Shown piece by piece: positions 1 through 64,000 of a stretch of 64,000 nt of DNA. This stretch comes from Sphingomonas sp. 28-63-12 (lineage in GTDB: Bacteria; Pseudomonadota; Alphaproteobacteria; Sphingomonadales; Sphingomonadaceae). How positions within the stretch are numbered: position 1 is the stretch's first letter; each line of letters begins with the position of its first letter. Where the stretch lies: the NCBI GenBank assembly GCA_002281535.1, contig NCGD01000002.1, positions 1 through 64,000 of the forward strand. Reading direction: 5' to 3'. Made by a program: the position numbers and the translations under genes. The notes below the pieces were generated by a model. The model ran no database searches. It was not told the DNA's origin and saw only the letters and a list, made by a program, of their open reading frames with translations.

Positions 1-96
1 CCGACCGCCCAGCATCGCCCAGTCCTCGCTCCAGTCGAACTGGAATGCTTCGCCTGCGGCGAACACCAGCGGCACGAAAGTACCGCGCCCGCTGGT
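1..96 (-). pseudogene. istA: IS21-family istA transposase, internal fragment (runs off window start)
   Basis: On the minus strand, bases 96 to 1 encode RGTFVPLVFAAGEAFQFDWS followed by EDWAMLGG. This is the start of the DDE catalytic region of IS21 IstA transposases (known family pattern: VPL-x-F-x-x-GEA-x-QFDWSE, with the first catalytic Asp in FDW). The N-terminal HTH part of IstA is absent: upstream of base ~96 the sequence is an integrase in another reading frame. The fragment continues beyond base 1, so its 3' end and the istB helper gene cannot be seen. It is a remnant or a product of recombination, not an intact IS end. Confidence 0.75.
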
Positions 97-1142
97 CTGT
101 CCGCAACTTCCTTGGGAGCATCGGTGCACTCGGCCACCCAATCGGTGAACGTGCTGCGAAAGCCATGAACGGTCGCGTTGTCGATCTTCATGTCCCGCAG
201 CACCTTGAGCATGGTCATATCGCTGATCGGCTTGTCGCCGCCGAAGCTGAACAACAGGCTTTCCGGCGTCACATTCCCATGCAGTTCGAGATGGCGCTGC
301 CTCAGCGACCACAGCAGTTTCACAGCCGCCGGTGCAAGCGGAATGACGTGCGCTTCCTTCATCTTCATCCGAGCAGCCGGGATCGACCAAATCGCCTTGT
401 CGAGGTCGAACTCGGCCCATGTCGCCTTCCTGGTCTCGTTCGACCGGACGGCTGTAAGGATCGTCAGCCGAAGCGCGTCGCGCCCCAGCGTCGATGGGCG
501 GGTCGAAAGTGCCCGCATGAAGGCCGACGCATCTTCATGCTGCATTGCCGCCCTGTGGGTGACCTGATGGGTTTGACGGGGTAAACCACGCGTTACCGAG
601 CGTAGGGAGACCTCCTCCGGCACCAGTCCCTTGATATGGGCGTAGTCCAGCACAGTGCCGATGCGTTGGAGTACGCGCTTGGCGGTGTCCGGGATGGTGA
701 GCCAGATCGGCTCCAGCACGGTCAGAACTGCTGCACTGTCGATCGCGGTCACGGCCTTGCCGCCGACCAGCGGGAAAACGTGGCGCTCGAAACTCGACAT
801 CCATGAAGCGTGCCGCTGATCCTTCCAGCCGCCTTTCATAGCGTCGTAGCAGTCGCGAGTGACCTTCTCGAAGGTCGGCGCGGATTTACGGCTTACACGG
901 CGCTTGGAAACCGGATCAACACCAGAGCGGACCGCCTTCCGAAGGTTTGCCGCGAGAATACGCGCATCGGAAAGTGACACGTCGTGTGCAGGCCCCAATC
1001 CGAAGTCTCGACGCTGCCCAGCATGCTGCATCCGCAATACCCAGGATCGCGTTCCACTTTCGCGAACGAGCAGGTATAGTCCGTGTATGTCGGCATGCCT
1101 TCCGGGTCCGGCATGCTTGACCCTCAAACTGGTCAACGCCAT
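97..1142 (-). pseudogene. int: P4-type tyrosine integrase, C-terminally truncated
   Basis: Reading leftwards from an ATG at 1142 there is an open frame of about 348 codons. It starts MALTSLRVKHAGPGRHADIH and has the N-terminal DUF4102-type hallmark WVLRMQHAGQRRDFGLGP followed by VSLSDAR. The catalytic domain shows Arg ~233 in TAVRSNET, a Lys-bearing beta turn (KMKEAHVIPL) and HGFR at residue ~326. The frame matches P4 integrases up to EVAD (residue ~348), where family members go on to a second His/Trp and the Tyr nucleophile. Here it switches to istA-derived DNA in a different phase. The active-site Tyr is therefore missing and the protein should be inactive. The frame stays open to the window edge, so the gene is easily overlooked. 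Confidence 0.85.
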
Positions 1143-1151
1143 TTGAAACTC

Positions 1152-1294
1152 CGTTCTGAAGTCCCACATCGCGTCCCACGTTTTGATCCGGATTTAGCGA
1201 GAAACTGTGGGACGATCTGGCCCGACAGTTTCCAAGTAATTCATTTCAGATCAATAGGTTGAGACGTTCTGAAGGTTTCTGGAATTTCAGAACG
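1152..1294. repeat. Cluster of short repeats next to int (possible integrase/excisionase sites)
   Basis: CGTTCTGAA occurs at 1152-1160 and 1265-1273, and its reverse complement at 1286-1294, so the last two form a perfect 9-bp inverted repeat. GTCCCAC occurs at 1161-1167 and 1173-1179, with its complement GTGGGAC at 1207-1213. GAAACTGT (1201-1208) pairs with ACAGTTTC (1225-1232). Such clusters upstream of an integrase gene are typical of arm-type integrase or excisionase binding sites; that role is inferred. Confidence 0.5.
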
Positions 1295-1298
1295 GTAT

Positions 1299-1313
1299 CC
1301 GTAGGGGTCACCA
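1299..1313 (+). other. Possible attachment-site core: tRNA 3'-end-like 15-mer
   Basis: CCGTAGGGGTCACCA resembles the last bases of a tRNA gene (T-stem/acceptor 3' strand plus CCA), most like tRNA-Glu-type ends as I remember them. No tRNA body lies to its left, as expected for the duplicated 3' fragment left at the far end of an island integrated into a tRNA gene. If correct, the island lies to the left and chromosome to the right. It has not been compared with the host's tRNAs. Confidence 0.35.
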
Positions 1314-1534
1314 CCGTCAAGCCAGAATCGTTGGAATTCGGCACTTTTTGGCGACATTGGTCGGAATGGAAGAACGCGGCCATTCAGTGGTTGGCTGCAG
1401 CATACCCAGGATTGTCAACCGCCGCCGTTCGAGCCGGACCAACCGATCGACCGCCATCTCATTGGCACCTGTCGGCTGCAATCAGTGTCCAGATTCGCCT
1501 GTACAAAACCCTGCCGGATGCGATTGTCTTGGCC

Positions 1535-2380
1535 ATGAACTTTACAGCGGCCGTCACTAAATTCATCGCTGCCACCCGGCAATCGGGCTTCCGGTCGGCG
1601 CTGGCCAAAACGGGCCGCAAAATTGCCGGTCGTCTCTGCGGGCAGCATCCGCACATCGATCCGGTCTACGCGCACCGCCTGAAATTATTGGCAGATTTGA
1701 GCCACCGTCTGAACTTCACCGTCCGCTATGGCCCGTTCGCGGGCATGACGCTGGCGCCGGAAACCTTCTGGGCTGGGGCATACCGCGCGCCGATGCTGCT
1801 GGGCATGTATGAACGCGAGGTGCTCGAGGCGATCGCCGATCGCCAGACCGGCAGGGGCGTCTTTATCGATCTTGGCGCTGCCGATGGCTTTTATGGCGTG
1901 GGCGTGCTGCGCGCCGGGTGGTTTGCGACCAGTTATTGTTACGAAATCGATCCCGGTGCACAGGCGGTGATCGCCCGCAATGCTGCTGCCAACGGCGTCG
2001 CCGATCGCGTGATTATCCGGGGCGAGGCGACCAGCGGTTTTTACCGCGATATTCCCCCCAGGGCGATCGACGGCGCCATCATCCTGATCGATATTGAGGG
2101 CGGGGAATTCGACCTTCTCGATGCAGCAACGCTCGACGCGCTGCGGACTGCCACGATCATTGTCGAAACGCATCCGTGGGTTGCTGACGGCGATGCGAAC
2201 TGTTGTGCCTTGCAGGCGCGGGCTGCGGCGACGCATCGGGTGACGCGCTTTGACATGGGCCCACGCGACCCCGGCCAGTTCGAGGAGCTCAAATCCTGGA
2301 GCGACACCGATCGCTGGCTGATCTGCTCCGAAGATCGGCCAAGGCTGATGACCTGGTTGTTGCTCGAACCCAATGACTGA
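1535..2380 (+). CDS. FkbM-family SAM-dependent methyltransferase
   Basis: A 281-residue protein with a Rossmann methyltransferase fold: the SAM-binding motif I is FIDLGAADGFYGVGVL around residues 110-123, an acidic motif II (YEIDPGAQ) follows, and the FkbM signature IDIEGGEFDLL lies near residue 185. FkbM enzymes O-methylate sugars or other small molecules, often on glycans; the acceptor here cannot be told. The ATG at 1535 was chosen over an upstream TTG frame because family similarity begins after it. It stands alone beside the island edge, so it may be the first chromosomal gene or a passenger. Confidence 0.8.
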   Translation: MNFTAAVTKFIAATRQSGFRSALAKTGRKIAGRLCGQHPHIDPVYAHRLKLLADLSHRLNFTVRYGPFAGMTLAPETFWAGAYRAPMLLGMYEREVLEAIADRQTGRGVFIDLGAADGFYGVGVLRAGWFATSYCYEIDPGAQAVIARNAAANGVADRVIIRGEATSGFYRDIPPRAIDGAIILIDIEGGEFDLLDAATLDALRTATIIVETHPWVADGDANCCALQARAAATHRVTRFDMGPRDPGQFEELKSWSDTDRWLICSEDRPRLMTWLLLEPND

Positions 2381-2551
2381 CAGCCAATTATGGCGACGAT
2401 GTGACAGCCGGCGGAGGGTTGCCCGTTACCAGGGCACAGTTGTGACGATCAGCCGGAGCGATCCCGGTGCCAACAACGGCCCTGTCGGTGCCGGGGCCCG
2501 GCCCGTGCGTGAAGAGCGCTTTTCCCGACGGCCCGAACAGGGCCTGGCACG

Positions 2552-3388
2552 ATGATCCCGGATCGCACGCGCCTTGCCCTGCTGGTTATTCTGGCCTTGC
2601 TGGCATTTGCCGGCAATTCGCTGTTGACCCGGGCGGCACTGGCTGGGGGCGGCATCGGGCCGGAGAGCTTCGCTGCGATTCGGCTGGGCGCTGGCGGCGC
2701 GACCTTGCTCGCGATCGGCCTGGGGCGGCGGTTGGTGGTGATGCCGGGCGCGCGCGACCTGCCGGGAATCGCCGCGCTCTTCGTCTATGCCGCTACCTTT
2801 TCGCGCGCCTATGTCGGCCTCGGTGCCGCCACGGGGGCGCTGATCCTGTTCTCCACGGTACAGATCACCGTCATCGCCGGCGGGATGATCGGGGGTGCGC
2901 GGATCACGGTGGTGCAATCGATGGGCGTTGCCGTGGCGCTGGGCGGGCTGGCATGGCTGCTCGCCCCGGGCCTTGCCGCACCACCGCTCGGCGCTTTTGC
3001 GCTTATGGCGGCGGCAGGGATCGCCTGGGGCGTCTATACGCTGCTTGGCCGGGGCAGCGACGCGCCGGTTGCGCGCACCGCGCGCAATTTCATCGGCACG
3101 CTGCCGCTGGCCATGGCGCTGGCAGCGATCGGGGGTGTTGGCGGGTCACCGATGGCGATCATGCTGGCGATTGCCGCCGGCGCGATCACCTCCGCGCTCG
3201 GCTATGTGCTCTGGTACAGCGTGTTGCCGCACCTGTCGGCAATTACCGCCGCCAGCCTGCAACTGACGGTGCCGGTGATCACCGCGTTGGGCAGTGTGAT
3301 CTGGCTGCATGAACCGCTGACCGGTGCGCTGGCCGGGGCCAGCCTGCTTATCCTGTCAGGCATTGCCCTGACGCTGCGGCGGTCTTGA
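2552..3388 (+). CDS. EamA-family (DMT superfamily) membrane transporter
   Basis: This 278-residue, very hydrophobic protein has about ten predicted membrane spans arranged as two EamA repeats (roughly residues 8-130 and 145-275). The first half begins with an inner-membrane helix near residues 8-30. EamA proteins export or exchange metabolites such as amino acids, but the substrate cannot be predicted. It converges on the minus-strand MetE-like gene with only 28 bases between them and no clear terminator. The 170 bases upstream contain no supported gene. Confidence 0.85.
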   Translation: MIPDRTRLALLVILALLAFAGNSLLTRAALAGGGIGPESFAAIRLGAGGATLLAIGLGRRLVVMPGARDLPGIAALFVYAATFSRAYVGLGAATGALILFSTVQITVIAGGMIGGARITVVQSMGVAVALGGLAWLLAPGLAAPPLGAFALMAAAGIAWGVYTLLGRGSDAPVARTARNFIGTLPLAMALAAIGGVGGSPMAIMLAIAAGAITSALGYVLWYSVLPHLSAITAASLQLTVPVITALGSVIWLHEPLTGALAGASLLILSGIALTLRRS

Positions 3389-3416
3389 CGGGTTGCACGG
3401 CTTGCCGCGGCTAGTC

Positions 3417-4553
3417 TTACCAGTAACGCGCACTGGCGATCCGGGCCCCCTCGGCCAGTACCGCCATCTTGGCCCAGACGATATCGCGATCGACACCGCC
3501 CGAGCCGACATGGACGGAAAAGCCGCAATCGACCCCCGCCATCACATTGTCGCGCCCGACCAGGTCGGCATAGCGACCGATGCGCTGGGCGATCAGCTCG
3601 GGATGCTCGATATAATTGGACTGGCATTCGACGACGCCGGGGATCAGAATCTTGCCCGCCGGCAGGCCGACACTTTCAAACATCTCGAATTCATGCGCGT
3701 GGCGCGGATTGGCTGCTTCGAACTGAATGGCGTGCGGCCGGGCGCGCCAGACCAGGTCGATGATGTCCTTGAACGGCACGTCGCAGTGATGCGGGCCGGG
3801 ATAATTGCCCCAGCACAGATGCATCCGCAGCTGGCTTTCTGGGATATTCGCGGTGGCACGGTTGAGCGCTTCGATATTCAGCATCATCCGGTCGCGAAAC
3901 TGCGACAGCGTCAGGTCGCGAAACTGGGTGTGCCGGCCCATCGCCAGATCAGGGCAATCGATCTGCACCGTAATGCCGGCGGCAGCGATCGCCTCATATT
4001 CGTGGCGCAGCCCTTCGGCGAGCGCGAACAGATAGGCCTCGTCGCTGTCATAATAGTCGTTGGCGAAGAACAGCGCGGTCACCCCCGGCGACGCCGCACT
4101 CATGAACGCCTGCCGTCCTTCATGCTTGGCAAGTGCTGCGCGCAGCGTGCGGGTGTCGGCCTCAACGGCGGTCATGTCCTTGACGGTGATCGGCGCGTTG
4201 CAGGCCGGCGTCTTGCGATGCTTGCGCCCGGCATCGCCCGAGATGCGCTGCTTGACGCCTGGAAAGTCCTCGACATCGGCAAACACATAGCTGTTGCCAC
4301 TGCCGCCAAAGCCGTTGAGCCGGTCCTTGATATAGGTCGCATAGCTCGGCTTGGACTGTTCGCCGTCGTTGATGATGTCGATGCCGGCCTCGGCCTGCTT
4401 GGTGACGACATAGTCGACCGCCGCTTCGATCCGCGCCTCGACGGCGGCGGATTCGAGCGGGAGGCCCTCTTCGCGCGCGAACATCAGCGCGATCAAATCA
4501 TCCTCGCGCGGCAGGCTGCCGACATGGGTGGTGAGGAAACGCCCCGCGCTCAT
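3417..4553 (-). CDS. MetE C-terminal-domain-like zinc alkyl/methyltransferase (A)
   Basis: A 378-residue protein made only of the cobalamin-independent methionine synthase (MetE) catalytic barrel, without the MetE N-terminal barrel. It opens with FLTTHVGSLPR, the usual start of this family. The zinc ligands expected from MetE are all present: His245 and Cys247 (MHLCWG), Glu279 (QFEAANPRH) and Cys343 (GVDCGF). Stand-alone relatives include epoxyalkane:coenzyme M transferase and uncharacterised catabolic demethylases. It overlaps its paralogue (4550-5572) by 4 bases, so the two are probably made together. Thiol or corrinoid partners are not encoded nearby. Confidence 0.8.
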   Translation of the reverse strand: MSAGRFLTTHVGSLPREDDLIALMFAREEGLPLESAAVEARIEAAVDYVVTKQAEAGIDIINDGEQSKPSYATYIKDRLNGFGGSGNSYVFADVEDFPGVKQRISGDAGRKHRKTPACNAPITVKDMTAVEADTRTLRAALAKHEGRQAFMSAASPGVTALFFANDYYDSDEAYLFALAEGLRHEYEAIAAAGITVQIDCPDLAMGRHTQFRDLTLSQFRDRMMLNIEALNRATANIPESQLRMHLCWGNYPGPHHCDVPFKDIIDLVWRARPHAIQFEAANPRHAHEFEMFESVGLPAGKILIPGVVECQSNYIEHPELIAQRIGRYADLVGRDNVMAGVDCGFSVHVGSGGVDRDIVWAKMAVLAEGARIASARYW

Positions 4554-5572
4554 GCCAGTTCGGCCCGGACGATCGCCGCGCCCTGTGCCATCGCCTGCAT
4601 TTTGCCAAAGGCAACGTCACGCGGAAGGTATTTCAGGCCGCAATCTGGCGCGATCACCAATTTTTCAGCGGGGACATATGGCAGCGCGCGGCGGATTCGC
4701 GCTGCCACGGCCTCAGGCGTCTCCACCATATGCGTCGACAGATCGAGTACACCGAGGATGATGGTCTTGCCGGTCAGCTTTTCCAGGATGCTGCAATCGA
4801 GGTTGGACTGGGCGGTTTCGATTGAGATGTCGCACAGATCGGTATCGGCAAGCTCGGGCAGGAAATTATAGCCCTCAGGCCGCTCGTGAATCAGCGCTGC
4901 ATAGCCAAAGCAGATGTGGAGCGCGGTTCGCCCACGGACGCCGTCGAGCGCAGTGCGGAGCGCATCGAGCCCAAATTCTCGAGCCTTGGCGGGGCGAGCC
5001 TGCATATAGGGCTCATCGATCTGGACGATATCGGCCCCGGCCGCGAACAGGTCCTTGATCTCGGCATTGACCGCGACCGCATAGTCATGCGCCATTTCGG
5101 CTTCATCGGCGTAGAAATCATTCTGTGCCTGCTGCGCCATGGTGAACGGGCCAGGCACGGTAATCTTGATCATCCGATTGGTATTGGCCCGCAGAAAGGC
5201 AACGTCGCGCGTTTCGACCGCATGGCGGCGGCGGATCTTGCCGGTGACGCGCGGAACGGGATTGGGTTCGCCGCTGCGGTCCAGCGCGACGCCCGGGTTG
5301 TCGAGGTCAACGCCTTCCAGCGCGGTCGCAAAACGGTTCGAATAGCTTTCGCGGCGCATCTCGCCATCGGTGATGATGTCGAGCCCAGCGCGCTCCTGAT
5401 CACGGATTGCCAGGATTGTCGCGTCGTCGAACGCCTGCTCGCGCCATTCGGGATCGATCCGCCACAACTCGGTCGCGCGCACGCGCGGTGGGAAGCGACC
5501 CGCCAGCTTGACCTTGTCGATCAGCCAGTCGGGTTGGGTATAGGAGCCGACAAGCGAGGTAGGGAGCAGCAT
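4550..5572 (-). CDS. MetE C-terminal-domain-like zinc alkyl/methyltransferase (B)
   Basis: A 340-residue paralogue of the downstream gene, again with the MetE catalytic barrel only (start LLPTSLVGSYTQPDWL). Zinc ligands are His219 and Cys221 (LHICFGY), Glu252 (ISIETAQSN) and Cys311 (APDCGL). It shares the family's TDGEMRRE motif near residue 70. The two proteins differ strongly in sequence and may form a heteromer or act on different methyl or alkyl donors. The alpha/beta hydrolase gene ends 12 bases upstream, in the same direction. Confidence 0.8.
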   Translation of the reverse strand: MLLPTSLVGSYTQPDWLIDKVKLAGRFPPRVRATELWRIDPEWREQAFDDATILAIRDQERAGLDIITDGEMRRESYSNRFATALEGVDLDNPGVALDRSGEPNPVPRVTGKIRRRHAVETRDVAFLRANTNRMIKITVPGPFTMAQQAQNDFYADEAEMAHDYAVAVNAEIKDLFAAGADIVQIDEPYMQARPAKAREFGLDALRTALDGVRGRTALHICFGYAALIHERPEGYNFLPELADTDLCDISIETAQSNLDCSILEKLTGKTIILGVLDLSTHMVETPEAVAARIRRALPYVPAEKLVIAPDCGLKYLPRDVAFGKMQAMAQGAAIVRAELA

Positions 5573-5584
5573 GGAGCAGGCCTT

Positions 5585-6379
5585 CTAGTTGAACAGGGGC
5601 GAGAGAAAATCGCGCAGAATGGCATTGAACGCAGACGGATTGTCGAGATTGCAAAGATGACCGGCGTCATCGATGAGCATGGCCTTGCCAAGCGGCGCGG
5701 TGGCACCGATGAACCGGGCAACGTCCCGCCGCCAGGCGGTGTCCCCTGCCCCCGCCATCGCGAGCACTGGCATGGTCAGCACGGCGATGTCGGCAGCGGC
5801 AATCGCAACGCCGCCCGCCGGGGCTTTCAGGTCGCGCCCGTCATAGCTGTCGAGCATTGCCTCGAGCAGCGGCCGACTAGCCATAGTCGTGCGAACCAGC
5901 GCGTGCCCCGCCCACAGCGCCTTCATCGTCGCGAGCTGACCGGCATGGACCAGATCGGCATATTGACGACGCGGGATGACATCCTCCTCGTCATCATGCG
6001 GCACAATATCGTGGAGCGGCGCGCCGACCAGCACGAGCCCGGCCAGTCGTTCGGGCCGGCGGCGCGCATAATCGAGCGCAACGACAGCACCTTGCGACAG
6101 CCCGACCAGCACGAAGCGCCCCTCCCCCGCCAGCTGATCGATATCCTGCCATTCCCGCGCCAGGTCGGCCGGTGCGATTGAGCGACCGAAGCCGCGCCGA
6201 TCGGGCATCACCAGCCGCAGATGATCAGCCAAAGGCAATTGCGGCCGCCAGTTACGGTGATCGAGCGTCCAGCCGTGCAGCATCACAAGCGTCGGCCCGC
6301 CACCGGCGATCAGCGTCGCCAGCGCGCCATCATCGACATCGATCATCATGTCGCGCGCCGCCAGCGCCGCACACGCCAT
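5585..6379 (-). CDS. Alpha/beta-fold hydrolase
   Basis: A 264-residue single-domain alpha/beta hydrolase. The oxyanion-hole motif is MLHGW (residues 33-37), the nucleophile elbow GLSQG places Ser95, the acid is Asp213 (GAGDT) and the base is His241 (AGHLCN). It probably hydrolyses an ester, lactone or enol-lactone in the pathway controlled by the neighbouring IclR regulator. An internal start at MMIDVDDG (6349) is equally possible because the first ten residues have no clear ribosome site. No signal peptide, so cytoplasmic. Confidence 0.8.
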   Translation of the reverse strand: MACAALAARDMMIDVDDGALATLIAGGGPTLVMLHGWTLDHRNWRPQLPLADHLRLVMPDRRGFGRSIAPADLAREWQDIDQLAGEGRFVLVGLSQGAVVALDYARRRPERLAGLVLVGAPLHDIVPHDDEEDVIPRRQYADLVHAGQLATMKALWAGHALVRTTMASRPLLEAMLDSYDGRDLKAPAGGVAIAAADIAVLTMPVLAMAGAGDTAWRRDVARFIGATAPLGKAMLIDDAGHLCNLDNPSAFNAILRDFLSPLFN

Positions 6380-6420
6380 GGCTCAGCGTTCGGCCGCGCG
6401 AGGGCCGTAGGGCGCGATCA

Positions 6421-6972
6421 TCACTGCGCCGGTTCGAGCAGATGCCGGACGTCATTATTGGGGCGGTGGTCGCCGGCCAGCCAGCGCTTGAGCTCGGCAT
6501 GAGCATCCTTCAGCCGCGCCGCGTTGATCTGGTCGGACCCGGCCGCGTCGCAAGTGAATTCGACGATCATACCGTCGGGATCGACCACATACACCGACCG
6601 GCAATAGCCATGTTCGAGGACATAGGTGCCGGGCGGTTCGATGCCGGCATCGGTAATGCGGCGCTCAAGCTCCGCCTGTGCGGCGGCATCAACGTTCAGC
6701 GCGATATGGCGAAACGGACTTGAGGGCAGATCGGGGCCGAATTCAGCCTGATCATCCGCATGTGCAAAGGAAAAGAACGCCAGTGCACTGCCGTCCTTCA
6801 TCCCGAAAAAGCAATGGCAATAGGTCCGCTCCTTGCCGAACAGATCCTCTTGCTCGCACCAGGTGGCCACCAGCGGAAAGCCCAGGATATCCTCATAGAA
6901 ATGGCGGGTCGCCTCCAGGTCCTTGGCGACATAGGCAGTATGGTGCAGGCGGTTCGGAAGGGACGCGGTCAT
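6421..6972 (-). CDS. VOC (glyoxalase/dioxygenase-fold) protein
   Basis: A 183-residue VOC-superfamily protein with the two beta-alpha-beta modules. Candidate metal ligands are the His pair near residue 10 (LHHTAYVA), a central His (FRHIALNV) and a late Glu (GMIVEFTC). It could be an extradiol-type dioxygenase, isomerase or lyase acting on a ring-cleavage product. AGGAG lies correctly before the ATG. It is co-directional with wrbA and the TonB receptor, so part of the same predicted unit. Confidence 0.8.
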   Translation of the reverse strand: MTASLPNRLHHTAYVAKDLEATRHFYEDILGFPLVATWCEQEDLFGKERTYCHCFFGMKDGSALAFFSFAHADDQAEFGPDLPSSPFRHIALNVDAAAQAELERRITDAGIEPPGTYVLEHGYCRSVYVVDPDGMIVEFTCDAAGSDQINAARLKDAHAELKRWLAGDHRPNNDVRHLLEPAQ

Positions 6973-7011
6973 CGGAGCTGCTCCTATCGGGTCAAGTCGG
7001 CAAGTCGCCGG

Positions 7012-7614
7012 TCAGGCGGCGAGTTTCTGGGCAATTCTGGCGACATGCTCGCCCTGGAAGCGCGACCCTGCAAGTTCATTGTCGCTGGGCATCCGGCTGC
7101 CGTCGCCACCGGCAATGGTCGTCGCCCCATAAGGCGTACCACCACTAATCTCGGTCATGATCGTATTGCCGGCAAAGCTATAGGGCAAGCCGACCACGAC
7201 CATGCCGTGATGCAGTAACGTGGTGTGGAACGACGTAATGGTCGTTTCCTGGCCACCATGCTGGCTTGCCGTGCTGGCAAAAACGCTGCCGACCTTGCCG
7301 ATCAGCGCCCCGCGCGCCCACAGCCCGCCGGTTTGATCGAGGAAGTTGCGCATCTGCGCGGCCATGTTGCCGAAGCGCGTTGGTGTGCCGAAAATGATCG
7401 CGTCATAATCGGCCAGCTCATCGGGGATTGCGAAGGGCGCTGCCTGATCGAGCTTCATGCCGGCGGCGCGCGCCTGCGCCTCCGGCATGATTTCGGGCAC
7501 CCGTTTCAGGACCGCCTCGCACCCCGCAACGCCGTTCACCCCTGCCGCCACGGCTTGAGCCATTGCCTCGATATGGCCATAGGACGAATAATAGAGGATC
7601 AGAATACGGGTCAC
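7012..7614 (-). CDS. wrbA: NAD(P)H:quinone oxidoreductase WrbA
   Basis: A 200-residue flavodoxin-like protein of normal WrbA length. It has the FMN phosphate loop [12 protein letters not shown] at residues 8-19, the [13 protein letters not shown]-contact motif near residue 75, the [12 protein letters not shown] loop and the C-terminal GYPYGATT-like segment ([11 protein letters not shown]). WrbA performs two-electron reduction of quinones, avoiding semiquinone radicals, which suits a pathway with hydroquinone or catechol intermediates. It starts with GTG (7614), preceded by AGGA. Confidence 0.93.
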
Positions 7615-7640
7615 GGGGCAGGTCCTTTATTGCAAGCGCG

Positions 7641-9839
7641 TCAGAACTTGATCGTTCCTTCGAGCCCATAGATGCGCGGGCGGGCCTTGAACACGAAACC
7701 ACCCGGCGAGAATTCGGCATTGTACTTCTTGTCGAACAGGTTGCTGGCGAAGGCCGTCAACGTCCATTGGCCGGCATCAAGCGAGAAGCGAGTATCGACC
7801 AGATCGACCGGGTTGCGCGACGTCGAATTGGTCACGTCGAACCAGGTACGGCCGGTGCGCCGATAATCGACTCGCATCCGCGCCTTCAGGTCGCCGCCAT
7901 TGATCCGCGTTTCATATTGCCCGCCGACATTTAGCGTGTAGCGCGAGATGAAGGGCGCTTCATTGCCGATCACGCTCGGATCGGGGAAACTCTTGATCTT
8001 CGAATAGGTAAAGCCAAGCCCGACATTGAAATCGAGCCCGCGCGCCGGATGGATCGCGCTTTCAAGCTCGAACCCGCGCAGCCGCGTCTCGGGCACATTG
8101 CCCAGATTCTGCGTCGAGTTGGCAGCCAGAAAGACAAAGAAATAACCGTTCTTCGACTGCGTCGTATAGGCGCTGCCGTTGAAGGTCAGCAGGTTGTCGA
8201 ACAAGGTGCTCTTGAAGCCCACTTCAAACGTGTCGGCAGTTTCGGCTTGATAGATATCCCCGACACCAACGACGCCGGTGCCCGCCGCAACCGCCCCAAC
8301 GCCGGTCTGGTTGAAGCCGCCAGACCGGAAACCACGGCTATAGCCGCCATACAGCGTCAGATTCTTGGCAGGCTTCCAGGTGATCGTCACCTTGGGCTGC
8401 CACGCCGAGAACGACCGGTCGCGGACTTGGCCGGGGGTGCCCGCCGGAAAACCGGTGACGACCGGAATGAAGGCGGCGGGCGTCAGCGTGGTGTTGCTGC
8501 GGTTATCACGATCATAGCGAAGCGATCCGTCGATCCGCAGTGCCTTTGAAAATTCATAGCCAAGCGAGCCGTAAATCGCCCAGGCGAAATTACTCTGGCT
8601 ATCGGCGAGGAAGGTTGCCTGCGGATTGAGCGGGTTGGTGCTGGGGGTGCGATATACCGCGGTGACGCCGTTACCGGTGTCGACCAGATTGCCGGTCGAA
8701 ATATATCGATCTGTGTGAATGAGGTAGGTCCCCAGCGACCATTCAAACGGCTGGTTGTCGGGGGAGGAGATGCGCAAATCTTCGCTGATCGCCTTGACGT
8801 CCAAGAACTGGCTCTGGTTGAGATCGAAGCCGAAAAAGCGGAACAGCAAGGATTCCGGAATCGGCAGGAAGTCGAACGCATCGCCCGTCAGAATTTCACT
8901 GACCTTGTCATAGGATGTGACCGACCGGATCGACCCCCAGTCGGCCTTGTAATCAAGCTTGAGCGAGACGTTGTAGATATCGCGGTTATCGATACCGGCA
9001 TTGTTGACCCGGACCGGCAGGCTGACGTCGTTCACGTCGTTGACGATGTTGTAGTAAAAGGCCTGGGTCTTGAGCAGCGAGACGAAGCCGCGCAGATCGG
9101 CGCTGAAATTGTCGGTTGGCTGCCACAGCAGTTTGCCGCGGATCGAGAAATCCTTCACCGGATCGGCGTCCTTGCCGAGAAACGTGTTGGGGATATAGCC
9201 CTGTGTATCGCGCCACGAGCCCGAAACGCGGAATTTCAACGTATCAGCCAGCGGACCACTCAGCCCGGCGCGGATTGTATAGCCAAAGCCGTTGTCGATC
9301 CCGGCCATGATCCGTCCTTCTAGCTTGTCGGTCGGCTCCTTGGTGGTAATGACGATCGCGCCGCCAATCGCGTTGCGCCCGTAGAGGCCGCCCTGCGGCC
9401 CTTTGAGAATTTCAATCTGCTCGATGTCGAACAGTTCCTGGTTGAATTCGGCGGCGTTGACTTGCTGCACCCCGTCGACGACGACCGCGACCGAAGGCTC
9501 CGAATTGCGGTTTTGGGTGATACCGCGGATGATGACAAAGGCATTGCCGACATTCTGCGTCTCGATCAGTTGGACGTTCGACGTCAGCCCGATGAAATCC
9601 GCAGGCTTGTCGATACCGGCAGCTTCGATCGTCTTTGCATCAAAAGCAGTGATCGTCGCTGGCGTGTCCTGAAGGCGGGTGTCGCGCCGCAACGCAGTGA
9701 CGACAATGGCATTGGCATCGTTTTCGGCTTGCGCCGCGGGCGGCGCATCCTGCGCCAGCGCAGGCGAGGCTGCGGCGAGCGCCAGAGCCGAAATCGATCC
9801 TGCAAGCACGGCGCGTGTCCAAATAGCGGGCTTTTTCAC
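7641..9839 (-). CDS. TonB-dependent outer-membrane receptor
   Basis: About 732 residues with a Sec signal peptide (charged VKKPAIWTR, hydrophobic stretch, cleavage after ALAQ near residue 31), a TonB-box-like AIVVTALRR, a plug domain (LKGPQGGLYGRNAIGGAI near residue 145) and a long beta-barrel ending in the aromatic residue of GTIKF. It would import a substrate across the outer membrane using TonB energy. GTG at 9839 fits the GGAGG site better than the TTG three bases upstream. Two TTCG-N5-CGAA palindromes lie about 90-120 bases upstream, suggesting IclR control. Confidence 0.93.
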   Translation of the reverse strand: MKKPAIWTRAVLAGSISALALAAASPALAQDAPPAAQAENDANAIVVTALRRDTRLQDTPATITAFDAKTIEAAGIDKPADFIGLTSNVQLIETQNVGNAFVIIRGITQNRNSEPSVAVVVDGVQQVNAAEFNQELFDIEQIEILKGPQGGLYGRNAIGGAIVITTKEPTDKLEGRIMAGIDNGFGYTIRAGLSGPLADTLKFRVSGSWRDTQGYIPNTFLGKDADPVKDFSIRGKLLWQPTDNFSADLRGFVSLLKTQAFYYNIVNDVNDVSLPVRVNNAGIDNRDIYNVSLKLDYKADWGSIRSVTSYDKVSEILTGDAFDFLPIPESLLFRFFGFDLNQSQFLDVKAISEDLRISSPDNQPFEWSLGTYLIHTDRYISTGNLVDTGNGVTAVYRTPSTNPLNPQATFLADSQSNFAWAIYGSLGYEFSKALRIDGSLRYDRDNRSNTTLTPAAFIPVVTGFPAGTPGQVRDRSFSAWQPKVTITWKPAKNLTLYGGYSRGFRSGGFNQTGVGAVAAGTGVVGVGDIYQAETADTFEVGFKSTLFDNLLTFNGSAYTTQSKNGYFFVFLAANSTQNLGNVPETRLRGFELESAIHPARGLDFNVGLGFTYSKIKSFPDPSVIGNEAPFISRYTLNVGGQYETRINGGDLKARMRVDYRRTGRTWFDVTNSTSRNPVDLVDTRFSLDAGQWTLTAFASNLFDKKYNAEFSPGGFVFKARPRIYGLEGTIKF

Positions 9840-9926
9840 CAAATGTCCTCCCCCAAAGATCGGTGCGTGCCTGGCCTTGTGGCCAAGCGTTACGGCACCG
9901 ATTCTACCCTCGTCAGACTAAGTTAC

Positions 9927-9958
9927 TTCGTAATTCGAAGTCAAGTTCGATATGCGAA
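9927..9958. promoter_or_regulatory. Tandem IclR-type operator before the TonB receptor
   Basis: Two palindromes of the form TTCG-N5-CGAA: TTCGTAATTCGAA at 9927-9939 and TTCGATATGCGAA at 9946-9958, centres 19 bp apart. The same pair with the same spacing recurs at 12083-12114. The motif resembles sites of the PcaU/PobR branch of IclR regulators, and such a regulator is encoded next door (10032-10844). Confidence 0.7.
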
Positions 9959-10031
9959 GATTTTGACATGCCGCAAGCGACTAGCCGGCGTTGGGTGAAC
10001 ACCCATCACCGCGACGGTTAAGTGAACGACT

Positions 10032-10844
10032 CTAGTTCTGATGGAGCGAGTGAATCAGCGCCGGCCAGCGTTGCAGCGCGCTGCCGATTTCGGCCGCCGC
10101 ATCGCGCAGCAATGGCAATCGAGTACGCACCAGTTCCTCTTGGGAAATGCGCGTGGTCGAGGTCGAGCAGTTGATTGCGGCGACAATCCTGCGCTGGGCG
10201 TCGAGCACCGGCACGGCGACCGACACGAGCCCATAATCGAGCTCGTCGAGCGCCGAGTCATAGCCCGTCGTGCGGGCACGCTGGAGCCGCGCCTCCAGCC
10301 CGTCACGCGAGGTCACGGTATGCTCGGTAAAACGGGTCAGTGTCGCCCGATCAAAATAGGCCGCAATGATCGCCGGGTCCTGAAAGGCGAGCAGCACCTT
10401 GCCAAGCGAGGTGGCATGCAACGGAAAGCGCGTGCCAACTGTCGCGCCGACGCGAATTCGCCGATTGGTCGATACATGCGCCACGTACAGAATGTCATCG
10501 CCCGACAACACGGCCATTGACGAGCTGTCGCCGGTATCATCGCGGACCCGCTGCAACGGCGGCAACACGACCTGATCGACATTCATCGACGACAAATAGC
10601 TGGTGCCGAAGCTCAATACCTCGGGACGCAACAGGAACTTGCGACCATATTGCGCCACATAGCCAAGCTGGACGAGCGTGTTGAGGCATCGCCGGGCCAC
10701 TGCCGGGCTGAGTTTGGTCAACTGCGCGACCTCGCTCAACGGCATTTCCGGATGGGCCGAGTCGAACGCCCGTAAAACCCGCAGGCCCCGCTCGAGTGTC
10801 GAGAGATACTCGCTGTCCTTCGGGGGTTTCGCGGGTTCAGCCAT
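10032..10844 (-). CDS. IclR-family transcriptional regulator (PcaR/PobR-like)
   Basis: A 270-residue protein with an N-terminal winged HTH (YLSTLERGLRVLRAFDSA at residues ~13-30, recognition region LSPAVARRCLNTLVQLGYV) and a C-terminal IclR effector domain (TSLGKVLLAF, then AAINCSTSTTRIS near the end). The opening LERGLxVLxAF is typical of beta-ketoadipate regulators PcaR, PcaU and PobR. It sits between a CoA-transferase gene and a TonB receptor gene, both preceded by the same tandem palindrome, so it most likely controls both and perhaps the divergent lyase gene. The effector is unknown. Confidence 0.9.
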   Translation of the reverse strand: MAEPAKPPKDSEYLSTLERGLRVLRAFDSAHPEMPLSEVAQLTKLSPAVARRCLNTLVQLGYVAQYGRKFLLRPEVLSFGTSYLSSMNVDQVVLPPLQRVRDDTGDSSSMAVLSGDDILYVAHVSTNRRIRVGATVGTRFPLHATSLGKVLLAFQDPAIIAAYFDRATLTRFTEHTVTSRDGLEARLQRARTTGYDSALDELDYGLVSVAVPVLDAQRRIVAAINCSTSTTRISQEELVRTRLPLLRDAAAEIGSALQRWPALIHSLHQN

Positions 10845-10901
10845 GGCCCGCGTTACTGACCCTGCCGACGCAGGGCAAGCGGTTGGCAGTGCCGATGCGG
10901 C

Positions 10902-12050
10902 TCACTCGGCTGCGGCAACCTTTGCCGCCTGATCGACCAATTCGGCATTGTGCTGGCCCAGCGTCGGCGGTGCGCTGACATCGAGCATACGCTCGCCATC
11001 AAAGCTGACCGGCGACCGGATCGTTCGGAAGGGCCCATGTGGGCCGGCCGGGTCCTCGACGCATAGCTGCAGATGCCGCGCCTGATCGGTCGCAATCACT
11101 TCGGGGGCCGAATAGACCGGTGAATGCGGCACTTCGAGCTGCTCTAGTGTCGTGCACCAATCGGCGCGCGGCCGGGTCGCGAAAATCGGTGCAAGAAAGC
11201 CTGCAACCTGCTCGTAATTGGCGATCCGCGCACTGCGACTGGCGAATTCGGGGCGCGCCAGCATATCGGGCTGGCCGACGGCCTGAGCCAGGTTTTCCCA
11301 GAATTTCGGCGGCGACGACATATGCAGCGCGATCCAGCCGCCATCGCTGCACTGAAACACATAGGATTGTGAAACATTCGGGCGGCTATACGGGCCCATC
11401 ACCTCACCTTCGGAAAGGTAATGCGTAAAATCGTCGAGGTTGAAATGCGCCATGGCCTCGAACATCGAGACTTCGACCAGGCGTCCCTTGCCCGTCGCCT
11501 CGCGCTCGTGAAGCGCCGCCAGCACGCCATAAGCACCATAAAAGCCGGTAATGGCGTCGGCGAGCGCCGGACCGACCACGCGCGGATTGGCAGGATTGAC
11601 CAATAGCCGCAGGAAGCCGCTCGCCGCCTGCGCTACCGTGTCGAAGGCGGGCCGGTCACGGTCTGGGCCAGTCGCGCCGAACCCGGAAATGGACAAATAG
11701 ATCAGCCTGGGATTGATCGCGCGCAGCCGTTCGGGCGAAACATTGAGTTTTTCCACCACGCCGGGACGAAAATTCTGGATGAAGACATCGGCATCGGCGA
11801 TCATCCGGTCGAAAGCCGCCAGATCATCGGGGGCGCGGGTATCGATCGTGATCGAGCGCTTGTTGCGATTATAGGTCTGGAAATGCGGGCTGTACAAACC
11901 ACCGTTGAACGCACGGAACGGATCGCCGCCGTCGGGGCGCTCGATCTTGATGACGTCGGCGCCCATATCGGCGAGCAGCATGCCCGCTGCAGGGCCGGTA
12001 ATGAACGTCCCCATTTCAAGCACCGTGACATCGGCGAGCGGCTTGGCCAT
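10902..12050 (-). CDS. Family III (CaiB/BaiF) CoA-transferase
   Basis: A 382-residue class III CoA-transferase, normal length. It opens LADVTVLEMGTFITGPAAGM and contains ADMGADVIKIERPDGGDP, NRNKRSITID and FIQNFRPGVVEKL, all standard family landmarks. These enzymes move CoA from succinyl-CoA or another donor to a carboxylic acid. Its divergent neighbour is a citryl-CoA-lyase-like protein, so the likely job is activation of a citrate-like hydroxy acid for cleavage. GGGAG lies before the ATG, and two operator palindromes lie just upstream. Confidence 0.92.
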   Translation of the reverse strand: MAKPLADVTVLEMGTFITGPAAGMLLADMGADVIKIERPDGGDPFRAFNGGLYSPHFQTYNRNKRSITIDTRAPDDLAAFDRMIADADVFIQNFRPGVVEKLNVSPERLRAINPRLIYLSISGFGATGPDRDRPAFDTVAQAASGFLRLLVNPANPRVVGPALADAITGFYGAYGVLAALHEREATGKGRLVEVSMFEAMAHFNLDDFTHYLSEGEVMGPYSRPNVSQSYVFQCSDGGWIALHMSSPPKFWENLAQAVGQPDMLARPEFASRSARIANYEQVAGFLAPIFATRPRADWCTTLEQLEVPHSPVYSAPEVIATDQARHLQLCVEDPAGPHGPFRTIRSPVSFDGERMLDVSAPPTLGQHNAELVDQAAKVAAAE

Positions 12051-12082
12051 GTTGACTACTCCCTAGCGGCTGCCATAGAAAG

Positions 12083-12114
12083 TTCGATATACGAAATCAA
12101 CTTCGTAAATCGAA
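12083..12114. promoter_or_regulatory. Tandem IclR-type operator in a divergent promoter region
   Basis: TTCGATATACGAA at 12083-12095 and TTCGTAAATCGAA at 12102-12114, centres 19 bp apart, the same geometry as 9927-9958. It lies in the 116-bp gap between the CoA-transferase (leftward) and the citryl-CoA-lyase-like gene (rightward), so one regulator could control both directions. Confidence 0.7.
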
Positions 12115-12166
12115 TTAACAGGCGGTCCCGACAATCGACCCCATTTTGCAGAAGAGGTTGCAGGCG

Positions 12167-12946
12167 ATGCGGATTGGCAAGCAGGATGCGCCCTATTCGG
12201 CGATTTGCACATCGGACGCGGCGAGCATTACCGTGCGCGGCCGTGATCTTTGCGGCGAGATTATCGGCCAGATGGATTTCACCAGCTATTTCTGGTTGCT
12301 GGTAACGGGCAGCGCGCCAACCGAGGTGCAGCGCTTCTTTGCCAATGCCGTGCTGGCGGCGATTGCCGAACATGGCCTTGTTCCCAGTGTGGTTGCCGCA
12401 CGCATGACCTATGCTGCCGCGCCCGAAGCCTTTCACGGCGCCGTCGCCGCGGGGCTGCTCGGCTGCGGATCAGTGGTGCTCGGCAGCGCGGAGGTTGCCG
12501 GACGATTCTATGCCGAATTGGTGGCGGGAACGAACGATGGCGCAAGCCTTGCCGCCGTCGCCAGCGCCGGCATCCGCCGGTTGCGCGCCGACAAATTGGC
12601 CATTCCGGGCTTCGGCCACCCGCAGCATGCCGGCGGCGATCCGCGCGCGCTGCTGCTGCTTCAGCTTGCCGAACAGCACGGGATTGTCGGCGATCACATC
12701 ACGATGCTCTACGCGATCCGCGATGCCCTGCCCGATGCGCTTGGCCGAGCGCTGCCGATCAACGTCAACGGCGCGATTCCAGCAGTGATGCTCGATGTCG
12801 GCTTTCCGCTCGGCGCGCTCAAGGGCATTTCGCTCCTCGCTCGCACCGCCAGCCTGATCGCCCATTTGCAGGAAGAAAGCGAACGGCCGATTGGATTCAT
12901 GATGTCAGGCGCGGCTGCAGCCGCCATCGAATATGACGGCCTATAA
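12167..12946 (+). CDS. Citryl-CoA lyase / citrate-synthase-like protein
   Basis: A 259-residue protein of the citrate-synthase superfamily, much shorter than true citrate synthase (~430) and matching stand-alone citryl-CoA lyases. The catalytic His region is PGFGHPQHAGGDPRA, and the late segment INVNGAIPAVMLDVGFP corresponds to the Asp-bearing region of ATP-citrate lyase. It should cleave a citryl-CoA-like thioester to acetyl-CoA and a 2-oxo acid; its partner CoA-transferase would form that thioester. The ATG at 12167 has GAAGAGG 9 bases before it and was preferred to an upstream TTG. Confidence 0.82.
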   Translation: MRIGKQDAPYSAICTSDAASITVRGRDLCGEIIGQMDFTSYFWLLVTGSAPTEVQRFFANAVLAAIAEHGLVPSVVAARMTYAAAPEAFHGAVAAGLLGCGSVVLGSAEVAGRFYAELVAGTNDGASLAAVASAGIRRLRADKLAIPGFGHPQHAGGDPRALLLLQLAEQHGIVGDHITMLYAIRDALPDALGRALPINVNGAIPAVMLDVGFPLGALKGISLLARTASLIAHLQEESERPIGFMMSGAAAAAIEYDGL

Positions 12947-13021
12947 GCAAGTCGCCAGCGGCTGCACTCGATCCCGTCTTGTCGCCCCGTTAGCAGCAAG
13001 GCTTGGCGGCTATCGGCATGC

Positions 13022-13039
13022 AATTTGTCCGGACATATT
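13022..13039. promoter_or_regulatory. GntR-type operator, site 1 (before DUF1838 gene)
   Basis: AATTTGTCCGGACATATT, 16 of 18 bases matching the perfect palindrome found at 51726-51743. It lies 57 bases before the ATG of the DUF1838-like gene. See the regulator at 31617-32378. Confidence 0.72.
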
Positions 13040-13096
13040 TTCTTTCCGATGTTTATCCGCTATGCCGGGATTAATGCGGATGCCGGGGAGAGAAAA

Positions 13097-13990
13097 ATGA
13101 GAATCACGATGTCGGTGGCGGCTGCCATCATCACGATTGCCACAGGATCGGCAGCGAATGCGCGCCAGCTCGATCCGGCCATTCCCGCCGATGCCGTCGA
13201 GATCATGAAGCGCACCCAGTGCGGTGCCAAGGACAATGAGCCGGCGGTCTATTACTGGTCCGGCCGGATCTATTCACGGATCGAGGGCGAGCCCGACCGG
13301 CTGCTGTTCGGTGGCGAGGGGATGAATATCCGCCAATGCGTAGCCGTAACCGATCCCAAGCGCGGCACCGGCTTTCGCCAGGTGAGCCGCGAGGTGATGT
13401 TCTTCACCGACCCCAAGACGGGCGCGATCGTTCGGACGTGGGACAATCCCTGGACCGGCGAGAAGGTGGAGGTGATGCACATCGCCAATGATCCGGTAAA
13501 CAGTCGCCCGAGCTACCCGATGGGAACAGACGGCAGGCCCTATTCGATCAAGATGCAACGCATGGGCCAATGGGTCCAGATGCCGGTCGAAGTGCCGCTC
13601 TTCTATGAAAATCCGCTGGGCGGTGACTATCAGGATTTCGTCGGCAGCAAATATCACGCGATGGAGATTTTCGATTTCGCAGCGCGTGCCGATGAATTGC
13701 TCGATACCAGGAATGCCACCGCCTATCCGTCAGTCTCCTGGGTTCGGATTTCGGACTGGATGCCGTGGATGAAGATGCGCGGCCGGCACGGAAACATCGT
13801 CTTCAATGCGATGGGAGCAAAGTTGAAAAGCTATGCCGAGTTGCCCGCGGTGATCCGTGATGAGATTGCCGCGCGCTACCCGGCATATATCGCGCCGCCG
13901 CCAGTGGACGATACCCGCCCTAACGAGACGACCTGGACGGTGTTCAAGAAGCGGCTGGATGCTGCCAAAAAGGGACCGGCCACTAACTAG
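13097..13990 (+). CDS. Exported DUF1838-like protein
   Basis: A 297-residue protein with an N-terminal signal peptide (MRITMSVAAAIITIATGSAA, cleavage near NARQ). The mature part has features I associate with DUF1838: YYWSGRIYSRIEGE near residue 55, FGGEGMNIRQC near residue 75 and many Trp/Tyr residues. Family function is unknown. Being exported and preceded by a GntR operator, it may act on the substrate in the periplasm. The ATG at 13097 with GGGGAG upstream was chosen over a TTG inside the operator. A strong bidirectional terminator follows. Confidence 0.72.
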   Translation: MRITMSVAAAIITIATGSAANARQLDPAIPADAVEIMKRTQCGAKDNEPAVYYWSGRIYSRIEGEPDRLLFGGEGMNIRQCVAVTDPKRGTGFRQVSREVMFFTDPKTGAIVRTWDNPWTGEKVEVMHIANDPVNSRPSYPMGTDGRPYSIKMQRMGQWVQMPVEVPLFYENPLGGDYQDFVGSKYHAMEIFDFAARADELLDTRNATAYPSVSWVRISDWMPWMKMRGRHGNIVFNAMGAKLKSYAELPAVIRDEIAARYPAYIAPPPVDDTRPNETTWTVFKKRLDAAKKGPATN

Positions 13991-14018
13991 ATCGAGTGCT
14001 TCAACCAGCATGCCCAAC

Positions 14019-14051
14019 AAAAAAACCCCGCCGGTAACCGGCGGGGTTTTT
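14019..14051. terminator. Bidirectional intrinsic terminator
   Basis: A-run (14019-14025), 9-bp GC stem CCCCGCCGG / CCGGCGGGG with a TAA loop (14026-14046) and a T-run (14047-14051). It lies between the convergent DUF1838 gene (ends 13990) and TonB receptor gene (ends 14075) and can serve both strands. Confidence 0.9.
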
Positions 14052-14074
14052 CATGGCTGGTACGGGTTAAGCGA

Positions 14075-16531
14075 TCAGAAATTATAGCCGAGCGAAACGC
14101 CGAACTGCCGACGCTGCGCGCCCTGGACGAGCGGGGCCGACACGAAATAATTGGTCGTATCGAAGAAGCGGACGCCGGCGACTGGCGATGCGTCGTCAAA
14201 TGCGTTGTCGACGAAGAACTGCAAGCGCCAGGCACCGTTCGTTGCCGTCACGCGGAAATCGACCGTCGCCTTGTCACCGAAATTTTGAAGATTGTCGGCA
14301 CGCACAAAGGTTTTGGACTGGTAGACGATGTCCGCACGCGCCTGAAGCTTGATGTCACCCGTTGTCGGCACATCGATGCGCGGGCTGATCAGGAACTTGT
14401 GTTCGGGCACATAGGGCAACGACTTGCCGTTGAAATTGATCGGCGGCAAGCCGGCCAGCGTTAGGTTCTGGGCCAGCGAATCATCGACAAATCTGTCATA
14501 CCGCGCATGCGTCCACGCATAGTTCCCGACGACTGAGAAGACATCGTTGAAACGATAGGCCGTTTCGACTTCGATGCCATAGATCGTCGCCGCCGCGACG
14601 TTGCAGGTATAGGATCGGTTGGTGGAGGAGCCGCCAGCGGAAACCGGGTTCTGGCAAACCGCCTGCTGGTTGTTCCAATCGGTATAATAGCCAGCGACGT
14701 TGAACAGCAACTGCCGATCAAACAGCCGTGATTTCAGGCCGACTTCATAATTGTTGGTCGTTTCCGGCTGATAGGCGCGCTGATTGGCAAAGACGTTGAG
14801 CCCGGTGTTGAAGCCCCCGGTCTTCGCGCCACGGGCATAGCTGGCATAGACCAGCGCATCGGGATCGACCTTGTAGCTGAGGATCGCGCGCGGCGTGACG
14901 AAGCTGAAGGTCTGGTTCGTTGCGGTGAACGCTGTCGCCGCAGCAGTGCCGGCCGGGCTGGGGAACACCGTGACCGCGCCGGTAAAGGGGTTCGCGGCGG
15001 AGGTGACGATCGGCGACGGCGTCGCGCCACAGCCAACCACTCCCGCCGGCGGTGTCGCCGATGGGTTGGCATAATAGGTCGGGCATTGTGCGAAGCTCTG
15101 GCTTTCGCTTTCATAGCGTACTTCGCCACTGATCGTGAACTTGTCAGTGGCATGCCAGGAGGCCGAACCAAACCCCGAATAGCTCTTGGTCGTCAGCCGG
15201 ACCAGAGGATAGGAATAATTGGGATTGAACGCCGAATAGGCAGTGGGCCCGGCCGTTGTGGTAGGGCTGAAGCCCCGATCGACGCCAACATTGATGTTGT
15301 CGTAATAATAGAAGCCGACCAGCCAATCGATCACCTGCTTACCGGATGAGGCCAGCCGGATTTCCTGGCTTATATCGCGGTAATAGCCCTTGTTGCTCGA
15401 TAGGCTGAAGGCGCTCGAGCCGATCGGAATGGCAGGCGCGAACGGGAAGCCGAAGCTGGGGCAGCCGCCAGTGCGATCGCAGATCGTGTTATCGCCGTCG
15501 AACGTATATTCGGCATTGCGCTTGGCATAGGCGGTGATCGACGTCAGCGTGACCGGCCCGAAATCATATTCGAGATCGGCGCTGCCGCGAATCGATTCCT
15601 CGCGATCACCATAGCTGCCGCCAGGCAAGCCCGGCGAGCTGCGCGTGTTGACGGTCACGCCGTTGCGCGGGATCGCCGGCACTTCGCCGATATAGAGCAG
15701 ATTGCGCGGCTGGGTTGCCGATCCGCCGGCCGGTATGCCCGGGGCGGCATTGGTACGGACGATGCTCGATGGCGGCTGGCCATTATTCTCCTTGGAATAG
15801 CTGAACCGCAGTGTCGCGGTGAAGGCCTCGTCCGGCTTCCATTCAAGCGTACCGATGCCACCATAATTCTGCGCGAAATCAACCTTCCCGCCATCGATCG
15901 AGCTGGTATAGAAGCCATCGAACTGCCGAAAAAAGCCGCCCACGCGAAAGCGCAATGTGTCGCTAAGCGGACCACTGATGCTGGCGACGCCCTTGACCAG
16001 GCCGTTGGTGCCGCCCGTAAATTCGGCATTGGCGGTAAGATCGGCGGTCGGGCGCTTCGTCACATAGTTGATCGCGCCGGCAAAGGTATTGCGGCCATAG
16101 AGCGCCGATTGCGGCCCCTTCACCACTTCGACCCGCTCAAGATCGTTGAGCTCGAGATCGACGCCCGCCTTGCCCGACAAATAGATACCATCAAGGAAAA
16201 CGCCGACATTGAGCTGGCCAAAGGTCTGCGCCGCGCCACGGATGATCGGCAGCTGATTCTGCGCGCCGAACAGGGGCGTGAAATTGAGGCCAGGCGTCAG
16301 CTTGGCAATGTCCGACAGGCGCTCAATCTTGGCCGCTTTGATATCGTCTGCGGTAAAAGCAGTGATAGCGACCGGGACGTCCTGGAGCTTCTCCGACGTC
16401 TTGCGCGCGGTGACGATGATATCCTGCGGCGCATTGGCCGCCTTGTCATCAGCAGGTGCCGCCTGCGCAAAGGCGGCCGCCGGGCTCAAGATGGTTGCGG
16501 CCATCAGGCCTGCACGAAAAACAAGACGCAT
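14075..16531 (-). CDS. TonB-dependent outer-membrane receptor
   Basis: An 818-residue receptor with signal peptide (cleavage after AFAQ near residue 23), TonB-box-like DIIVTARKT, plug domain (VKGPQSALYGRNTFAGAI near residue 140) and a beta-barrel ending VSLGYNF. It is divergent from the nitrilase-fold gene at 16669, and a GntR-type operator (16583-16600) lies between the two starts, so it is probably the uptake gate for the substrate of the 44-kb regulon. It is distinct in sequence from the receptors at 7641 and 38068. Confidence 0.93.
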   Translation of the reverse strand: MRLVFRAGLMAATILSPAAAFAQAAPADDKAANAPQDIIVTARKTSEKLQDVPVAITAFTADDIKAAKIERLSDIAKLTPGLNFTPLFGAQNQLPIIRGAAQTFGQLNVGVFLDGIYLSGKAGVDLELNDLERVEVVKGPQSALYGRNTFAGAINYVTKRPTADLTANAEFTGGTNGLVKGVASISGPLSDTLRFRVGGFFRQFDGFYTSSIDGGKVDFAQNYGGIGTLEWKPDEAFTATLRFSYSKENNGQPPSSIVRTNAAPGIPAGGSATQPRNLLYIGEVPAIPRNGVTVNTRSSPGLPGGSYGDREESIRGSADLEYDFGPVTLTSITAYAKRNAEYTFDGDNTICDRTGGCPSFGFPFAPAIPIGSSAFSLSSNKGYYRDISQEIRLASSGKQVIDWLVGFYYYDNINVGVDRGFSPTTTAGPTAYSAFNPNYSYPLVRLTTKSYSGFGSASWHATDKFTISGEVRYESESQSFAQCPTYYANPSATPPAGVVGCGATPSPIVTSAANPFTGAVTVFPSPAGTAAATAFTATNQTFSFVTPRAILSYKVDPDALVYASYARGAKTGGFNTGLNVFANQRAYQPETTNNYEVGLKSRLFDRQLLFNVAGYYTDWNNQQAVCQNPVSAGGSSTNRSYTCNVAAATIYGIEVETAYRFNDVFSVVGNYAWTHARYDRFVDDSLAQNLTLAGLPPINFNGKSLPYVPEHKFLISPRIDVPTTGDIKLQARADIVYQSKTFVRADNLQNFGDKATVDFRVTATNGAWRLQFFVDNAFDDASPVAGVRFFDTTNYFVSAPLVQGAQRRQFGVSLGYNF

Positions 16532-16582
16532 GATTTGATCCCCCCAGACTTATTCGACGCAACAGACTTTCATTTGATGCAT

Positions 16583-16600
16583 AATTTGTCCAGACAAATT
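16583..16600. promoter_or_regulatory. GntR-type operator, site 2 (divergent promoter)
   Basis: AATTTGTCCAGACAAATT, one central base different from the perfect palindrome. It lies 51 bases from the TonB receptor start (16531) and 68 bases from the nitrilase-fold gene start (16669). Confidence 0.75.
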
Positions 16601-16668
16601 ATCACAGACGTGCAACGAGTCGAGATGTGTTGCCAGAGCGACACACTGAACAAGGGGAGCGTGCGGAT

Positions 16669-17832
16669 ATGGACGAGGCCAACCAGCTGTCGCGTCGATC
16701 ATTACTGGCAACAGGACTGGCAACGGGGGCCGGTCTGGCCGCCGGCATGGCCGCCACGCCTGTCCCTGCCACGGCGCGCGTGGCATCTGCATCAGCAGCT
16801 CCACCGCTTTCGCTGACCACCGATGGCCGCTATGTCACAGTACCGCTGGCCAAAGATGCTTGGACGCTGGGCGTGGTTCAATCGCGCGTCATCGCGGTTG
16901 ATGCTGCGTCCCCGGAAAAAGGCCGCCGCGCCAATGTGCAGCATATGTGCGACTTGATCGATTATGCATCGGGCTTTTCGGGCAAGAAGGACCTGCTTTT
17001 CTTCCACGAATTTCCAATTACCGGCTATAATTACAAATGGTCGCTTGCCGAAGCGCGGCGCGTGGCGATCGAGCTGCCGGGCGAGGAGACCGAGGCGCTG
17101 GCCAAAAAGGCGCGGCAATATGGTACCTGGCTGGTGTTCGGTTCCTATGTGCGCGATCCCGCCTGGCCCGATAATCTGCTGTCGATCACCACAATCATGG
17201 ACGATCAGGGCCGCATCGTTGACCGGCACTGGAAGGCGCGCAACATCAAGGGTGTGTTCTTCGGTTTCGAGTTGTTCACGACGACAACCTATGATGTGCT
17301 CGATCGCTTCGTGGAGATGTATGGGCAGGACGCGGTGGTGCCGGTCGCCCGCACGCCGATCGGCAATCTGTCGACCAGCCAGGTTCAGCGCGAGCCCGAA
17401 CTGTTCCGCGCCATGGCGATGAAGGGCGCGGAGGTGATCCTGCGCACCGCGACCGGTGGCTTCACCCCCGCCGATATCCAGGCGACCGCGATGTATAACG
17501 GCGTCTACACCGCCATCGCGAACAATGCCGCCTCCCCCAATAACGGCCTGTATTTCGAGGATGCCGGCGGTGGCGGCAGTGCGGTGTATGACCCGCTGGG
17601 CGAGATGGTCGCGAGTGCGCCGACGGCGTTCGAAACGCTCGTCACCCACCGCATCCCGATCAAGGATTTCCGCGCGCGGCACCGCCAGCCGGTCGTCCAT
17701 AGCGAGCTGGTGATGCCGGTGTACGCGGCATACCGATCGAAATATCCGCCCGGCCTGTTCAGCAGCTACCAGCCGACCAGCATCGAGGATGCGGGCAAAT
17801 ATCTGGCCGACAAGGCGCGCTGGCCGAAATAA
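16669..17832 (+). CDS. Tat-exported nitrilase-fold protein, catalytic Cys replaced by Ser
   Basis: A 387-residue protein with a twin-arginine signal (SRRSLLATG at residues 8-16, cleavage near ATARVAS). The rest is a carbon-nitrogen hydrolase fold. Of the expected Glu-Lys-Cys triad, Glu114 (FFHEFPITGY) and Lys189 (HWKARNIKG) are present. The cysteine normally six residues before the conserved Pro-Glu is Ser237 (IGNLSTSQVQREPE). It may have altered or no hydrolase activity. It is the first gene of an operon running to 22741, divergent from a TonB receptor and behind operator site 2. Periplasmic location inferred from the Tat signal. Confidence 0.8.
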   Translation: MDEANQLSRRSLLATGLATGAGLAAGMAATPVPATARVASASAAPPLSLTTDGRYVTVPLAKDAWTLGVVQSRVIAVDAASPEKGRRANVQHMCDLIDYASGFSGKKDLLFFHEFPITGYNYKWSLAEARRVAIELPGEETEALAKKARQYGTWLVFGSYVRDPAWPDNLLSITTIMDDQGRIVDRHWKARNIKGVFFGFELFTTTTYDVLDRFVEMYGQDAVVPVARTPIGNLSTSQVQREPELFRAMAMKGAEVILRTATGGFTPADIQATAMYNGVYTAIANNAASPNNGLYFEDAGGGGSAVYDPLGEMVASAPTAFETLVTHRIPIKDFRARHRQPVVHSELVMPVYAAYRSKYPPGLFSSYQPTSIEDAGKYLADKARWPK

Positions 17833-17856
17833 TCAAGCGTTTGAGGGAGATCGCCA

Positions 17857-18177
17857 ATGCCTGCCTATATGATCGTCACCGCCAAGATCGCCGACCGGGA
17901 TGCCTTCATCAACGGCTACGGCATGGCAGCGGGCAAGCTGGTCGAGCAGTTCGGGGGCAAATATGTGCTGCGCGCGCCGGGCGCGACGCTGCTCGAGGGC
18001 GATTTCGGCGCCAATGGGCTTGAGGGGGGCGCGTCGATGGTGATTTCCGAATGGCGCGACAGGGCGGCGGCCGAGGCGTTCTGGAACTCGCCCGATTATG
18101 CCGAGGTGAAAAAGCTGCGCGCGGGTATCGCCGATTGCCAGGTGCTGCTGATCGAGTCAGCCAAAATCAATGGCTGA
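17857..18177 (+). CDS. DUF1330 protein
   Basis: A 106-residue protein of the DUF1330 family, a dimeric ferredoxin-like alpha/beta-barrel fold: opening AYMIVTAKIADRDAFINGY, central GGKYVLRAP, and late SEWRDRAAAEAFWNSPDY. No catalytic role is established for the family; members often sit in catabolic operons. GAGGGAG precedes the ATG. It overlaps the next gene by 8 bases. Confidence 0.88.
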   Translation: MPAYMIVTAKIADRDAFINGYGMAAGKLVEQFGGKYVLRAPGATLLEGDFGANGLEGGASMVISEWRDRAAAEAFWNSPDYAEVKKLRAGIADCQVLLIESAKING

Positions 18178-18640
18178 ACCAGACATCATCAAGCGCACGA
18201 CGCTCATCGTGCGCGATGCGGAGCGTGGTGCCGTATGGTATGAACAGGTGTTCGGCATGACGCGGGTAATGGACACGCCCTTCACGCTTTCCGGCACGCA
18301 ACTGGCGGCGGGAAAGAAGGGTGACCAGACAAGGTTGATTATCCTGAAATGTGCCGACGACCTGATCGGCATGATCGGTCTCCTGCAGTGGGTCGATCCG
18401 CCGTTGGAGGCACCGCCGGAGCTACCGACGCGCATCGCCTTTGGGGCGCCGATCTTTGTCGTCGCCGCGCGCGATTGCCGAGCAACCACGGAACGCGCGC
18501 GCGCTTCCGGCAGCCGAATCCACAGCGAACCGCGCGACTGGACGGTCACCGGCTTCGACGGCAAAGAACAGGCAATGGTGGGGGCGAGCTTTTTCGACCC
18601 AGACGGCTATTTCTTCGAAGTGAACGAACGCGTTTCATGA
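18170..18640 (+). CDS. VOC-superfamily protein
   Basis: A 156-residue single VOC unit: N-terminal TTLIVRDAERGAVWYEQVFG (residues 6-25) and C-terminal FFDPDGYFFEVNERVS. The conserved late Glu is present, but a clear first metal His is not, so it may be a non-metal or atypical VOC isomerase/lyase. It overlaps both neighbours (8 and 4 bases), indicating tight coupling within the 16669-22741 operon. Confidence 0.8.
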   Translation: MAEPDIIKRTTLIVRDAERGAVWYEQVFGMTRVMDTPFTLSGTQLAAGKKGDQTRLIILKCADDLIGMIGLLQWVDPPLEAPPELPTRIAFGAPIFVVAARDCRATTERARASGSRIHSEPRDWTVTGFDGKEQAMVGASFFDPDGYFFEVNERVS

Positions 18641-19719
18641 ACGCCCTTGCGGGATTCGAGGCGCTTGCCGCCGGCCGCGCAATCGACGACGACGCCAATT
18701 ACCAATGGCGCGTGGCGCGCGCACCTGCCGGCTTGCCAACACCGGAAGATTTCGTCTGGCACGATGCTGACATCCCGCAGCCTCGGCCTGGCGAAGTGCT
18801 GCTGAAGACGCTGTATCTCGGTCTGGCGCCAGTGATGCGGATGTATATGCAAGGCGGCGGCGCGGCCGGGGAGGCAGCGTTGTACCCTGGCGACGTGATC
18901 CACGGCCGCGGCGTCGCGCAGATCATCAAATCGCGCCATCCCGATTGGCACGAAGGCGAGATCGTGCAGGGGCAGCTCGGCTGGCAGACCTACAAGGTCT
19001 CGGCCATGACGACCGGCGAGAAGATGTTCCGCTGCCGTCCGCTGGGCCTGCCAGCGATGCTGAGCTGCAAGCTCCTGGGCATGACCGGCCTGTCGGCGCA
19101 TGCCGGGCTGTTCGCCTGCGGCGAGCCGCGACAGGGAGACCGGATGATATTGTCGGGCGCAGCTGGTGGCGTCGGTACGATCGTTTCGCAATTGGCGGCG
19201 AATGTCGCCGGATGCGATGTCGTCGGCATCGCCGGCGGGGCGCGAAAATGCGCCACGATCCGCACACTCGGCTGTTCGGGCGCGATCGATTATCAGGCCG
19301 AAGATGTCGCGGTCGCCCTGGCAACCCATCGGCCCGACGGAATCGACTTGTATTTCGACAATGTCGGCGGCGATATCCTGTCGGCAGTGCTCGAGCGGCT
19401 GGCGATGCGCGCCCGGATCGTACTGTGCGGATCGATCAGCGAATATGCCGCTGACAGCGGTTATGCACTGACCAACTATACGCTCCTTCGCCGCACCGAC
19501 AGCCGAATGCAGGGCTTTTTCGTCTATAACCACCTCGATCGCTGGGACGTGGTGATGGACGAACTGGCCAGCTATATTCACGATGGACGGCTTCGCCCCG
19601 TACAGGACATCGAACAGGGCTTCGAGCGCATGCCGCTTGCCCTCGCCAAACTTTACACAGGCGGCAATATCGGCACGCAACTCTGCAGCGTGCGTGGCGA
19701 ACCGGGGGAATGGCGATGA
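18637..19719 (+). CDS. MDR-family NADP-dependent oxidoreductase (curcumin/prostaglandin reductase type)
   Basis: A 360-residue medium-chain reductase without the structural or catalytic zinc ligands. It begins with WRVARAPAGLPTPEDFVW, has GMTGLSAHAGLF, the nucleotide loop SGAAGGVGTIVSQLA and the YFDNVGGDILSAVL segment. These are typical of enzymes that reduce the C=C bond of alpha,beta-unsaturated ketones or acids. The ATG at 18637 overlaps the preceding stop (ATGA). It probably reduces an unsaturated intermediate of the pathway. Confidence 0.85.
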   Translation: MNALAGFEALAAGRAIDDDANYQWRVARAPAGLPTPEDFVWHDADIPQPRPGEVLLKTLYLGLAPVMRMYMQGGGAAGEAALYPGDVIHGRGVAQIIKSRHPDWHEGEIVQGQLGWQTYKVSAMTTGEKMFRCRPLGLPAMLSCKLLGMTGLSAHAGLFACGEPRQGDRMILSGAAGGVGTIVSQLAANVAGCDVVGIAGGARKCATIRTLGCSGAIDYQAEDVAVALATHRPDGIDLYFDNVGGDILSAVLERLAMRARIVLCGSISEYAADSGYALTNYTLLRRTDSRMQGFFVYNHLDRWDVVMDELASYIHDGRLRPVQDIEQGFERMPLALAKLYTGGNIGTQLCSVRGEPGEWR

Positions 19720-20159
19720 GCGGGGTAAGATTTCAACGCGGCAACCATGTGGTCGCAGATCTGGAGCGGGCACTGCGCTTTTATCAGGGCGTGCTGGGCT
19801 TCGATGTGACCTTCACCTTGCCGCCCAACCCGGACAGCTATTCCTACGCGGTATTCGACATCCCGCGCGCCGCCGTGATGCGGTTTTGCGTGCTATCCAC
19901 CGACACGCAGGAACGGGTGATGGCGCTGACCGAGGTGAAAGGCGTGGAGATCGCCCCCCTGCCCCATCCACGCCGTTCCGCCATAGTGCTCGAAATCGAT
20001 GATCCCGATGGGGTGATTGCGGGTGCCCGCGCGCTGGGCCTGACGGTGTATGGCGAGGAAGTGCTGAAGACCAAGGACGGCCGCATCGGCCGTGAGATCG
20101 GTATTGTCGATTTCGACGACAACCTGATCGTCATCTACAAGATTTTGGGCGACGCATGA
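19716..20159 (+). CDS. VOC-superfamily protein
   Basis: A 147-residue VOC protein: RGNHVVADLERALRFYQGVLG opens the fold (possible metal His in GNHVV), ALVLEIDD-like IVLEIDDPDGVIAG lies in the middle and the end is VDFDDNLIVIYKIL. The start at 19716 gives the ATGA overlap seen throughout this operon; an ATG six bases upstream is possible. Activity unknown, likely isomerase, lyase or dioxygenase. Confidence 0.82.
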   Translation: MSGVRFQRGNHVVADLERALRFYQGVLGFDVTFTLPPNPDSYSYAVFDIPRAAVMRFCVLSTDTQERVMALTEVKGVEIAPLPHPRRSAIVLEIDDPDGVIAGARALGLTVYGEEVLKTKDGRIGREIGIVDFDDNLIVIYKILGDA

Positions 20160-21457
20160 CGGAGGCCCCCTATCCCAGCAGCCGCACCGCCTGGACGATG
20201 GTTACGCTATTGACTTTGGCGTACGTTTTTTCGTTCGTGGACCGCTATATCCTTGGCCTGCTGATCGAGCCGATCAAGGCCGATTTGCATTTCAGCGATG
20301 AGAAGATCGGCTATCTGCTCGGCCCCGCCTTTGCGCTGTTCTACGCGACGATCGGCGTGCCGCTGGGGTGGCTGGCCGATCGAGCGCGGCGGACGTGGAT
20401 CGTGGCGGCTGGCATCACCTTGTGGAGTATCGCCACCGCCGCATCCGGGCTGGCGCGGGGCTTTGGCGGGCTGTTCGTGGCGCGGATGAGTGTGGGGGTC
20501 GGCGAGGCGACGCTCAGCCCGTCCGCCATGTCGATGATCAGCGACAGCTTCCCACGCGAAAAGCGCGGGACCCCGATCGGGGTCTATTCGGCCGCCTTGT
20601 CGCTGGGTGCGGGGATTGCTTCGCTGATCGGCGCGGCGGTGCTGGGCTGGGCCAAGGTATCGAGCGGCATGACATTGCCGATATTGGGCGCGGTGAAGCC
20701 GTGGCAATTCGCCTTTCTGGCGGTCGGGCTGCCCGGACTGCTGATCGCGATCGGTTTCCTGCTGCTGCCGGAACCACCGCGCCGACGCGGGCCAGGCAAT
20801 GCGCAGGCCGCTGGATTTGGCGCGACGATCGCGCTGGTCGGCAAGCGCCTCGGTGCCTTTGGCGGAATGACCAGCCTGGTCGCGGTGATGACGATCATCG
20901 CCTATTCGCAAGGCTTCAACCCCGCCGCCTTTGCGCGCAGCTTCGGCTGGGAAGCGCGGGATTATGCGCTGGTCAACGGCAGCATGATCCTGATCCTGGG
21001 GCCGGCGACCGTTTATGGTGCCGGTGCGATCATCGATCGCTGGCGCAAGCGCGGCACCCCCGATGCCGCGTTCCGGATGCTGACAATGGGTTTCATCGTG
21101 ATGCTGCCCGCCAGTGCCGTCCCCCTGTTCATGCCATCGCCCTGGCTTGCCTTTGCGATATTGGGCGTCAGCACCACCGCGATCGGCACCGTGACCGCAG
21201 CGGGCATCATCGCGTTGCTGGACATCACCCCCGGCGCATCGCGCGCAACCATCGTGTCGCTCTATTACATGATGATCAGCATCGCCGGGCTGGGACTCGG
21301 CCCGACGACCGTCGGGCTTTTATCGACCCGCGTTTTCGGCGAGGGACAGCTTCGCGCCGCGGTCGGGGCGGTGCCGCTGATTTATGGGCTGGTCCCCTTG
21401 TTGCTGTTGCCGATGATCGCCAAAGCCTATCGCGCGCAATTATCGAGGGCACCATGA
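20156..21457 (+). CDS. MFS transporter, Spinster-like
   Basis: A 433-residue inner-membrane protein with about 12 spans. The first span contains AYVFSFVDRYILGLLIEPIK, typical of Spinster-type MFS carriers, and loop 2-3 carries motif A (GWLADRARRTW). It overlaps its neighbours by 4 bases on each side. In this setting it most likely imports the substrate or an intermediate from the periplasm after TonB-dependent uptake. Confidence 0.88.
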   Translation: MTEAPYPSSRTAWTMVTLLTLAYVFSFVDRYILGLLIEPIKADLHFSDEKIGYLLGPAFALFYATIGVPLGWLADRARRTWIVAAGITLWSIATAASGLARGFGGLFVARMSVGVGEATLSPSAMSMISDSFPREKRGTPIGVYSAALSLGAGIASLIGAAVLGWAKVSSGMTLPILGAVKPWQFAFLAVGLPGLLIAIGFLLLPEPPRRRGPGNAQAAGFGATIALVGKRLGAFGGMTSLVAVMTIIAYSQGFNPAAFARSFGWEARDYALVNGSMILILGPATVYGAGAIIDRWRKRGTPDAAFRMLTMGFIVMLPASAVPLFMPSPWLAFAILGVSTTAIGTVTAAGIIALLDITPGASRATIVSLYYMMISIAGLGLGPTTVGLLSTRVFGEGQLRAAVGAVPLIYGLVPLLLLPMIAKAYRAQLSRAP

Positions 21458-21756
21458 AACATTACGCGATTCTCTGCTGGGATGCGCCCGGTTCGGCCAG
21501 CTTCCGGGCTGCCGCCCGCGATGCGCATTTTGCCCGGATTGATATGATTATTGACAGCCTCGCGATTGCCGGCCCGCTGAAAGATGCCAGCGGCGCCTTT
21601 GCCGGTTCGCTGGTGATCGTGAAGGCGGCGGACGAAGCCGGCGCGCGGGCGATATTGGAAGCCGATCCCTATTTTGCCGCCGGGGTATGGGAGCGGTTCG
21701 AGATCAGCGAATTTGTCCCAGCAGCCGGCGAATGGATCGGCGGCAAAATCTGGTGA
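21454..21756 (+). CDS. YCII-related small protein
   Basis: A 100-residue YciI-like protein with a ferredoxin-like fold: MKHYAILCWDAPGSASFRAA, the conserved DSLAIAGPLKD turn and ADPYFAAGVWERFEISEF near the end. YciI-like proteins are sometimes dehalogenases or lactone isomerases (muconolactone-isomerase fold); the conserved His/Asp pair is only partly visible (HFARID). ATGA overlap with the MFS gene. Confidence 0.82.
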   Translation: MKHYAILCWDAPGSASFRAAARDAHFARIDMIIDSLAIAGPLKDASGAFAGSLVIVKAADEAGARAILEADPYFAAGVWERFEISEFVPAAGEWIGGKIW

Positions 21757-21766
21757 GGAACGATTA

Positions 21767-22741
21767 ATGGCCCGCGCAGCAATCATCCACCGTACCGGCG
21801 GCCCCGATGTTATCCAGTGGACCGATGTCGACCTGCCGGCACCGGGGCCCGGCGAGGTTCGCGTCGAAACCCGCGCGGCAGGGCTGAACTTCATCGACAC
21901 CTACCACCGACGCGGCATTTACCCGATCGACCTGCCAGGCGAGCTTGGGATGGAGGGGGCCGGCGTCGTGACGGCGGCCGCCAAAGACGTGACCGGTGTC
22001 GCGGTGGGTGACCGCGTCGCGACCTTTGGTCCGCAGCGCGGCGCCTATGCCACCGAACGGAACCTGCCCGCCGCGTCGCTGTTCAAGCTGCCCGACGCGA
22101 TCGATTTCGATACAGCCGCCGCCGCGCTGCTGAAGGGCTGCACCGCCGAATTCCTGGCCGAGCGCGCGGCATCGGTGAAGCCAGGCGACCGGGTGCTGGT
22201 GCATGCCGCTGCCGGGGGCGTGGGGTTGATCTTGGTGCAATGGCTGAAGGCGATGGGCGCGCGCGTAATCGGCACCGTCGGCAGCGAGGACAAAGCGGCG
22301 CTCGCGCGTGAGGCGGGTGCGGAGGCGGTGATCCTTTACCGCCATGACGATATCGCGATACGGGTCCGCGACATCACGGGCGGCGCGGGCGTGCGCGTGA
22401 CCTATGACGGCATCGGGCAGGCGACCTGGAACGCATCGCTCGATTCGACCGGGCGGCGCGGGATGATCGTCAGCTATGGCAATGCCGATGCGCCGGTGAC
22501 GGGCGTCGCGCTGGGCATCCTGGCGACCAAGGGATCGCTCTACAATACGCGCCCGACGCTCTTCGATTATTACGCGACACCCGAAGAGCGCGCAGCGGGC
22601 GCCGGGCGGCTATGGGCGATGATCAGCAGCGGCAAGGTGAAGGTCACGATCGGCCAGCGTTACCCGCTTGAGGAGGCGGCACAGGCGCACCGCGACCTTG
22701 AGGCGCGGGCAACGCATGGCTCCACTTTGCTGATCCCCTAG
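21767..22741 (+). CDS. qor: Quinone oxidoreductase (zeta-crystallin type)
   Basis: A 324-residue NADPH:quinone reductase of the MDR superfamily, normal length, lacking zinc ligands. It has GLNFIDTYHRRGIYP near residue 45, GMEGAGVV, the nucleotide loop HAAAGGVGLILVQWLKAMG near residue 145 and the C-terminal PLEEAAQAHRDLEAR. It reduces quinones or conjugated ketones and is the last gene of the operon that starts at 16669. It ends 11 bases from the convergent VOC gene. Confidence 0.92.
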   Translation: MARAAIIHRTGGPDVIQWTDVDLPAPGPGEVRVETRAAGLNFIDTYHRRGIYPIDLPGELGMEGAGVVTAAAKDVTGVAVGDRVATFGPQRGAYATERNLPAASLFKLPDAIDFDTAAAALLKGCTAEFLAERAASVKPGDRVLVHAAAGGVGLILVQWLKAMGARVIGTVGSEDKAALAREAGAEAVILYRHDDIAIRVRDITGGAGVRVTYDGIGQATWNASLDSTGRRGMIVSYGNADAPVTGVALGILATKGSLYNTRPTLFDYYATPEERAAGAGRLWAMISSGKVKVTIGQRYPLEEAAQAHRDLEARATHGSTLLIP

Positions 22742-22752
22742 GTTCGATATCC

Positions 22753-23655
22753 TCAGCCAAGCTCGACCAGTTCGAGCAATTCGCCGGCCGGCCCGATCAC
22801 CGTGGCGGCGCGGCGATTTGCGTAAAAGGCACCGGATCGCACCGTTGGCGGGGTAATGAAATCGAGGCCAGGGCGGTCGAGCGAATCTACGGCCAGCGTG
22901 ACCATCGCATTACCGGGGGGCAGCATCCCCTCCCCCTTCGTCCGCACCGTCGCGATATCGGGATAGTCATCGATCTCCACGATCGGCATCCGCCCCTTTT
23001 GCGCCATGCTGAGCGAGGTCATGTGGGTATCCGGCAGGCCGAACGCCTTGTTGATCATCGTGTAAGGGATCGTATAGCCGCCGCCCTCGTCGAGCCCCAG
23101 CCGATCGGCATACCAGGCCATCGTTGCCGCACGATCCGGGCTGGCGAGGATGACGATAAAAAGGTGGTCGACCGGCGCATTGGCGGGCGGCAGGTCAGAG
23201 GTCGGCGTGTTCTCACGTACCTCGTTCAGATAGATCATCTCGCGGCCCTGCCCCAGCATCTGCATCGCAACGAAATAGGGGAGGCCCGGAATTTCCCTAG
23301 GCTGGCCGATAATGTCGAAGCCGCTGCCCGCGAGCTTGCCGGGCCAGCCGAACACATCCTGCACGGTGATCTCGAACGCCGCCCAGCCATAGGTGCGGGT
23401 CGGCACGAAGCCGGGATCGAGCGGCTGCTGCACCAGCCTTAGATAACAGGGCACTCCGCTCGTTGGGGCGAGCGTGGCATAGGGCACGCCTATATTGGCG
23501 GGGCAGCTCCAGCTGGCGGCGAGATCGGCGGCGAGCGCACCCTGTTCGACCACCGACAGCCCGAGCCGGTCGCGATAATCGCGCAGGCTTGCATCAACGT
23601 CGGGCACGGTCGCTAGGCCGCCGATGATGCGGCCATGGGTCAGGAAATCGTTCAT
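22753..23655 (-). CDS. Two-module VOC protein (extradiol-dioxygenase-like fold)
   Basis: A 300-residue protein with two VOC modules (about residues 1-150 and 160-300). The second begins PVDHLFIVILASPDRAATMA and contains a candidate metal His; the end is AGELLELVELG with the late Glu. Size and layout resemble glyoxalase/ring-cleavage dioxygenase relatives. It is the last gene of the long leftward operon that begins near 31603, overlapping the enoyl-CoA hydratase gene by 4 bases. Confidence 0.78.
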   Translation of the reverse strand: MNDFLTHGRIIGGLATVPDVDASLRDYRDRLGLSVVEQGALAADLAASWSCPANIGVPYATLAPTSGVPCYLRLVQQPLDPGFVPTRTYGWAAFEITVQDVFGWPGKLAGSGFDIIGQPREIPGLPYFVAMQMLGQGREMIYLNEVRENTPTSDLPPANAPVDHLFIVILASPDRAATMAWYADRLGLDEGGGYTIPYTMINKAFGLPDTHMTSLSMAQKGRMPIVEIDDYPDIATVRTKGEGMLPPGNAMVTLAVDSLDRPGLDFITPPTVRSGAFYANRRAATVIGPAGELLELVELG

Positions 23656-24404
23656 CGGAACACCGGCTTTCGCTTGGCGAGAAAGGCGCTGACGCCCTCC
23701 TGAAAATCGGGCTGGGTGAAGGCATCGGCGAACAGCGCGCTGGTCGTCGCGTCGTCATGTGCCTGGCCGTTGAGGATGCGGCGGACCATCGCCTTGGCTT
23801 CGCGGGCAGTGTGCGGCGAATTGCCCGCGATCGTTTCCGCCAGCGCGACCGGGTCTGCGTTGAGCAGGTCGATCAGCCCGATCCTGAGCGCCTCGGTGGC
23901 GTCGACCAGCCCGGCGGTGAACAGGATCCGCTTGGCCTGCGATGCGCCGACCGCATCGACCAGCAGCTTGGTATCATGCAGCGAATAGACCAGCCCGAGC
24001 TTGGCCGGCGTGATGCCCAGCCGCGCGTTCGCCGTCGCGACGCGCAGGTCGCAGGCGAGCGCCAGCCCGCAGCCGCCGCCGACGCAATCGCCTTCGATAA
24101 AGGCGATGACGGGCTTGGGCGCGAGCGTGAGATCAATCTGCGCGCGGGCGATCGCGGCCTGATTGGCGGCGCGCCAAGCGGGGTCGGTCGCACCGGTGCC
24201 GAATTCGGCAATGTCGGCCCCGGCGGAAAAGGCGCCGGGTTCGGCCGCGCGCAGGATCAGCACGCGGACGGCATCATTGGCCATGGCTTCGGCGATCAGG
24301 GCCGGGAATTGCTCCCACATCGCCTGAGTGATGGCGTTGCGCTTGGCGGCACGGTCAATGATCAGATGGGCGACCGGTCCGTCGATTTCGAGGCGCAGAC
24401 TCAT
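23652..24404 (-). CDS. Enoyl-CoA hydratase/isomerase family protein
   Basis: A 250-residue crotonase-fold protein. The CoA-binding and oxyanion region is FSAGADIAEFG (residues ~58-68) and the second motif is IEGDCVGGGCGLALACDLRV (near residue 105). The catalytic Glu of a classic hydratase would fall in LGITPAKLGLVY, where no Glu is seen, so it may be an isomerase, hydrolase or other crotonase rather than a hydratase. ATGA overlaps on both sides. Confidence 0.87.
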   Translation of the reverse strand: MSLRLEIDGPVAHLIIDRAAKRNAITQAMWEQFPALIAEAMANDAVRVLILRAAEPGAFSAGADIAEFGTGATDPAWRAANQAAIARAQIDLTLAPKPVIAFIEGDCVGGGCGLALACDLRVATANARLGITPAKLGLVYSLHDTKLLVDAVGASQAKRILFTAGLVDATEALRIGLIDLLNADPVALAETIAGNSPHTAREAKAMVRRILNGQAHDDATTSALFADAFTQPDFQEGVSAFLAKRKPVFR

Positions 24405-25267
24405 GCCGGGTCCACCTTCGCCAGATGCTGCGCGATCTCTCGGCGGGTCGCGACCCAGACGCCGTCATGCGCGCGGATATGCTTCAGGAATTCCTCAAAC
24501 GCCCAGATGCGCCCCGGGCGGCCGATGATGCGCAGATGCAGGCCGAGCGACATCATCTTGGGGTTGCCCGCCACGCCCTCACGATAGAGCTGGTCGAAAC
24601 AGCGCCGGGCGTAATCGAGCCAGTTGGCGGGAGTATAGGCGGGATCAGTCCACATCTTCATGTCGTTATCGTCGAGCTGATAGGGCACGATCGCGATCGG
24701 CTTGCCCGGCACGGTCGTACGATCCCAGAAAGGCACGTCGCCCGAATAATCGTCCATGTGATACTCGAACCCCGCCTCGATCAGGAGCCGCCGGGTATTG
24801 TCGGTGTGGAAGTATCGCGACAGCCAGCCATAGGGCCGGGTGCCGGTGGTGGCCTCGATCGATTGCACCGCCTTGGCGATGAAGTCGCGCTCAGCGGCCT
24901 CGTCCATCTTGAACTGGTGGACCCAGCGATAGCCGTGACTGACAGGTTCGTGCCCCAGCTCGCGGATCGCGGTGGCGATCTCGGGGTGGTTCTCCAGGCT
25001 GAGCGCGGCGACGGTCCAGCTCGCCTTGATGGCGTGCTCGCGCAGCAGCTTCACGATGCGCGGCGCGCCCGCCTTGATGCCATACAGGTAATTGCTCTCA
25101 TTGCCGTAGTTGCGGATCGGCGACTTGATGTGGATGCCAAGCTCGTCGACCGGCTCCATCCCCCGGTCGCCGCGCGCGACGGTCATCTCGCTGCCTTCCT
25201 CGACATTGACGACGATGCTGAGCCCCAGCTTGGCGTCGTTCGGCCAGTCGATCCGTTCTTCGCTCAT
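24401..25267 (-). CDS. Polysaccharide-deacetylase-fold hydrolase, PuuE (allantoinase/imidase) type
   Basis: A 288-residue NodB-fold protein. Its N-terminal SIVVNVEEGSEMTVARGD is the PuuE signature, with Glu in place of the Asp pair of chitin deacetylases. Metal His lie in EPVSHGYRWVHQ, and LHLRIIGRPGRI is the late motif. PuuE relatives hydrolyse allantoin or cyclic imides rather than sugars. The start MSEERIDW at 25267 is fixed by a 4-base ATGA overlap with the stop of a small lipoprotein gene. First of three such hydrolases in the regulon. Confidence 0.85.
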   Translation of the reverse strand: MSEERIDWPNDAKLGLSIVVNVEEGSEMTVARGDRGMEPVDELGIHIKSPIRNYGNESNYLYGIKAGAPRIVKLLREHAIKASWTVAALSLENHPEIATAIRELGHEPVSHGYRWVHQFKMDEAAERDFIAKAVQSIEATTGTRPYGWLSRYFHTDNTRRLLIEAGFEYHMDDYSGDVPFWDRTTVPGKPIAIVPYQLDDNDMKMWTDPAYTPANWLDYARRCFDQLYREGVAGNPKMMSLGLHLRIIGRPGRIWAFEEFLKHIRAHDGVWVATRREIAQHLAKVDPA

Positions 25268-25428
25268 TGGTGGCATTGATGATCTCGCGGGATACAGGAC
25301 ATTCCGCACGGCTTCCCCTTTTTGCAAGGCGGCGCGATGAGTCGTTTTCCATCGCAGGCGGCAACGAACAGAAGCGAGGTGCCGAGCAATGCCAGCGCCG
25401 ATTTAGTGGTGATATTCTTGTTTCGCAT
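25264..25428 (-). CDS. Small cysteine-rich lipoprotein, 54 residues
   Basis: A 54-residue protein starting MRNKNITTKSALALLG. A lipobox FVAAC puts the lipid-modified Cys at position 25, followed by Asp26. The mature 30 residues hold four more Cys in the pattern C-x5-C-x3-C-x6-C (residues 35, 41, 45 and 52), a basic stretch and a His-rich end (DHQCHQ). Its ATG overlaps the SDR stop by one base (TGATG) and its stop overlaps the deacetylase start (ATGA), strong evidence that it is translated. Asp after the lipid Cys suggests inner-membrane retention by the E. coli rule. Function unknown. Confidence 0.8.
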   Translation of the reverse strand: MRNKNITTKSALALLGTSLLFVAACDGKRLIAPPCKKGKPCGMSCIPRDHQCHQ

Positions 25429-26222
25429 CAGTGCATTTCCTCACCACCCGAGACATTGATCGCCTCGCCGGTCACATAAAAGGCGTCGTCGCTGGCGAGC
25501 CAGGCGCAGGCCGCGGCCGTATCGCTGGCAAGGCCGGGGCGGCCCATCGGGTTCTTGGCGGCCATGTTCTTGAGATAGGCCTCGACGCTCTCGAAGCCGA
25601 GCAGTTTGGAGAAATAGGCGTTCTGCTCAGCCCCCAGCCCCGTCGTGACATGGTTGGGGCAGACCGCGTTGACGGTGATGCCGTGCACGCCCAGCTCCAC
25701 CGCCGATGCTCGGGTTAGGCCGACCATGCCGTGTTTGGAACTCACATAAGCGGGCAAATGCGGGAAGCCTGTCTTCGCCGCCTGCGACGCGATGTTGATG
25801 ATCCGCCCGCCTTTGCCCGCCGCCACCATCGCCTTGGCGGCGGCCTGCGTGCAATAGAACGCGCCCGAGAGATTGACCCCGATCACCTTGTCCCAATCCT
25901 CTGGAACGACGTCCAGCAGCGGCTTCATCATGAAGCCAATCCCGGCATTGTTGACGAAGATATCGATCCCACCGAACGCATCGACCGCGCTCTGCACCAG
26001 CGCCTGGCACTGGGCTGCCGAGGACACGTCGCAGGCGATCGTCGCCACCGGCGCGCCGCGATCACTCAGCTCCTTGGCGACGGCTTGCGCGGCATCGTCG
26101 ATCTCGCGGTCGCTGACGACGCAGTTCGCGCCTTCATCGGCGAAGCGCTGCAGGATCGCCTGGCCGAGCCCCTTGTCCTTGCCCGATCCGGTGACGACGA
26201 TGGTCTTGCCGGCAAAGCGCAT
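25428..26222 (-). CDS. Short-chain dehydrogenase/reductase
   Basis: A 264-residue classical SDR. The cofactor loop is VVTGSGKDKGLGQAIL (residues ~9-24, unusual long Lys-Asp-Lys insert), NNAG occurs near residue 90, and the catalytic Ser-Tyr-Lys lie in NIASQAAKTGFPHLPAYVSSK. The C-terminal half ends YVTGEAINVSGGEEMH. It should oxidise or reduce an alcohol/ketone. An upstream in-frame extension was rejected because the fold begins at MRFAGK. Overlaps of one base link it to the HapK-like and lipoprotein genes. Confidence 0.9.
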   Translation of the reverse strand: MRFAGKTIVVTGSGKDKGLGQAILQRFADEGANCVVSDREIDDAAQAVAKELSDRGAPVATIACDVSSAAQCQALVQSAVDAFGGIDIFVNNAGIGFMMKPLLDVVPEDWDKVIGVNLSGAFYCTQAAAKAMVAAGKGGRIINIASQAAKTGFPHLPAYVSSKHGMVGLTRASAVELGVHGITVNAVCPNHVTTGLGAEQNAYFSKLLGFESVEAYLKNMAAKNPMGRPGLASDTAAACAWLASDDAFYVTGEAINVSGGEEMH

Positions 26223-26527
26223 CACAGATCCTCGGTCAGGATGAATTGCGGGTTGTCGGCAAAGTCCTGGAAGGGCGCGGCGAGGGCCTGGAATTCGGGC
26301 GTCGTCACATCGCCGACGAACGCGTCCATGCCAGTGATGTCGATCACCTCGACATAGCCATAAGGCGGCTTGGCGTCCGACCCGAACAGGCCAGTTGCCT
26401 TGTGGACGGTGAAGCTGGTGACCGATCCGAGCGCGTTGACAGCGGGGATGTCGCCGGTGCGGGCCCATGCTTCATAGGTGGCGGGATCGACACCGGGCTT
26501 CAGGTTGAACAGGCAGATGATGCGCAT
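26222..26527 (-). CDS. HapK (REDY-like) / dimeric ferredoxin-fold protein
   Basis: A 101-residue protein opening MRIICLFNLKPGVDPATYE with ARTGDIPAVNALGSVTSFTV and the late YVEVIDITGMDAFV. I recognise this as the REDY/HapK family named from a prodigiosin-type gene cluster; function is not settled. It has a model ribosome site (AAGGAG 8 bases before ATG). Small dimeric alpha/beta-barrel proteins like this often act as isomerases or cyclases on ring intermediates. Confidence 0.78.
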   Translation of the reverse strand: MRIICLFNLKPGVDPATYEAWARTGDIPAVNALGSVTSFTVHKATGLFGSDAKPPYGYVEVIDITGMDAFVGDVTTPEFQALAAPFQDFADNPQFILTEDL

Positions 26528-26539
26528 CGCGGGTCTCCT

Positions 26540-27709
26540 TCAGGGTCTTGGTGGGGCATAGCCGTGGATGCTCGCCTCGATGTGGCGGGCAAGCGCGATG
26601 AGGCGGGCCTCGCTGTGCGGCGGGCCAACGAGCTGGACGCTGACGGGCAGGCCAGCGGCATCGACACCGGCTGGCAGCGCGAGCGCGGGCAAGCCGGCCA
26701 CGCTGGCGATGCTGGTGAAATCGGCTTGCGTCACGGGTGCGCGTTCTCCGTGGGCAAAGGCCGATTGCGGGGCGGTGGGCATCACCAGCACGGCATCGTC
26801 GCCGAGCGCGGCGATCAGTGCGGCGCGGGTGCGCGCGACCACTTCGGGCGCGGGCGGCAAGACACCCACGGCCTTCATCACGAACTTCAATTCATCGGAC
26901 ACTAGCGCGCCGTCGCGGGCATCCCCCAGACCGCCGATCAGCTCGTTCACTGAATCCACCAGTCCAGCCAAACGGATCGCCGCCAGCGGATCGGCCAGCG
27001 TCAACGCCTCGCTCGGCAAGCCGATCGCGCTCAGCACCCGCTGATAGCCCACCTCTACCGCCGGTTGAACCGGCACCTGATCGATATCCGCCAGCGTCAG
27101 CATCCGCGTGAAGGGTGCGTCGCTCGCGTCGCCCGGTGCCATCACCGCCCAGACCTGCGCGAGCCGGTCGAGATCGCGCGCGAGCGGGCCGATGCAATCG
27201 AACGCGGTGCCGAGATGAACGAGCCCGTCATCGCTCACCGCGCCGAAGGTCGGCTTCAGGCCCCAGATTCCGCAATAGGCGGCCGGGATGCGGACCGACC
27301 CGAGCGTATCGGTGCCGAGCGCGACATCGCACAACCCCGCCGCCACCGCCGCGCCGCTCCCGCCCGATGAACCGCCGGGGGTGTGGCCATGGCGGTGCGG
27401 ATTGTGCGTGCGCCCGTAAAATACGTTGTCGGTGGTCGCGCCGAGTGCCGCTTCGTGCATGTTGAGGGTGCCCAGGATGATCGCGCCGGCCGCGCGCAAC
27501 TGCGCCACGACGGCCGCGTCGCGATCGGCGATGATGTCGCGCCGCGTGCCCATGCCGCCCGTCCAGGGCAGGCCCTTGACCGCGATGTTCGACTTGATGC
27601 CGATCGTCACGCCCGCGAGCGGCCCCGCGCCGCCCACCGCGCCCTTGTCCCAGTCGACAAAGGCGCCCAGCGGGGCATTGGCCGCTTCAAGGGCATCCCA
27701 ATCGATCAC
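26540..27709 (-). CDS. Amidase signature family enzyme
   Basis: A 389-residue amidase with the Ser-cisSer-Lys triad visible: Lys39 (IGIKSNIAV), the cis-Ser at 114/115 in PGGSSGGSGAAVAAG, and the nucleophile Ser138 in GTDTLGSVRIPA. It hydrolyses an amide, releasing ammonia. Together with PuuE-type ring hydrolases in the same operon it could act on the half-amide left after opening a cyclic imide. GTG start at 27709 overlaps the ligase stop (GTGA). Confidence 0.92.
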   Translation of the reverse strand: MIDWDALEAANAPLGAFVDWDKGAVGGAGPLAGVTIGIKSNIAVKGLPWTGGMGTRRDIIADRDAAVVAQLRAAGAIILGTLNMHEAALGATTDNVFYGRTHNPHRHGHTPGGSSGGSGAAVAAGLCDVALGTDTLGSVRIPAAYCGIWGLKPTFGAVSDDGLVHLGTAFDCIGPLARDLDRLAQVWAVMAPGDASDAPFTRMLTLADIDQVPVQPAVEVGYQRVLSAIGLPSEALTLADPLAAIRLAGLVDSVNELIGGLGDARDGALVSDELKFVMKAVGVLPPAPEVVARTRAALIAALGDDAVLVMPTAPQSAFAHGERAPVTQADFTSIASVAGLPALALPAGVDAAGLPVSVQLVGPPHSEARLIALARHIEASIHGYAPPRP

Positions 27710-29070
27710 AGACCGCGCTCGTCGATCAGCCGAATTGGCTTCTGGCGGCTATCGATCTGGGTGAGCGTCGCCGTGCCGCCGGGGGGCTCGAGCGCGATTG
27801 CCACCTCGACCCCGAGCCCTTGTCGCAGCAGGCTGGCGAGTTCGCCGGCGTCGCTGCCGCCCCTGCTTTCGAGAATCACCAGCATGTCGTCGCGCTGCGT
27901 TGCCGGGTCACGGACCAGGCGGCAGACATATTCGCCGGTCAGGTCAGCGCGGTTCTCGATGATCGAGCCGATCGCGTGCGGAAACACGTTGATGCCGCGC
28001 AGCTTGACCATATTGTCGCTGCGGCCCTTGAACCCCGCGATCCGCTTGAAGACCATGCCGGTGGCGTTGGTGCCGGTCAGTTCATGCGTGATGTCATGCG
28101 TGTTGAAGCGGATGCAGGGGGCGATATCGTCCTTGAACAGGCAGGTGACGACCATGTCGCCGGTTTCGCCCGCGCCGAGGGGGGCGCCGGTTTCGACATC
28201 GAGCAGTTCGAGATATTGGGCATCCTCCCAGACATAGAGGCCGTCGCGCTCGGGGCCCTCGCCGGCGATGCTGCCGGTGTCGCCGACGCCGTACCAGTCA
28301 AACGCTTTCGCGCCGCCCCATGCAGCTTCCGTCGAGGCGCGGTCTTCGGTGCCGAGATGGCCGCAAATCATGCGGATATCGATCTGGTCGAGCAGCCCGG
28401 TGTCGCGCGCGACCTCGGCAAGCTTGCGGATATAATCGACAAAGCCGACCAGCACGGTAACGCCGAAATCGGCCATGAGCTGGACCTGATTGGCGCTGCG
28501 CGTCTCGATCCCCGTGCCTGCCGAGAGGAACAGCGAATTGGTGAAATGGGTGACGGCCTCGCGGATATAATGCCCGCCATTGATCATGCCGTGGCCATAG
28601 ACGGATTGCACGACATCGGCGGGGGAGAGCCCCTGCCAGCGATACATGCGGCCGACGAGGAGGTTGGTGATCTCGCGCCCCTTGGGGCCGAAGAGCAAAG
28701 GTTGCGGCCGGCCGGTGGTGCCGCTGGTGGTGTGGAAGATGACGGGATCGACGCCGCGTCCGGCGAAATCGCCATAGGGGGGCTGGGCGGCGACCGAGGT
28801 CATCAGGTCGGTTTTGTCATAGACCGGCAGCTTGGTGATGTCGTCGAGCCCGCGGATATCGCCGGGTTCAATGCCCTTCTCCCCCCATAGCCGCTGGTAG
28901 AAAGGAATTTCCCAGCCGCGCTGCATCAGCCGGCTGAATTGCGCTTCCTGGAAGCCGCGAAGTTCGTCGCGGCTCATGGCCGTGTAGCGCGCGGTGAAGG
29001 CGTCGCCGATCGGATAGTCGGCGAGCATCTGCTTCGCGTCAAAGGCTTCGAAATAGGTCGGGAAGGTCAT
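27706..29070 (-). CDS. Phenylacetate-CoA-ligase-like (PaaK family) adenylate-forming enzyme
   Basis: A 454-residue AMP-forming ligase of PaaK type. The ATP loop is FHTTSGTTGRPQPLLF near residue 110, FDWYGVGDTGSIAGEGPE corresponds to motif A5, TGDMVVTCL follows, and the C-terminal lobe has GRSDNMVKLRGINVFPHAI. It would activate a carboxylic acid to its CoA thioester. It lies between the PrpD-type and amidase genes with 4-base overlaps both sides. The exact acid is unknown. Confidence 0.9.
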   Translation of the reverse strand: MTFPTYFEAFDAKQMLADYPIGDAFTARYTAMSRDELRGFQEAQFSRLMQRGWEIPFYQRLWGEKGIEPGDIRGLDDITKLPVYDKTDLMTSVAAQPPYGDFAGRGVDPVIFHTTSGTTGRPQPLLFGPKGREITNLLVGRMYRWQGLSPADVVQSVYGHGMINGGHYIREAVTHFTNSLFLSAGTGIETRSANQVQLMADFGVTVLVGFVDYIRKLAEVARDTGLLDQIDIRMICGHLGTEDRASTEAAWGGAKAFDWYGVGDTGSIAGEGPERDGLYVWEDAQYLELLDVETGAPLGAGETGDMVVTCLFKDDIAPCIRFNTHDITHELTGTNATGMVFKRIAGFKGRSDNMVKLRGINVFPHAIGSIIENRADLTGEYVCRLVRDPATQRDDMLVILESRGGSDAGELASLLRQGLGVEVAIALEPPGGTATLTQIDSRQKPIRLIDERGL

Positions 29071-30353
29071 GCAGGCTCCGTGAACCAGGCGAGGGGGGCA
29101 TCGAACAGGCGGGGGTCGGCACCCGGCGCGAGCGTGCGGGCGAGGCTGCGCTTGGCGGCGGCCTGCGCCGGCGAGAGCGGTGCGTCGGGGCTGCCGAGCG
29201 TGGCGGGGATCAGGTGCTCAGCCACAGTGCCGTCATGCAGGGTGATGACCGCGCGTTGCGGCGACAGCGCGTTGGGATCGGGATTGCCATCATCGTTGAC
29301 GATCACCCGGCCGGCGAGATCGAGCACCGCCGGATCGGCAAAAGTCGCGGGCGTGAAGGCGCGCGGATCGACATGACCGTCGCGCAGCATCAGCGCGGCG
29401 AGCAGCGGCAGGCAGAGCCGGGCATAGGCTGGCGTCATTTCGCCGAGCATCGGCCGCCCGACCAACCGCTTGACGAGCGGGGGCACGAACAACTCGATCC
29501 AGGCAATCTCGGCGGGATCGGGCGCAAGGCCCTGCAACAGCCCAAGCGCACCGTGGCTGGCCCGGCCCGAAGGGAAGGGCTTGGTGCTGATTTCGCTGAT
29601 CCCCCAGACGCTGCCGAGATGATCGGTGTAGCGGGACAGCTCGCCCTGATCGATCAGGCGGAAATAGCCGAACGGTCCCTCGAGCGCGTCGTGCGGGCCG
29701 GTCAGCCCGGCCTTGACGAGATCGACCGCCATGACTGCCGAGCGGGCGGCGTTGGCGATCTGCAGGGGGAGCGCGATTGATCCCTCGACATGCGCCTGCA
29801 TCGTACCGGCGCAGAAAGAATAAGCCAGGCCGAGGACATCCTCGAGCGGCGCCACCGCTTCGAGCCGTGCGACGGCGAGTGCGGCGCCGATGCAGCCGGC
29901 GGTGGCGGGGCGGAAGAAGCTGAGCGGTGATGTCGCGGCGATACCAAGACCGCTGGCGATATCGACGCCCACCGAAAGCGCAGTCAACGCAGATTCAGGA
30001 TCGCAGCCGCCCATCCGATCAATACTGGCAGCCAGCGCGGCGGTGACGACCGACATCGCGTGGACGACGGCGGGTTCGTGGACCGCATCCCATTCAAGGC
30101 AATGGATGCGGAAGGCATTGACGAAGGCGGCACCCGGTGCGGGCAGTCGGGCGGGCGAGCCGATCAAACGGGCATCGTTGCCCTGCCCCCACCCTTGTGC
30201 TGCAGCCAGAACACCGGCTGCGCCCGGTGCCGATGCACCAGCCGCACCCACCGCCAACGTATCGGCGAGCAGGCGTGCGGCATCGGTGCGTGTTGCGGCC
30301 GACAGCACATGATCCGCGCGGGCGAAATCGATCAGGGTCGCGGTCGCGCTCAC
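29067..30353 (-). CDS. MmgE/PrpD family protein (A)
   Basis: A 428-residue MmgE/PrpD protein. Family landmarks: ARLIGSPARLPAPGAAFVNA near residue 60, LEWDAVHEPAVVHAMSVV with the conserved Asp-His pair, and STKPFPSGRASHGAL near residue 240. The family includes 2-methylcitrate dehydratase and cis-aconitate decarboxylase, both acting on citrate-like tricarboxylates. It starts with GTG (GTGA overlap with the upstream paralogue), suggesting the two PrpD-type proteins are made together, perhaps as a heteromer. Confidence 0.85.
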   Translation of the reverse strand: MSATATLIDFARADHVLSAATRTDAARLLADTLAVGAAGASAPGAAGVLAAAQGWGQGNDARLIGSPARLPAPGAAFVNAFRIHCLEWDAVHEPAVVHAMSVVTAALAASIDRMGGCDPESALTALSVGVDIASGLGIAATSPLSFFRPATAGCIGAALAVARLEAVAPLEDVLGLAYSFCAGTMQAHVEGSIALPLQIANAARSAVMAVDLVKAGLTGPHDALEGPFGYFRLIDQGELSRYTDHLGSVWGISEISTKPFPSGRASHGALGLLQGLAPDPAEIAWIELFVPPLVKRLVGRPMLGEMTPAYARLCLPLLAALMLRDGHVDPRAFTPATFADPAVLDLAGRVIVNDDGNPDPNALSPQRAVITLHDGTVAEHLIPATLGSPDAPLSPAQAAAKRSLARTLAPGADPRLFDAPLAWFTEPA

Positions 30354-31603
30354 AATATTTCATCCAGCCAGCTGACCACGCCATCGGCGTCGTCACCGTC
30401 GAGCGCCAGCGTCAGACCGCGCTGGGCCTGCGCGTCGCTTAGTTCGCCCCAGGCGAAGAGCGCGCGGGCCTTGGCGATCACGCCGTCGCGCGACAGTGGC
30501 CGTTCGGGATCGCCCAGAGTATCGACCACTGACTCCCGGTCAGTTTCGGCAATGACAGTGGCACCGAAATGATCGGGATAGCGCGCGGTGATCGCCGGGT
30601 TTTCTCTCACCAACACTCCAGCCCGCGCATCGGCGAGGGCGGCGATCGACTCCGCTTCGAAGTCCTCGAGCGTCGGCTCGCCGCGCATCATCACCACCGC
30701 CACCGCATGCTGGATCGAGAATTTCGCCTGGTGCGGTGTGGCAGGATGGGGAGAATCGCAAAAGGCCAGCGCATCGGCAAAGGTCTCCACCGTCACCGGC
30801 AGTGTCAGCGTTCCCCGCGCGCGCAGCGCCAATGCCGCATCGATCGCCGGATGCGCATGCCGACACGCACCCCAGGGCTTGAAGCTCACTTCGGCCATCC
30901 GCCAGCCCGCCGCCAGCTGCAGTGGCTTGGGGGCGTGGCAGGTCGCTGCGTAAACCCCCTGCGCCCCCTCCAGCACGAAGCGCGGCCCGGTCATGCCAAT
31001 CGCCGCATCTTGGGCGGCAGCCGCGCCCGTGCGGACGGCATGCGCGATATGCCATTGCTTGGCCATGACGGGCTCGTGCCGCATCTGCCAGAACCCGCCG
31101 GACACCGATCCGGCCAGGCCAAGCGCCGACGTGAGGATGGTGGCATCGGCACCCAACAGGCTCGACACCGCCGCCGCCGAGCCGAACAGGCCCGCCGTCG
31201 TCGTATTGTGCCAATAGCCATAATGCGCCGCGTCGAAGGTAGCCCCGATTGCAATCGTTGCCTCATAACCGCGCACGGCGGCGTCGAGCATCGCCGCCAT
31301 TCCCTGCCCCGATCGGCCCAGCACCGCCGGCCATATGACCGGGCCGGGATGGAGGATGGCGGCACGGTGGACATCGTCCATTTCCAGCACGTTGCCGAGC
31401 ATGGCGGCCCTGAGCGTTGCGGGATGGTCCGAACGCCGCATCACCGCGGCGACCGGGCCATGGCGCGCGCCGGCGACGCAGCCCATCCAGTCGAGCAGGT
31501 GCAGCCGTGCCCGGCCACGCATCGGGCCATCGACCGCACGCAGCAAATGCTGTGCAAGCCGCTCGGTTAGGCTATGGTCAGGCACCAAGCAGAGTCCGGA
31601 CAT
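30350..31603 (-). CDS. MmgE/PrpD family protein (B)
   Basis: About 417 residues. It has LHLLDWMGCVAGAR, the Asp-His pair in NVLEMDDVHRAAILHPGPV, HYGYWHNTTTAGLF and VSFKPWGACRHAHPAIDA. It is only moderately like its downstream paralogue. The start is uncertain: ATG at 31603 would put the GTCCGGAC core of the operator inside the first codons, while GTG at 31585 leaves it just upstream. It is the first gene of a ten-gene leftward operon and is divergent from the GntR regulator gene. Confidence 0.83.
   Translation of the reverse strand: MSGLCLVPDHSLTERLAQHLLRAVDGPMRGRARLHLLDWMGCVAGARHGPVAAVMRRSDHPATLRAAMLGNVLEMDDVHRAAILHPGPVIWPAVLGRSGQGMAAMLDAAVRGYEATIAIGATFDAAHYGYWHNTTTAGLFGSAAAVSSLLGADATILTSALGLAGSVSGGFWQMRHEPVMAKQWHIAHAVRTGAAAAQDAAIGMTGPRFVLEGAQGVYAATCHAPKPLQLAAGWRMAEVSFKPWGACRHAHPAIDAALALRARGTLTLPVTVETFADALAFCDSPHPATPHQAKFSIQHAVAVVMMRGEPTLEDFEAESIAALADARAGVLVRENPAITARYPDHFGATVIAETDRESVVDTLGDPERPLSRDGVIAKARALFAWGELSDAQAQRGLTLALDGDDADGVVSWLDEIL
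31594..31601. promoter_or_regulatory. GntR-type operator core, site 3 (before the regulator's own gene)
   Basis: GTCCGGAC, the 8-bp core of the regulon palindrome, with weaker flanks (AGA left, ATCT right). It lies 15 bases before the TTG start of the GntR gene and at the start of the divergent PrpD-type gene. Suggests autoregulation and control of the leftward operon; weaker than the other sites. Confidence 0.5.
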
Positions 31604-31616
31604 CTGGAGAGACACC

Positions 31617-32378
31617 TTGTCGGTGCAAACCGTCACCAATTCCCGCGCTGAACCGCGCAAGCCCCGTTACCTTGAACTCGCCGACGACCTGCGCCGACAA
31701 ATTCTGGGCGGTGACTTGCCGCTGGCCGATCAGTTTCCCACCGAAAGCGTGCTCTGCGCCCGCTATGGCGTCAGTCGCTTCACGGTCCGCGAGGCACTGC
31801 GCACGCTGCAGACCGAGGGGCTGATCCAGCGCAAGCGCGGCTCGGGGACCGTCATCCAGCCGGCGGCGGCACGCGGCGGCGCGCTCCACCAGCCCTTGTC
31901 CAATGTCGGCGAAATTCTGCAATATGCGCGCGACACCAAAGTGGTGTTCGAACGCGATGGCAGCGCCCCGCTGCCGCGCAAGCTTGCCGAACAGATCGAT
32001 GGTGAGACGGGAGGCAAATGGGCCCGGTTTCGCGGCGTGCGTTCGGGGAGTGGCGTCGACAAGCCGATCGCTTTTACCGAGGCATATATCCACCCTGCGC
32101 TTGCCGATGTCGCTGACGCGATTGATCTGCGCGAACCGACCTTGTTCAAACAGGTCGAACGACTCGGCAGGATCAGCATTGCGCAGGTGACTCAGGATAT
32201 TCAGGCGGTTGCCGCGAGCGCCGAAATTGCCCAGGCGCTGGGCGTTGCGCGGCGATCGCCGTGCTTGCGGATCCTGCGCTGTTATTGCGACGATAGCGGC
32301 CGGGTGATCGAGATTTCCGCGAGCCACCACCCTGGCGACCGGTTCGCCTATGCCATGCATATCGAGGTGGAACGCTAG
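31617..32378 (+). CDS. GntR/HutC-family transcriptional regulator
   Basis: A 253-residue regulator. The winged HTH spans about residues 15-80: YLELADDLRRQILGGDLP, FPTESVLCARYGVSRFTVRE and GLIQRKRGSGTVI. The rest is a UTRA effector domain (FTEAYIHPALADVADAID, QDIQAVAASAEIAQALGV, ending HPGDRFAYAMHIEVER). The TTG at 31617 with GGAGA six bases upstream is the best start. It is the only complete GntR gene in the window and sits centrally among the five 18-bp TTGTCCGGACAA-type sites, a symmetrical GT-N4-AC motif of the sort GntR dimers bind. Confidence 0.92.
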   Translation: MSVQTVTNSRAEPRKPRYLELADDLRRQILGGDLPLADQFPTESVLCARYGVSRFTVREALRTLQTEGLIQRKRGSGTVIQPAAARGGALHQPLSNVGEILQYARDTKVVFERDGSAPLPRKLAEQIDGETGGKWARFRGVRSGSGVDKPIAFTEAYIHPALADVADAIDLREPTLFKQVERLGRISIAQVTQDIQAVAASAEIAQALGVARRSPCLRILRCYCDDSGRVIEISASHHPGDRFAYAMHIEVER

Positions 32379-32387
32379 GGCCATCGC

Positions 32388-33470
32388 TCAGCCCGCGCCC
32401 AGTTCGGGGGCGGCGCGTGGCTGCCAGTCGTCTGCCGCGAAACGAATCGCGGGCGCGATCTGGTGCGCGCCCTCATGTTCGACCAGCAGGCCGCGATCAG
32501 CGATATGTGGCGCGGCCAGCGCTTCGGCAAAATCGAGGACGGGCGCGAAGGCGACGTCCTTATCGGCAAACCAGCTGACCCATTCGTCGCGCGTCTTGTG
32601 CAGGAACGTGTCACGTAAAAAGCCGATCAGCGCGCCCTGCTCACCCGCTGGCAGCTCACCCAATGGGATCAAGTCGGCACGATCAAGCGCCGTCAGGAGA
32701 TTAGCGACGAACTTCAGTTCACGCCCGCCCAGCGCGATATGGCGGCCGTCGGCGGTGCGATAGACGTTGTAGAATGCGGCGCCGCCAAGCGAGCGCTGCG
32801 CCGCCGATCGCGGTGGCGGACCGCCGGCAATCGCTGCGCCGGCAATATGCGCGCACCAGGGCAGCATCGAATCATACATGGCGATATCGACATAATCGCC
32901 GCGCCCCGTCTGCTCGCGACCGATCAGTGCCATCAGCACCGCCGACAGTGCCGTCAAGCCCGCCGCCATGTCGGCCGCGGGGACACCCGGGACAACCGGC
33001 ATGCCATCCGCTCCGTCATTGACCGAGAGAAACCCGGCCAGCGCCTGGACGGCCATGTCATGCGCGGGGTGATGCGCCAGCGCCCCCGCCTGCCCAAAAG
33101 CGCTGATCGAACAATAAATTGCGCGCGGATTGCGTGCCACCACCGCCGCATAGCCAAAGCCGAGCCGGTCGATCACCCCGGGCCGGAACCCTTCGACCAC
33201 CACGTCCGCCCCGTCGATCATGGCCCATAAGGCCGCCTTGCCAGCGTCACTTTTCAAATCCAGCGCAACGCTGCGCTTGCCGCGATTGAGGTTACGAAAC
33301 CACACCGACTGACCAGCCTCATATGGTGCCTGCGACCGCGCCGGATCGCCGCCGAGCGGCTCCACCTTGAAAACCTCGGCCCCCTGATCAGCGAGCATCA
33401 TCGTCATCATCGGCCCGGGCAGGAACTGCGACAGATCGACCACCTTGATGCCGGCAAGCTTGGCCATCAA
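32388..33470 (-). CDS. Family III CoA-transferase (A)
   Basis: A 360-residue class III CoA-transferase: GIKVVDLSQFLPGPMMTMML, DQGAEVFKVEPLGGDPAR, NRGKRSVALDLK and VVVEGFRPGVIDRLGFGY. It is slightly short of the usual 380-400. It is the last gene of the lyase-hydratase-dehydrogenase operon (37197 to 32388) and is adjacent to a second transferase with a 4-base overlap. The pair could act as two subunits or on two diacids. Only nine bases separate it from the convergent GntR gene. Confidence 0.92.
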   Translation of the reverse strand: MMAKLAGIKVVDLSQFLPGPMMTMMLADQGAEVFKVEPLGGDPARSQAPYEAGQSVWFRNLNRGKRSVALDLKSDAGKAALWAMIDGADVVVEGFRPGVIDRLGFGYAAVVARNPRAIYCSISAFGQAGALAHHPAHDMAVQALAGFLSVNDGADGMPVVPGVPAADMAAGLTALSAVLMALIGREQTGRGDYVDIAMYDSMLPWCAHIAGAAIAGGPPPRSAAQRSLGGAAFYNVYRTADGRHIALGGRELKFVANLLTALDRADLIPLGELPAGEQGALIGFLRDTFLHKTRDEWVSWFADKDVAFAPVLDFAEALAAPHIADRGLLVEHEGAHQIAPAIRFAADDWQPRAAPELGAG

Positions 33471-34666
33471 ATAACCCCGCGCGCTTTCAGATCGGCGATT
33501 TCGGCGACGCTATACCCTGCCTCGACCAGCACCGGGGCGGTGTCAGCGCCCAGCAGCGGACCGGCCCGATTGGGCAGCCGCTCGCCATCGAGCCGGATGG
33601 GATTTGCGAGCACGCGCAGCTCGGCGCGGTCGGGATGCGCCACCATATCGAGCATGCCGGTTTCGGCAAGAAACGGATTGTCGAGCGCCGCGTCCAACGC
33701 GTTGACGGGCGACACCGGCATATGGCCGCGCAAGACCTGAAGCCAATGGTCGGTTGGGTGCTGCTGAAAAACGGCATCGAGCACCGCCGTCAACGCATCG
33801 CGATTGCCGAGGCGATCGGCCGGGGTCGCAAAGCGCGGATCGCTGGCGAGATCGGCACGGTCGATCCGGTTGATCAGGATCGTCCAGAATTTGGGCAGCT
33901 GCGCCATGACGAATATCCAGCCATCCGCGGTGCGGAACATCTGGCTGGGCGTGACCGAAGGGTGGGCTGAGCGCGGGGCGCGCGGCGTGACGTCGCCTTC
34001 GTTCAGATACCACACCGCCGGATAGCTCGTCTGGTGGACCGCCGCCGACAGCAGATCGACATCGACATCGCGGCCCGTCCCCGTCCGCCCGGCCTCGATC
34101 AGCGCCGCGAGAAGGCCGATCGTCATCATCGTGCCGGTCATGAAATCGACCATGGACAGCCCGAAGCGAATCGGCGGCCCGTCGGGCTCCCCGGTCAGCG
34201 CCAAAAAACCGGCCTCCGCCTGCATCAGATAATCATAGCCCGGCCATTTCGCGCGATCATTGTCGCGGCCATAGGCAGACAGATGCGCGCAGACGATTGC
34301 CGGGTTGATCTCGGCGAGCGCACCATAGGTGAGGCCGAGCTTGGCGGGCAGATCGCCGCGCATGTTGTTGGCCACCGCGTGCGCGCTTTTGGCGAGTCGG
34401 CGGAACACCGCCTGTCCTTCCGGCACCGTCAGATCGAGCGTCAGCGATTTCTTGTTGAGGTTGAAACTCTGGAAATACAGGCTCTCCCCATCGCGAAGAT
34501 AATGCGGGCCGACGGCGCGGGCGGTATCGCCCTGCTTGGGCGGTTCGATCTTGATGACCTCAGCGCCCAGTTGCGCCAGGAACATGGTACCATAAGGCCC
34601 CGCGCCATATTGTTCGGCCGAGAGGATGCGGTAGCCGGTCAGCGGGAGGCGCAACGGCTTGGTCAT
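33467..34666 (-). CDS. Family III CoA-transferase (B)
   Basis: A 399-residue class III CoA-transferase: GYRILSAEQYGAGPYGTMFL, QLGAEVIKIEPPKQGDTAR, NLNKKSLTLDLTVPEGQ and VANNMRGDLPAKLGL (Asn-Asn where many members have Glu-Asn). The start MTKPLRLPL at 34666 gives the ATGA overlap with the acyl-CoA dehydrogenase gene; a start seven codons upstream is less likely. It probably activates a C4-C6 dicarboxylate for the oxidation-hydration-cleavage sequence encoded upstream. Confidence 0.92.
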   Translation of the reverse strand: MTKPLRLPLTGYRILSAEQYGAGPYGTMFLAQLGAEVIKIEPPKQGDTARAVGPHYLRDGESLYFQSFNLNKKSLTLDLTVPEGQAVFRRLAKSAHAVANNMRGDLPAKLGLTYGALAEINPAIVCAHLSAYGRDNDRAKWPGYDYLMQAEAGFLALTGEPDGPPIRFGLSMVDFMTGTMMTIGLLAALIEAGRTGTGRDVDVDLLSAAVHQTSYPAVWYLNEGDVTPRAPRSAHPSVTPSQMFRTADGWIFVMAQLPKFWTILINRIDRADLASDPRFATPADRLGNRDALTAVLDAVFQQHPTDHWLQVLRGHMPVSPVNALDAALDNPFLAETGMLDMVAHPDRAELRVLANPIRLDGERLPNRAGPLLGADTAPVLVEAGYSVAEIADLKARGVI

Positions 34667-35844
34667 GCGGGATTCCGCTTTACCCATTGCTTGGAAATGA
34701 TGATGCGCTGCATCTCGTTGGTGCCTTCACCGATGCACATCAGCATTGAATCGCGGTAATAGCGCTCGATCTCATATTCCTTGGAATAGGCGTAGCCGCC
34801 GAAGATGCGCATGCCCTCTTCGGCATTCTTGACCGCGGCTTCAGACGCGAAGAACTTCGCCATCCCGGCTTCCATGTCGCAGCGCTCCCCGCGATCATAG
34901 GCTTCGGCTGCATCGAAGGTCAGCAGCCGGGCCGCGCGCGCGCGCGTCACCATTTCGCCGATCTTGAGCTGGATCGCCTGGTGCTCGGCGATAGGCTTGC
35001 CCATCGTTTCGCGGACCTGTGCATAGTTGGTGGCGAGCCGCAGCGCGCCTTCTGCCAGCCCGACGCCGCGAGCGGCGACGTTGATGCGGCCAAGCTCGAG
35101 CCCGCCGGTTGCCTGGAAAAACCCCTGCCCCTCGCGCTCGCCGATCAGATTGGCGGCGGGCAGCCGGTAATTGTCGAAGATCAGCTCGGCCGAATCGATC
35201 GACTTGTAGCCGAGCTTTTCGAACTTCTTGCCCGTGGTGAAGCCTTCCTGCTTGGGGGCGATAAACAGGCTCATCCCCTTGTAGCGTGGATCGGCCTTGG
35301 GGTCTGTCTTGACGAGCAGGGCGAAGCAGCTGCCGTTGATGCCGTTCGAGATCCAGGTCTTGGTGCCGTTGATGACATAGTCGTCGCCATCGCGCACTGC
35401 CGTGGTGCGGATCGCCTGCAGATCGGTCCCGGCATTGGGTTCGGTCAGCGCGAGGCCGCCCCTAATCTCGCCACTGGCGAACTTGGGGAGCCAGAGTTGC
35501 TTCTGCGCCTCGGTCCCGAACTTCTCGACCGCGACCGCCATGATCAGGTGTGAATTGAAGATGCCGGTGATCGCCATCCAATAGGACGAGATTTGCGCGA
35601 CGATCTTGGCATAGGTTACCGCCGGCAGGCCGAGCCCGCCATATTGCTTGCCGATCGTGGCGCCGAACAGGCCCATTTCGACCATCTGATCAACCAGTTC
35701 CGCCGGCCAGATATCGTCATGATCATATTTCATCACGACCGGGCGCACCTCGCGATCGATCCAGCGATCGATCGCCTCGAGCAGGGCGGCTTCCTCGTCG
35801 ACGTCAATCGGGGGGCGGATCATATCCAGGGCGCTTGCCATCAT
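34663..35844 (-). CDS. Acyl-CoA dehydrogenase
   Basis: A 393-residue flavin acyl-CoA dehydrogenase of normal length. It has FGATIGKQYGGLGLPAVTYA, the FAD-binding ALTEPNAGTDLQAIRTTA near residue 130, TKTWISNGINGSCFALLV, and the C-terminal signature MRIFGGYAYSKEYEIERYYR. The catalytic Glu is in CIGEGTNEMQRIII. It would introduce a double bond into a saturated acyl-CoA such as a methylsuccinyl- or glutaryl-type thioester. AAGGA precedes the ATG; eight bases separate it from the MaoC gene. Confidence 0.93.
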   Translation of the reverse strand: MMASALDMIRPPIDVDEEAALLEAIDRWIDREVRPVVMKYDHDDIWPAELVDQMVEMGLFGATIGKQYGGLGLPAVTYAKIVAQISSYWMAITGIFNSHLIMAVAVEKFGTEAQKQLWLPKFASGEIRGGLALTEPNAGTDLQAIRTTAVRDGDDYVINGTKTWISNGINGSCFALLVKTDPKADPRYKGMSLFIAPKQEGFTTGKKFEKLGYKSIDSAELIFDNYRLPAANLIGEREGQGFFQATGGLELGRINVAARGVGLAEGALRLATNYAQVRETMGKPIAEHQAIQLKIGEMVTRARAARLLTFDAAEAYDRGERCDMEAGMAKFFASEAAVKNAEEGMRIFGGYAYSKEYEIERYYRDSMLMCIGEGTNEMQRIIISKQWVKRNPA

Positions 35845-35851
35845 CGGTTCC

Positions 35852-36361
35852 TTAGTCGTCCACGGGGCCAAAGCCCCGCTTCCAGATCAACATCGTGCGG
35901 CTGAACGTACAGACCACATCGCCGTGCTGGTTCTTGCCGATCGTCTTCACGGTGACGATCCCCTGTTCGGGGCGCGAGCTCGATTCGCGTTTGTCGATCA
36001 CCTCGCTCTCGGCATAGAGCGTGTCGCCGGGAAACAGCGGGTGCGTCATCCGGATATTGTCCCAGCCGAGATTGGCGACCGCCTTCTGGCTGACGTCGGA
36101 CACGCTCATGCCGACCATCATCGCGACGGTCAGCGGCGACGCGACCAGCGGTTTGCCGAATTCGGTCTTCTTGGCGAATTCATAATCAAAATGCGCCGGA
36201 TGGGTGTTCATCGTCAGCAGGGTGAACCACACATTGTCGGCATCGGTGATCGTCCGCCCCGGGCGATGTTCGTAGATATGGCCGACGACGAAATCCTCAT
36301 AGGACCGGCCATAATTTTCGCGGAAGCGACCCGGCGCTACTTCAGTTACACCGTCACGCAT
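35852..36361 (-). CDS. MaoC-family enoyl-CoA hydratase (mesaconyl/itaconyl-CoA hydratase-like)
   Basis: A 169-residue hot-dog-fold hydratase. The active-site loop is TMNTHPAHFDYEF (His and an Asn/Asp position), followed by KTEFGKPLVASPLTVAMMVG and HPLFPGDTLYAESEV. This pattern is closest to mesaconyl-CoA/itaconyl-CoA hydratases as I know them. It would add water to the product of the acyl-CoA dehydrogenase, giving a malyl-CoA analogue for the adjacent lyase. Its ATG overlaps the lyase stop by one base. Confidence 0.88.
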   Translation of the reverse strand: MRDGVTEVAPGRFRENYGRSYEDFVVGHIYEHRPGRTITDADNVWFTLLTMNTHPAHFDYEFAKKTEFGKPLVASPLTVAMMVGMSVSDVSQKAVANLGWDNIRMTHPLFPGDTLYAESEVIDKRESSSRPEQGIVTVKTIGKNQHGDVVCTFSRTMLIWKRGFGPVDD

Positions 36362-37197
36362 TAGTGTTGCTCCCTGGTCTTCGCCATGCTGATGATGCGG
36401 GCATAGCGGCGAACGATCGGCGCCTCCAGCATCCGCCCGTTAAACCGAATAGCCCGGCGACCTGCCGCCTCATAGGCGGCGATCGCTGCGTATGCCTCAG
36501 CCGCCAGCGCAGTGCTCGGCCGCATTGCAGCGTGGATCGCATCAAGTTGATGGGGATGGATCGCCGCCTTGGCCTGGAACCCCATTGCGCTGGCTCGTTC
36601 GGCTTCGTCGGCCAGCCCCGCCATGTCATCAAGCGCGATCCACGGCACATCGATTGCCGGCAAGCCAGCCTCGGCACAGGCGAGGATGAAGGCGCCGCGC
36701 GCTACCAGCAGTGGCTCCCACGCCAGTGCCACCCCAAGTTCACCTGCCAGATCACCGCCGCCGAACATCATTGCCACCACCCCGGGGGCGGCACCGATAT
36801 CATGCGCCAGCCGCAGCCCGCGCGCGGTTTCGATCAGCGGCACAATCGCGACGCCGGGCAGCGCCGTGCGCACGATCGCAACTTCGTTCGCCGATTCGAC
36901 CTTGGGCATCAGCACCAGCGCCGGCAACACCGGCGCCATCGCCAGCGCGGCCAGATCGGCAATGCCTTCGGGCAGCAAAACACCGTTAATCCGAATTGCG
37001 ACGCGCGGCGCGATTGCGCCGATTGCCAAGGATCTTGCCGAATCCTTGTCCTCGACGGCGACCGCGTCTTCCAGATCGATGCAGACGATGTCGGCGGTGC
37101 TTGCCAGGGCCTTGGCAAAGCGTGCGGGTGCGGAGCCGGGCACGAAGAGGAGGCTTGTCAGCCCTATGGCCGCGCCATCGCTTGATTGCTCCATCAT
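36361..37197 (-). CDS. HpcH/HpaI (CitE-type) CoA-ester lyase
   Basis: A 278-residue TIM-barrel lyase: TSLLFVPGSAPARFAKAL opens it, DIVCIDLEDAVAVEDKDSAR carries the metal Asp/Glu, VPLIETARGLRLAHDIG and FGGGDLAGELGVAL follow. Relatives cleave malyl-CoA, beta-methylmalyl-CoA or citramalyl-CoA to acetyl- or propionyl-CoA and a 2-oxo acid. It is first in its operon, and operator site 4 ends 0.01 kb upstream of the ATG. With the MaoC, dehydrogenase and transferase genes it makes a complete diacid-cleaving route. Confidence 0.9.
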   Translation of the reverse strand: MMEQSSDGAAIGLTSLLFVPGSAPARFAKALASTADIVCIDLEDAVAVEDKDSARSLAIGAIAPRVAIRINGVLLPEGIADLAALAMAPVLPALVLMPKVESANEVAIVRTALPGVAIVPLIETARGLRLAHDIGAAPGVVAMMFGGGDLAGELGVALAWEPLLVARGAFILACAEAGLPAIDVPWIALDDMAGLADEAERASAMGFQAKAAIHPHQLDAIHAAMRPSTALAAEAYAAIAAYEAAGRRAIRFNGRMLEAPIVRRYARIISMAKTREQH

Positions 37198-37205
37198 GAA
37201 TTGAC

Positions 37206-37223
37206 GATTTGTCCGGACAACTT
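37206..37223. promoter_or_regulatory. GntR-type operator, site 4 (before the CoA-ester lyase operon)
   Basis: GATTTGTCCGGACAACTT, keeping the full TTGTCCGGACAA core. It ends nine bases from the lyase ATG (37197), so bound protein would cover the ribosome site or the transcription start. Confidence 0.75.
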
Positions 37224-37258
37224 TGTCCCGTCAAGCACGAAATGGATGCCCGCGACGA

Positions 37259-37933
37259 TCATGACGGCTTTACCACGCCAAGCCAGGCCGTCACGAACAG
37301 CAGGGCATAGACCATCAGGACGAAAATACGGGTGCGGTCCATCGTGCGTCTGAGCGGGATCTCCGTTTCGTCAGAGGAGCCTTGGGCGATCAACCGCCCG
37401 AGTTGCGGCCCGACCGGCTTAAATGCCCGATCGATCAACATCGCGGCGACAAATATCATCCCAAACAACAGCGCTTTCCAGGCCAGCCAGGGTATCGCGA
37501 TCGGCGAACCGGTCACCAACGATACGGTGCCGAGCCCGAGATAAAAGGCGGTGATTGTCAGCTTGATCCATCCTTCGATCCAGCGATTACGGGCCGCGCG
37601 CGGCGTCTGATCGTGCAGGTGCGAATCCCATACCAGCCACAGCCAGCCAAGGCCGACGATCCAGGCGGCCAATACCAGCCACCCAGGCAGATCGATCCAG
37701 CCCCCGCCGATTGCCAAGCTGAGCGATAGCGGCACCATCAATGCCCAGGCGGTGCGCGGCCCCATGTCGACCGCGACCAGCAGCGTCAACAGCGCCAGCC
37801 GCTGATCGAGCGAATAGGCGTGGCGTTTGCGGAAATGCTGCCCGAGCACAAACACCCCGACATCGCCGCCAAGCCACAACACGAACAGCAGCAGGTGCGC
37901 ATAAACCAGGCTGCGATAAGCGAGCTCCGCCAT
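37259..37933 (-). CDS. Six-span inner-membrane protein of unknown function (CopD-like)
   Basis: A 224-residue hydrophobic protein with about six membrane spans (near residues 8-30, 45-72, 80-102, 122-142, 146-166 and 205-222). The first span contains AHLLLFVLWLGGDVGVFVLG, reminiscent of CopD/DUF2269-type proteins with a possible haem-ligand His. AAAGGA precedes the ATG. It shares the control region 37934-38067, including operator site 5, with the divergent TonB receptor gene. Function cannot be assigned. Confidence 0.7.
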   Translation of the reverse strand: MAELAYRSLVYAHLLLFVLWLGGDVGVFVLGQHFRKRHAYSLDQRLALLTLLVAVDMGPRTAWALMVPLSLSLAIGGGWIDLPGWLVLAAWIVGLGWLWLVWDSHLHDQTPRAARNRWIEGWIKLTITAFYLGLGTVSLVTGSPIAIPWLAWKALLFGMIFVAAMLIDRAFKPVGPQLGRLIAQGSSDETEIPLRRTMDRTRIFVLMVYALLFVTAWLGVVKPS

Positions 37934-37987
37934 TTCGGCACAATCCTTTCAATCCAGCCCCGCTTGACAGACCGAATGATACATGAA

Positions 37988-38005
37988 AATTTGTCCGGAC
38001 AAATA
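37988..38005. promoter_or_regulatory. GntR-type operator, site 5 (divergent promoter)
   Basis: AATTTGTCCGGACAAATA, 17 of 18 bases of the perfect palindrome, between the membrane-protein gene (37933, leftward) and the TonB receptor gene (38068, rightward). TTGTCC (37991-37996) followed after 17 bases by CATAAA could be a -35/-10 pair for the receptor, which the operator would overlap. Confidence 0.78.
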
Positions 38006-38067
38006 ACAAACAACATAAAGTTCGAAAACAGGGACGATATCGCAGATCGACCAAAAGGGAGTCCGTC

Positions 38068-40620
38068 ATGAAACTGCATCTTTGCACTGCCTCTGCGCTC
38101 GCATTATCGCTATCTTCGACGGCGTTTGCCGCCCCCAAGCCCGCTGCCCCGCCGGCACCGCCACAGGCGGCCGCCACCGAGGACCCGGCCCAGAACGACA
38201 CCGTTGGCGACATCGTCGTGACGGCCCAGCGCCGCAGCGAGAATATCCAGAATGTGCCAATCGCAATTTCCGCCTTTTCGGCCGACCAGCTCCGCGCCAG
38301 TGGCGTGTCGAGCGCGCTCGACATCGGCCAATTGGTCCCCAATCTGATCGCCCAGAATAATACCGGCCTGGGCTCGGCCAATGCCTATTATCTGCGCGGG
38401 CTTGGCAATACCGAGACGATCGCAACGTTTGATCCACCGGTCGGCACCTATGTCGACGACATCTATCTGTCGCGCCAGAACGCCAATAATCTCAACCTGT
38501 TCGATGTCGAGCGCGTGGAAGTGCTGCGCGGCCCACAAGGCACATTATTCGGCCGCAACACCACCGGCGGCGCGGTCAATGTCATCCTGCGTGAACCGGG
38601 CAAGTCGTTCGGTGGCTATATCGAGGGCGGCTACGGCGCTTACAACAAGAAGCAGGTGCGCGGGTCGGTCGACATTCCGCTCGCCGACACTTTCCAGATC
38701 AAGGTATCGGGCTATTGGCAGGATGATAATGGCTATACGATCAACAACATCACCCATCAGCGACTGAACGACGATGACGGATGGGGTCTCCGCCTCGGCG
38801 CGCATGGCGATCTGTCGCCCAATGTCCGCTGGAACGGCAGCTACGCCTTTATCGAGGCCGATGGCGAAAACATCCTGAACTTCACCTGCGACCCGAACAA
38901 CCCGGCCAATTGCAATGGCCGTTTCTCCACCACCGGGCTTAGCAAAGTGCCCGGCGCCGCCAATTTCGCCGGGCTGGGCGTGACCGGTCGCAAGGCGGGG
39001 TATGGCTTGGGCAACCGCACCGCGACCAATCTGGTTACCTCCAACCTGGCAATCGACGTCGCCCCAGATACGACGCTGTCGCTGATCACCGGCTTCGTCA
39101 ACCAGACCCAGCAATATGCGCTCGACTTTTACGACGGCCGGTCTGGGCCCACGGTTGCCAACCCGCTGCCGGCGGTGCGCGGCTATGCGCGCGGCGCCTT
39201 CACCATTCTCAACGACGGCAAGGTCGACCAGTTCAGCCAGGAAGTGAAACTGAACGGCAAGCTCGGTGGCGAGCTGATCGATTATGTCGCCGGGTTTTAT
39301 TATCTGAAGGAAAACAACACCACCGACTTCGCCGATGTCTTTTCGCTTTCGGCGGCGACGGCGCTGCTGCTGGGCGACCGGACGCTCAAAAACTCGACCG
39401 AGGCGTTTGCCGGCTATGCTCAGGGTGACCTTAACATCACCGACAAGCTGAAATTCACGGCCGGCATTCGCTATACGGACGAAACCAAGACGCTGCATTA
39501 CCTCGATCACCGTGCCGCCTGCGCCGTCGCCACACCGCCGACCACCTGCCTGTTCGACCAAAATTTCTTCGTTGCCGCGAACGGGACGACGGTGCCGGCA
39601 AACGCCCCGATTCCGCTGACGCTCAAGACCAAGCAATGGACCCCGCGCTTTGCAATCAACTACAAGCTGGACGCCGACATTCTGCTCTACGCAAGCGCCA
39701 CGCGCGGTTTCAAATCGGGCGGCTGGAATGCGCGCGGCTATACGCCGTCAGCGGTGCTGCCGTTCAGCCCGGAAACGGTGTGGAGCTATGAGGGCGGCAT
39801 CAAATCCGAATTCTTTGACCACCGGCTGCGTGCCAACATCACCGTCTATCATGAGGACGTCAGCAATCTGCAGACGCCGTCGGGCATTGTGAACCCGACG
39901 ACCGGGGCAATCAGCTTCGTCACGCGCAACTTTGCCGATTATCAGAATACCGGTGTCGAGGCCGAATTCTCGATCGTGCCGACGCGCGGGCTGAACCTGT
40001 ACGTCAATGTCGGCTATCAGAATGACGGCTATGTGATCGATCGCAATGCCCCGGCGTTCGATCGCTACGGCGTTCAATCGGTCGCCGCCCAACAGGCCGC
40101 CTGTCGCACGCAGTTGGCAGCAGGCCAGGTGCCCGGCACCCCCAGCACCGCGCCCACCGGCACGCCCGCCAATAATGCCCCGGCGTGCGGTGCGGGTATC
40201 GTCACCGCGCAGGGCAATATTGCGACGCCGGTGCGCACCCCCGACTTCACCGTGGCGCTGGGGGGAAGCTATGACGCACCGATTGGCCGGCTGTCGCTGA
40301 CCCCGTCGGTCAACGCCAGCTATCACACCGATCAGGAGGTCTCGACCGCCAATCTGTCGGTCTATAGCGGCGCCATCACCGGTCCCAACGGCACCTTCAA
40401 CTATAATCCCAATGCCGGGTCGTTGGTGATCGGTTCGTTCAGCAGAGCAGCGTGGGTGGTGAATGCCGGCCTCGCGCTCAATGGGCCGGACAAGCAATGG
40501 CAACTGTCCGTGCAGTGCACCAATTGCTTCGACAGCGCGTACACGCAATCGGCGCTGGTCAACACGACCTATTTCAACGCGCCGCGCAGCTGGACCGTGC
40601 GCGGCCGATTTGCCTTTTGA
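38068..40620 (+). CDS. TonB-dependent outer-membrane receptor
   Basis: An 850-residue receptor with signal peptide (cleavage after STAFA near residue 22), TonB-box-like GDIVVTAQRR, plug domain with LRGLGNTETIATFDPPVG and VLRGPQGTLFGRNTTGGAV near residue 155, and a barrel ending WTVRGRFAF. The plug type is the iron-complex-like class expanded in sphingomonads for organic substrates. GGGAG precedes the ATG. First gene of a rightward operon ending at 47029, behind operator site 5. Confidence 0.94.
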   Translation: MKLHLCTASALALSLSSTAFAAPKPAAPPAPPQAAATEDPAQNDTVGDIVVTAQRRSENIQNVPIAISAFSADQLRASGVSSALDIGQLVPNLIAQNNTGLGSANAYYLRGLGNTETIATFDPPVGTYVDDIYLSRQNANNLNLFDVERVEVLRGPQGTLFGRNTTGGAVNVILREPGKSFGGYIEGGYGAYNKKQVRGSVDIPLADTFQIKVSGYWQDDNGYTINNITHQRLNDDDGWGLRLGAHGDLSPNVRWNGSYAFIEADGENILNFTCDPNNPANCNGRFSTTGLSKVPGAANFAGLGVTGRKAGYGLGNRTATNLVTSNLAIDVAPDTTLSLITGFVNQTQQYALDFYDGRSGPTVANPLPAVRGYARGAFTILNDGKVDQFSQEVKLNGKLGGELIDYVAGFYYLKENNTTDFADVFSLSAATALLLGDRTLKNSTEAFAGYAQGDLNITDKLKFTAGIRYTDETKTLHYLDHRAACAVATPPTTCLFDQNFFVAANGTTVPANAPIPLTLKTKQWTPRFAINYKLDADILLYASATRGFKSGGWNARGYTPSAVLPFSPETVWSYEGGIKSEFFDHRLRANITVYHEDVSNLQTPSGIVNPTTGAISFVTRNFADYQNTGVEAEFSIVPTRGLNLYVNVGYQNDGYVIDRNAPAFDRYGVQSVAAQQAACRTQLAAGQVPGTPSTAPTGTPANNAPACGAGIVTAQGNIATPVRTPDFTVALGGSYDAPIGRLSLTPSVNASYHTDQEVSTANLSVYSGAITGPNGTFNYNPNAGSLVIGSFSRAAWVVNAGLALNGPDKQWQLSVQCTNCFDSAYTQSALVNTTYFNAPRSWTVRGRFAF

Positions 40621-40634
40621 CGTGAAGATGCACC

Positions 40635-40669
40635 CCGCAGCGGCAACGCCTCATGAGTTACCGCTGCGG
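40635..40669 (+). terminator. Stem-loop after the TonB receptor gene
   Basis: CCGCAGCGG (40635-40643) pairs with CCGCTGCGG (40661-40669); the stem can extend through CAAC/GTTA with one mismatch around a 9-base loop. There is no T-run, so it may attenuate transcription or protect the receptor mRNA end rather than terminate fully. Confidence 0.45.
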
Positions 40670-40761
40670 CTGGGTGTGGGTTTCGCTTGTCGCTTGCCGG
40701 GGTTGTCCCGATACTTGGTCGCGAAGGTCGATCAATCCGAACTTTGCCTGGAGCATGGCGC

Positions 40762-41991
40762 GTGAGCGAATTCAAAAAGGGCTGGCGGGTGCTTGCGGCA
40801 TCGCTGCTCGGCGTCGCTTGCGGGGCGTCGCCGCTGCCCTTCAACGTGCTGCCATTGGTGATGGGGCCGATCCACGCCGAATATGGCTGGGACTTCGCCG
40901 CGATTGCCGGCGGCGTCACGATCTTTGGCCTGATCGCCTCGCTGCTGGCCCCGCTATATGGATCAATGGCCGACCGGTTCGGGGTACGGCGGGTTGCGAT
41001 CGGCTCGCTGATCGGCTTCATCCTCATTTTCGCCGCCTTCTGGTTCGTGCCGGGCACCTTGCCCGGGTGGTGGGCGTTTTGGGCAGTGCTCGGGCTGATC
41101 GGGATCGGATCCACGCCCGTTACCTGGAGCCGCGCCGTCAGTATGTGGTTCGCCAGGAATCGCGGCCTGGCGCTGGGCATCATGCTGATCGGTACGTCGC
41201 TGGCGGCGATCATCGTCCCCAAGGTCGCGGTCGCGGCGATTGGCTATGGCGGCTGGCGGCTGGCCTTTCCGGTCGTCGCGCTGTTCCCGCTGCTGATCGC
41301 CCTGCCTGTCGCGTTGCTGTGGTTCCGCGAGCCTCGTCCTGAGGAGCGGCCGCTGGGCGTCGTCGACGCGCACGGCCAACTGATCGGGCTGACGCTGCGT
41401 CAGGCAATGCGCGGCCACCGTTTCTGGGTGCTGATCCTCTCGATCCTGCTGATCGCGCTCGCTTATGGCGGCGCGCATATCCACATGGCGCAGATCGTCG
41501 CGCTGCACGGTTTTGACCCGGCGACGGCGGCAAGCGTGCTAGGTGTCGTCGCGCTTGGCATCCTCGCCGGGCGGGTGCTGGTCGGGCTGCTGTTCGATCG
41601 CTTCTGGGCGCCGGGTGTGGCCTTTCCGGCAATGTTGTTGCCCGCCATCGCCGCCTATCTGCTGATGGGGCATACGGCTGGGTTATCCGTGATCATGGCC
41701 GGCGGTTTTCTGCTCGGCTTTGCGGCGGGCGCCGAGAGCGACGTGATCGCCTTCCTCGCTGCGCGCTATTTCGGCATGGCCAATTACGGCGCGATTTATG
41801 GCGCGCTCTACATGCCGTTCGGCATCGGCAGCGCGATCTCGCCGATCCTGTACGGCGTGGTGCGCGACCGGACCGGCAGCTATGATCTGATGCTGATGGC
41901 GGCGGTGGCGATGTTCGCAGTGGGCGGCGCGCTGCTGCTGACGCTGGGCCGCTATCCGCAATTGGGGACAGAAGATGGCCATGCTGGCTGA
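40762..41991 (+). CDS. MFS transporter (OFA/MCT-like)
   Basis: A 409-residue, 12-span carrier: the first span is VLAASLLGVACGASPLPFNV, motif A is LYGSMADRFGVRR, and HIHMAQIVALHGFDPATAAS lies in the second half. The layout matches the oxalate/formate-MCT branch that moves monocarboxylates. GTG at 40762, with GGAG seven bases upstream, was preferred to an earlier ATG. It overlaps the flavoprotein gene by 17 bases. Confidence 0.87.
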   Translation: MSEFKKGWRVLAASLLGVACGASPLPFNVLPLVMGPIHAEYGWDFAAIAGGVTIFGLIASLLAPLYGSMADRFGVRRVAIGSLIGFILIFAAFWFVPGTLPGWWAFWAVLGLIGIGSTPVTWSRAVSMWFARNRGLALGIMLIGTSLAAIIVPKVAVAAIGYGGWRLAFPVVALFPLLIALPVALLWFREPRPEERPLGVVDAHGQLIGLTLRQAMRGHRFWVLILSILLIALAYGGAHIHMAQIVALHGFDPATAASVLGVVALGILAGRVLVGLLFDRFWAPGVAFPAMLLPAIAAYLLMGHTAGLSVIMAGGFLLGFAAGAESDVIAFLAARYFGMANYGAIYGALYMPFGIGSAISPILYGVVRDRTGSYDLMLMAAVAMFAVGGALLLTLGRYPQLGTEDGHAG

Positions 41992-43528
41992 GGCTTCGGC
42001 ACTCGACGCACTCGTCGCGGCGGTAGGCAGTACGGCGCTGCTGCGCGATCCTGCATCGCTGGAGCTTTATGGGCAGGACGTGTTTTCGATCGGTCACCGC
42101 CCGGTCGCGATCCTGCGCCCGCGCGATATTGATACGCTGGCGGCCGGGCTCAAGGTCGCTGCTCGCCTGAGCCTGGCGATCGTCCCACGCGGCGGGGGGA
42201 TGAGCTATACCTCGGGCTATCTGCCCAACGCGCCGGGCGCGCTGGTGGTCGATATGGCGGCGATGGACCGCATCATGCTGGTCGATCAGACCGATATGAC
42301 GGTAACGGTCGAGGCCGGCTGTTCCTGGGCCAAGCTCTATGAAGCACTCCACCCGCTCGGCCTGCGCACACCCTTATGGGGCACACTCTCCGGCATCCGC
42401 GCCAGCATCGGTGGGGGTATGAGCCAGAACGGCTTGTTCTGGGGCGCGCGCAACGGATCGATCGCGGCGACCGCGCTCAACTTCGACGTCGTGCTGGCAG
42501 ATGGCAGGATCATCCGCACCGGCAGCGGTGTTTTGCGCCCGTTCGGCCCCGACATCACCGGACTATTCACGGCAGATTGCGGTGCGCTGGGCATCAAGGC
42601 GCATGTCACCCTGCCGCTGATCCGCGAGGCGAGCCACTTCGCCTATGGCAGCTTCGCCTTCGATACGCCCGACCAGTTCACCGCCGCGATGAGCGAGATT
42701 GCCCGCGCCGGCCTCGCCTCCGAAAGCTTCGGCTTTGATCCGTTCCTGCAGGCCCAACGCATGAAGCGCGACAGCCTGGGTGCCGATGCCAAGGCGCTGG
42801 TGGGGATGATGAAAGCCCAAGGGGGGTTCTGGAAGGGACTGAAGGAGGGTGCCAAGGTCGTCGCGGCGGGGCGCTCGTTCCTCGACGACGCGACCTTCTC
42901 GATCCACACCATCGCTGAGGGCCGCAACCAGCCGAGCGCTGACTCCGACATGGCCGCAATCCGCGCGATCGTGGCGGGCGCGGGCGGGCGCGAGGTGGAG
43001 AACACCATCCCCAAGGTGCTGCGCGCGAACCCCTTCCCGCCGGTCAATTCGATGCTCGGGCCATCGGGCGAGCGATGGGTGCCGGTCCACGGCATCGTCC
43101 GGCATTCGAAGGCGCTGCCGACGATCGAGGCGGTGATCGCCTTGTTCGAGGCGAACGCCGGCGAAATGGAGCGGCTGGGCGTTGGCGCCGGTTACATGTT
43201 CCTGCCCGTTGCGACGACCGGGTTCCTGATCGAGCCGGTGTTTTACTGGCCGGACGCGCAGGCGGCATTGCACAAGGAAAGCGTGGAGGCAGCGCACCTC
43301 GCCAAGCTGCGCGACTTTCCCGCCAATGCCGAGGCGCGCGCGCTGGTCGAGAGACTGCGTGCCGACATCATCGCGATCTTCGGGCGGATGGAGGCGATCC
43401 ATTTTCAGATCGGGCGGACCTATCCGGTGAAGGCGCGGAGCGATGCCGGGGCCTGGGCGGTGCTGGAGGCAGTGAAGGCGGCGGTCGATCCGGAGGGGCG
43501 GATGAACCCGGGGGTGTTGGGGTTATGA
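41975..43528 (+). CDS. FAD-linked oxidase of the VAO/PCMH family
   Basis: A 517-residue flavoprotein. The PCMH-type FAD domain covers about residues 35-225: PRGGGMSYTSGYLPNAPGAL, VDMAAMDRIMLVD, VEAGCSWAKLYEAL and GTLSGIRASIGGGMSQNG. The C-terminal cap domain ends with VKAAVDPEGRMNPGVLGL, typical of vanillyl-alcohol oxidase, 4-cresol dehydrogenase and lactate-dehydrogenase relatives. It would oxidise an alcohol, hydroxy acid or alkylphenol. No covalent-FAD residue can be named with confidence. Confidence 0.87.
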   Translation: MAMLAEASALDALVAAVGSTALLRDPASLELYGQDVFSIGHRPVAILRPRDIDTLAAGLKVAARLSLAIVPRGGGMSYTSGYLPNAPGALVVDMAAMDRIMLVDQTDMTVTVEAGCSWAKLYEALHPLGLRTPLWGTLSGIRASIGGGMSQNGLFWGARNGSIAATALNFDVVLADGRIIRTGSGVLRPFGPDITGLFTADCGALGIKAHVTLPLIREASHFAYGSFAFDTPDQFTAAMSEIARAGLASESFGFDPFLQAQRMKRDSLGADAKALVGMMKAQGGFWKGLKEGAKVVAAGRSFLDDATFSIHTIAEGRNQPSADSDMAAIRAIVAGAGGREVENTIPKVLRANPFPPVNSMLGPSGERWVPVHGIVRHSKALPTIEAVIALFEANAGEMERLGVGAGYMFLPVATTGFLIEPVFYWPDAQAALHKESVEAAHLAKLRDFPANAEARALVERLRADIIAIFGRMEAIHFQIGRTYPVKARSDAGAWAVLEAVKAAVDPEGRMNPGVLGL

Positions 43529-43539
43529 TCAAGAAACAA

Positions 43540-43674
43540 AATCCTCCCCGGCACGGGGAGGGGAACCATGCGCAGCATGGTGGAGGGGGTGTGCTGCAGG
43601 CGCTTCGCTTGCGGAGGCCCCCCTCCACCATTCGCCTTCGGCGAACGGTACCCCTCCCCGTGCCGGGGAGGATT
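43540..43674. repeat. 135-bp palindromic element with perfect 24-bp terminal inverted repeats
   Basis: Bases 43540-43563 are the exact reverse complement of 43651-43674; each arm is itself a small hairpin (CCTCCCCGGCACGGGGAGG). Inside are further inverted repeats (ACCATGCGCAGCATGGT; GGTGGAGGGGG against CCCCCCTCCACC; TTCGCCTTCGGCGAA). It encodes nothing convincing and fills the gap between the flavoprotein and nitrilase-fold genes. It looks like a REP/MITE-type mobile repeat sitting within an operon. Confidence 0.88.
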
Positions 43675-43684
43675 GGGAGTGGCC

Positions 43685-44746
43685 ATGGCTGATACCCCCC
43701 TCCCCTATGCTGCCGTCGCGATGCAGCTCACTGCGCGCTCGGTCGAAGCTTGCGCCGACCGGGCCGAGGCTTCCGCACAGATGCTGGCGATGATCGGCGC
43801 CCTCGGCCCCAAGCTGCGCGGCTCGACCATCTTCATCCAGCAATATGGCGGCTCGCCGGTGCGGCTCGCGGTGCTGCCGGAATATCTGCTGACGAGCTAT
43901 CCGGGCCGCATCTCCGTCCCCGACTTTGCCGAGAAAGCCGCGCTCGACATGGACGGGCCGGAATATGCCGCGCTCGGCAAGCTCGCCCAGTCGATGAACC
44001 TCTTCCTCGCGGTCAACGCCTATGAGCGCGACCCGCATTTTCCCGGGCTGTACTTCCAGGCCAGCGTCATCCTGTCGCCATCGGGGGAGGTGGTGCTGCG
44101 CTATCGCCGGTTGAACTCGATGTTCGCGCCGACGCCGCATGATGTCTGGTCGAAATATCTCGATATCTACGGGCTCGACGGCGTGTTCCCGGTGGCGAAG
44201 ACCGAGATCGGCAATCTCTCGGCGATTGCGTCGGAGGAAATCCTCTACCCCGAGATCGCCCGCGCCCATTCGCTGCGCGGTGCCGAGATCTTCGTGCACA
44301 GCTCGTCCGAGATCGGTTCCCCGCTCGCCACGCCGAAGGCCATTGCGAAGCGCGCGCGTGCTTTCGAGAACATCGCCTATGTGGTCAGCGCCAATACGGC
44401 GGGGATCGAGGGCACCGTACTCCCGCTCGCCTCGGCCGACGGCAATTCGATGGTAGTGGACTATAAGGGCCAAGTGCTGAGCGAATCCAACTCGGGCGAG
44501 ACCTTCACTGCCTTTGCCGATATCGATTTGTCAGCATTGCGGGCTCAGCGCCGCAAGCCCGGCATGACCAACCTGCTCGCCCGCCAGCGCTTGGAACTAT
44601 TCGCCCTCATCTATGCGGGGCGCGAGGTGCAGCCTGCCAATAGCCTGCTCGATGCCGATGGCGCCACCGCGATTCCGGATCGCGAGCATTTCCTGCGCGT
44701 TCATGAAAGCGTGATCGAGCGCCTGTCGAAGGATGGCCTGATATGA
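43685..44746 (+). CDS. Nitrilase-fold protein with two of three catalytic residues replaced
   Basis: A 353-residue carbon-nitrogen-hydrolase-fold protein without a signal peptide. The catalytic Glu66 is kept (VLPEYLLTSYPG). The Lys position is Arg142 (LRYRRLNSM) and the Cys position, six before the conserved Pro-Glu, is Ser183 (IASEEILYPE). The fold continues with LRGAEIFVHSSSE and AKRARAFENIAYVVSANTAG. Such a site should not form the usual thioester intermediate. The ATG at 43685 follows the repeat element; in-frame codons inside the repeat were ignored. 4-base overlap with the next gene. Confidence 0.82.
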   Translation: MADTPLPYAAVAMQLTARSVEACADRAEASAQMLAMIGALGPKLRGSTIFIQQYGGSPVRLAVLPEYLLTSYPGRISVPDFAEKAALDMDGPEYAALGKLAQSMNLFLAVNAYERDPHFPGLYFQASVILSPSGEVVLRYRRLNSMFAPTPHDVWSKYLDIYGLDGVFPVAKTEIGNLSAIASEEILYPEIARAHSLRGAEIFVHSSSEIGSPLATPKAIAKRARAFENIAYVVSANTAGIEGTVLPLASADGNSMVVDYKGQVLSESNSGETFTAFADIDLSALRAQRRKPGMTNLLARQRLELFALIYAGREVQPANSLLDADGATAIPDREHFLRVHESVIERLSKDGLI

Positions 44747-45939
44747 AGCAAGACGTTGCCCCGCCTTATACCGCCGTCGCCCGCCACGCGGTATTCCCCG
44801 AGCCGAGCCATGACGAGGCCGCGCGCTTCGATTTCCTGGCAAACTTCAACAAGTACATGGCGACCACGCTCGGCCCCGGCAACAAGCGCGCCTATGACAC
44901 GCGGGTGCTGCCGGCGTTCGTCAAGGAACATGGCCGCGAGCCCGAGGATCGCTTCGAGATCCGCCGCGCGATGAACAAGGACCCGTGGCATCGCTTCTGG
45001 TCAGCGCTCAAGCGAAACTCGATGGAGATGCGTCAGCATAATGGCCGGCAGATGGTGCTGCGGCAGTTGGACGAGCTCGACGCGAAGGTGCGACAGTATA
45101 ATGAGGGGCGCGAGACGTTGCGGCTCGATCCGGCGGTGGCGGTGCCGCGCTATCAGCAGGCGGTCGACATCCACTGCATGCCCGGCAGTTATCACGGTGA
45201 GGAGCGGCCCGGCGATGTGTCGGCGGGCGCCAATTATGACTGCGGCATCTTCGCCACCACGGCGGGCGGGCTCGGCGCGCTTTCCGATGGCGGCGGGATG
45301 GCCTTGGTCGACTGGATCAAGCGCGAGCGGCCGGGCTGGGTGCCCAAGCGCATCCTCGATATCGGCGCGACGATCGGCCACAATATCGTGCCGCTTGCGC
45401 TGGCGTTTCCCGAGACCGAGATCATCGCGATCGATACCGCCGCGCCGTCACTGCGCTATGGCCATGCCCGCGCGCAGGCATTGGGCGCGCGCAACATCAG
45501 CTTCATGCAGATGAACGCCGAGGACATGAGCGCCTTTCCCGACGGGCATTTCGATTGGGTGCAGACGACGATGTACCTGCACGAGCTTTCGGGCACCGCG
45601 CTGCCCCGCATCATCCGCGAGGGCTACCGCGTGCTCGCACCGGGCGGGCTGATGTTCCACCTCGAGCAGCCGCAATATTCCGACGCGATGCCGCTCTACG
45701 AACAGTTCATCCGTGATTGGGATGCGTTCAACAACAACGAGCCCTTCTGGTCGTCGATGCACGCGCTCGACCTGAAATCGATCATGGTCCAGGCGGGGTT
45801 CTCGCGTGACGACCTGTTCGAAACAGGCGTCCGCGCAGTAGTGGACGAGACGATCTTCCCCAAGGCCAATGACGGCGACGGCGAGGATCATGGCCGTGCG
45901 GCTTATTGGCATGCCTATGGCGCGTGGAAGGCGGCATGA
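44743..45939 (+). CDS. Class I SAM-dependent methyltransferase
   Basis: A 398-residue protein with a helical N-terminal region of about 200 residues and a methyltransferase domain: motif I is ILDIGATIGHNIVPLAL near residue 206, then AIDTAAPSLRYGHARA, MNAEDMSAFPDGHFDWVQ and LAPGGLMFHLEQP. It could methylate or, in a catabolic setting, modify a pathway intermediate; a methyltransferase in a breakdown operon is somewhat unusual. It overlaps both neighbours by four bases. Confidence 0.85.
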   Translation: MKQDVAPPYTAVARHAVFPEPSHDEAARFDFLANFNKYMATTLGPGNKRAYDTRVLPAFVKEHGREPEDRFEIRRAMNKDPWHRFWSALKRNSMEMRQHNGRQMVLRQLDELDAKVRQYNEGRETLRLDPAVAVPRYQQAVDIHCMPGSYHGEERPGDVSAGANYDCGIFATTAGGLGALSDGGGMALVDWIKRERPGWVPKRILDIGATIGHNIVPLALAFPETEIIAIDTAAPSLRYGHARAQALGARNISFMQMNAEDMSAFPDGHFDWVQTTMYLHELSGTALPRIIREGYRVLAPGGLMFHLEQPQYSDAMPLYEQFIRDWDAFNNNEPFWSSMHALDLKSIMVQAGFSRDDLFETGVRAVVDETIFPKANDGDGEDHGRAAYWHAYGAWKAA

Positions 45940-46298
45940 GCGACGACGGTCCCGACTGGATTGCGCTTGCCGCCCGGCGCGCCAAGGGCAAGCGGCCGGA
46001 CTATTTTGAAGACCCGGCGATCGACCGGATCCTCTCGATAGTGATGGCGCTGGTCGCCGAGGTGTCGGTGCTGAAACAACGGCAGGATACGGTCGAGCGG
46101 TTGCTCGATGCGAAGGGGACGATCAGCCGCGCCGATATCGAAGGCTTCGTGGCGGACAAGGACGCGGCCTATGAGCGCGGGGTCGAGACCAAGGCCTATA
46201 TCGCCCGCGTCATGCGCGGCGTGAGCCAGGCGATGGACGCGATGGCGGTCGACGAGAAGCCGGTGGAGCAGGTCAGCCGCGAGTTGAAGGAACTGTGA
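45936..46298 (+). CDS. Small helical protein of unknown family
   Basis: A 120-residue acidic, mostly helical protein. MALVAEVSVLKQRQDTVERLL (residues ~34-54) looks like a coiled coil, and the rest is charged helices. No family is recognised. It overlaps the methyltransferase stop (ATGA) and the next start (TGATG), so it is very likely translated and may be an accessory subunit of one of its neighbours. Confidence 0.7.
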   Translation: MSDDGPDWIALAARRAKGKRPDYFEDPAIDRILSIVMALVAEVSVLKQRQDTVERLLDAKGTISRADIEGFVADKDAAYERGVETKAYIARVMRGVSQAMDAMAVDEKPVEQVSRELKEL

Positions 46299-47029
46299 TG
46301 TGGCACCGCACCGTGCGCGGCCGCATCCGCTACACCTCCAAAAAACCCGAAATGCTCGATCAGGAGCGCGGCCGCGAATGGTTCGCTTTCACGCATCACA
46401 GTGATGGCGGGATGACATTGCGCGCGCAGTGCGAGATCGAGGAGCCCGCGCCCACCGTGCTGCGCGATGTCGTCTATGCGATCGACGCCGAGGGCCACCC
46501 GCGCAACCTGCACGTCCATCTGACGGTTGGCGATGCCTTCATGGGCTCCGGCTGGTTCAACCTCACGCACCGCGAGGACGGCGGCACGATTGAATGCGAG
46601 AGCGCGGGGCCGTCGATCGGGCGGCTGTCGCAGCGGGTCGACTTCAGCGGCGCGATCGATGGCGTGGGCACGCACCCGATCGTCGGCGACGGCTATCTCA
46701 CGCGCTGCATGGACATATCCAAAGGCCCACACCGCCGCACCTTGCGCTGCTACCTCCCCTCTCCCGACCACCGCGGCGCGACCCCGCCGATGATTGCCGA
46801 GGTGACAATCGACCTGGAATATTTCGGCGAGGAAACGGTGACCGTCGCCGCCGGCACCTTCGCCTGCCGCCACTTCGCCTTCATCGATTCCAGCGACACC
46901 GGCATGGGCGGCAAGGAACATCCCCGCTACGATATGTGGGTGACGGCGGACGACGACGCCGTGTTCGTGCAGGGCGGCGTTGGAGGGTATATGGCGACAT
47001 GGTATGAACTGGTGGAATTGGAGCGGTAG
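46298..47029 (+). CDS. Unrecognised protein, last gene of the 38068-47029 operon
   Basis: A 243-residue protein rich in beta-strand-like alternation, with many His/Trp (WFAFTHHSDGG, LHVHLTVGD, CRHFAFIDSSDTGMGGKEHP, MWVTADDDAVFVQGGVGG). It has no signal peptide and no membrane span. I cannot place it in a family; a calycin-like or DUF3108-like barrel is possible. ATG 46298 overlaps the preceding stop by one base. A REP-like repeat pair follows the gene. Confidence 0.7.
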   Translation: MWHRTVRGRIRYTSKKPEMLDQERGREWFAFTHHSDGGMTLRAQCEIEEPAPTVLRDVVYAIDAEGHPRNLHVHLTVGDAFMGSGWFNLTHREDGGTIECESAGPSIGRLSQRVDFSGAIDGVGTHPIVGDGYLTRCMDISKGPHRRTLRCYLPSPDHRGATPPMIAEVTIDLEYFGEETVTVAAGTFACRHFAFIDSSDTGMGGKEHPRYDMWVTADDDAVFVQGGVGGYMATWYELVELER

Positions 47030-47125
47030 GGTACGCACAATTGCCCCCAACTCTCCGTCGCCCCGGGTTTGAGCCGGCGTGACGGAGAGAAGAAGACGGT
47101 AGGTATAGGTCCAGTAGCAGCCTTA

Positions 47126-47285
47126 CCCTCTCCCATCGGGAGAGGGTTGCGCAGACTTGGCAGCTTGCTGCCTAGTCGGAGCTGGGTGAGGGGATCCCCC
47201 TCTCGATCGCGCGGAACACCCTCATCCAACCTTCGCTAGCCAGCAAGCTGGCAAGCTGCGGTATCCTTCTCCCTCAGGGAGAAGG
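47126..47285. repeat. Pair of REP-like palindromes in the convergent gap
   Basis: Two 21-bp hairpins, 47126-47146 (arms CCCTCTCCC / GGGAGAGGG) and 47265-47285 (arms CCTTCTCCCT / AGGGAGAAGG), point at each other. Between them are related inverted segments (GCAGCTTGCTGCC against CCAGCAAGCTGG). The 298 bases between the convergent genes hold nothing else recognisable. They look like one BIME-type unit and may also stop transcription from both sides. Confidence 0.75.
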
Positions 47286-47327
47286 CAGAAAGGTCCGCTT
47301 CCTACCAATATCGGCCCCAGCGCACGG

Positions 47328-47774
47328 CTACCCCACCCGCACCTCATCACACAGCGTCCGCCGCGTCGGCACCCCCTGTTCGAACCATTGCCAGGTCCGC
47401 GCCCGCGTGGTGCCGTCATCGGACAGATGGATGATCTCGACGAAATGGTCGCCCGGTGAATCCTTCCGGTCTAAGCGCAGCATCACGCTGCCGCAGTGCG
47501 TTTCCCAGCCATAGCCGATGAAGCGATCGGTATCCCAGTGCAGCATCCCGTCGCGGAACACGCCGCCGAACGAGCGCTCGACCACGCGGCCATCGTCCCA
47601 GGTCATCCTGTTCGACTGGATATAGGCGAACTCGCCGCTCGCCGGGAATTCGCACAAGGTCCAGGTGCGGTGCCGGTCGATCAGCGATCCGTCGCGCGCG
47701 AGGTGGGTGTAGGTGCCCTCCCATTCGCCGGCATGGCGCAGCATATTGGGCATCGCTTCGGCAAGGCTCATCAT
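47328..47774 (-). CDS. DUF3598-like calycin-fold protein (A)
   Basis: A 148-residue protein: MPNMLRHAGEWEGTYTHLAR opens it, NRMTWDDGRVVERSFGGVF, HWDTDRFIGYGWETHCGSV and RTWQWFEQGVPTRRTL follow. It is a paralogue of the protein at 53121 (same order of motifs: GVWDGTYTYY, WPDGRTEIRDFP, WWDNDLIIGSAWEV). The lipocalin-like fold suggests binding or isomerisation of a hydrophobic intermediate; function unknown. The start at 47774 gives an ATGA overlap with the ALDH stop. Confidence 0.75.
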   Translation of the reverse strand: MMSLAEAMPNMLRHAGEWEGTYTHLARDGSLIDRHRTWTLCEFPASGEFAYIQSNRMTWDDGRVVERSFGGVFRDGMLHWDTDRFIGYGWETHCGSVMLRLDRKDSPGDHFVEIIHLSDDGTTRARTWQWFEQGVPTRRTLCDEVRVG

Positions 47775-49192
47775 CGGCGCGCATCCTCGGCATAGGCCTG
47801 AATGGGGAGCGCGGTGCCGGTCTGGCGGAGCAGCGCCTGTTTGCGGAAGAAACGCAGCAGGCCGCTCTCGCCCATCCGTGAGGGGCCGAGCCCGCTCGCG
47901 CCGAAGCTCGATTTCTCGGCGTCCCACACCATTGCGGTGAGCGATCCGTCATTGATCGAGACCGCGCCGGCGTTCAGCCGTTCCCCGACCGCCTCGGCCT
48001 CCTCAGCCGATCCCGCCAGCACCGCTGCCGACAGCCCGAACACACCGCCATTGGCGAGCGCCACAGCGTCGTCAACATGGTCAAAGACGGTGACGGGAAT
48101 GACTGGACCGAACGTCTCCTCCGCCATGATTGCCATGTCGGGGGTCACGCCCGTCAACACGGTGGGCCGCAGATACTGCCCGCCGCCAATACTCTCGACC
48201 GTGCCGCCCGCCAGCACGGTTGCGCCCTTGGCAACTGCATCCTCGATCTGCGCCTGGACGATCTCGGCCTGTCTGGCAAAGATGAAGGGACCGATCTCCC
48301 CGGCGCCGATATCGTCGGCATTGAGCCGCACCGCCTTGGCCTCGGCGACAAGCGCCGCAAGGAAGGGCTCGGCGATTTGCTGCGCAACATAAACCCGCTC
48401 GATCGACTGGCACGCCTGCCCCGAATTGACGATCGACGCCCTGAGCGCGACCCGCGCGGCCCAGACCGGGTCGGCGCTGGCGAGCACGATCATCGGGTCT
48501 TTGCCGCCCAGTTCGAGGCTGGCCGGAATGAACGCCGCCGCCGCTGCTGCCGCCACCTTGCGCCCGGTCGCGACTGATCCGGTGAAGGCGATGTAATCGA
48601 CCGCATCCACCAAAGCCGCCCCCGTCGCGCCATCGCCCTCGATCACCGCCAATGGTACATCCGGCACCTCGGCGATCGCGGCCATCAGCGGGCGTATAAA
48701 GCGCGGGGTGACCTCGGACGGCTTCACGATCACCGCGCATCCGGCGGCGAGCGCGGGGATGGCATCGATCAGCGCGAGCGTCAGCGGGAAATTCCAGGGG
48801 CTGATCACGCCGACCAGCGGATAAGGCACCAGCCGCGTCGTCACGACAATGCCGGGGGTTGCGCTGGCGCGGGCCCCACCGGTGGCGCGCGCGATGAGAT
48901 CGGGCGCGATGCTCGCCCAGCGATCGAAGGCGCGCGCCGTTCCATCCACCTCGATAGCAGAGATCGCGCGGCGACCCGTATCGATGGTCAGCGCCGCCCC
49001 GATCGCGTCGGCATGGCGCGCAATTGCTGCACCCAGAGACCGCAGCATTTCTGCTCGCTCGGCGGCGGATCGGTTCGCCCAGTGGCGCTGTCTGTCGCGT
49101 AAATCGCTTGCGAGTGCGGCAAGGCGACCGGCGTCGAGCGGGTCGATTTCGTAATCCAACGCACCGGTGCGCGGGTTGCGGACCTTCATCAT
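47771..49192 (-). CDS. NAD(P)-dependent aldehyde dehydrogenase
   Basis: A 473-residue ALDH of normal length. Asn134 (ISPWNFPLTL), Lys157 (VIVKPSE), the FTGSVATGRKV cofactor loop, catalytic Glu227 (SLELGGKDP) and the nucleophile Cys261 (NSGQACQSIERV) are all present. It oxidises an aldehyde to the acid, probably a semialdehyde of the dicarboxylates processed elsewhere in the cluster. The start MMKVRNP at 49192 is set by the ATGA overlap with the upstream deacetylase-fold gene. Confidence 0.93.
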   Translation of the reverse strand: MMKVRNPRTGALDYEIDPLDAGRLAALASDLRDRQRHWANRSAAERAEMLRSLGAAIARHADAIGAALTIDTGRRAISAIEVDGTARAFDRWASIAPDLIARATGGARASATPGIVVTTRLVPYPLVGVISPWNFPLTLALIDAIPALAAGCAVIVKPSEVTPRFIRPLMAAIAEVPDVPLAVIEGDGATGAALVDAVDYIAFTGSVATGRKVAAAAAAAFIPASLELGGKDPMIVLASADPVWAARVALRASIVNSGQACQSIERVYVAQQIAEPFLAALVAEAKAVRLNADDIGAGEIGPFIFARQAEIVQAQIEDAVAKGATVLAGGTVESIGGGQYLRPTVLTGVTPDMAIMAEETFGPVIPVTVFDHVDDAVALANGGVFGLSAAVLAGSAEEAEAVGERLNAGAVSINDGSLTAMVWDAEKSSFGASGLGPSRMGESGLLRFFRKQALLRQTGTALPIQAYAEDARR

Positions 49193-50103
49193 TGCTGCGC
49201 CACCCAGGCGTCGACGATCGCGCCGCCGGTGGCGGTCCACATCTCTGGCCGCTGCGTCAGATCGGCCAGCAAATCCTCCAGCGCACCGATGCGATAGGGC
49301 AGCGCCATGATATAGGGCGTCAGGTGCAGCGGCAGCATGCGTCCGCCCTGTGCCTGCGCCTCCGCCGCAAGCCAATCACACGCGTCGCGCATCTGCCGGG
49401 CATAGCTGTCGGCAGATTGCTGCTGCACCGTGATGATCTGACGGTCGCTGAGTTCATGGTTGAGCGGCAGATTGATCAGGCCGTTGGTGAAGCGATATGG
49501 CAGCTCATCATTCACCCAGTTGCACCCATAAATCAGCCCAGCCTCATGCAGCAGATCAGGCGTATTCCAGCTCTCGCTCCGCGCGATCGACAGCCAGCCG
49601 CGTGGCCGCGTGCCGCTCACCCGTTCCAGCGTATCGAGCGATGTCGCGATCAGCGCGCGCTCCTCCTCTATCGGCAGTCCGCTCGCGATCGTGCCATTCA
49701 TGTCGGTCGAATGCGCGATGATCTCATGCCCGCCCGCGACGATATCGGCGATCAGCTCGGGATAGCGATCCGCAATCGCCGCATTGGTCGCGAAAGACGC
49801 TACTGCGCCGACCTTGGCAAAGGCGTCGAGCAGCCGGTAAACACCCACCCGGTTGCCATAATCCCGGGCGGTGTAGTGGCGGTAATCGGGATAGGCGGTC
49901 TGCATATGGCCAGGCGCGCGGAAGGGCGTGTCGCTCGGCACTATCGGAAACCATTCGAGGCTAACGCACAGCCACAGCGCGACTGATTTGCCGCCGGGCC
50001 AGGTGACGGGCGAGCGGTCCTTCAGCGCTGACCATGGGTAGAGATCATGGTCATAGCCGTGACGGCGCTTGGGATAGTCGAGATAGCCGGGATCGAGCGT
50101 CAT
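49189..50103 (-). CDS. Polysaccharide-deacetylase-fold hydrolase, PuuE-like (B)
   Basis: A 304-residue NodB-fold hydrolase: WPGGKSVALWLCVSLEWFPI (motif 1 with Glu), RDYGNRVGVYRLLDAFAKVG, AHSTDMNGTIASG (motif 2 His) and late LPLHLTPYIMALPYRIGAL. It is a clear paralogue of the gene at 50100 and more distant from that at 24401. PuuE-type members open rings of allantoin or imides. The start at 50103 overlaps the upstream stop (ATGA). Confidence 0.85.
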   Translation of the reverse strand: MTLDPGYLDYPKRRHGYDHDLYPWSALKDRSPVTWPGGKSVALWLCVSLEWFPIVPSDTPFRAPGHMQTAYPDYRHYTARDYGNRVGVYRLLDAFAKVGAVASFATNAAIADRYPELIADIVAGGHEIIAHSTDMNGTIASGLPIEEERALIATSLDTLERVSGTRPRGWLSIARSESWNTPDLLHEAGLIYGCNWVNDELPYRFTNGLINLPLNHELSDRQIITVQQQSADSYARQMRDACDWLAAEAQAQGGRMLPLHLTPYIMALPYRIGALEDLLADLTQRPEMWTATGGAIVDAWVAQQ

Positions 50104-50978
50104 TGCTGCGCCCGCCACGCATCGACGATCTCGCCCGCCCGCGCGATCCAGGCGCGGCCGTCGGCGGCGATATGCTCCAGCACGCCCTCGAACGCGCCGA
50201 TCCGATGCGGCTGGCCGATCAGATAGGCGTGGAGCGGGATGCACATCACCGTGCCGGATTGCTCGCCCTCCGCCGCCAGCCGATCGAACTGACGGATCAG
50301 CGTATCGGCATAGTCGCGCGGGCTCATATTGTAGATGAAGAAGCCATAATGGTCGTTCACCTCCAGGCTGTAGGGGATCGAGGCGAGCGCGCCGTGCGCG
50401 ACTTTCACCGCCTGGACCTGATCGTCATGATAAAGATCGCAGGTGTAATCGAGGCCATAGTCGGCGATCAGGTCGAGCGTCCTCGGCGTGTGGGTCAGCG
50501 CAGGGGCGAGCCAGCCGCGGATCGTCTGTCCGGTCGCCTCGCGCACGGTGCGGATCGAATCCTCGATGATCGCGCGTTCCTGCGCCTCGTCCATGCCGTA
50601 CGCGTAGCGGGTGTTGTAAATGCCGTGGCTGAAGAATTCCCAGCCGCGCGCATGGGCGTCTGCGACCACGTCGGGGTGGTGCTGGCAGAGCGCGACCGAG
50701 AGGCTGACCGATCCGGGAAAACCGTGTTTGGTCATCGCATCGGCCATGCGCCAGTGCGAGACGCGGTTGCTATGGTCGCGGTGGCTGTAGCCGACGACGT
50801 CCGGGTGTGGCTTGCCCCAGGCCTTGCGCTGCGGGTGCGCGGGCGGGTCGATCTCATAATATTCCAGGTTAGGCGCAACCCAGACAGCGACCGTCTTGCC
50901 GCCCGGCCAGACGATCTTCGGGCGGCCGCGATAGGGGGCGAAATCATACAGGCCGGGATCAGCGGCGCCCTCCTGCAT
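50100..50978 (-). CDS. Polysaccharide-deacetylase-fold hydrolase, PuuE-like (C)
   Basis: A 292-residue paralogue of the adjacent gene: WPGGKTVAVWVAPNLEYYEI, HRDHSNRVSHWRMADAMTKHG, FFSHGIYNTRYAYGMDEAQ and IPLHAYLIGQPHRIGAFEG. The conserved His of FSHG and the late His of PLHA are likely metal or catalytic residues. Adjacent duplicates with clear divergence suggest a heteromer or two related ring substrates. ATG 50978 overlaps the amidohydrolase stop by one base; a TTG three bases earlier is unlikely. Confidence 0.85.
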   Translation of the reverse strand: MQEGAADPGLYDFAPYRGRPKIVWPGGKTVAVWVAPNLEYYEIDPPAHPQRKAWGKPHPDVVGYSHRDHSNRVSHWRMADAMTKHGFPGSVSLSVALCQHHPDVVADAHARGWEFFSHGIYNTRYAYGMDEAQERAIIEDSIRTVREATGQTIRGWLAPALTHTPRTLDLIADYGLDYTCDLYHDDQVQAVKVAHGALASIPYSLEVNDHYGFFIYNMSPRDYADTLIRQFDRLAAEGEQSGTVMCIPLHAYLIGQPHRIGAFEGVLEHIAADGRAWIARAGEIVDAWRAQQ

Positions 50979-51661
50979 CAACGCGCCTCCAGCCAGTCGA
51001 TCACCGTCTGCACCGGTTCGACATCGGCATATTTCAGCTGCAGATCGGTCAGATTGGCGAAGTGGTAGCTTTCATGCTTGTCGGCGCAGGTCTCGATTGG
51101 CACGATCGTGCGATAGCCATGGCTGAGTGCATCGACCGCCGTCGCCCGCACGCAGCCGCTGGTCGAACCGCCCGTCACCACCACCGTGTCGACCTTGTGC
51201 CAGACCAGATAGCTCGCCAGGGGCGTCTCGAAAAACGCACTCGGCATGCGCTTCGTATACTGCAGATCATCGGGATGGATCGCGCAGCGATCGTCATAGG
51301 CGTGGCGATCGCTGCCATATTTGATGTTCTGCAGCGAATCGGGGGTGTCGGTGCGCGTGCCCCACACCCCGGCATCGCCCGCATCGGCCTTATACCCCAC
51401 CCGACTCCACACCACCGGCATGCCGCGTGCGCGCGCCAGATCGCTGATGATGTTGACATAATCGATCTGGCGCGGATCGGTTTCATAGGCGGTGGCGAAC
51501 CTGTCGATCCGCGTATAGGCTTGCTGGAAATCGACATTGACGATCGCCAGCTTGCTGCCGAAGCCGAACTTCCTGCGCGCCGGGTTGGCCATCACGCCAT
51601 CAAAAATCTCGCGCGCGGTACGGCCGTCCTCAACCATCCGGGTACCCATCAGCTCGGGCAT
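50978..51661 (-). CDS. Isochorismatase-family cysteine amidohydrolase (N-carbamoylsarcosine amidase-like)
   Basis: A 227-residue isochorismatase-fold enzyme with the Asp-Lys-Cys triad: Asp44 (IVNVDFQQAY), Lys137 (YTKRMPSAFF) and Cys170 (GGSTSGCVRATAVDAL). Members hydrolyse N-carbamoyl compounds, nicotinamide or maleamate. It heads the leftward operon of ring hydrolases and ALDH. A maleamate- or carbamoyl-type amidase would fit downstream of imide or hydantoin ring opening. Operator site 6 lies 65 bases upstream. Confidence 0.9.
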   Translation of the reverse strand: MPELMGTRMVEDGRTAREIFDGVMANPARRKFGFGSKLAIVNVDFQQAYTRIDRFATAYETDPRQIDYVNIISDLARARGMPVVWSRVGYKADAGDAGVWGTRTDTPDSLQNIKYGSDRHAYDDRCAIHPDDLQYTKRMPSAFFETPLASYLVWHKVDTVVVTGGSTSGCVRATAVDALSHGYRTIVPIETCADKHESYHFANLTDLQLKYADVEPVQTVIDWLEAR

Positions 51662-51725
51662 TGCAGGCTTGCCTCCTTATTTGCTTGTGTCGATGATGGG
51701 GAGAGGATTAGAGCTTGTCCAGCGC

Positions 51726-51743
51726 AATTTGTCCGGACAAATT
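51726..51743. promoter_or_regulatory. GntR-type operator, site 6 (perfect palindrome)
   Basis: AATTTGTCCGGACAAATT, a perfect 18-bp palindrome in the divergent region between the amidohydrolase (51661, leftward) and the alpha/beta hydrolase (51751, rightward). It ends seven bases before the latter's ATG. Confidence 0.82.
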
Positions 51744-51750
51744 AGGCACG

Positions 51751-53121
51751 ATGCAGATTACTCGCCATTTTGCCGATATCGGCCCCCGACGCGTGCATTA
51801 CCGGCGCTGTGGCGCTGGACCTGTATTGTTGATGGTGCACCAAAGTCCGCGCTCTTCAGCCGAATATGAAGCGCTGATGCATAACTGGGGAACGCAATTT
51901 ACCTGCATCGCCCCCGACACGCCCGGCTTCGGCCAGTCCGATCCGCTATCGGGTGACGATCCCTCCATTGAAGATTTCGCCGACGCCATCGTCGCGCTGA
52001 TCGATGCGCTGGGGATCGGACCGGTCGCTGCATACGGCTTTCATTCGGGCGGAATCATCCTGGTCACCGCGCTGAAACGCCACCCGGAAAAATTCCGCGC
52101 GCTCGCCATCGGCGGCTATGCGATCTGGACGCCGCAGGAAGTGGCGCTGTTCGGCGAACATTACCTCCCCCCCTTCCTGCCCAGCAGCTATGGCGAGCAT
52201 CTTACATGGCTATGGAACAGGATGCTCGAGCAAAGCTGGTTCTTCCCCTGGTTCGATGTACGGCCAGAGACATGGCTGTCAGGCGCGCATGCCGATGTCG
52301 CGCGGGTCGATGCTGCGGTGCGCGAGATGCTCAATTCGGGCGCCGCCTACCGGGCCGGCTATGGCGCTGTGCTGCGCGCGCCACGCGATATTCCGCCGGT
52401 GGATGCGGTGACGCCGCCGGTGCTGATCACCGCCTATGACGGCGATCCGCTGCAGGCGCATATCGACCGGCTCGGCGCGATGCCCAAGGGCTGGGCAGCG
52501 GCGAAGGTCGCCTGTCCCGCCGAACACCACGCCGCAAGCCTCGCCTTTCTGAAGCAGCATGCAAGCGGTGACGCGCCACCGGCACGGGGTGCCGAAGACG
52601 AGGGATTTGTGGCGATCACCACCGATCACTTCGCCGGCCTGATCCATTGGCGCGGGCGCAAGGGCGGCGCAGTGATCCTCCATCCGCCCGGCAGCGCCGC
52701 CGACCTGACCGACCCCGGCGACAGCGCGGCGATCGACCTGCCCGGCCACGGCCTGTCCGACGCTTGGCCAAGCGAGCCGCCGGAAAGCTGGCCCGCGTGG
52801 CAGCAAGTCATCGATGCCGCTGCCGAAGCGCTCGGCGCGACCAGCGTGATCCTGCCAGCCGTGCCCCCAGGGAATCCCGAACTGCTGTTCCCCGATCTCA
52901 CCCCGGATCGCTTCGGCAGCTATCTCACCCGCGCCTGGGCGATCGTGCGGGCGCGGCATTTCTTTGATCCATGGTATGAAGCCAATGCGGCCCATGCGCG
53001 CCACTTTGATTTGACCGAAATCAACGCCGATATGCTGGCACGCGAACATCGTGCCCTGATCCGGGCGACCGCCGCCCGCCCCTATCTGATCGCCCTGCGA
53101 TCGCGCGAAGGAGAAAGCTGA
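51751..53121 (+). CDS. Tandem alpha/beta hydrolase, second domain degenerate
   Basis: A 456-residue protein. Residues ~1-265 form a complete alpha/beta hydrolase: VHQSPRSSAEY, APDTPGFGQSDPL and nucleophile Ser in AAYGFHSGGIIL, an F-x-S-x-G elbow instead of G-x-S-x-G, then late CPAEHHAAS. Residues ~290-456 repeat the fold start (VILHPPGSAADL, AIDLPGHGLSDAWP) but the elbow reads VILPAVPPGN with no nucleophile. It is first in the operon leading to leuCD, HMG-CoA lyase and CoA-transferase. The second domain may be structural or a lid. Confidence 0.83.
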   Translation: MQITRHFADIGPRRVHYRRCGAGPVLLMVHQSPRSSAEYEALMHNWGTQFTCIAPDTPGFGQSDPLSGDDPSIEDFADAIVALIDALGIGPVAAYGFHSGGIILVTALKRHPEKFRALAIGGYAIWTPQEVALFGEHYLPPFLPSSYGEHLTWLWNRMLEQSWFFPWFDVRPETWLSGAHADVARVDAAVREMLNSGAAYRAGYGAVLRAPRDIPPVDAVTPPVLITAYDGDPLQAHIDRLGAMPKGWAAAKVACPAEHHAASLAFLKQHASGDAPPARGAEDEGFVAITTDHFAGLIHWRGRKGGAVILHPPGSAADLTDPGDSAAIDLPGHGLSDAWPSEPPESWPAWQQVIDAAAEALGATSVILPAVPPGNPELLFPDLTPDRFGSYLTRAWAIVRARHFFDPWYEANAAHARHFDLTEINADMLAREHRALIRATAARPYLIALRSREGES

Positions 53122-53624
53122 TGGGAATCCGTGAAGACATGCCGGTGCTGGCCCGCCATGAGGGCGTGTGGGACGGCACCTATACCTATTACAACGCGGC
53201 CGGCGTGAAGATCGACGAACATGCGTCACGGCTCTTCTGCCGGTTTCTCGATGATAATGCGGAAACGCCCTATCACCAGACCAACCATTACACCTGGCCC
53301 GACGGCCGCACCGAAATCCGCGACTTTCCCGCCGCCTATCACGACAAGCGCGTCTGGTGGGACAATGATCTGATCATCGGCTCAGCCTGGGAAGTGGGTG
53401 AGGACGAGCATCACCGCGCGGTGATGCTCTATTGGCAACGCACCGGCGACCCATCGCTCTATCTCTATGAAATGATCCAGATTGCCGATCACGGCAACAG
53501 CCGCTGCCGTACCTGGCACTGGATCCGCAATGGCGAACTCGAAACGCGCACCGCGATCCAGGAAACCTTGGTATCGCGCGACTGGCGCGCACTCGAAGCC
53601 GAGATGGAGGCCGCCGCTGGCTGA
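53121..53624 (+). CDS. DUF3598-like calycin-fold protein (B)
   Basis: A 167-residue paralogue of the gene at 47328, with MPVLARHEGVWDGTYTYYNA, TNHYTWPDGRTEIRDFPAAY, WWDNDLIIGSAWEVG and CRTWHWIRNGELETRTAI. Both copies open leftward or rightward operons rich in hydrolases. Its ATG overlaps the preceding stop (TGATG), and its last eight bases overlap the CTG start of leuC. Confidence 0.75.
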   Translation: MGIREDMPVLARHEGVWDGTYTYYNAAGVKIDEHASRLFCRFLDDNAETPYHQTNHYTWPDGRTEIRDFPAAYHDKRVWWDNDLIIGSAWEVGEDEHHRAVMLYWQRTGDPSLYLYEMIQIADHGNSRCRTWHWIRNGELETRTAIQETLVSRDWRALEAEMEAAAG

Positions 53625-55032
53625 GCCGCGCACCCTGTTCGCCAAGCTGTGGGACGCGCATATCGTCGCCTCTTTAGCGCCGGGCGAGGATCTGATCGCG
53701 ATTGACCGGGTGTTCCTCCACGAACGCACCGGATCGGTCGCGCTCCGGTCGCTCGCGGCGGCGGGGCGGCCGGTGCGCGATCCGGCGCGGGTATTCGCGG
53801 TCACCGACCATATCGTCGATACGCTGCCGGGGCGGACGGGCACGCTCGTCCCCGGCGGCGATGCCTTCCTGGCCGCCACGCGCGAGGAAACCCGCGCGTC
53901 GGGCATCCGCCTGTTCGATGTGGACGACCCCGATCAGGGCATCGTCCATGTCATTTCGCCCGAACTCGGCATCGTCCTGCCCGGCGCGACGCTGGTTTGC
54001 CCCGATAGCCACACCTGCACGCAGGGCGCGTTCGGCGCGCTCGCCTGGGGGATCGGCTCGACCGAGGCGGAGCATGCGATGGCGACCGGCACGCTGCGGA
54101 TGGCGCGGCCAAAGACGATGCGCGTCACCTTCACTGGTGCGCTGCAATCGGGCGTGACCGCCAAGGACATGATCCTCACCCTGCTCGCCCGCCACGGCGC
54201 GGGTGGTGGCAAGGGATATGCGGTGGAATTTGCGGGCGACGCGGTGATGGCGCTCGACCTCGATGGCCGCCAGACGCTCTGCAACATGGCCACCGAATTC
54301 GCGGCGATGACCGGCTTCATCGCGCCTGACGATCGGGTGTTCGACTATCTGAAGGGCCGCCGTTTCGCACCATCGGGGGCGGTATGGGTGCAGGCCGTCA
54401 CCGCATGGCGCGCGCTGCACAGCGATGACGGCGCGACATTTGATCGCGACATCAGCATCGATGCCGCGACGATCGAGCCGATGGTGACCTGGGGCACCTC
54501 CCCGCAAAGCGCCGCGCCGATCAGCGCCACCGTCCCCGATCAAGCCAGCAGCGCGCTGACCTCGCAGGGCTATACGCAGGCGCTCGATTATATCGGCTTG
54601 TCGCCCGGCCAGCCGCTTGCCGGGCTGCCGATCGACGCCGCCTTTATCGGCAGCTGCACCAACGCCCGCCTCTCGGATCTCCGCCGCGCCGCGGCCATCA
54701 TACGCGGCCAGCAGGTAGCGCCGGGCGTGACGGCCATTGTCGTCCCCGGATCGATGGCGGTCCGCCGCGCTGCCGAGGCCGAGGGGATCGACCGCATCTT
54801 TATCGATGCCGGTTTCGCGTGGCGCATGTCCGGCTGCGCGATGTGCTTCTATGCCGGTGGACCGGGCTTCGCGCCGGGCACGCGTGTGATTTCCTCCACC
54901 AACCGCAATTTCGAAGGACGACAGGGCCCTGGCGTCCGCACCCATATCGCCAGCCCCGAAACCGTGGCCGCCAGCGCGATTGCAGGCGTGATCGCCGATC
55001 CGCGCATGGCCCGCGAAAGCATCGCGGCATGA
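53617..55032 (+). CDS. leuC: Isopropylmalate isomerase-type hydro-lyase, large subunit
   Basis: A 471-residue aconitase-family large subunit. [4Fe-4S] ligands are Cys347 (GSCTNARLSDL), Cys407 and Cys410 (MSGCAMCFYAGG); these numbers equal the known E. coli LeuC ligand positions if translation starts at CTG 53617, which has GGAGG seven bases upstream. No ATG, GTG or TTG in frame fits. Other landmarks: CPDSHTCTQGAFGALAWGIG and GGKGYAVEFAG. In this catabolic operon it more likely hydrates or isomerises a substituted maleate/malate, as dimethylmaleate hydratase does, than makes leucine. Confidence 0.9.
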   Translation: MAEPRTLFAKLWDAHIVASLAPGEDLIAIDRVFLHERTGSVALRSLAAAGRPVRDPARVFAVTDHIVDTLPGRTGTLVPGGDAFLAATREETRASGIRLFDVDDPDQGIVHVISPELGIVLPGATLVCPDSHTCTQGAFGALAWGIGSTEAEHAMATGTLRMARPKTMRVTFTGALQSGVTAKDMILTLLARHGAGGGKGYAVEFAGDAVMALDLDGRQTLCNMATEFAAMTGFIAPDDRVFDYLKGRRFAPSGAVWVQAVTAWRALHSDDGATFDRDISIDAATIEPMVTWGTSPQSAAPISATVPDQASSALTSQGYTQALDYIGLSPGQPLAGLPIDAAFIGSCTNARLSDLRRAAAIIRGQQVAPGVTAIVVPGSMAVRRAAEAEGIDRIFIDAGFAWRMSGCAMCFYAGGPGFAPGTRVISSTNRNFEGRQGPGVRTHIASPETVAASAIAGVIADPRMARESIAA

Positions 55033-55634
55033 CCGCCTTCCCGCCCGTTCCGCACGTCGCCGGCATCGCCGCGCCACTGCTCCGCGCGAACATCGATACC
55101 GATGCGATCATCCCCAGCCGCGAGATCAAGGGCGTCGGCAAGACCGGGCTGGCGGAGGGGCTATTCGCGGGCTGGCGCTATATCGAGGGCCGCACCCCGG
55201 ACCCCGATTTCATCCTCAACCAGCCGCGTTACGCGCATGCGCCGATCCTGCTCGGCGGTGCCAATTTCGGGTGCGGATCGAGCCGCGAGCATGCCGTCTG
55301 GGCGCTGCACGAATATGGCATCCGCGCGGTGATGGCGCCCAGCTTCGCGCCAATCTTTCAGGGGAATTGTGTGCGCAACGGGATCGTCCCGGTGGTGCTC
55401 GACGAAGGCGTGATCGCGCAGTTGGGCGAGACGGTCACCATCGATCTGCTCGCCCAGACGGTAACGTCGGGCGAAGTCACCGCCGCATTCGATATCGATG
55501 CAGAGGCCAGGGCGATGCTGGCGGAGGGGCTCGACGCGATCGACCTGACACTGAAATATGCCGCCGCCATCGACCAATTTCTCGCTGCCGACAACACAGC
55601 CCGGCCATGGATTTATCTGGAAGCAAGCACATGA
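55029..55634 (+). CDS. leuD: Isopropylmalate isomerase-type hydro-lyase, small subunit
   Basis: A 201-residue small subunit of normal length: ANIDTDAIIPSREIKGVGK, FGCGSSREHAVWALHEYGIR (substrate-binding loop) and APSFAPIFQGNCVRNGIVPV. It pairs with the large subunit just upstream (ATGA overlap). Residues in the specificity loop after DTDAIIP differ from leucine-pathway enzymes (SREIKG), consistent with another substrate. Confidence 0.92.
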   Translation: MTAFPPVPHVAGIAAPLLRANIDTDAIIPSREIKGVGKTGLAEGLFAGWRYIEGRTPDPDFILNQPRYAHAPILLGGANFGCGSSREHAVWALHEYGIRAVMAPSFAPIFQGNCVRNGIVPVVLDEGVIAQLGETVTIDLLAQTVTSGEVTAAFDIDAEARAMLAEGLDAIDLTLKYAAAIDQFLAADNTARPWIYLEAST

Positions 55635-56548
55635 CTTTCATCCTCCTCTCCGAAGTCGGCCCGCGCGACGGCCTCCAGTCGATCGATCGGGTCATGCCGC
55701 TCGCCGCCAAAAAGGCGTGGATAAAGGCAGAGGCCGACGCGGGGGTCCGCGAGATCGAAGTCGGCAGCTTCGTGCCCGCATCGCTGCTCCCGCAAATGGC
55801 CGACACCGCCGATCTGGTCGCCTATGCGCGCACCCTGCCCGGCCTCAACGTCGTCGCGCTGGTGCCCAATGCGAAGGGGGCCGCGCGCGCCGTGGAAGCA
55901 GGCGTCCACGGCATGTCGATCCCCTTTTCGATGTCGGAAACGCATTCGCTGCGCAATGTCCGCAAGGATCATCCGCAGATGATCGCGGAAATCCGCGCCG
56001 TCGCCGGAATCGCGGCGGCAGCCGGCGTGCACTTCGCGGTCAGCCTGTCGACCGCCTTTGGCTGCACGATCGAAGGCGCGGTCAGCGAGGATCAGGTCGT
56101 CCGCCTGGCCGAGGCCTCGGTCGCGGCGGGGGCGATGGAACTCAGCCTCAGCGACACCACCGGCTATGCCGATCCGGCGCAGGTCAAGCGGCTGGTGCGC
56201 AAGGTGCGCGCGGCAGTGGGCGCGGACATGCTGACCACGCTCCACCTCCACAACACCCGCGGGCTCGGCCTCGCCAATGCACTCGCCGGACTGGAGGAAG
56301 GCATCACCACCCTCGATTCCTCGCTCGGCGGGCTCGGCGGCTGCCCTTATGCGCCGGGCGCATCGGGCAATATCGTGACCGAGGACCTCGCCTTTATGCT
56401 GCACGCCATGGGCTATGAGACGGGTATCGACCTCGACAAGCTGATGGCGGTGCGCACGATCGTCGCCGAGGCCTTGCCCGGTGAACCGCTCTATGGCTTC
56501 ACTCCCGATGCCGGCCTGCCGATCGGATTGGCGGAGCGCGCGGCATGA
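55631..56548 (+). CDS. Hydroxymethylglutaryl-CoA lyase family protein
   Basis: A 305-residue DRE-TIM lyase, normal HMG-CoA lyase length. SEVGPRDGLQ holds the catalytic Arg-Asp, HLHNTRGLGLANAL carries the metal His pair, and GGLGGCPYAPGASGNIVTED contains the catalytic Cys238 in the family signature. It splits a 3-hydroxy-3-methyl-type acyl-CoA to acetyl-CoA (or propionyl-CoA) and a keto acid. Its neighbours suggest the CoA-ester comes from the family III transferase just downstream and the acid from the LeuCD-type enzyme. Confidence 0.93.
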   Translation: MTFILLSEVGPRDGLQSIDRVMPLAAKKAWIKAEADAGVREIEVGSFVPASLLPQMADTADLVAYARTLPGLNVVALVPNAKGAARAVEAGVHGMSIPFSMSETHSLRNVRKDHPQMIAEIRAVAGIAAAAGVHFAVSLSTAFGCTIEGAVSEDQVVRLAEASVAAGAMELSLSDTTGYADPAQVKRLVRKVRAAVGADMLTTLHLHNTRGLGLANALAGLEEGITTLDSSLGGLGGCPYAPGASGNIVTEDLAFMLHAMGYETGIDLDKLMAVRTIVAEALPGEPLYGFTPDAGLPIGLAERAA

Positions 56549-57657
56549 CCCATGCGACGCCGCTGGCCGGGCTGAAGGTCGTCGAGTTCACGCATATGGT
56601 GATGGGGCCGGCCGCTGGGTCGATCCTAGCCGCTCTAGGAGCCGAGGTAACGCGTGTTGAGCCTGAGGGTGGCGATCCGACGCGCAACCTAATTGGTTCA
56701 GGGTCGGGCTATTTTCCGATGTATAATCGGCACAAGGGATCGATCGCCGCAGACCTGAAATCACCCGAGGGGCTCGCCACCGCGAAGGCGCTCGCGGCCG
56801 AAGCGGATATCCTGATCGAGAATTTCCGTCCCGGCGCGCTCGACCGGCTCGGGCTGGGCTACGACGCGCTCGCCGAGATCAACCCGCGCCTCGTCTATTG
56901 CTCGCTGAAGGGCTTCCTCCCCGGCCCCTATGAAAACCGCACCGCGCTCGACGAGGTCGCGCAGATGATGGGGGGGCTTGCTTACATGACCGGGCCGCCG
57001 GGCCGGCCCTTGCGTGCAGGATCGAGCGTGATCGACGTGACCGGCGGGATGTTCGGCGTGATCGCAATTCTGGCGGCGATCGAGGAACGCCACCGCACCG
57101 GGCGCGGGCAAAAGGTACAGGCGTCGCTGTTCGAAACGACCGTCTATCTGGTGGGGCAGCATATGGCGCAAATGGCCGTCACCGGCCACGCCGCCGCGCC
57201 AATGCCCGCGCGCATCTCCGCCTGGGCGATCTACGATGTGTTCGAGACGAAGGATGATCCGGTTTTCATCGGCGTGGTGTCCGACCCGTTGTGGGAGAAG
57301 TTCTGCACGCTGTTTGCGCTCGATGAGCTGTGGTCAGACGAAAAACTGCGCCGCAACAATGATCGAGTGCTTCAGCGCGACCGAATCCTACCCGAAATCC
57401 GCACGCTAATCGGCAGCTTCACCCGCGCCGAGATCATTGCGCGCCTGGAAGGCACCGGTATCCCCTTTGCCCCAATTGCTCGCCCCGAAGACCTGTTTGC
57501 CGATCCGCATCTGCTGGCGTCGGGCGGCCTTGAGCCGGTGACCCTGCCCGACGGCAGCAAGACAGCGCTGCCCGCACTGCCGATCGAAATGGACGGCAAA
57601 CGGACCCGCAGGGCGACGATGCTGGCGCCGGTACCCCGCGCACCGCGCCGGGATTAG
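56545..57657 (+). CDS. Family III CoA-transferase
   Basis: A 370-residue class III transferase: LKVVEFTHMVMGPAAGSILA, ALGAEVTRVEPEGGDPTR, YNRHKGSIAADLKSPEG and ILIENFRPGALDRLGLGY. It is last in the operon from 51751 and overlaps the lyase gene by four bases, so the two probably act in sequence: CoA transfer, then cleavage. Homologues of this arrangement activate HMG-like or citramalate-like acids; the real acid is unknown. Confidence 0.92.
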   Translation: MTHATPLAGLKVVEFTHMVMGPAAGSILAALGAEVTRVEPEGGDPTRNLIGSGSGYFPMYNRHKGSIAADLKSPEGLATAKALAAEADILIENFRPGALDRLGLGYDALAEINPRLVYCSLKGFLPGPYENRTALDEVAQMMGGLAYMTGPPGRPLRAGSSVIDVTGGMFGVIAILAAIEERHRTGRGQKVQASLFETTVYLVGQHMAQMAVTGHAAAPMPARISAWAIYDVFETKDDPVFIGVVSDPLWEKFCTLFALDELWSDEKLRRNNDRVLQRDRILPEIRTLIGSFTRAEIIARLEGTGIPFAPIARPEDLFADPHLLASGGLEPVTLPDGSKTALPALPIEMDGKRTRRATMLAPVPRAPRRD

Positions 57658-57789
57658 CCCGCCCGGCGGCGCCCGCCATCGCTGGCGCGCCCTGCCCGGG
57701 ATATTTTTCAGCCAGTTTCTTCAAGGATCGGATTAATCCGCGCCCGGCGCTCGTTCTCCTTGCAGCAGCCAATCTGGCGCGGGGGGAAA

Positions 57790-58572
57790 ATGATGCGTAC
57801 AATGAAAATCATCGCAATCGCTGTCTCGACAACGCTGCCTTTTGCCCAACCCGCCCACGCCCAAATCGTGGCCTCATCCGGTGCAGATTATAGCAGCGGC
57901 CGCTATGGCACCGGCCAGCGGATCAGCATTGCCACCGCCTCGCTTGGCCTGCGCGCCGCGCACAAGCGCCTGACCATTTTCGCGGCCATACCGGTGGTGC
58001 GCATCGATGCGCCGGCTAATGTCGTCGTGACAGGCGGGCCATTGGGGCTGCCGCTATTCGCCGATCCGACCCGCCCCGCAACGCGTATAAGGCGCTCCGG
58101 GCTGGGGGATGCCACGATCGGTGGGGCCTACCAGTTACTCGATCCAAAGCCGGGCCGGGTGGCTTTGGCGCTGACCGGCTCGATCAAACTGCCGACGGCC
58201 TCTGCAGCCAGGGGGTTGGGCACGGGCAAGACGGATTTCGCCATCGCCGCCGATGTCGCCCGGGCCGGGAAAATCACGCCCTTCGCCCAGATCGCTTATA
58301 CCGTCGTTGGGCAACCCGCATCATTCCGCTTGAAAAACATCGTCGCGGCAAAGGGTGGTGTCGCGCTGCGAGTTGGCAAGACCAGCAATGTCAGCCTGTC
58401 CTATAGCTATGCCTCGCGCGCAATCGCGGGAATCGCGGACCGCCGCGAGCTTGGCGCCGGCTTGGAAACCGCGCTGTCAAACCGGTTGTCGGTTGGCGTT
58501 CAAGGGAGCGTCGGGCTCAGTCGCAGCGCGCCGGCCGCCGGCGCCGGCCTGCGCCTGGGGCTGAGACTCTAG
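57790..58572 (+). CDS. Predicted outer-membrane beta-barrel protein
   Basis: A 260-residue exported protein with a signal peptide (MMRTMKIIAIAVSTTLPFA, cleavage after AHA near residue 24) and a mature part of alternating strands ending in LRLGLRL, as small outer-membrane barrels do. SGLGDATIGGAYQLL and LTGSIKLPTASAARGLGTGK resemble the 'transporter' barrels found near aromatic-degradation genes. GGGGGGAA precedes the ATG. No GntR operator was seen upstream, so it may lie outside the regulon. Confidence 0.72.
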   Translation: MMRTMKIIAIAVSTTLPFAQPAHAQIVASSGADYSSGRYGTGQRISIATASLGLRAAHKRLTIFAAIPVVRIDAPANVVVTGGPLGLPLFADPTRPATRIRRSGLGDATIGGAYQLLDPKPGRVALALTGSIKLPTASAARGLGTGKTDFAIAADVARAGKITPFAQIAYTVVGQPASFRLKNIVAAKGGVALRVGKTSNVSLSYSYASRAIAGIADRRELGAGLETALSNRLSVGVQGSVGLSRSAPAAGAGLRLGLRL

Positions 58573-58916
58573 CGCAAGGGGCTCCCGCAAGGGCCGGTGA
58601 TCGGCCGATGGCAGATCAGCGCCGCGTGCACGCCATCACTGTCGGCTGACGATAAGATCATTGCCCGGATGCAGCCAATGATGCCGCTATGCTTGCTTCG
58701 CGGCCCGCTCGCTGTGGTGCTTTTTCACCCGAACCGTCAACATTGCCCGGCCTTACAAAGGCCAACGCGGAGCCTGGCCCGCCCCAACTATGGCGCCGAT
58801 CGGGGCCGTCGCGAGTCACGGGCATGTCAACGGGTAATCAGTTTGAACGATCCGCGCTCCCCGGAAGCAATGCGCATCGCGAAAAACCCTTGGTCGACAT
58901 CCTGTGCTTTCAAGCC
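58573..58916. other. Intergenic stretch without a supported gene
   Basis: These 344 bases separate the barrel protein (rightward) from the dehydratase (leftward), so both ends are 3' ends. A 107-codon rightward frame (58597-58920) has no ribosome site, no recognisable motif and a composition like random frame reading, so it was not called. No clear intrinsic terminator was seen. Confidence 0.4.
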
Positions 58917-60725
58917 TTAGTGGTTATCGCGCGGCACGCCAAAGGTCGCGTCAATCTGCTGGAACGCCTCGGCCCCCTCCAGAATCGCCCCTGTCCCCAA
59001 TTGGCCGACATGGGCGCGTTGAATCGCCTGCCATGGCGTCTGCGATGCAGGATAGGCATAGCCGCCAGCCGCATCCAATGCGGCCCGGCGACGGGCGAGT
59101 TCGTCATCGCCGACCAGGACGTCGACCCGCCCGCGCCGCAGATCGATACGCAGCCGGTCATCGGTCCGCAGCAGCGCGAGATTGCCGCCCGCCGCAGCCT
59201 CGGGGCTGGCGTTGAGGATCGAGGGCGAGCCCGACGTCCCCGATTGGCGGCCATCGCCCAGGCAGGGCAACTCAGCGATTCCCGCCTTGATCAGATAATC
59301 GGGCGGCCGCATGTTGACCACTTCAGCAGCCCCCGGATAACCGATCGGCCCTGCACCGCGCATGCACAGAATGTCGCCCTCCTTGATCGCCAACACCGGA
59401 TCGTCGATTCGCGCGTGATAGTCCTCAGGACCATCGAACAGGATGGCGCGGCCCTCAAAAGCCTCGGGGCTGGCCGGGTCAGACAAATATGAAGATCGAA
59501 AATAGTCGGAAATCACGCTGGTCTTCATGATCGCGCTGTCGAACAAATTGCCGGTCAGGACGAGGAAGCCGGCATCGCTGCGCAACGGATCGGCAATCGG
59601 GCGGATTACCTCGGGCAACAGCGTTTCGACACCCCGGCAATTGTCGCCGATCGTGCGGCCATTCACGGTGAGCGCACCTTCATCGATGAGGCCCGCTTCC
59701 ATTAGTCGGGCGATCACGGCCGGGACCCCGCCGGCGTGATAATAATCCTCGCCCAGATATTCGCCGGCGGGTTGAAGATTCACGAGCAGCGGCACCCGGT
59801 GGCCGTGCGTCTGCCAGTCCGCGATATCGAGTTCGACGCCCATGTGCCGCGCAATAGCGGCGAGATGAATCGGCGCATTGGTCGACCCGCCAATCGCCGA
59901 ATTGACGACGATCGCATTGATGAACGCTTGTCGAGTCATGATCTGCGAGGGGCGCAGATCCTCGCGCACCATCTCCACCGCGCGCTTGCCGGTGAGATAA
60001 GCCATTTGCTGGCGCTGGCGATATGGCGCCGGGATCGCTGCCGATCCGGGTAGCTGCATGCCCAGCACTTCGGCCAGGCTGTTCATCGTCGTCGCGGTGC
60101 CCATGGTGTTGCAATAGCCGGTCGAGGGTGCGGACGAGGCGACCAGATCAACAAAGCCGGGATAATCGATCTCGCCAGCTGCCATCATCTTGCGCGCCTT
60201 CCAAACGATCGTGCCCGAACCGGTACGCTCGCCGCGATGCCAGCCGTTAAGCATTGGGCCGACCGACAGCGCGATCGCGGGGATATCAACCGTTGCCGCC
60301 GCCATCAGCAGCGCGGGGGTGGTCTTGTCGCAGCCGATCGTCAGCACGACGCCGTCTAGCGGATAACCATACAGCGTTTCGACCAGACCCAGATAAGCCA
60401 GATTGCGGTCGAGCCCGGCGGTTGGGCGCTTGCCGGTTTCCTGGATCGGGTGGACGGGAAATTCGATCGCAATGCCGCCCGCCTCGCGAATGCCTTCGCG
60501 TATCCGCTCGGCCAAGACGATGTGGTGCCGGTTGCACGGCGACAGATCGCTGCCGGTCTGGGCAATGCCGATGATCGGCTTGTCGGACTGCAACTCCTCC
60601 CGCGTCAGACCATAGTTCAGGTAGCGCTCGAGATAGAGCGCGGTCATGTCGGGATTGGCGGGATTGTCGAACCACGCGCGCGAACGAAGCGAGCGGGCAG
60701 CGGGTGGCGAGCCTTGGTCTGTCAT
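58917..60725 (-). CDS. IlvD/Edd-family sugar-acid dehydratase
   Basis: A 602-residue dehydratase. Fe-S ligands lie in LSPCNRHHIVLA, TIGCDKTTPALLMA and STGYCNTMGTATTMNSLAE. Other landmarks are SAIGGSTNAPIHLAAIARH and GIAELPCLGDGRQSGTSGSP, typical of the arabonate/xylonate/galactonate dehydratase branch rather than branched-chain amino-acid IlvD. Next to galactose dehydrogenase, lactonase and dgoK it most likely dehydrates D-galactonate to 2-keto-3-deoxygalactonate. Start MTDQGSPP at 60725 chosen because conservation begins there. Confidence 0.9.
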   Translation of the reverse strand: MTDQGSPPAARSLRSRAWFDNPANPDMTALYLERYLNYGLTREELQSDKPIIGIAQTGSDLSPCNRHHIVLAERIREGIREAGGIAIEFPVHPIQETGKRPTAGLDRNLAYLGLVETLYGYPLDGVVLTIGCDKTTPALLMAAATVDIPAIALSVGPMLNGWHRGERTGSGTIVWKARKMMAAGEIDYPGFVDLVASSAPSTGYCNTMGTATTMNSLAEVLGMQLPGSAAIPAPYRQRQQMAYLTGKRAVEMVREDLRPSQIMTRQAFINAIVVNSAIGGSTNAPIHLAAIARHMGVELDIADWQTHGHRVPLLVNLQPAGEYLGEDYYHAGGVPAVIARLMEAGLIDEGALTVNGRTIGDNCRGVETLLPEVIRPIADPLRSDAGFLVLTGNLFDSAIMKTSVISDYFRSSYLSDPASPEAFEGRAILFDGPEDYHARIDDPVLAIKEGDILCMRGAGPIGYPGAAEVVNMRPPDYLIKAGIAELPCLGDGRQSGTSGSPSILNASPEAAAGGNLALLRTDDRLRIDLRRGRVDVLVGDDELARRRAALDAAGGYAYPASQTPWQAIQRAHVGQLGTGAILEGAEAFQQIDATFGVPRDNH

Positions 60726-60938
60726 GTCGGTATATGGCTTCCTGATTTTGCGATGCACCTGCCCCCGTGGCCCGCGCCCGCCCGCGATGCCGTCGCGGTG
60801 GGGCGGGCCGGCGGCTTTGGCACTGGAGCAAATCGGGTGCGTGGATCGGAAGAATTCATCAGATGGCATCTCGGCAAGAACGGGGCGAAGGGATGATGAT
60901 CAGCATTTTAGGCGGCCTCGGCGCAGGTGCGAATAGCG

Positions 60939-61907
60939 TCAGAACGTGAATGGTGCGACCTGCACGCATTGCCCGAGCAGAAATGCGTCGGCGACCAGTT
61001 GTAGCGGGCGGAGATCGACATCGCTGCACCCGGCCCTGATGAGATCGGCAAAATGCCGGTATATTCTCGGATATTCGGTATTGGGTCCGGATTGCCCGGC
61101 AACACCGCCGATCATCAACCGGCGACCGCCGTCATGCAGCGCCAGCGTGCCGCGATCGGTCTCCACAACGATGTCCCAACGTTGCGGGCCGGTCTGGAGA
61201 AAGTCGAACTCGACCTGCACCGGAATGTCATGCCCCAGCACCAGGTCGAGCGACGCCGCAATGGGTGCCGCGCGATTTGCCGGGACCTGCAACCGACTCG
61301 CCGTAACCCGCAACTCAGCCGGCAGGATCGCCGTCGCAATTGACAGCGCGTTGATCCCGGGATCGAACACGCCGAATCCGCCGGCCGCCAATATCCAGTC
61401 CTGCCCAGGGTGCCAGTGGCGAATATCCTCGCGCCAGTCGATCCTCACCGCGCGGATCGTGGCATCGGCAAGCCACGCCCGCGCCGCGTCGACGCCACCA
61501 GCTTCACGCGAGTGCCACGTCGTGAAGAGCGTCACACCCGCCGCCCGGGCGCGATCGGTGAGGGCCACCACCTCGGACACGGTCGCGCCGGGCGGCTTTT
61601 CGAGCATCACAGCCAGGCCGGCATCGATCGCCGCCGCCGCGATCTCGAAACGGCCCGCCGGCGGCGTACACAGCGACACGGCGTCAAGCGCGTGCCCGGC
61701 AGCGAGCATCGCGGTGATATCCGCATGGCCAGGAATATCGGGCAGCGACGCATGCCGGCTGGCGGTCGCGACCAGATCAAACGAAGCGTCGGCGGCAAGC
61801 GCGGGCAAATGCTGATCGCGGGCGATCTTGCCGATCCCGACCAATCCCAGCCGGATTCGCCGCACGCTATCAGTCCCCGCACTGCGCATCGGCGCTAACC
61901 GTTCCAT
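60939..61907 (-). CDS. Gfo/Idh/MocA oxidoreductase, D-galactose 1-dehydrogenase-like
   Basis: About 322 residues. The NAD(P) loop is LGLVGIGKIARDQHLPALAA and the catalytic Lys lies in VMLEKPPGATVSEV. FTTWHSREAGGV and WREDIRHWHPGQDWILAAGG are features of D-galactose 1-dehydrogenases. It should oxidise galactose (or arabinose) to the lactone that the divergent SMP-30 enzyme opens. The start could also be an ATG at 61889. Confidence 0.86.
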   Translation of the reverse strand: MERLAPMRSAGTDSVRRIRLGLVGIGKIARDQHLPALAADASFDLVATASRHASLPDIPGHADITAMLAAGHALDAVSLCTPPAGRFEIAAAAIDAGLAVMLEKPPGATVSEVVALTDRARAAGVTLFTTWHSREAGGVDAARAWLADATIRAVRIDWREDIRHWHPGQDWILAAGGFGVFDPGINALSIATAILPAELRVTASRLQVPANRAAPIAASLDLVLGHDIPVQVEFDFLQTGPQRWDIVVETDRGTLALHDGGRRLMIGGVAGQSGPNTEYPRIYRHFADLIRAGCSDVDLRPLQLVADAFLLGQCVQVAPFTF

Positions 61908-62114
61908 TTTATCAGATATATATGTTTCGTATCGTTCATCGCCCTTGCTATCAACCACATCGTCAAGCAACGGCGAAAACTTGGCATAGCCTCAACGCAA
62001 GGAATGGGATGGGACGCAAGGCAATCAGGATGGCCCGACGATGAGCGCGGCGGCAGCTCCAGCCCGGCTGCATGCCGGGGCCAGTATCGGCCACGATTCC
62101 ACGCAAGCGTTGCG

Positions 62115-62972
62115 TTGAGCTTGATCCGGACCATCTCCCGCGACAGGGTCGACCAACTCGGTGAGGGGTTGTTATGGTCGGCCCGCGACAAGGCTGTCTA
62201 TTGGACCGATATCATCGGTCAACGACTGAACCGTCTTCGCCTCGCCGATGACCGGATCGACAGCTGGGCGATGCCCGAGATGATCGGCTGGGTAATCGAG
62301 CGGCGGGACGCCCCCGGTTTCATCGCGGGCTTCCAAAGCGGTATCGCGATGCTGACGCTTGATCCATTGACCGTTACGCCCCTCGCCGCGCCCGAGCCGG
62401 ATATGACCGGCAACCGGCTGAACGACGCGGTTGCTGACGCTCATGGACGCCTTTGGCTGGGGACGATGCCGATCGGGTGCGACATCCCGAGCGGATCGCT
62501 CTACCGATTCGATCCGGACCACAGCGTGACCAAAATCGATACCGGCTATACCGTCACCAACGGCCCCGCGATCAGCGCCGACGGCCAGTGGCTCTATCAT
62601 ACCGACAGCCCGATCGGCCGGGTCTACCGCTTCCCGCTGGACCAGGACGGCACTGTCGGCCCGCGCGAAGATTTTATCATCTTTGACCCCGATTGGGGAT
62701 CACCCGATGGCATGACGGTCGATGCCGTGGGCGGGCTATGGATCGCGCATTGGGGCGGCAGCTGCATTAGCCGCTTTACACCAGCAGGTCAGCGCGAGCG
62801 GTTAATCGCCCTGCCCGCGTCACAGATCACCAACATCGTCTTTGCCGGCGATGCGCTCGATCGCATGTTCGTGACGTCGGCGGCGGACGGCGTCGACGAG
62901 CCGCTTGGCGGGGCACTGTTCGAGGTCGCGCCTGGCGTGTGCGGGCTACCGGCCCAGCAGTTCGCGGGTTGA
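62115..62972 (+). CDS. SMP-30/gluconolactonase family lactonase
   Basis: About 285 residues of six-bladed propeller. Metal ligands are Glu in LGEGLLWSARDKAVYW, Asn in GNRLNDAVADAHGRLW and Asp in GSPDGMTVDAVGGLW; the Asn in TNGPAISADGQWLYHTD is also usual. It hydrolyses a sugar lactone, here probably galactonolactone. No ATG fits the family start; TTG at 62115 or 62121 is likely, though an ATG frame extends to 62004. It is divergent from the galactose dehydrogenase gene. Confidence 0.87.
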   Translation: MSLIRTISRDRVDQLGEGLLWSARDKAVYWTDIIGQRLNRLRLADDRIDSWAMPEMIGWVIERRDAPGFIAGFQSGIAMLTLDPLTVTPLAAPEPDMTGNRLNDAVADAHGRLWLGTMPIGCDIPSGSLYRFDPDHSVTKIDTGYTVTNGPAISADGQWLYHTDSPIGRVYRFPLDQDGTVGPREDFIIFDPDWGSPDGMTVDAVGGLWIAHWGGSCISRFTPAGQRERLIALPASQITNIVFAGDALDRMFVTSAADGVDEPLGGALFEVAPGVCGLPAQQFAG

Positions 62973-62984
62973 TCGGTGAAAGCG

Positions 62985-63296
62985 CTACGCCCGGTCCGGC
63001 TGCGTCTCGATCAGCCAGGACACGACATCGGCATCAAACAGGGTCCAACTGCTCGCAGGCTGGACGAATGTGCCTTGGCCCGGCCGGGCGCTGGGCAGGC
63101 CCTTGGTGCCGAGCATCTTGACCGCCTCGCGAGTCACCGATCGGCTGACGCCCTGCGGCTTCGACAATTCTGCCTCGGTCGCGACGGTCTTGCCTGTATC
63201 GGCGCCCGTGACGATCAGCTTGCCGAGATGATCGAGCAGACCCCAGGTCGGATTGCAGCCAGGCGCGCTGCGGATTTCGATCGGATCGGTCGCCAT
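62985..63296 (-). pseudogene. DgoR-like GntR regulator, truncated after the DNA-binding domain
   Basis: A 103-residue frame: GLLDHLGKLIVTG, TEAELSKPQGVSRSVTREAV and GQGTFVQPASSWTLFDADVV match the N-terminal winged HTH and linker of FadR-type galactonate regulators. Full proteins run to about 230-250 residues with an FCD ligand domain. Here the frame ends after VSWLIETQPDRA, 12 bases from the stop of the lactonase gene, and no FCD sequence follows in any frame. It could be a dead gene or a ligand-blind repressor. It is divergent from dgoK. Confidence 0.8.
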
Positions 63297-63400
63297 GCAG
63301 CGGTCTCCCCGGCAATTGGTCAGGAATTTCTTGTAAAGAGGCGAGCCGGCACAGGCGCACCAGCGATGGCAGTCGATGACCGAACTAATCGGCGGGCACG

Positions 63401-64000
63401 ATGATCGATGCGGCGTTTATCGCTGTCGACTGGGGAACGACCAATCGCCGAATCTACTCGATCGCGGAGGACGGCACCGTTCTGGCGAGCGAGCGCGACG
63501 GGCACGGCATATTGGCGATGAAGCGGGGCGACTATCCGGGCGAAATCGCCGCGATCCGGGCCCGCCACGGCGACCTGCCGGTTATCTGCGCGGGCATGGT
63601 CGGGTCGAATCGCGGCTGGGCCGAGCTTCCCTATCTACCCTGCCCTGCTGATCTTCCCGCCCTTGCCGCCGGGTTGACCTGGATTGAGCCGGGCCGCACC
63701 GCGATCGTCCCCGGCCTTTCCTTCATTACCGGACAGCGGGGCGACGTGATGCGTGGTGAAGAGGTGCAGTTGCTCGGTGCGGTCGCGGCCGGGTACACGC
63801 CGGCCGACGCGCTGCTCTGTCAGCCAGGCACCCATTGCAAATGGGCGCAGGTCGCGGGCGGCGCGGTGGTATCGATCCGGACCTGCCTGACGGGAGAGCT
63901 GTTCGCGCTGTTGCGGCAACACAGCCTGCTTGCCGACACCATCGCCGGGGATGTCGCCGATGGCCCGGCATTTCTCTCCGGCGTCACCGATGCAGCCAAG
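63401..64000 (+). CDS. dgoK: 2-keto-3-deoxygalactonokinase (partial, runs off window end)
   Basis: The first 200 residues of DgoK: IAVDWGTTNRRIYSI at the ATP site, ICAGMVGSNRGWAELPYLPC near residue 60, PGLSFITGQRGDVMRGEEVQ and LCQPGTHCKWAQV near residue 143. It phosphorylates 2-keto-3-deoxygalactonate for the DgoA aldolase, which would be expected just beyond the window. The ATG at 63401 gives the normal family N-terminus. The gene continues past base 64000. Confidence 0.92.
   Translation, partial: MIDAAFIAVDWGTTNRRIYSIAEDGTVLASERDGHGILAMKRGDYPGEIAAIRARHGDLPVICAGMVGSNRGWAELPYLPCPADLPALAAGLTWIEPGRTAIVPGLSFITGQRGDVMRGEEVQLLGAVAAGYTPADALLCQPGTHCKWAQVAGGAVVSIRTCLTGELFALLRQHSLLADTIAGDVADGPAFLSGVTDAAK

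Follow-up and report, generated by a model that had tools for sequence, protein, structure and literature searches.

A conserved palindrome as the predicted operator of a GntR/HutC-type regulator in a catabolic gene cluster of sphingomonads

About 42 catabolic genes, most of which have no assigned pathway, are gathered at this locus, and a short palindrome recurs in front of their operons. The question is whether one regulator ties them into a single response. From the computed features (where the sites lie, that the genome has no further good ones, that they occur together with gntR and are conserved at operon heads, and that gntR is nested) we infer binding, repression, a ligand and an antisense effect. 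The joint explanation that best accounts for these features, with a probability of roughly 0.86, is that the palindrome AATTTGTCCGGACAAATT would be the operator of the gntR product, which would repress the operon heads of an undescribed breakdown regulon. A dimer of this protein would most likely bind AATTTGTCCGGACAAATT at the operon heads and repress them, while binding of a pathway intermediate to its UTRA domain would release the protein from the DNA. Release would switch on import, through two TonB receptors and two MFS proteins, as well as an undescribed pathway leading from amides or imides to CoA thioesters. The value of the proposal lies in a sharp, testable predicted operator for one regulator and in a response found in many sphingomonads.

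The window, that is, the whole stretch of 64,000 nucleotides analysed, contains all five 18-bp sites at the coordinates given in the preliminary description (Table 1). One perfect site had been claimed, and it is the one at 51726; the one to four deviations ascribed to the others proved too many, 0 to 2 mismatches to AATTTGTCCGGACAAATT being found across the five. When the 3.48-Mb genome was scanned with up to 3 mismatches, only these five places were found, all inside the window, against 0 for the reversed control, and no equally good sites are scattered elsewhere. The core GTCCGGAC, placed at 31594, is also present and overlaps the PrpD2 ATG as placed here (31601-31603, minus strand); this 8-mer occurs at five places in the window against 1.4 expected, a number reached in 1 of 100 shuffles. 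The statement that all operons carry a site holds for the heads of most, but the run from PrpD2 to glyoxalase (31603 down to 22753) has a degenerate site only. Beside predicted operator 3 lies a second, weaker palindrome, shifted by 14 bp (its 12-mer is at 37223-37234, 2 mismatches), and the last gene of the operon at 16627..22741 may be separate from it.

Table 1. Predicted operators, genes and operons of the cluster (positions in the window)
Feature	Position	Strand	Setting	Basis
Predicted operator 1, AATTTGTCCGGACATATT	13022..13039		before DUF1838 gene (ATG 13097)	1 mismatch to 18-mer
DUF1838 protein	13097..13990	+		Pfam PF08894
TonB-dependent receptor 1	14075..16531	-		Pfam
Predicted operator 2	16583..16600		divergent promoter region, TonB receptor 1 / nitrilase operon	1 mismatch
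Operon CN-hydrolase, DUF1330, glyoxalase, ADH, glyoxalase, MFS, Zn-ADH	16627..22741	+		Pfam
Split-operon second half: PrpD2, PrpD1, PaaK-like ligase, amidase, SDR, PuuE-like 1, enoyl-CoA hydratase, glyoxalase	22753..31603	-		Pfam
Degenerate predicted operator GAGTCCGGACAT	31592..31603		over PrpD2 start codon, 13 bp before gntR	3 mismatches to 12-mer
gntR, GntR/HutC-type regulator (HTH + UTRA)	31617..32378	+	putative TTG start	Pfam PF00392, PF07702
Split-operon first half: HpcH/RipC-like lyase, MaoC, acyl-CoA dehydrogenase, CaiB2, CaiB1	32388..37197	-		Pfam, NCBIfam
Predicted operator 3	37206..37223		head of HpcH operon	2 mismatches to 18-mer
Multi-helix membrane protein	37259..37933	-		no Pfam family
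Predicted operator 4	37988..38005		divergent promoter region, membrane protein / TonB receptor 2 operon	1 mismatch
Operon TonB receptor 2, MFS, FAD oxidase, CN-hydrolase, methyltransferase, two unknowns	38068..47029	+		Pfam
Operon isochorismatase-type hydrolase, PuuE-like 3, PuuE-like 2, aldehyde dehydrogenase, small unknown	47328..51661	-		Pfam, NCBIfam, PDB sequences
Predicted operator 5, perfect 18-mer	51726..51743		divergent promoter region, isochorismatase / alpha/beta-hydrolase operons	0 mismatches
Operon alpha/beta hydrolase (putative ATG), DUF3598-like barrel, LeuC-like, LeuD-like, HMG-CoA-lyase-like, CaiB3	51751..57657	+		Pfam, NCBIfam

The loose 12-mer was rejected as evidence because it does not discriminate: with up to 1 mismatch it occurs at 9 places genome-wide versus 7 for the reversed control, and with up to 3 mismatches 20 times in the window versus 18.2 expected, that is, without enrichment. 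Four 1-mismatch 12-mers lie outside the window; each has more than 3 mismatches to the 18-mer and none has a cluster-protein match within 1.5 kb, so an extension of the regulon to them was rejected, as judged by the absence of homologues. In the literature covered, the exact 12-mer turned up in one unrelated paper on flies.

The placement of the sites was followed in 11 genomes, namely the own genome and 10 of the 36 family genomes with at least two sites; since these ten were picked for having sites, only placement counts as evidence in this set. Homologues were counted at 40% identity or more and half length, with the site centre between 250 bp before and 30 bp after the start. Gene order varies among these genomes, but strong sites keep their place in front of the same operons, with counts of 11/11 for isochorismatase, 11/11 for alpha/beta-hydrolase, 10/10 for the HpcH lyase, 10/10 for the membrane protein and 10/11 for DUF1838. 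Among passing homologues a strong site also precedes TonB2 (8/8) and TonB1 (2/2), diverged TonB receptors dropping out of the count because of the identity, length and distance rules. Nitrilase1 has one in 1/4, most interior genes have none, and for PrpD2 and gntR the count is 0/11 each; for TonB0, IclR, CaiB0, CitSynC, OMP57760, IlvD, GFO and SGL only the copy in the window passes (0/1 each). The check for cores inside genes covers homologues of window genes only. All 82 strong sites, selected to have no more than 1 core mismatch, keep G6, T7, A12 and C13. In one genome (G072) the cluster is broken up into three separate loci, all of which carry a site, and at one of them (L103) the counterpart of operator 2 is kept before the orthologous TonB receptor, away from the rest of the cluster. 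The persistence of sites at operon heads through rearrangement, together with this split, fits a trans-acting, family-wide regulon.

The position of gntR itself is peculiar. Of the 55 related loci found, 49 (L010-L058) were used for the analyses of this gene, L059-L064 (26-45% identity) being left out. In 44 of the 49, and in 11/11 clusters, gntR lies inverted between two operon halves with tiny gaps; the two sets share genomes (L028 is G153 and L027 is G218). The start-to-start gap between gntR and PrpD2 is at most 50 bp in 54 of 56 rows. From this arrangement, HpcH to CaiB1 and PrpD2 to glyoxalase around the inverted gntR could possibly form a non-contiguous operon, the nesting being new here. 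Read-through from the HpcH promoter would then give RNA antisense to gntR, and induction could thereby lower the repressor further. The menE-menC-MW1733-ytkD-MW1731 operon of S. aureus likewise has an opposite-strand gene within a co-oriented run, with convergent ends almost touching; unlike it, the opposite-strand gene of the present cluster would encode the operon's own repressor, and co-transcription is a prediction. The mogR excludon of Listeria differs as well, since there the long repressor mRNA overlaps the flagellar genes (PMC7154746), in place of an operon reading through a repressor gene. An inverted regulator gene inside the operon under its presumed control, family-wide, would offer a natural test of antisense read-through as a metabolic switch.

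For this sub-step alone, the chances are even that the PrpD2-to-glyoxalase half has its own promoter at the gntR/PrpD2 junction and that there is no non-contiguous operon. In favour of such a promoter, conservation of synonymous sites in the window and its four nearest relatives (set A) peaks at the 5' ends of gntR (0.80, against 0.51-0.78 in the rest) and PrpD2 (0.84, against 0.38-0.64 in the rest); a second set, of seven loci (set B), shows little of this signal. A counter-argument is that separate promoters for the two genes would sit in coding sequence because of the short gap between their starts. Degenerate cores at the junction, like the synonymous sites of set A, favour a separate promoter: 20 of 48 related loci have a core with up to 2 mismatches close to the gntR start, compared with a mean of 0.14 in shuffles (only loci with 140 bases or more around this start were counted; L039, whose gntR is cut and whose row is unreadable, was excluded). 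The lack of a strong operator at PrpD2 speaks against it, and a sigma-70 scan for a second-half promoter was uninformative, since 0 were found and 0.3 expected. From these cores a weaker class of site at the gntR start, including the 31592 site, is supported. Strong autoregulation of gntR is unsupported under the strict rule.

The product of gntR contains a GntR helix-turn-helix (PF00392, 68.2 bits) and a UTRA domain (PF07702, 68.7 bits), as do HutC, NagR/YvoA and PhnF, members of the HutC subfamily. It falls short of HutC, the histidine utilisation repressor, itself, reaching 98.1 bits against the cut-off of 220 of the NCBIfam model TIGR02018, and it also falls below the curated cut-offs for PhnF and PhnR. 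The stretch VSRFTVREAL, identical in 48 of 53 readable rows, is a near-constant recognition-helix stretch; a reading of specificity from the recognition residues (Ser and Phe at positions that are Arg and Met in many GntR proteins) was set aside and not used as evidence, because the numbering rests on an approximate FadR sequence. The palindrome, TTGT-CCGG-ACAA, has GT and AC four bases apart, the form expected for HutC sites, in which this spacing is mostly 4 nt; its centre is CCGG, compared with MTAK in the subfamily consensus given there (PMC4494728). Control of a local catabolic cluster, as presumed here, would be a further likeness to the subfamily. Among the literature matches listed there was no HutC-type regulon with these genes, and to our knowledge none has been described.

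Moreover, gntR (E<=1e-40) and the sites occur together. Among 298 family genomes, 35 have both gntR and at least two sites, 4 gntR only, 1 sites only and 258 neither; thus gntR is found in 35 of the 36 genomes with at least two sites, and 4 of its 39 carriers have fewer than two. The Fisher test on these counts treats related genomes as independent. The exception with two sites and no gntR is G005, while G132 has gntR and no site, and the 35 kb around the gene keep no more of the cluster than CaiB1, PrpD2 and fragments of PuuE2 and ALDH. Six of the 49 related loci (L014, L037, L039, L041, L042 and L045) show no site in the available stretch. This co-occurrence, the sites following operon heads, the near-constant helix stretch and the GT-N4-AC form strongly support, at the level of sequence, a trans-acting regulon of about 42 genes under a GntR/HutC-type protein. 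The earlier proposal of one repressor for all of them is thus supported in part: repression and a single shared pathway are predictions, and a strong operator is absent at gntR and PrpD2.

Because gntR and the sites are linked, their co-occurrence by itself does not distinguish gntR from some other factor linked to the cluster. It is nevertheless unlikely that the palindrome belongs to a DNA-binding protein encoded elsewhere and that gntR only travels with the cluster. An IclR gene is present at 10032-10844, but none of the ten other clusters contains a homologue of it above the cut; a LysR gene is found in the G153 cluster (one LysR among 10 ORFs scanned of other clusters' extra genes), and many 12-mers lie outside the cluster in G072. 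By contrast, gntR is present in 11/11 clusters and is the only transcription factor among the 42 cluster genes by Pfam; its near-constant company with the sites, their HutC-like form and the degenerate cores at its start likewise argue against another protein.

That the gntR product is an activator, or dual-acting, and not a simple repressor has a slim probability. The distances from site to start codon vary and the sign of control is predicted only, but the ends of the sites at 37206 and 51726 lie 7-8 bp from the start codons as placed, a usual position for repression, and the related regulator NagR blocks transcription (PMC4333415). That the sites are chance or repeat-like copies of an over-represented 12-mer without regulatory meaning is next to negligible, since, although G072 has 36 exact copies over two contigs, mostly outside the cluster (29 of the 36 inspected, by a crude open-frame rule, and three more in the cluster), G140 of the same genus has 0, the exact copies are confined to the cluster in the own genome (3/3) and in G142 (6/6), and the sites stand at operon heads in the 11 genomes.

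The gene content, with PuuE-like hydrolases, amidases, LeuCD/PrpD, CoA-transferases and lyases, hints at cyclic imides or alkylmaleates as the substrate. The cluster resembles the itaconate degradation (Rip) pathway in that a single operon encodes CaiB transferases, a MaoC hydratase and a RipC-like lyase, the lyase reaching 199.7 bits against the NF038242 cut-off of 375; unlike that pathway, it adds PrpD, amidase, PuuE-like and LeuCD/HMG-CoA-lyase steps. The likeness to the allantoinase PuuE rests in three PuuE-family hydrolases, all below the TIGR03212 cut-off of 424.6 for the PuuE equivalog (246.9, 89.3 and 112.2 bits); for PuuE-like 3 and PuuE-like 1, the two searched, a solved PuuE structure ranks first or second among the PDB matches. 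Pfam names no other purine-breakdown genes in the cluster.

A more specific proposal, improbable as a whole, is that the regulon would be an undescribed route for alkylmaleimide-type pieces of bilins or other tetrapyrroles, with two parallel branches, a CpcS-like barrel holding the pigment and a repressor gene silenced by antisense read-through of its own operon. Each branch would comprise a PuuE-like imidase, an amidase, an aconitase- or PrpD-type step, a CaiB transferase and a lyase. Such a route would call for an imidase acting on alkylmaleimides and an oxidase opening the tetrapyrrole. The PuuE-family hydrolases and the CpcS/CpeS-like predicted fold of the DUF3598-like protein would fit it; Pfam names no classical ring-opening oxygenase among the 42 genes, though these do include glyoxalase-fold proteins, of a superfamily with dioxygenases, and an FAD oxidase. 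Among the literature matches listed, in which few subscription journals are covered, nothing fitted the pathway, the regulon, or maleimide or bilin breakdown by title or start of abstract. With some 42 genes in one response, one induction experiment could reveal the substrate.

As for other proteins of the cluster, the predicted model of the membrane protein (mean pLDDT 86.9) has no PDB fold match at E<=0.001.

The operator and regulon put forward in the preliminary description are real, as judged from a scan of the whole genome, the co-occurrence of the sites with gntR, and the placement of the sites at operon heads; the product of gntR, a GntR/HutC-type regulator, would bind there. The regulon is new and its regulator of a known type, and no description of the pathway was found in the literature searched on pathway, regulon and maleimide/bilin breakdown.

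When the genome (3.48 Mb, 54 contigs, of which C34 begins with the 64-kb window) was scanned for the 18-mer AATTTGTCCGGACAAATT with 3 or fewer mismatches allowed, a check proposed in the same description, exactly five places were found, all in the window, and the reversed 18-mer gave none. They are the five 18-bp sites originally noted, at the same coordinates and with 0-2 mismatches. The 12-mer core is weaker evidence: all three exact copies in the genome fall inside the window, but once 1 mismatch is allowed it has 9 places vs 7 for the control, and with up to 3 mismatches the window count is at chance level. Of the 1-mismatch 12-mer places, four lie elsewhere in the genome; none of them passes at the 18-mer threshold, and none has a homologue of a cluster gene within 1.5 kb.

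Predicted operator sites and other features of the window
Feature	Position	Mismatches	Context
18-mer site	13022	1	before DUF1838
18-mer site	16583	1	between TonB receptor 1 and nitrilase operon
18-mer site	37206	2	before HpcH/RipC-like operon
18-mer site	37988	1	between membrane protein and TonB receptor 2
18-mer site	51726	0	between isochorismatase and alpha/beta-hydrolase operons
core copy	31594	3	mismatches counted against the 12-mer; overlies the PrpD2 start codon, 13 bases ahead of the TTG assumed to start gntR
second palindrome	37209-37234		12-mer at 37223-37234, offset 14 bp from strong site
gntR	31617-32378 (+)		
membrane protein	37259-37933		six or seven helices
DUF3598-like protein	53121-53624		
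upstream genes	10032-12946		IclR regulator, CoA-transferase, citrate-synthase-like gene; just before regulon
downstream genes	58917-62972		IlvD/EDD dehydratase, GFO/IDH/MocA oxidoreductase, SMP-30 family protein

Across the family (298 genomes), 48 genomes have the 18-mer with no more than 2 mismatches and five have its reversed control (once each), while gntR was detected at E<=1e-40 in 39. Two or more sites and gntR occurred together in 35 genomes and neither in 258; gntR stood without two or more sites in four (G132, G173, G219, G226) and the sites without gntR in one (G005), giving a Fisher value of 6e-40 with genomes treated as unrelated. The clearest exception among carriers is G132, where CaiB1, PrpD2 and fragments of PuuE2 and ALDH are all that was found of the cluster in the 35 kb examined around gntR; its operator-less stretch with gntR (locus L166, 11212-15285) is an apparent remnant of a decayed cluster. 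The order-wide scan (up to 1 mismatch) found a site in 37 of 396 genomes, and the cluster is patchy, since only 3 of the 45 other genomes of the window's genus bear one. In another family of the order (G299, locus L168), a perfect 18-mer lies 67 bp before a LeuC homologue (58% identity) at a contig end. Sphingomonas cavernae carries, besides a nested gntR (L016), a second copy (L020) with sites at 2496, 2518 and 5445.

Clusters of ten other genomes, chosen as site-bearing, were compared with the window; strong sites, meaning those with no more than 1 core mismatch, were counted between 250 bases upstream and 30 bases downstream of a gene start. Such a site stands before isochorismatase and alpha/beta hydrolase (11/11 each), HpcH and the membrane protein (10/10 each), DUF1838 (10/11), TonB2 (8/8) and TonB1 (2/2), less regularly before methyltransferase (7/11), the unknown gene at 46295 (4/10), DUF1330 (2/10) and Nitrilase1 (1/4), and before MaoC in one of 13, namely in G072, where MaoC heads the operon. 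Every other cluster gene (6 to 11 homologues per gene) has none; among these genes are LeuC, LeuD, HMG-CoA lyase, CaiB1-3, PuuE-like 1-3, PrpD1, PrpD2 and gntR (0/11 each). Just 2 of the 82 strong sites are internal to a homologue of any window gene. In G072 itself the cluster is scattered over three loci, at about 0.85, 1.24 and 1.65 Mb, and a site heads an operon in each; this placement through rearrangement is the expectation for a trans-acting factor.

G072 (3.4 Mb) contains 36 exact copies of the 12-mer TTGTCCGGACAA; 33 lie outside the cluster, most of them apparently within open frames of unrelated genes (copies were noted on contigs C1 and C2; L101, L102, L115-L121, L142-L161). G140, of the same genus, has no exact copy, and the G072 12-mer has the look of a palindrome highly repeated in this one genome.

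The gntR protein has GntR and UTRA domains, its match to the HutC model being below cut-off, and most HutC sites are described as spaced GT-N4-AC (PMC4494728). As many as 48 of the 53 readable rows share the stretch VSRFTVREAL without change (L039 being unreadable); the variants are Tyr for Phe (L043, L099) and Ile for the second (L027, L056) or first Val (L050). Near the gntR start, the core with at most 2 mismatches is present in 20 of 48 loci (0.14 on average in shuffled sequences), or 15 of 32 (0.09) once near-identical loci are removed; no site was found in the stretch examined in 6 of 49, several being short contigs. Second palindromes also recur beside strong sites, offset by 14 bp in five genomes and by 39-47 bp in G060, G285, G092 and G153, which suggests that paired dimers may bind (places noted: the window; L098:271-302; L107:11448-11479; L112:11965-11996; the G060 cluster).

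An inverted gntR, flanked by a convergent CaiB gene and a divergent PrpD2, is the arrangement in 44 of 49 loci; in L039 and L042 contig ends cut it off, the visible side fitting, and in L020, L025 and L037 gntR is elsewhere. Over the 60 rows compared, the two stops are separated by at most 17 bp (counting overlaps) in 54/56 and the two starts by at most 50 bp in 54/56; a terminator scan did no better than chance, with 1 hit against 1.4 expected. This nesting, with no strong operator at PrpD2, suggests read-through across gntR, so that the run from HpcH to glyoxalase may form a non-contiguous operon of the kind described in S. aureus (PMC7154746), a reading given an even chance. Promoter elements at the gntR/PrpD2 junction have about the same odds: in the window and its four nearest relatives, synonymous-site conservation peaks at the 5' ends of both gntR and PrpD2, which speaks for such elements and against read-through, but a second group of seven loci shows little of it.

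Between 13.0 and 57.7 kb, 42 genes were counted (starts inferred), with one transcription factor in a Pfam scan of them all. They encode two CN-hydrolases, one amidase, three hydrolases of the PuuE family and an isochorismatase-type hydrolase whose closest specifically named PDB chain is N-carbamoylsarcosine amidohydrolase; for PuuE itself, the natural substrate has been called a small cyclic imide (PMC3084791). LeuC/LeuD-like and HMG-CoA-lyase-like proteins, three CaiB, an acyl-CoA dehydrogenase, a RipC-like lyase, a MaoC related to mesaconyl-CoA hydratase, and two PrpD (PrpD2 nearest in PDB to iminodisuccinate epimerase and cis-aconitate decarboxylase) are also present; no classical ring-opening oxygenase was recognised by Pfam among the cluster genes. 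Our reading is of two parallel branches, from imide through half-amide, substituted maleate and CoA-ester to a lyase, with bilin-derived maleimides as a guess at the substrate. The DUF3598-like protein is a predicted barrel (mean pLDDT 92.9) whose model resembles BFA1, Ycf58 and phycobiliprotein lyase CpeS (E 1.8e-6 to 1.1e-4, 12-15% identity); its predicted fold is like CpcS/CpeS-type bilin lyases. This is a fold match, and barrels of this kind bind many ligands. The conserved membrane protein, with its own predicted operator in 10/10 genomes, has neither Pfam nor PDB fold match. Finally, the upstream genes have no operator and no homologue above the threshold in any of the ten other clusters, and the downstream genes probably belong to a sugar-acid pathway outside the regulon.
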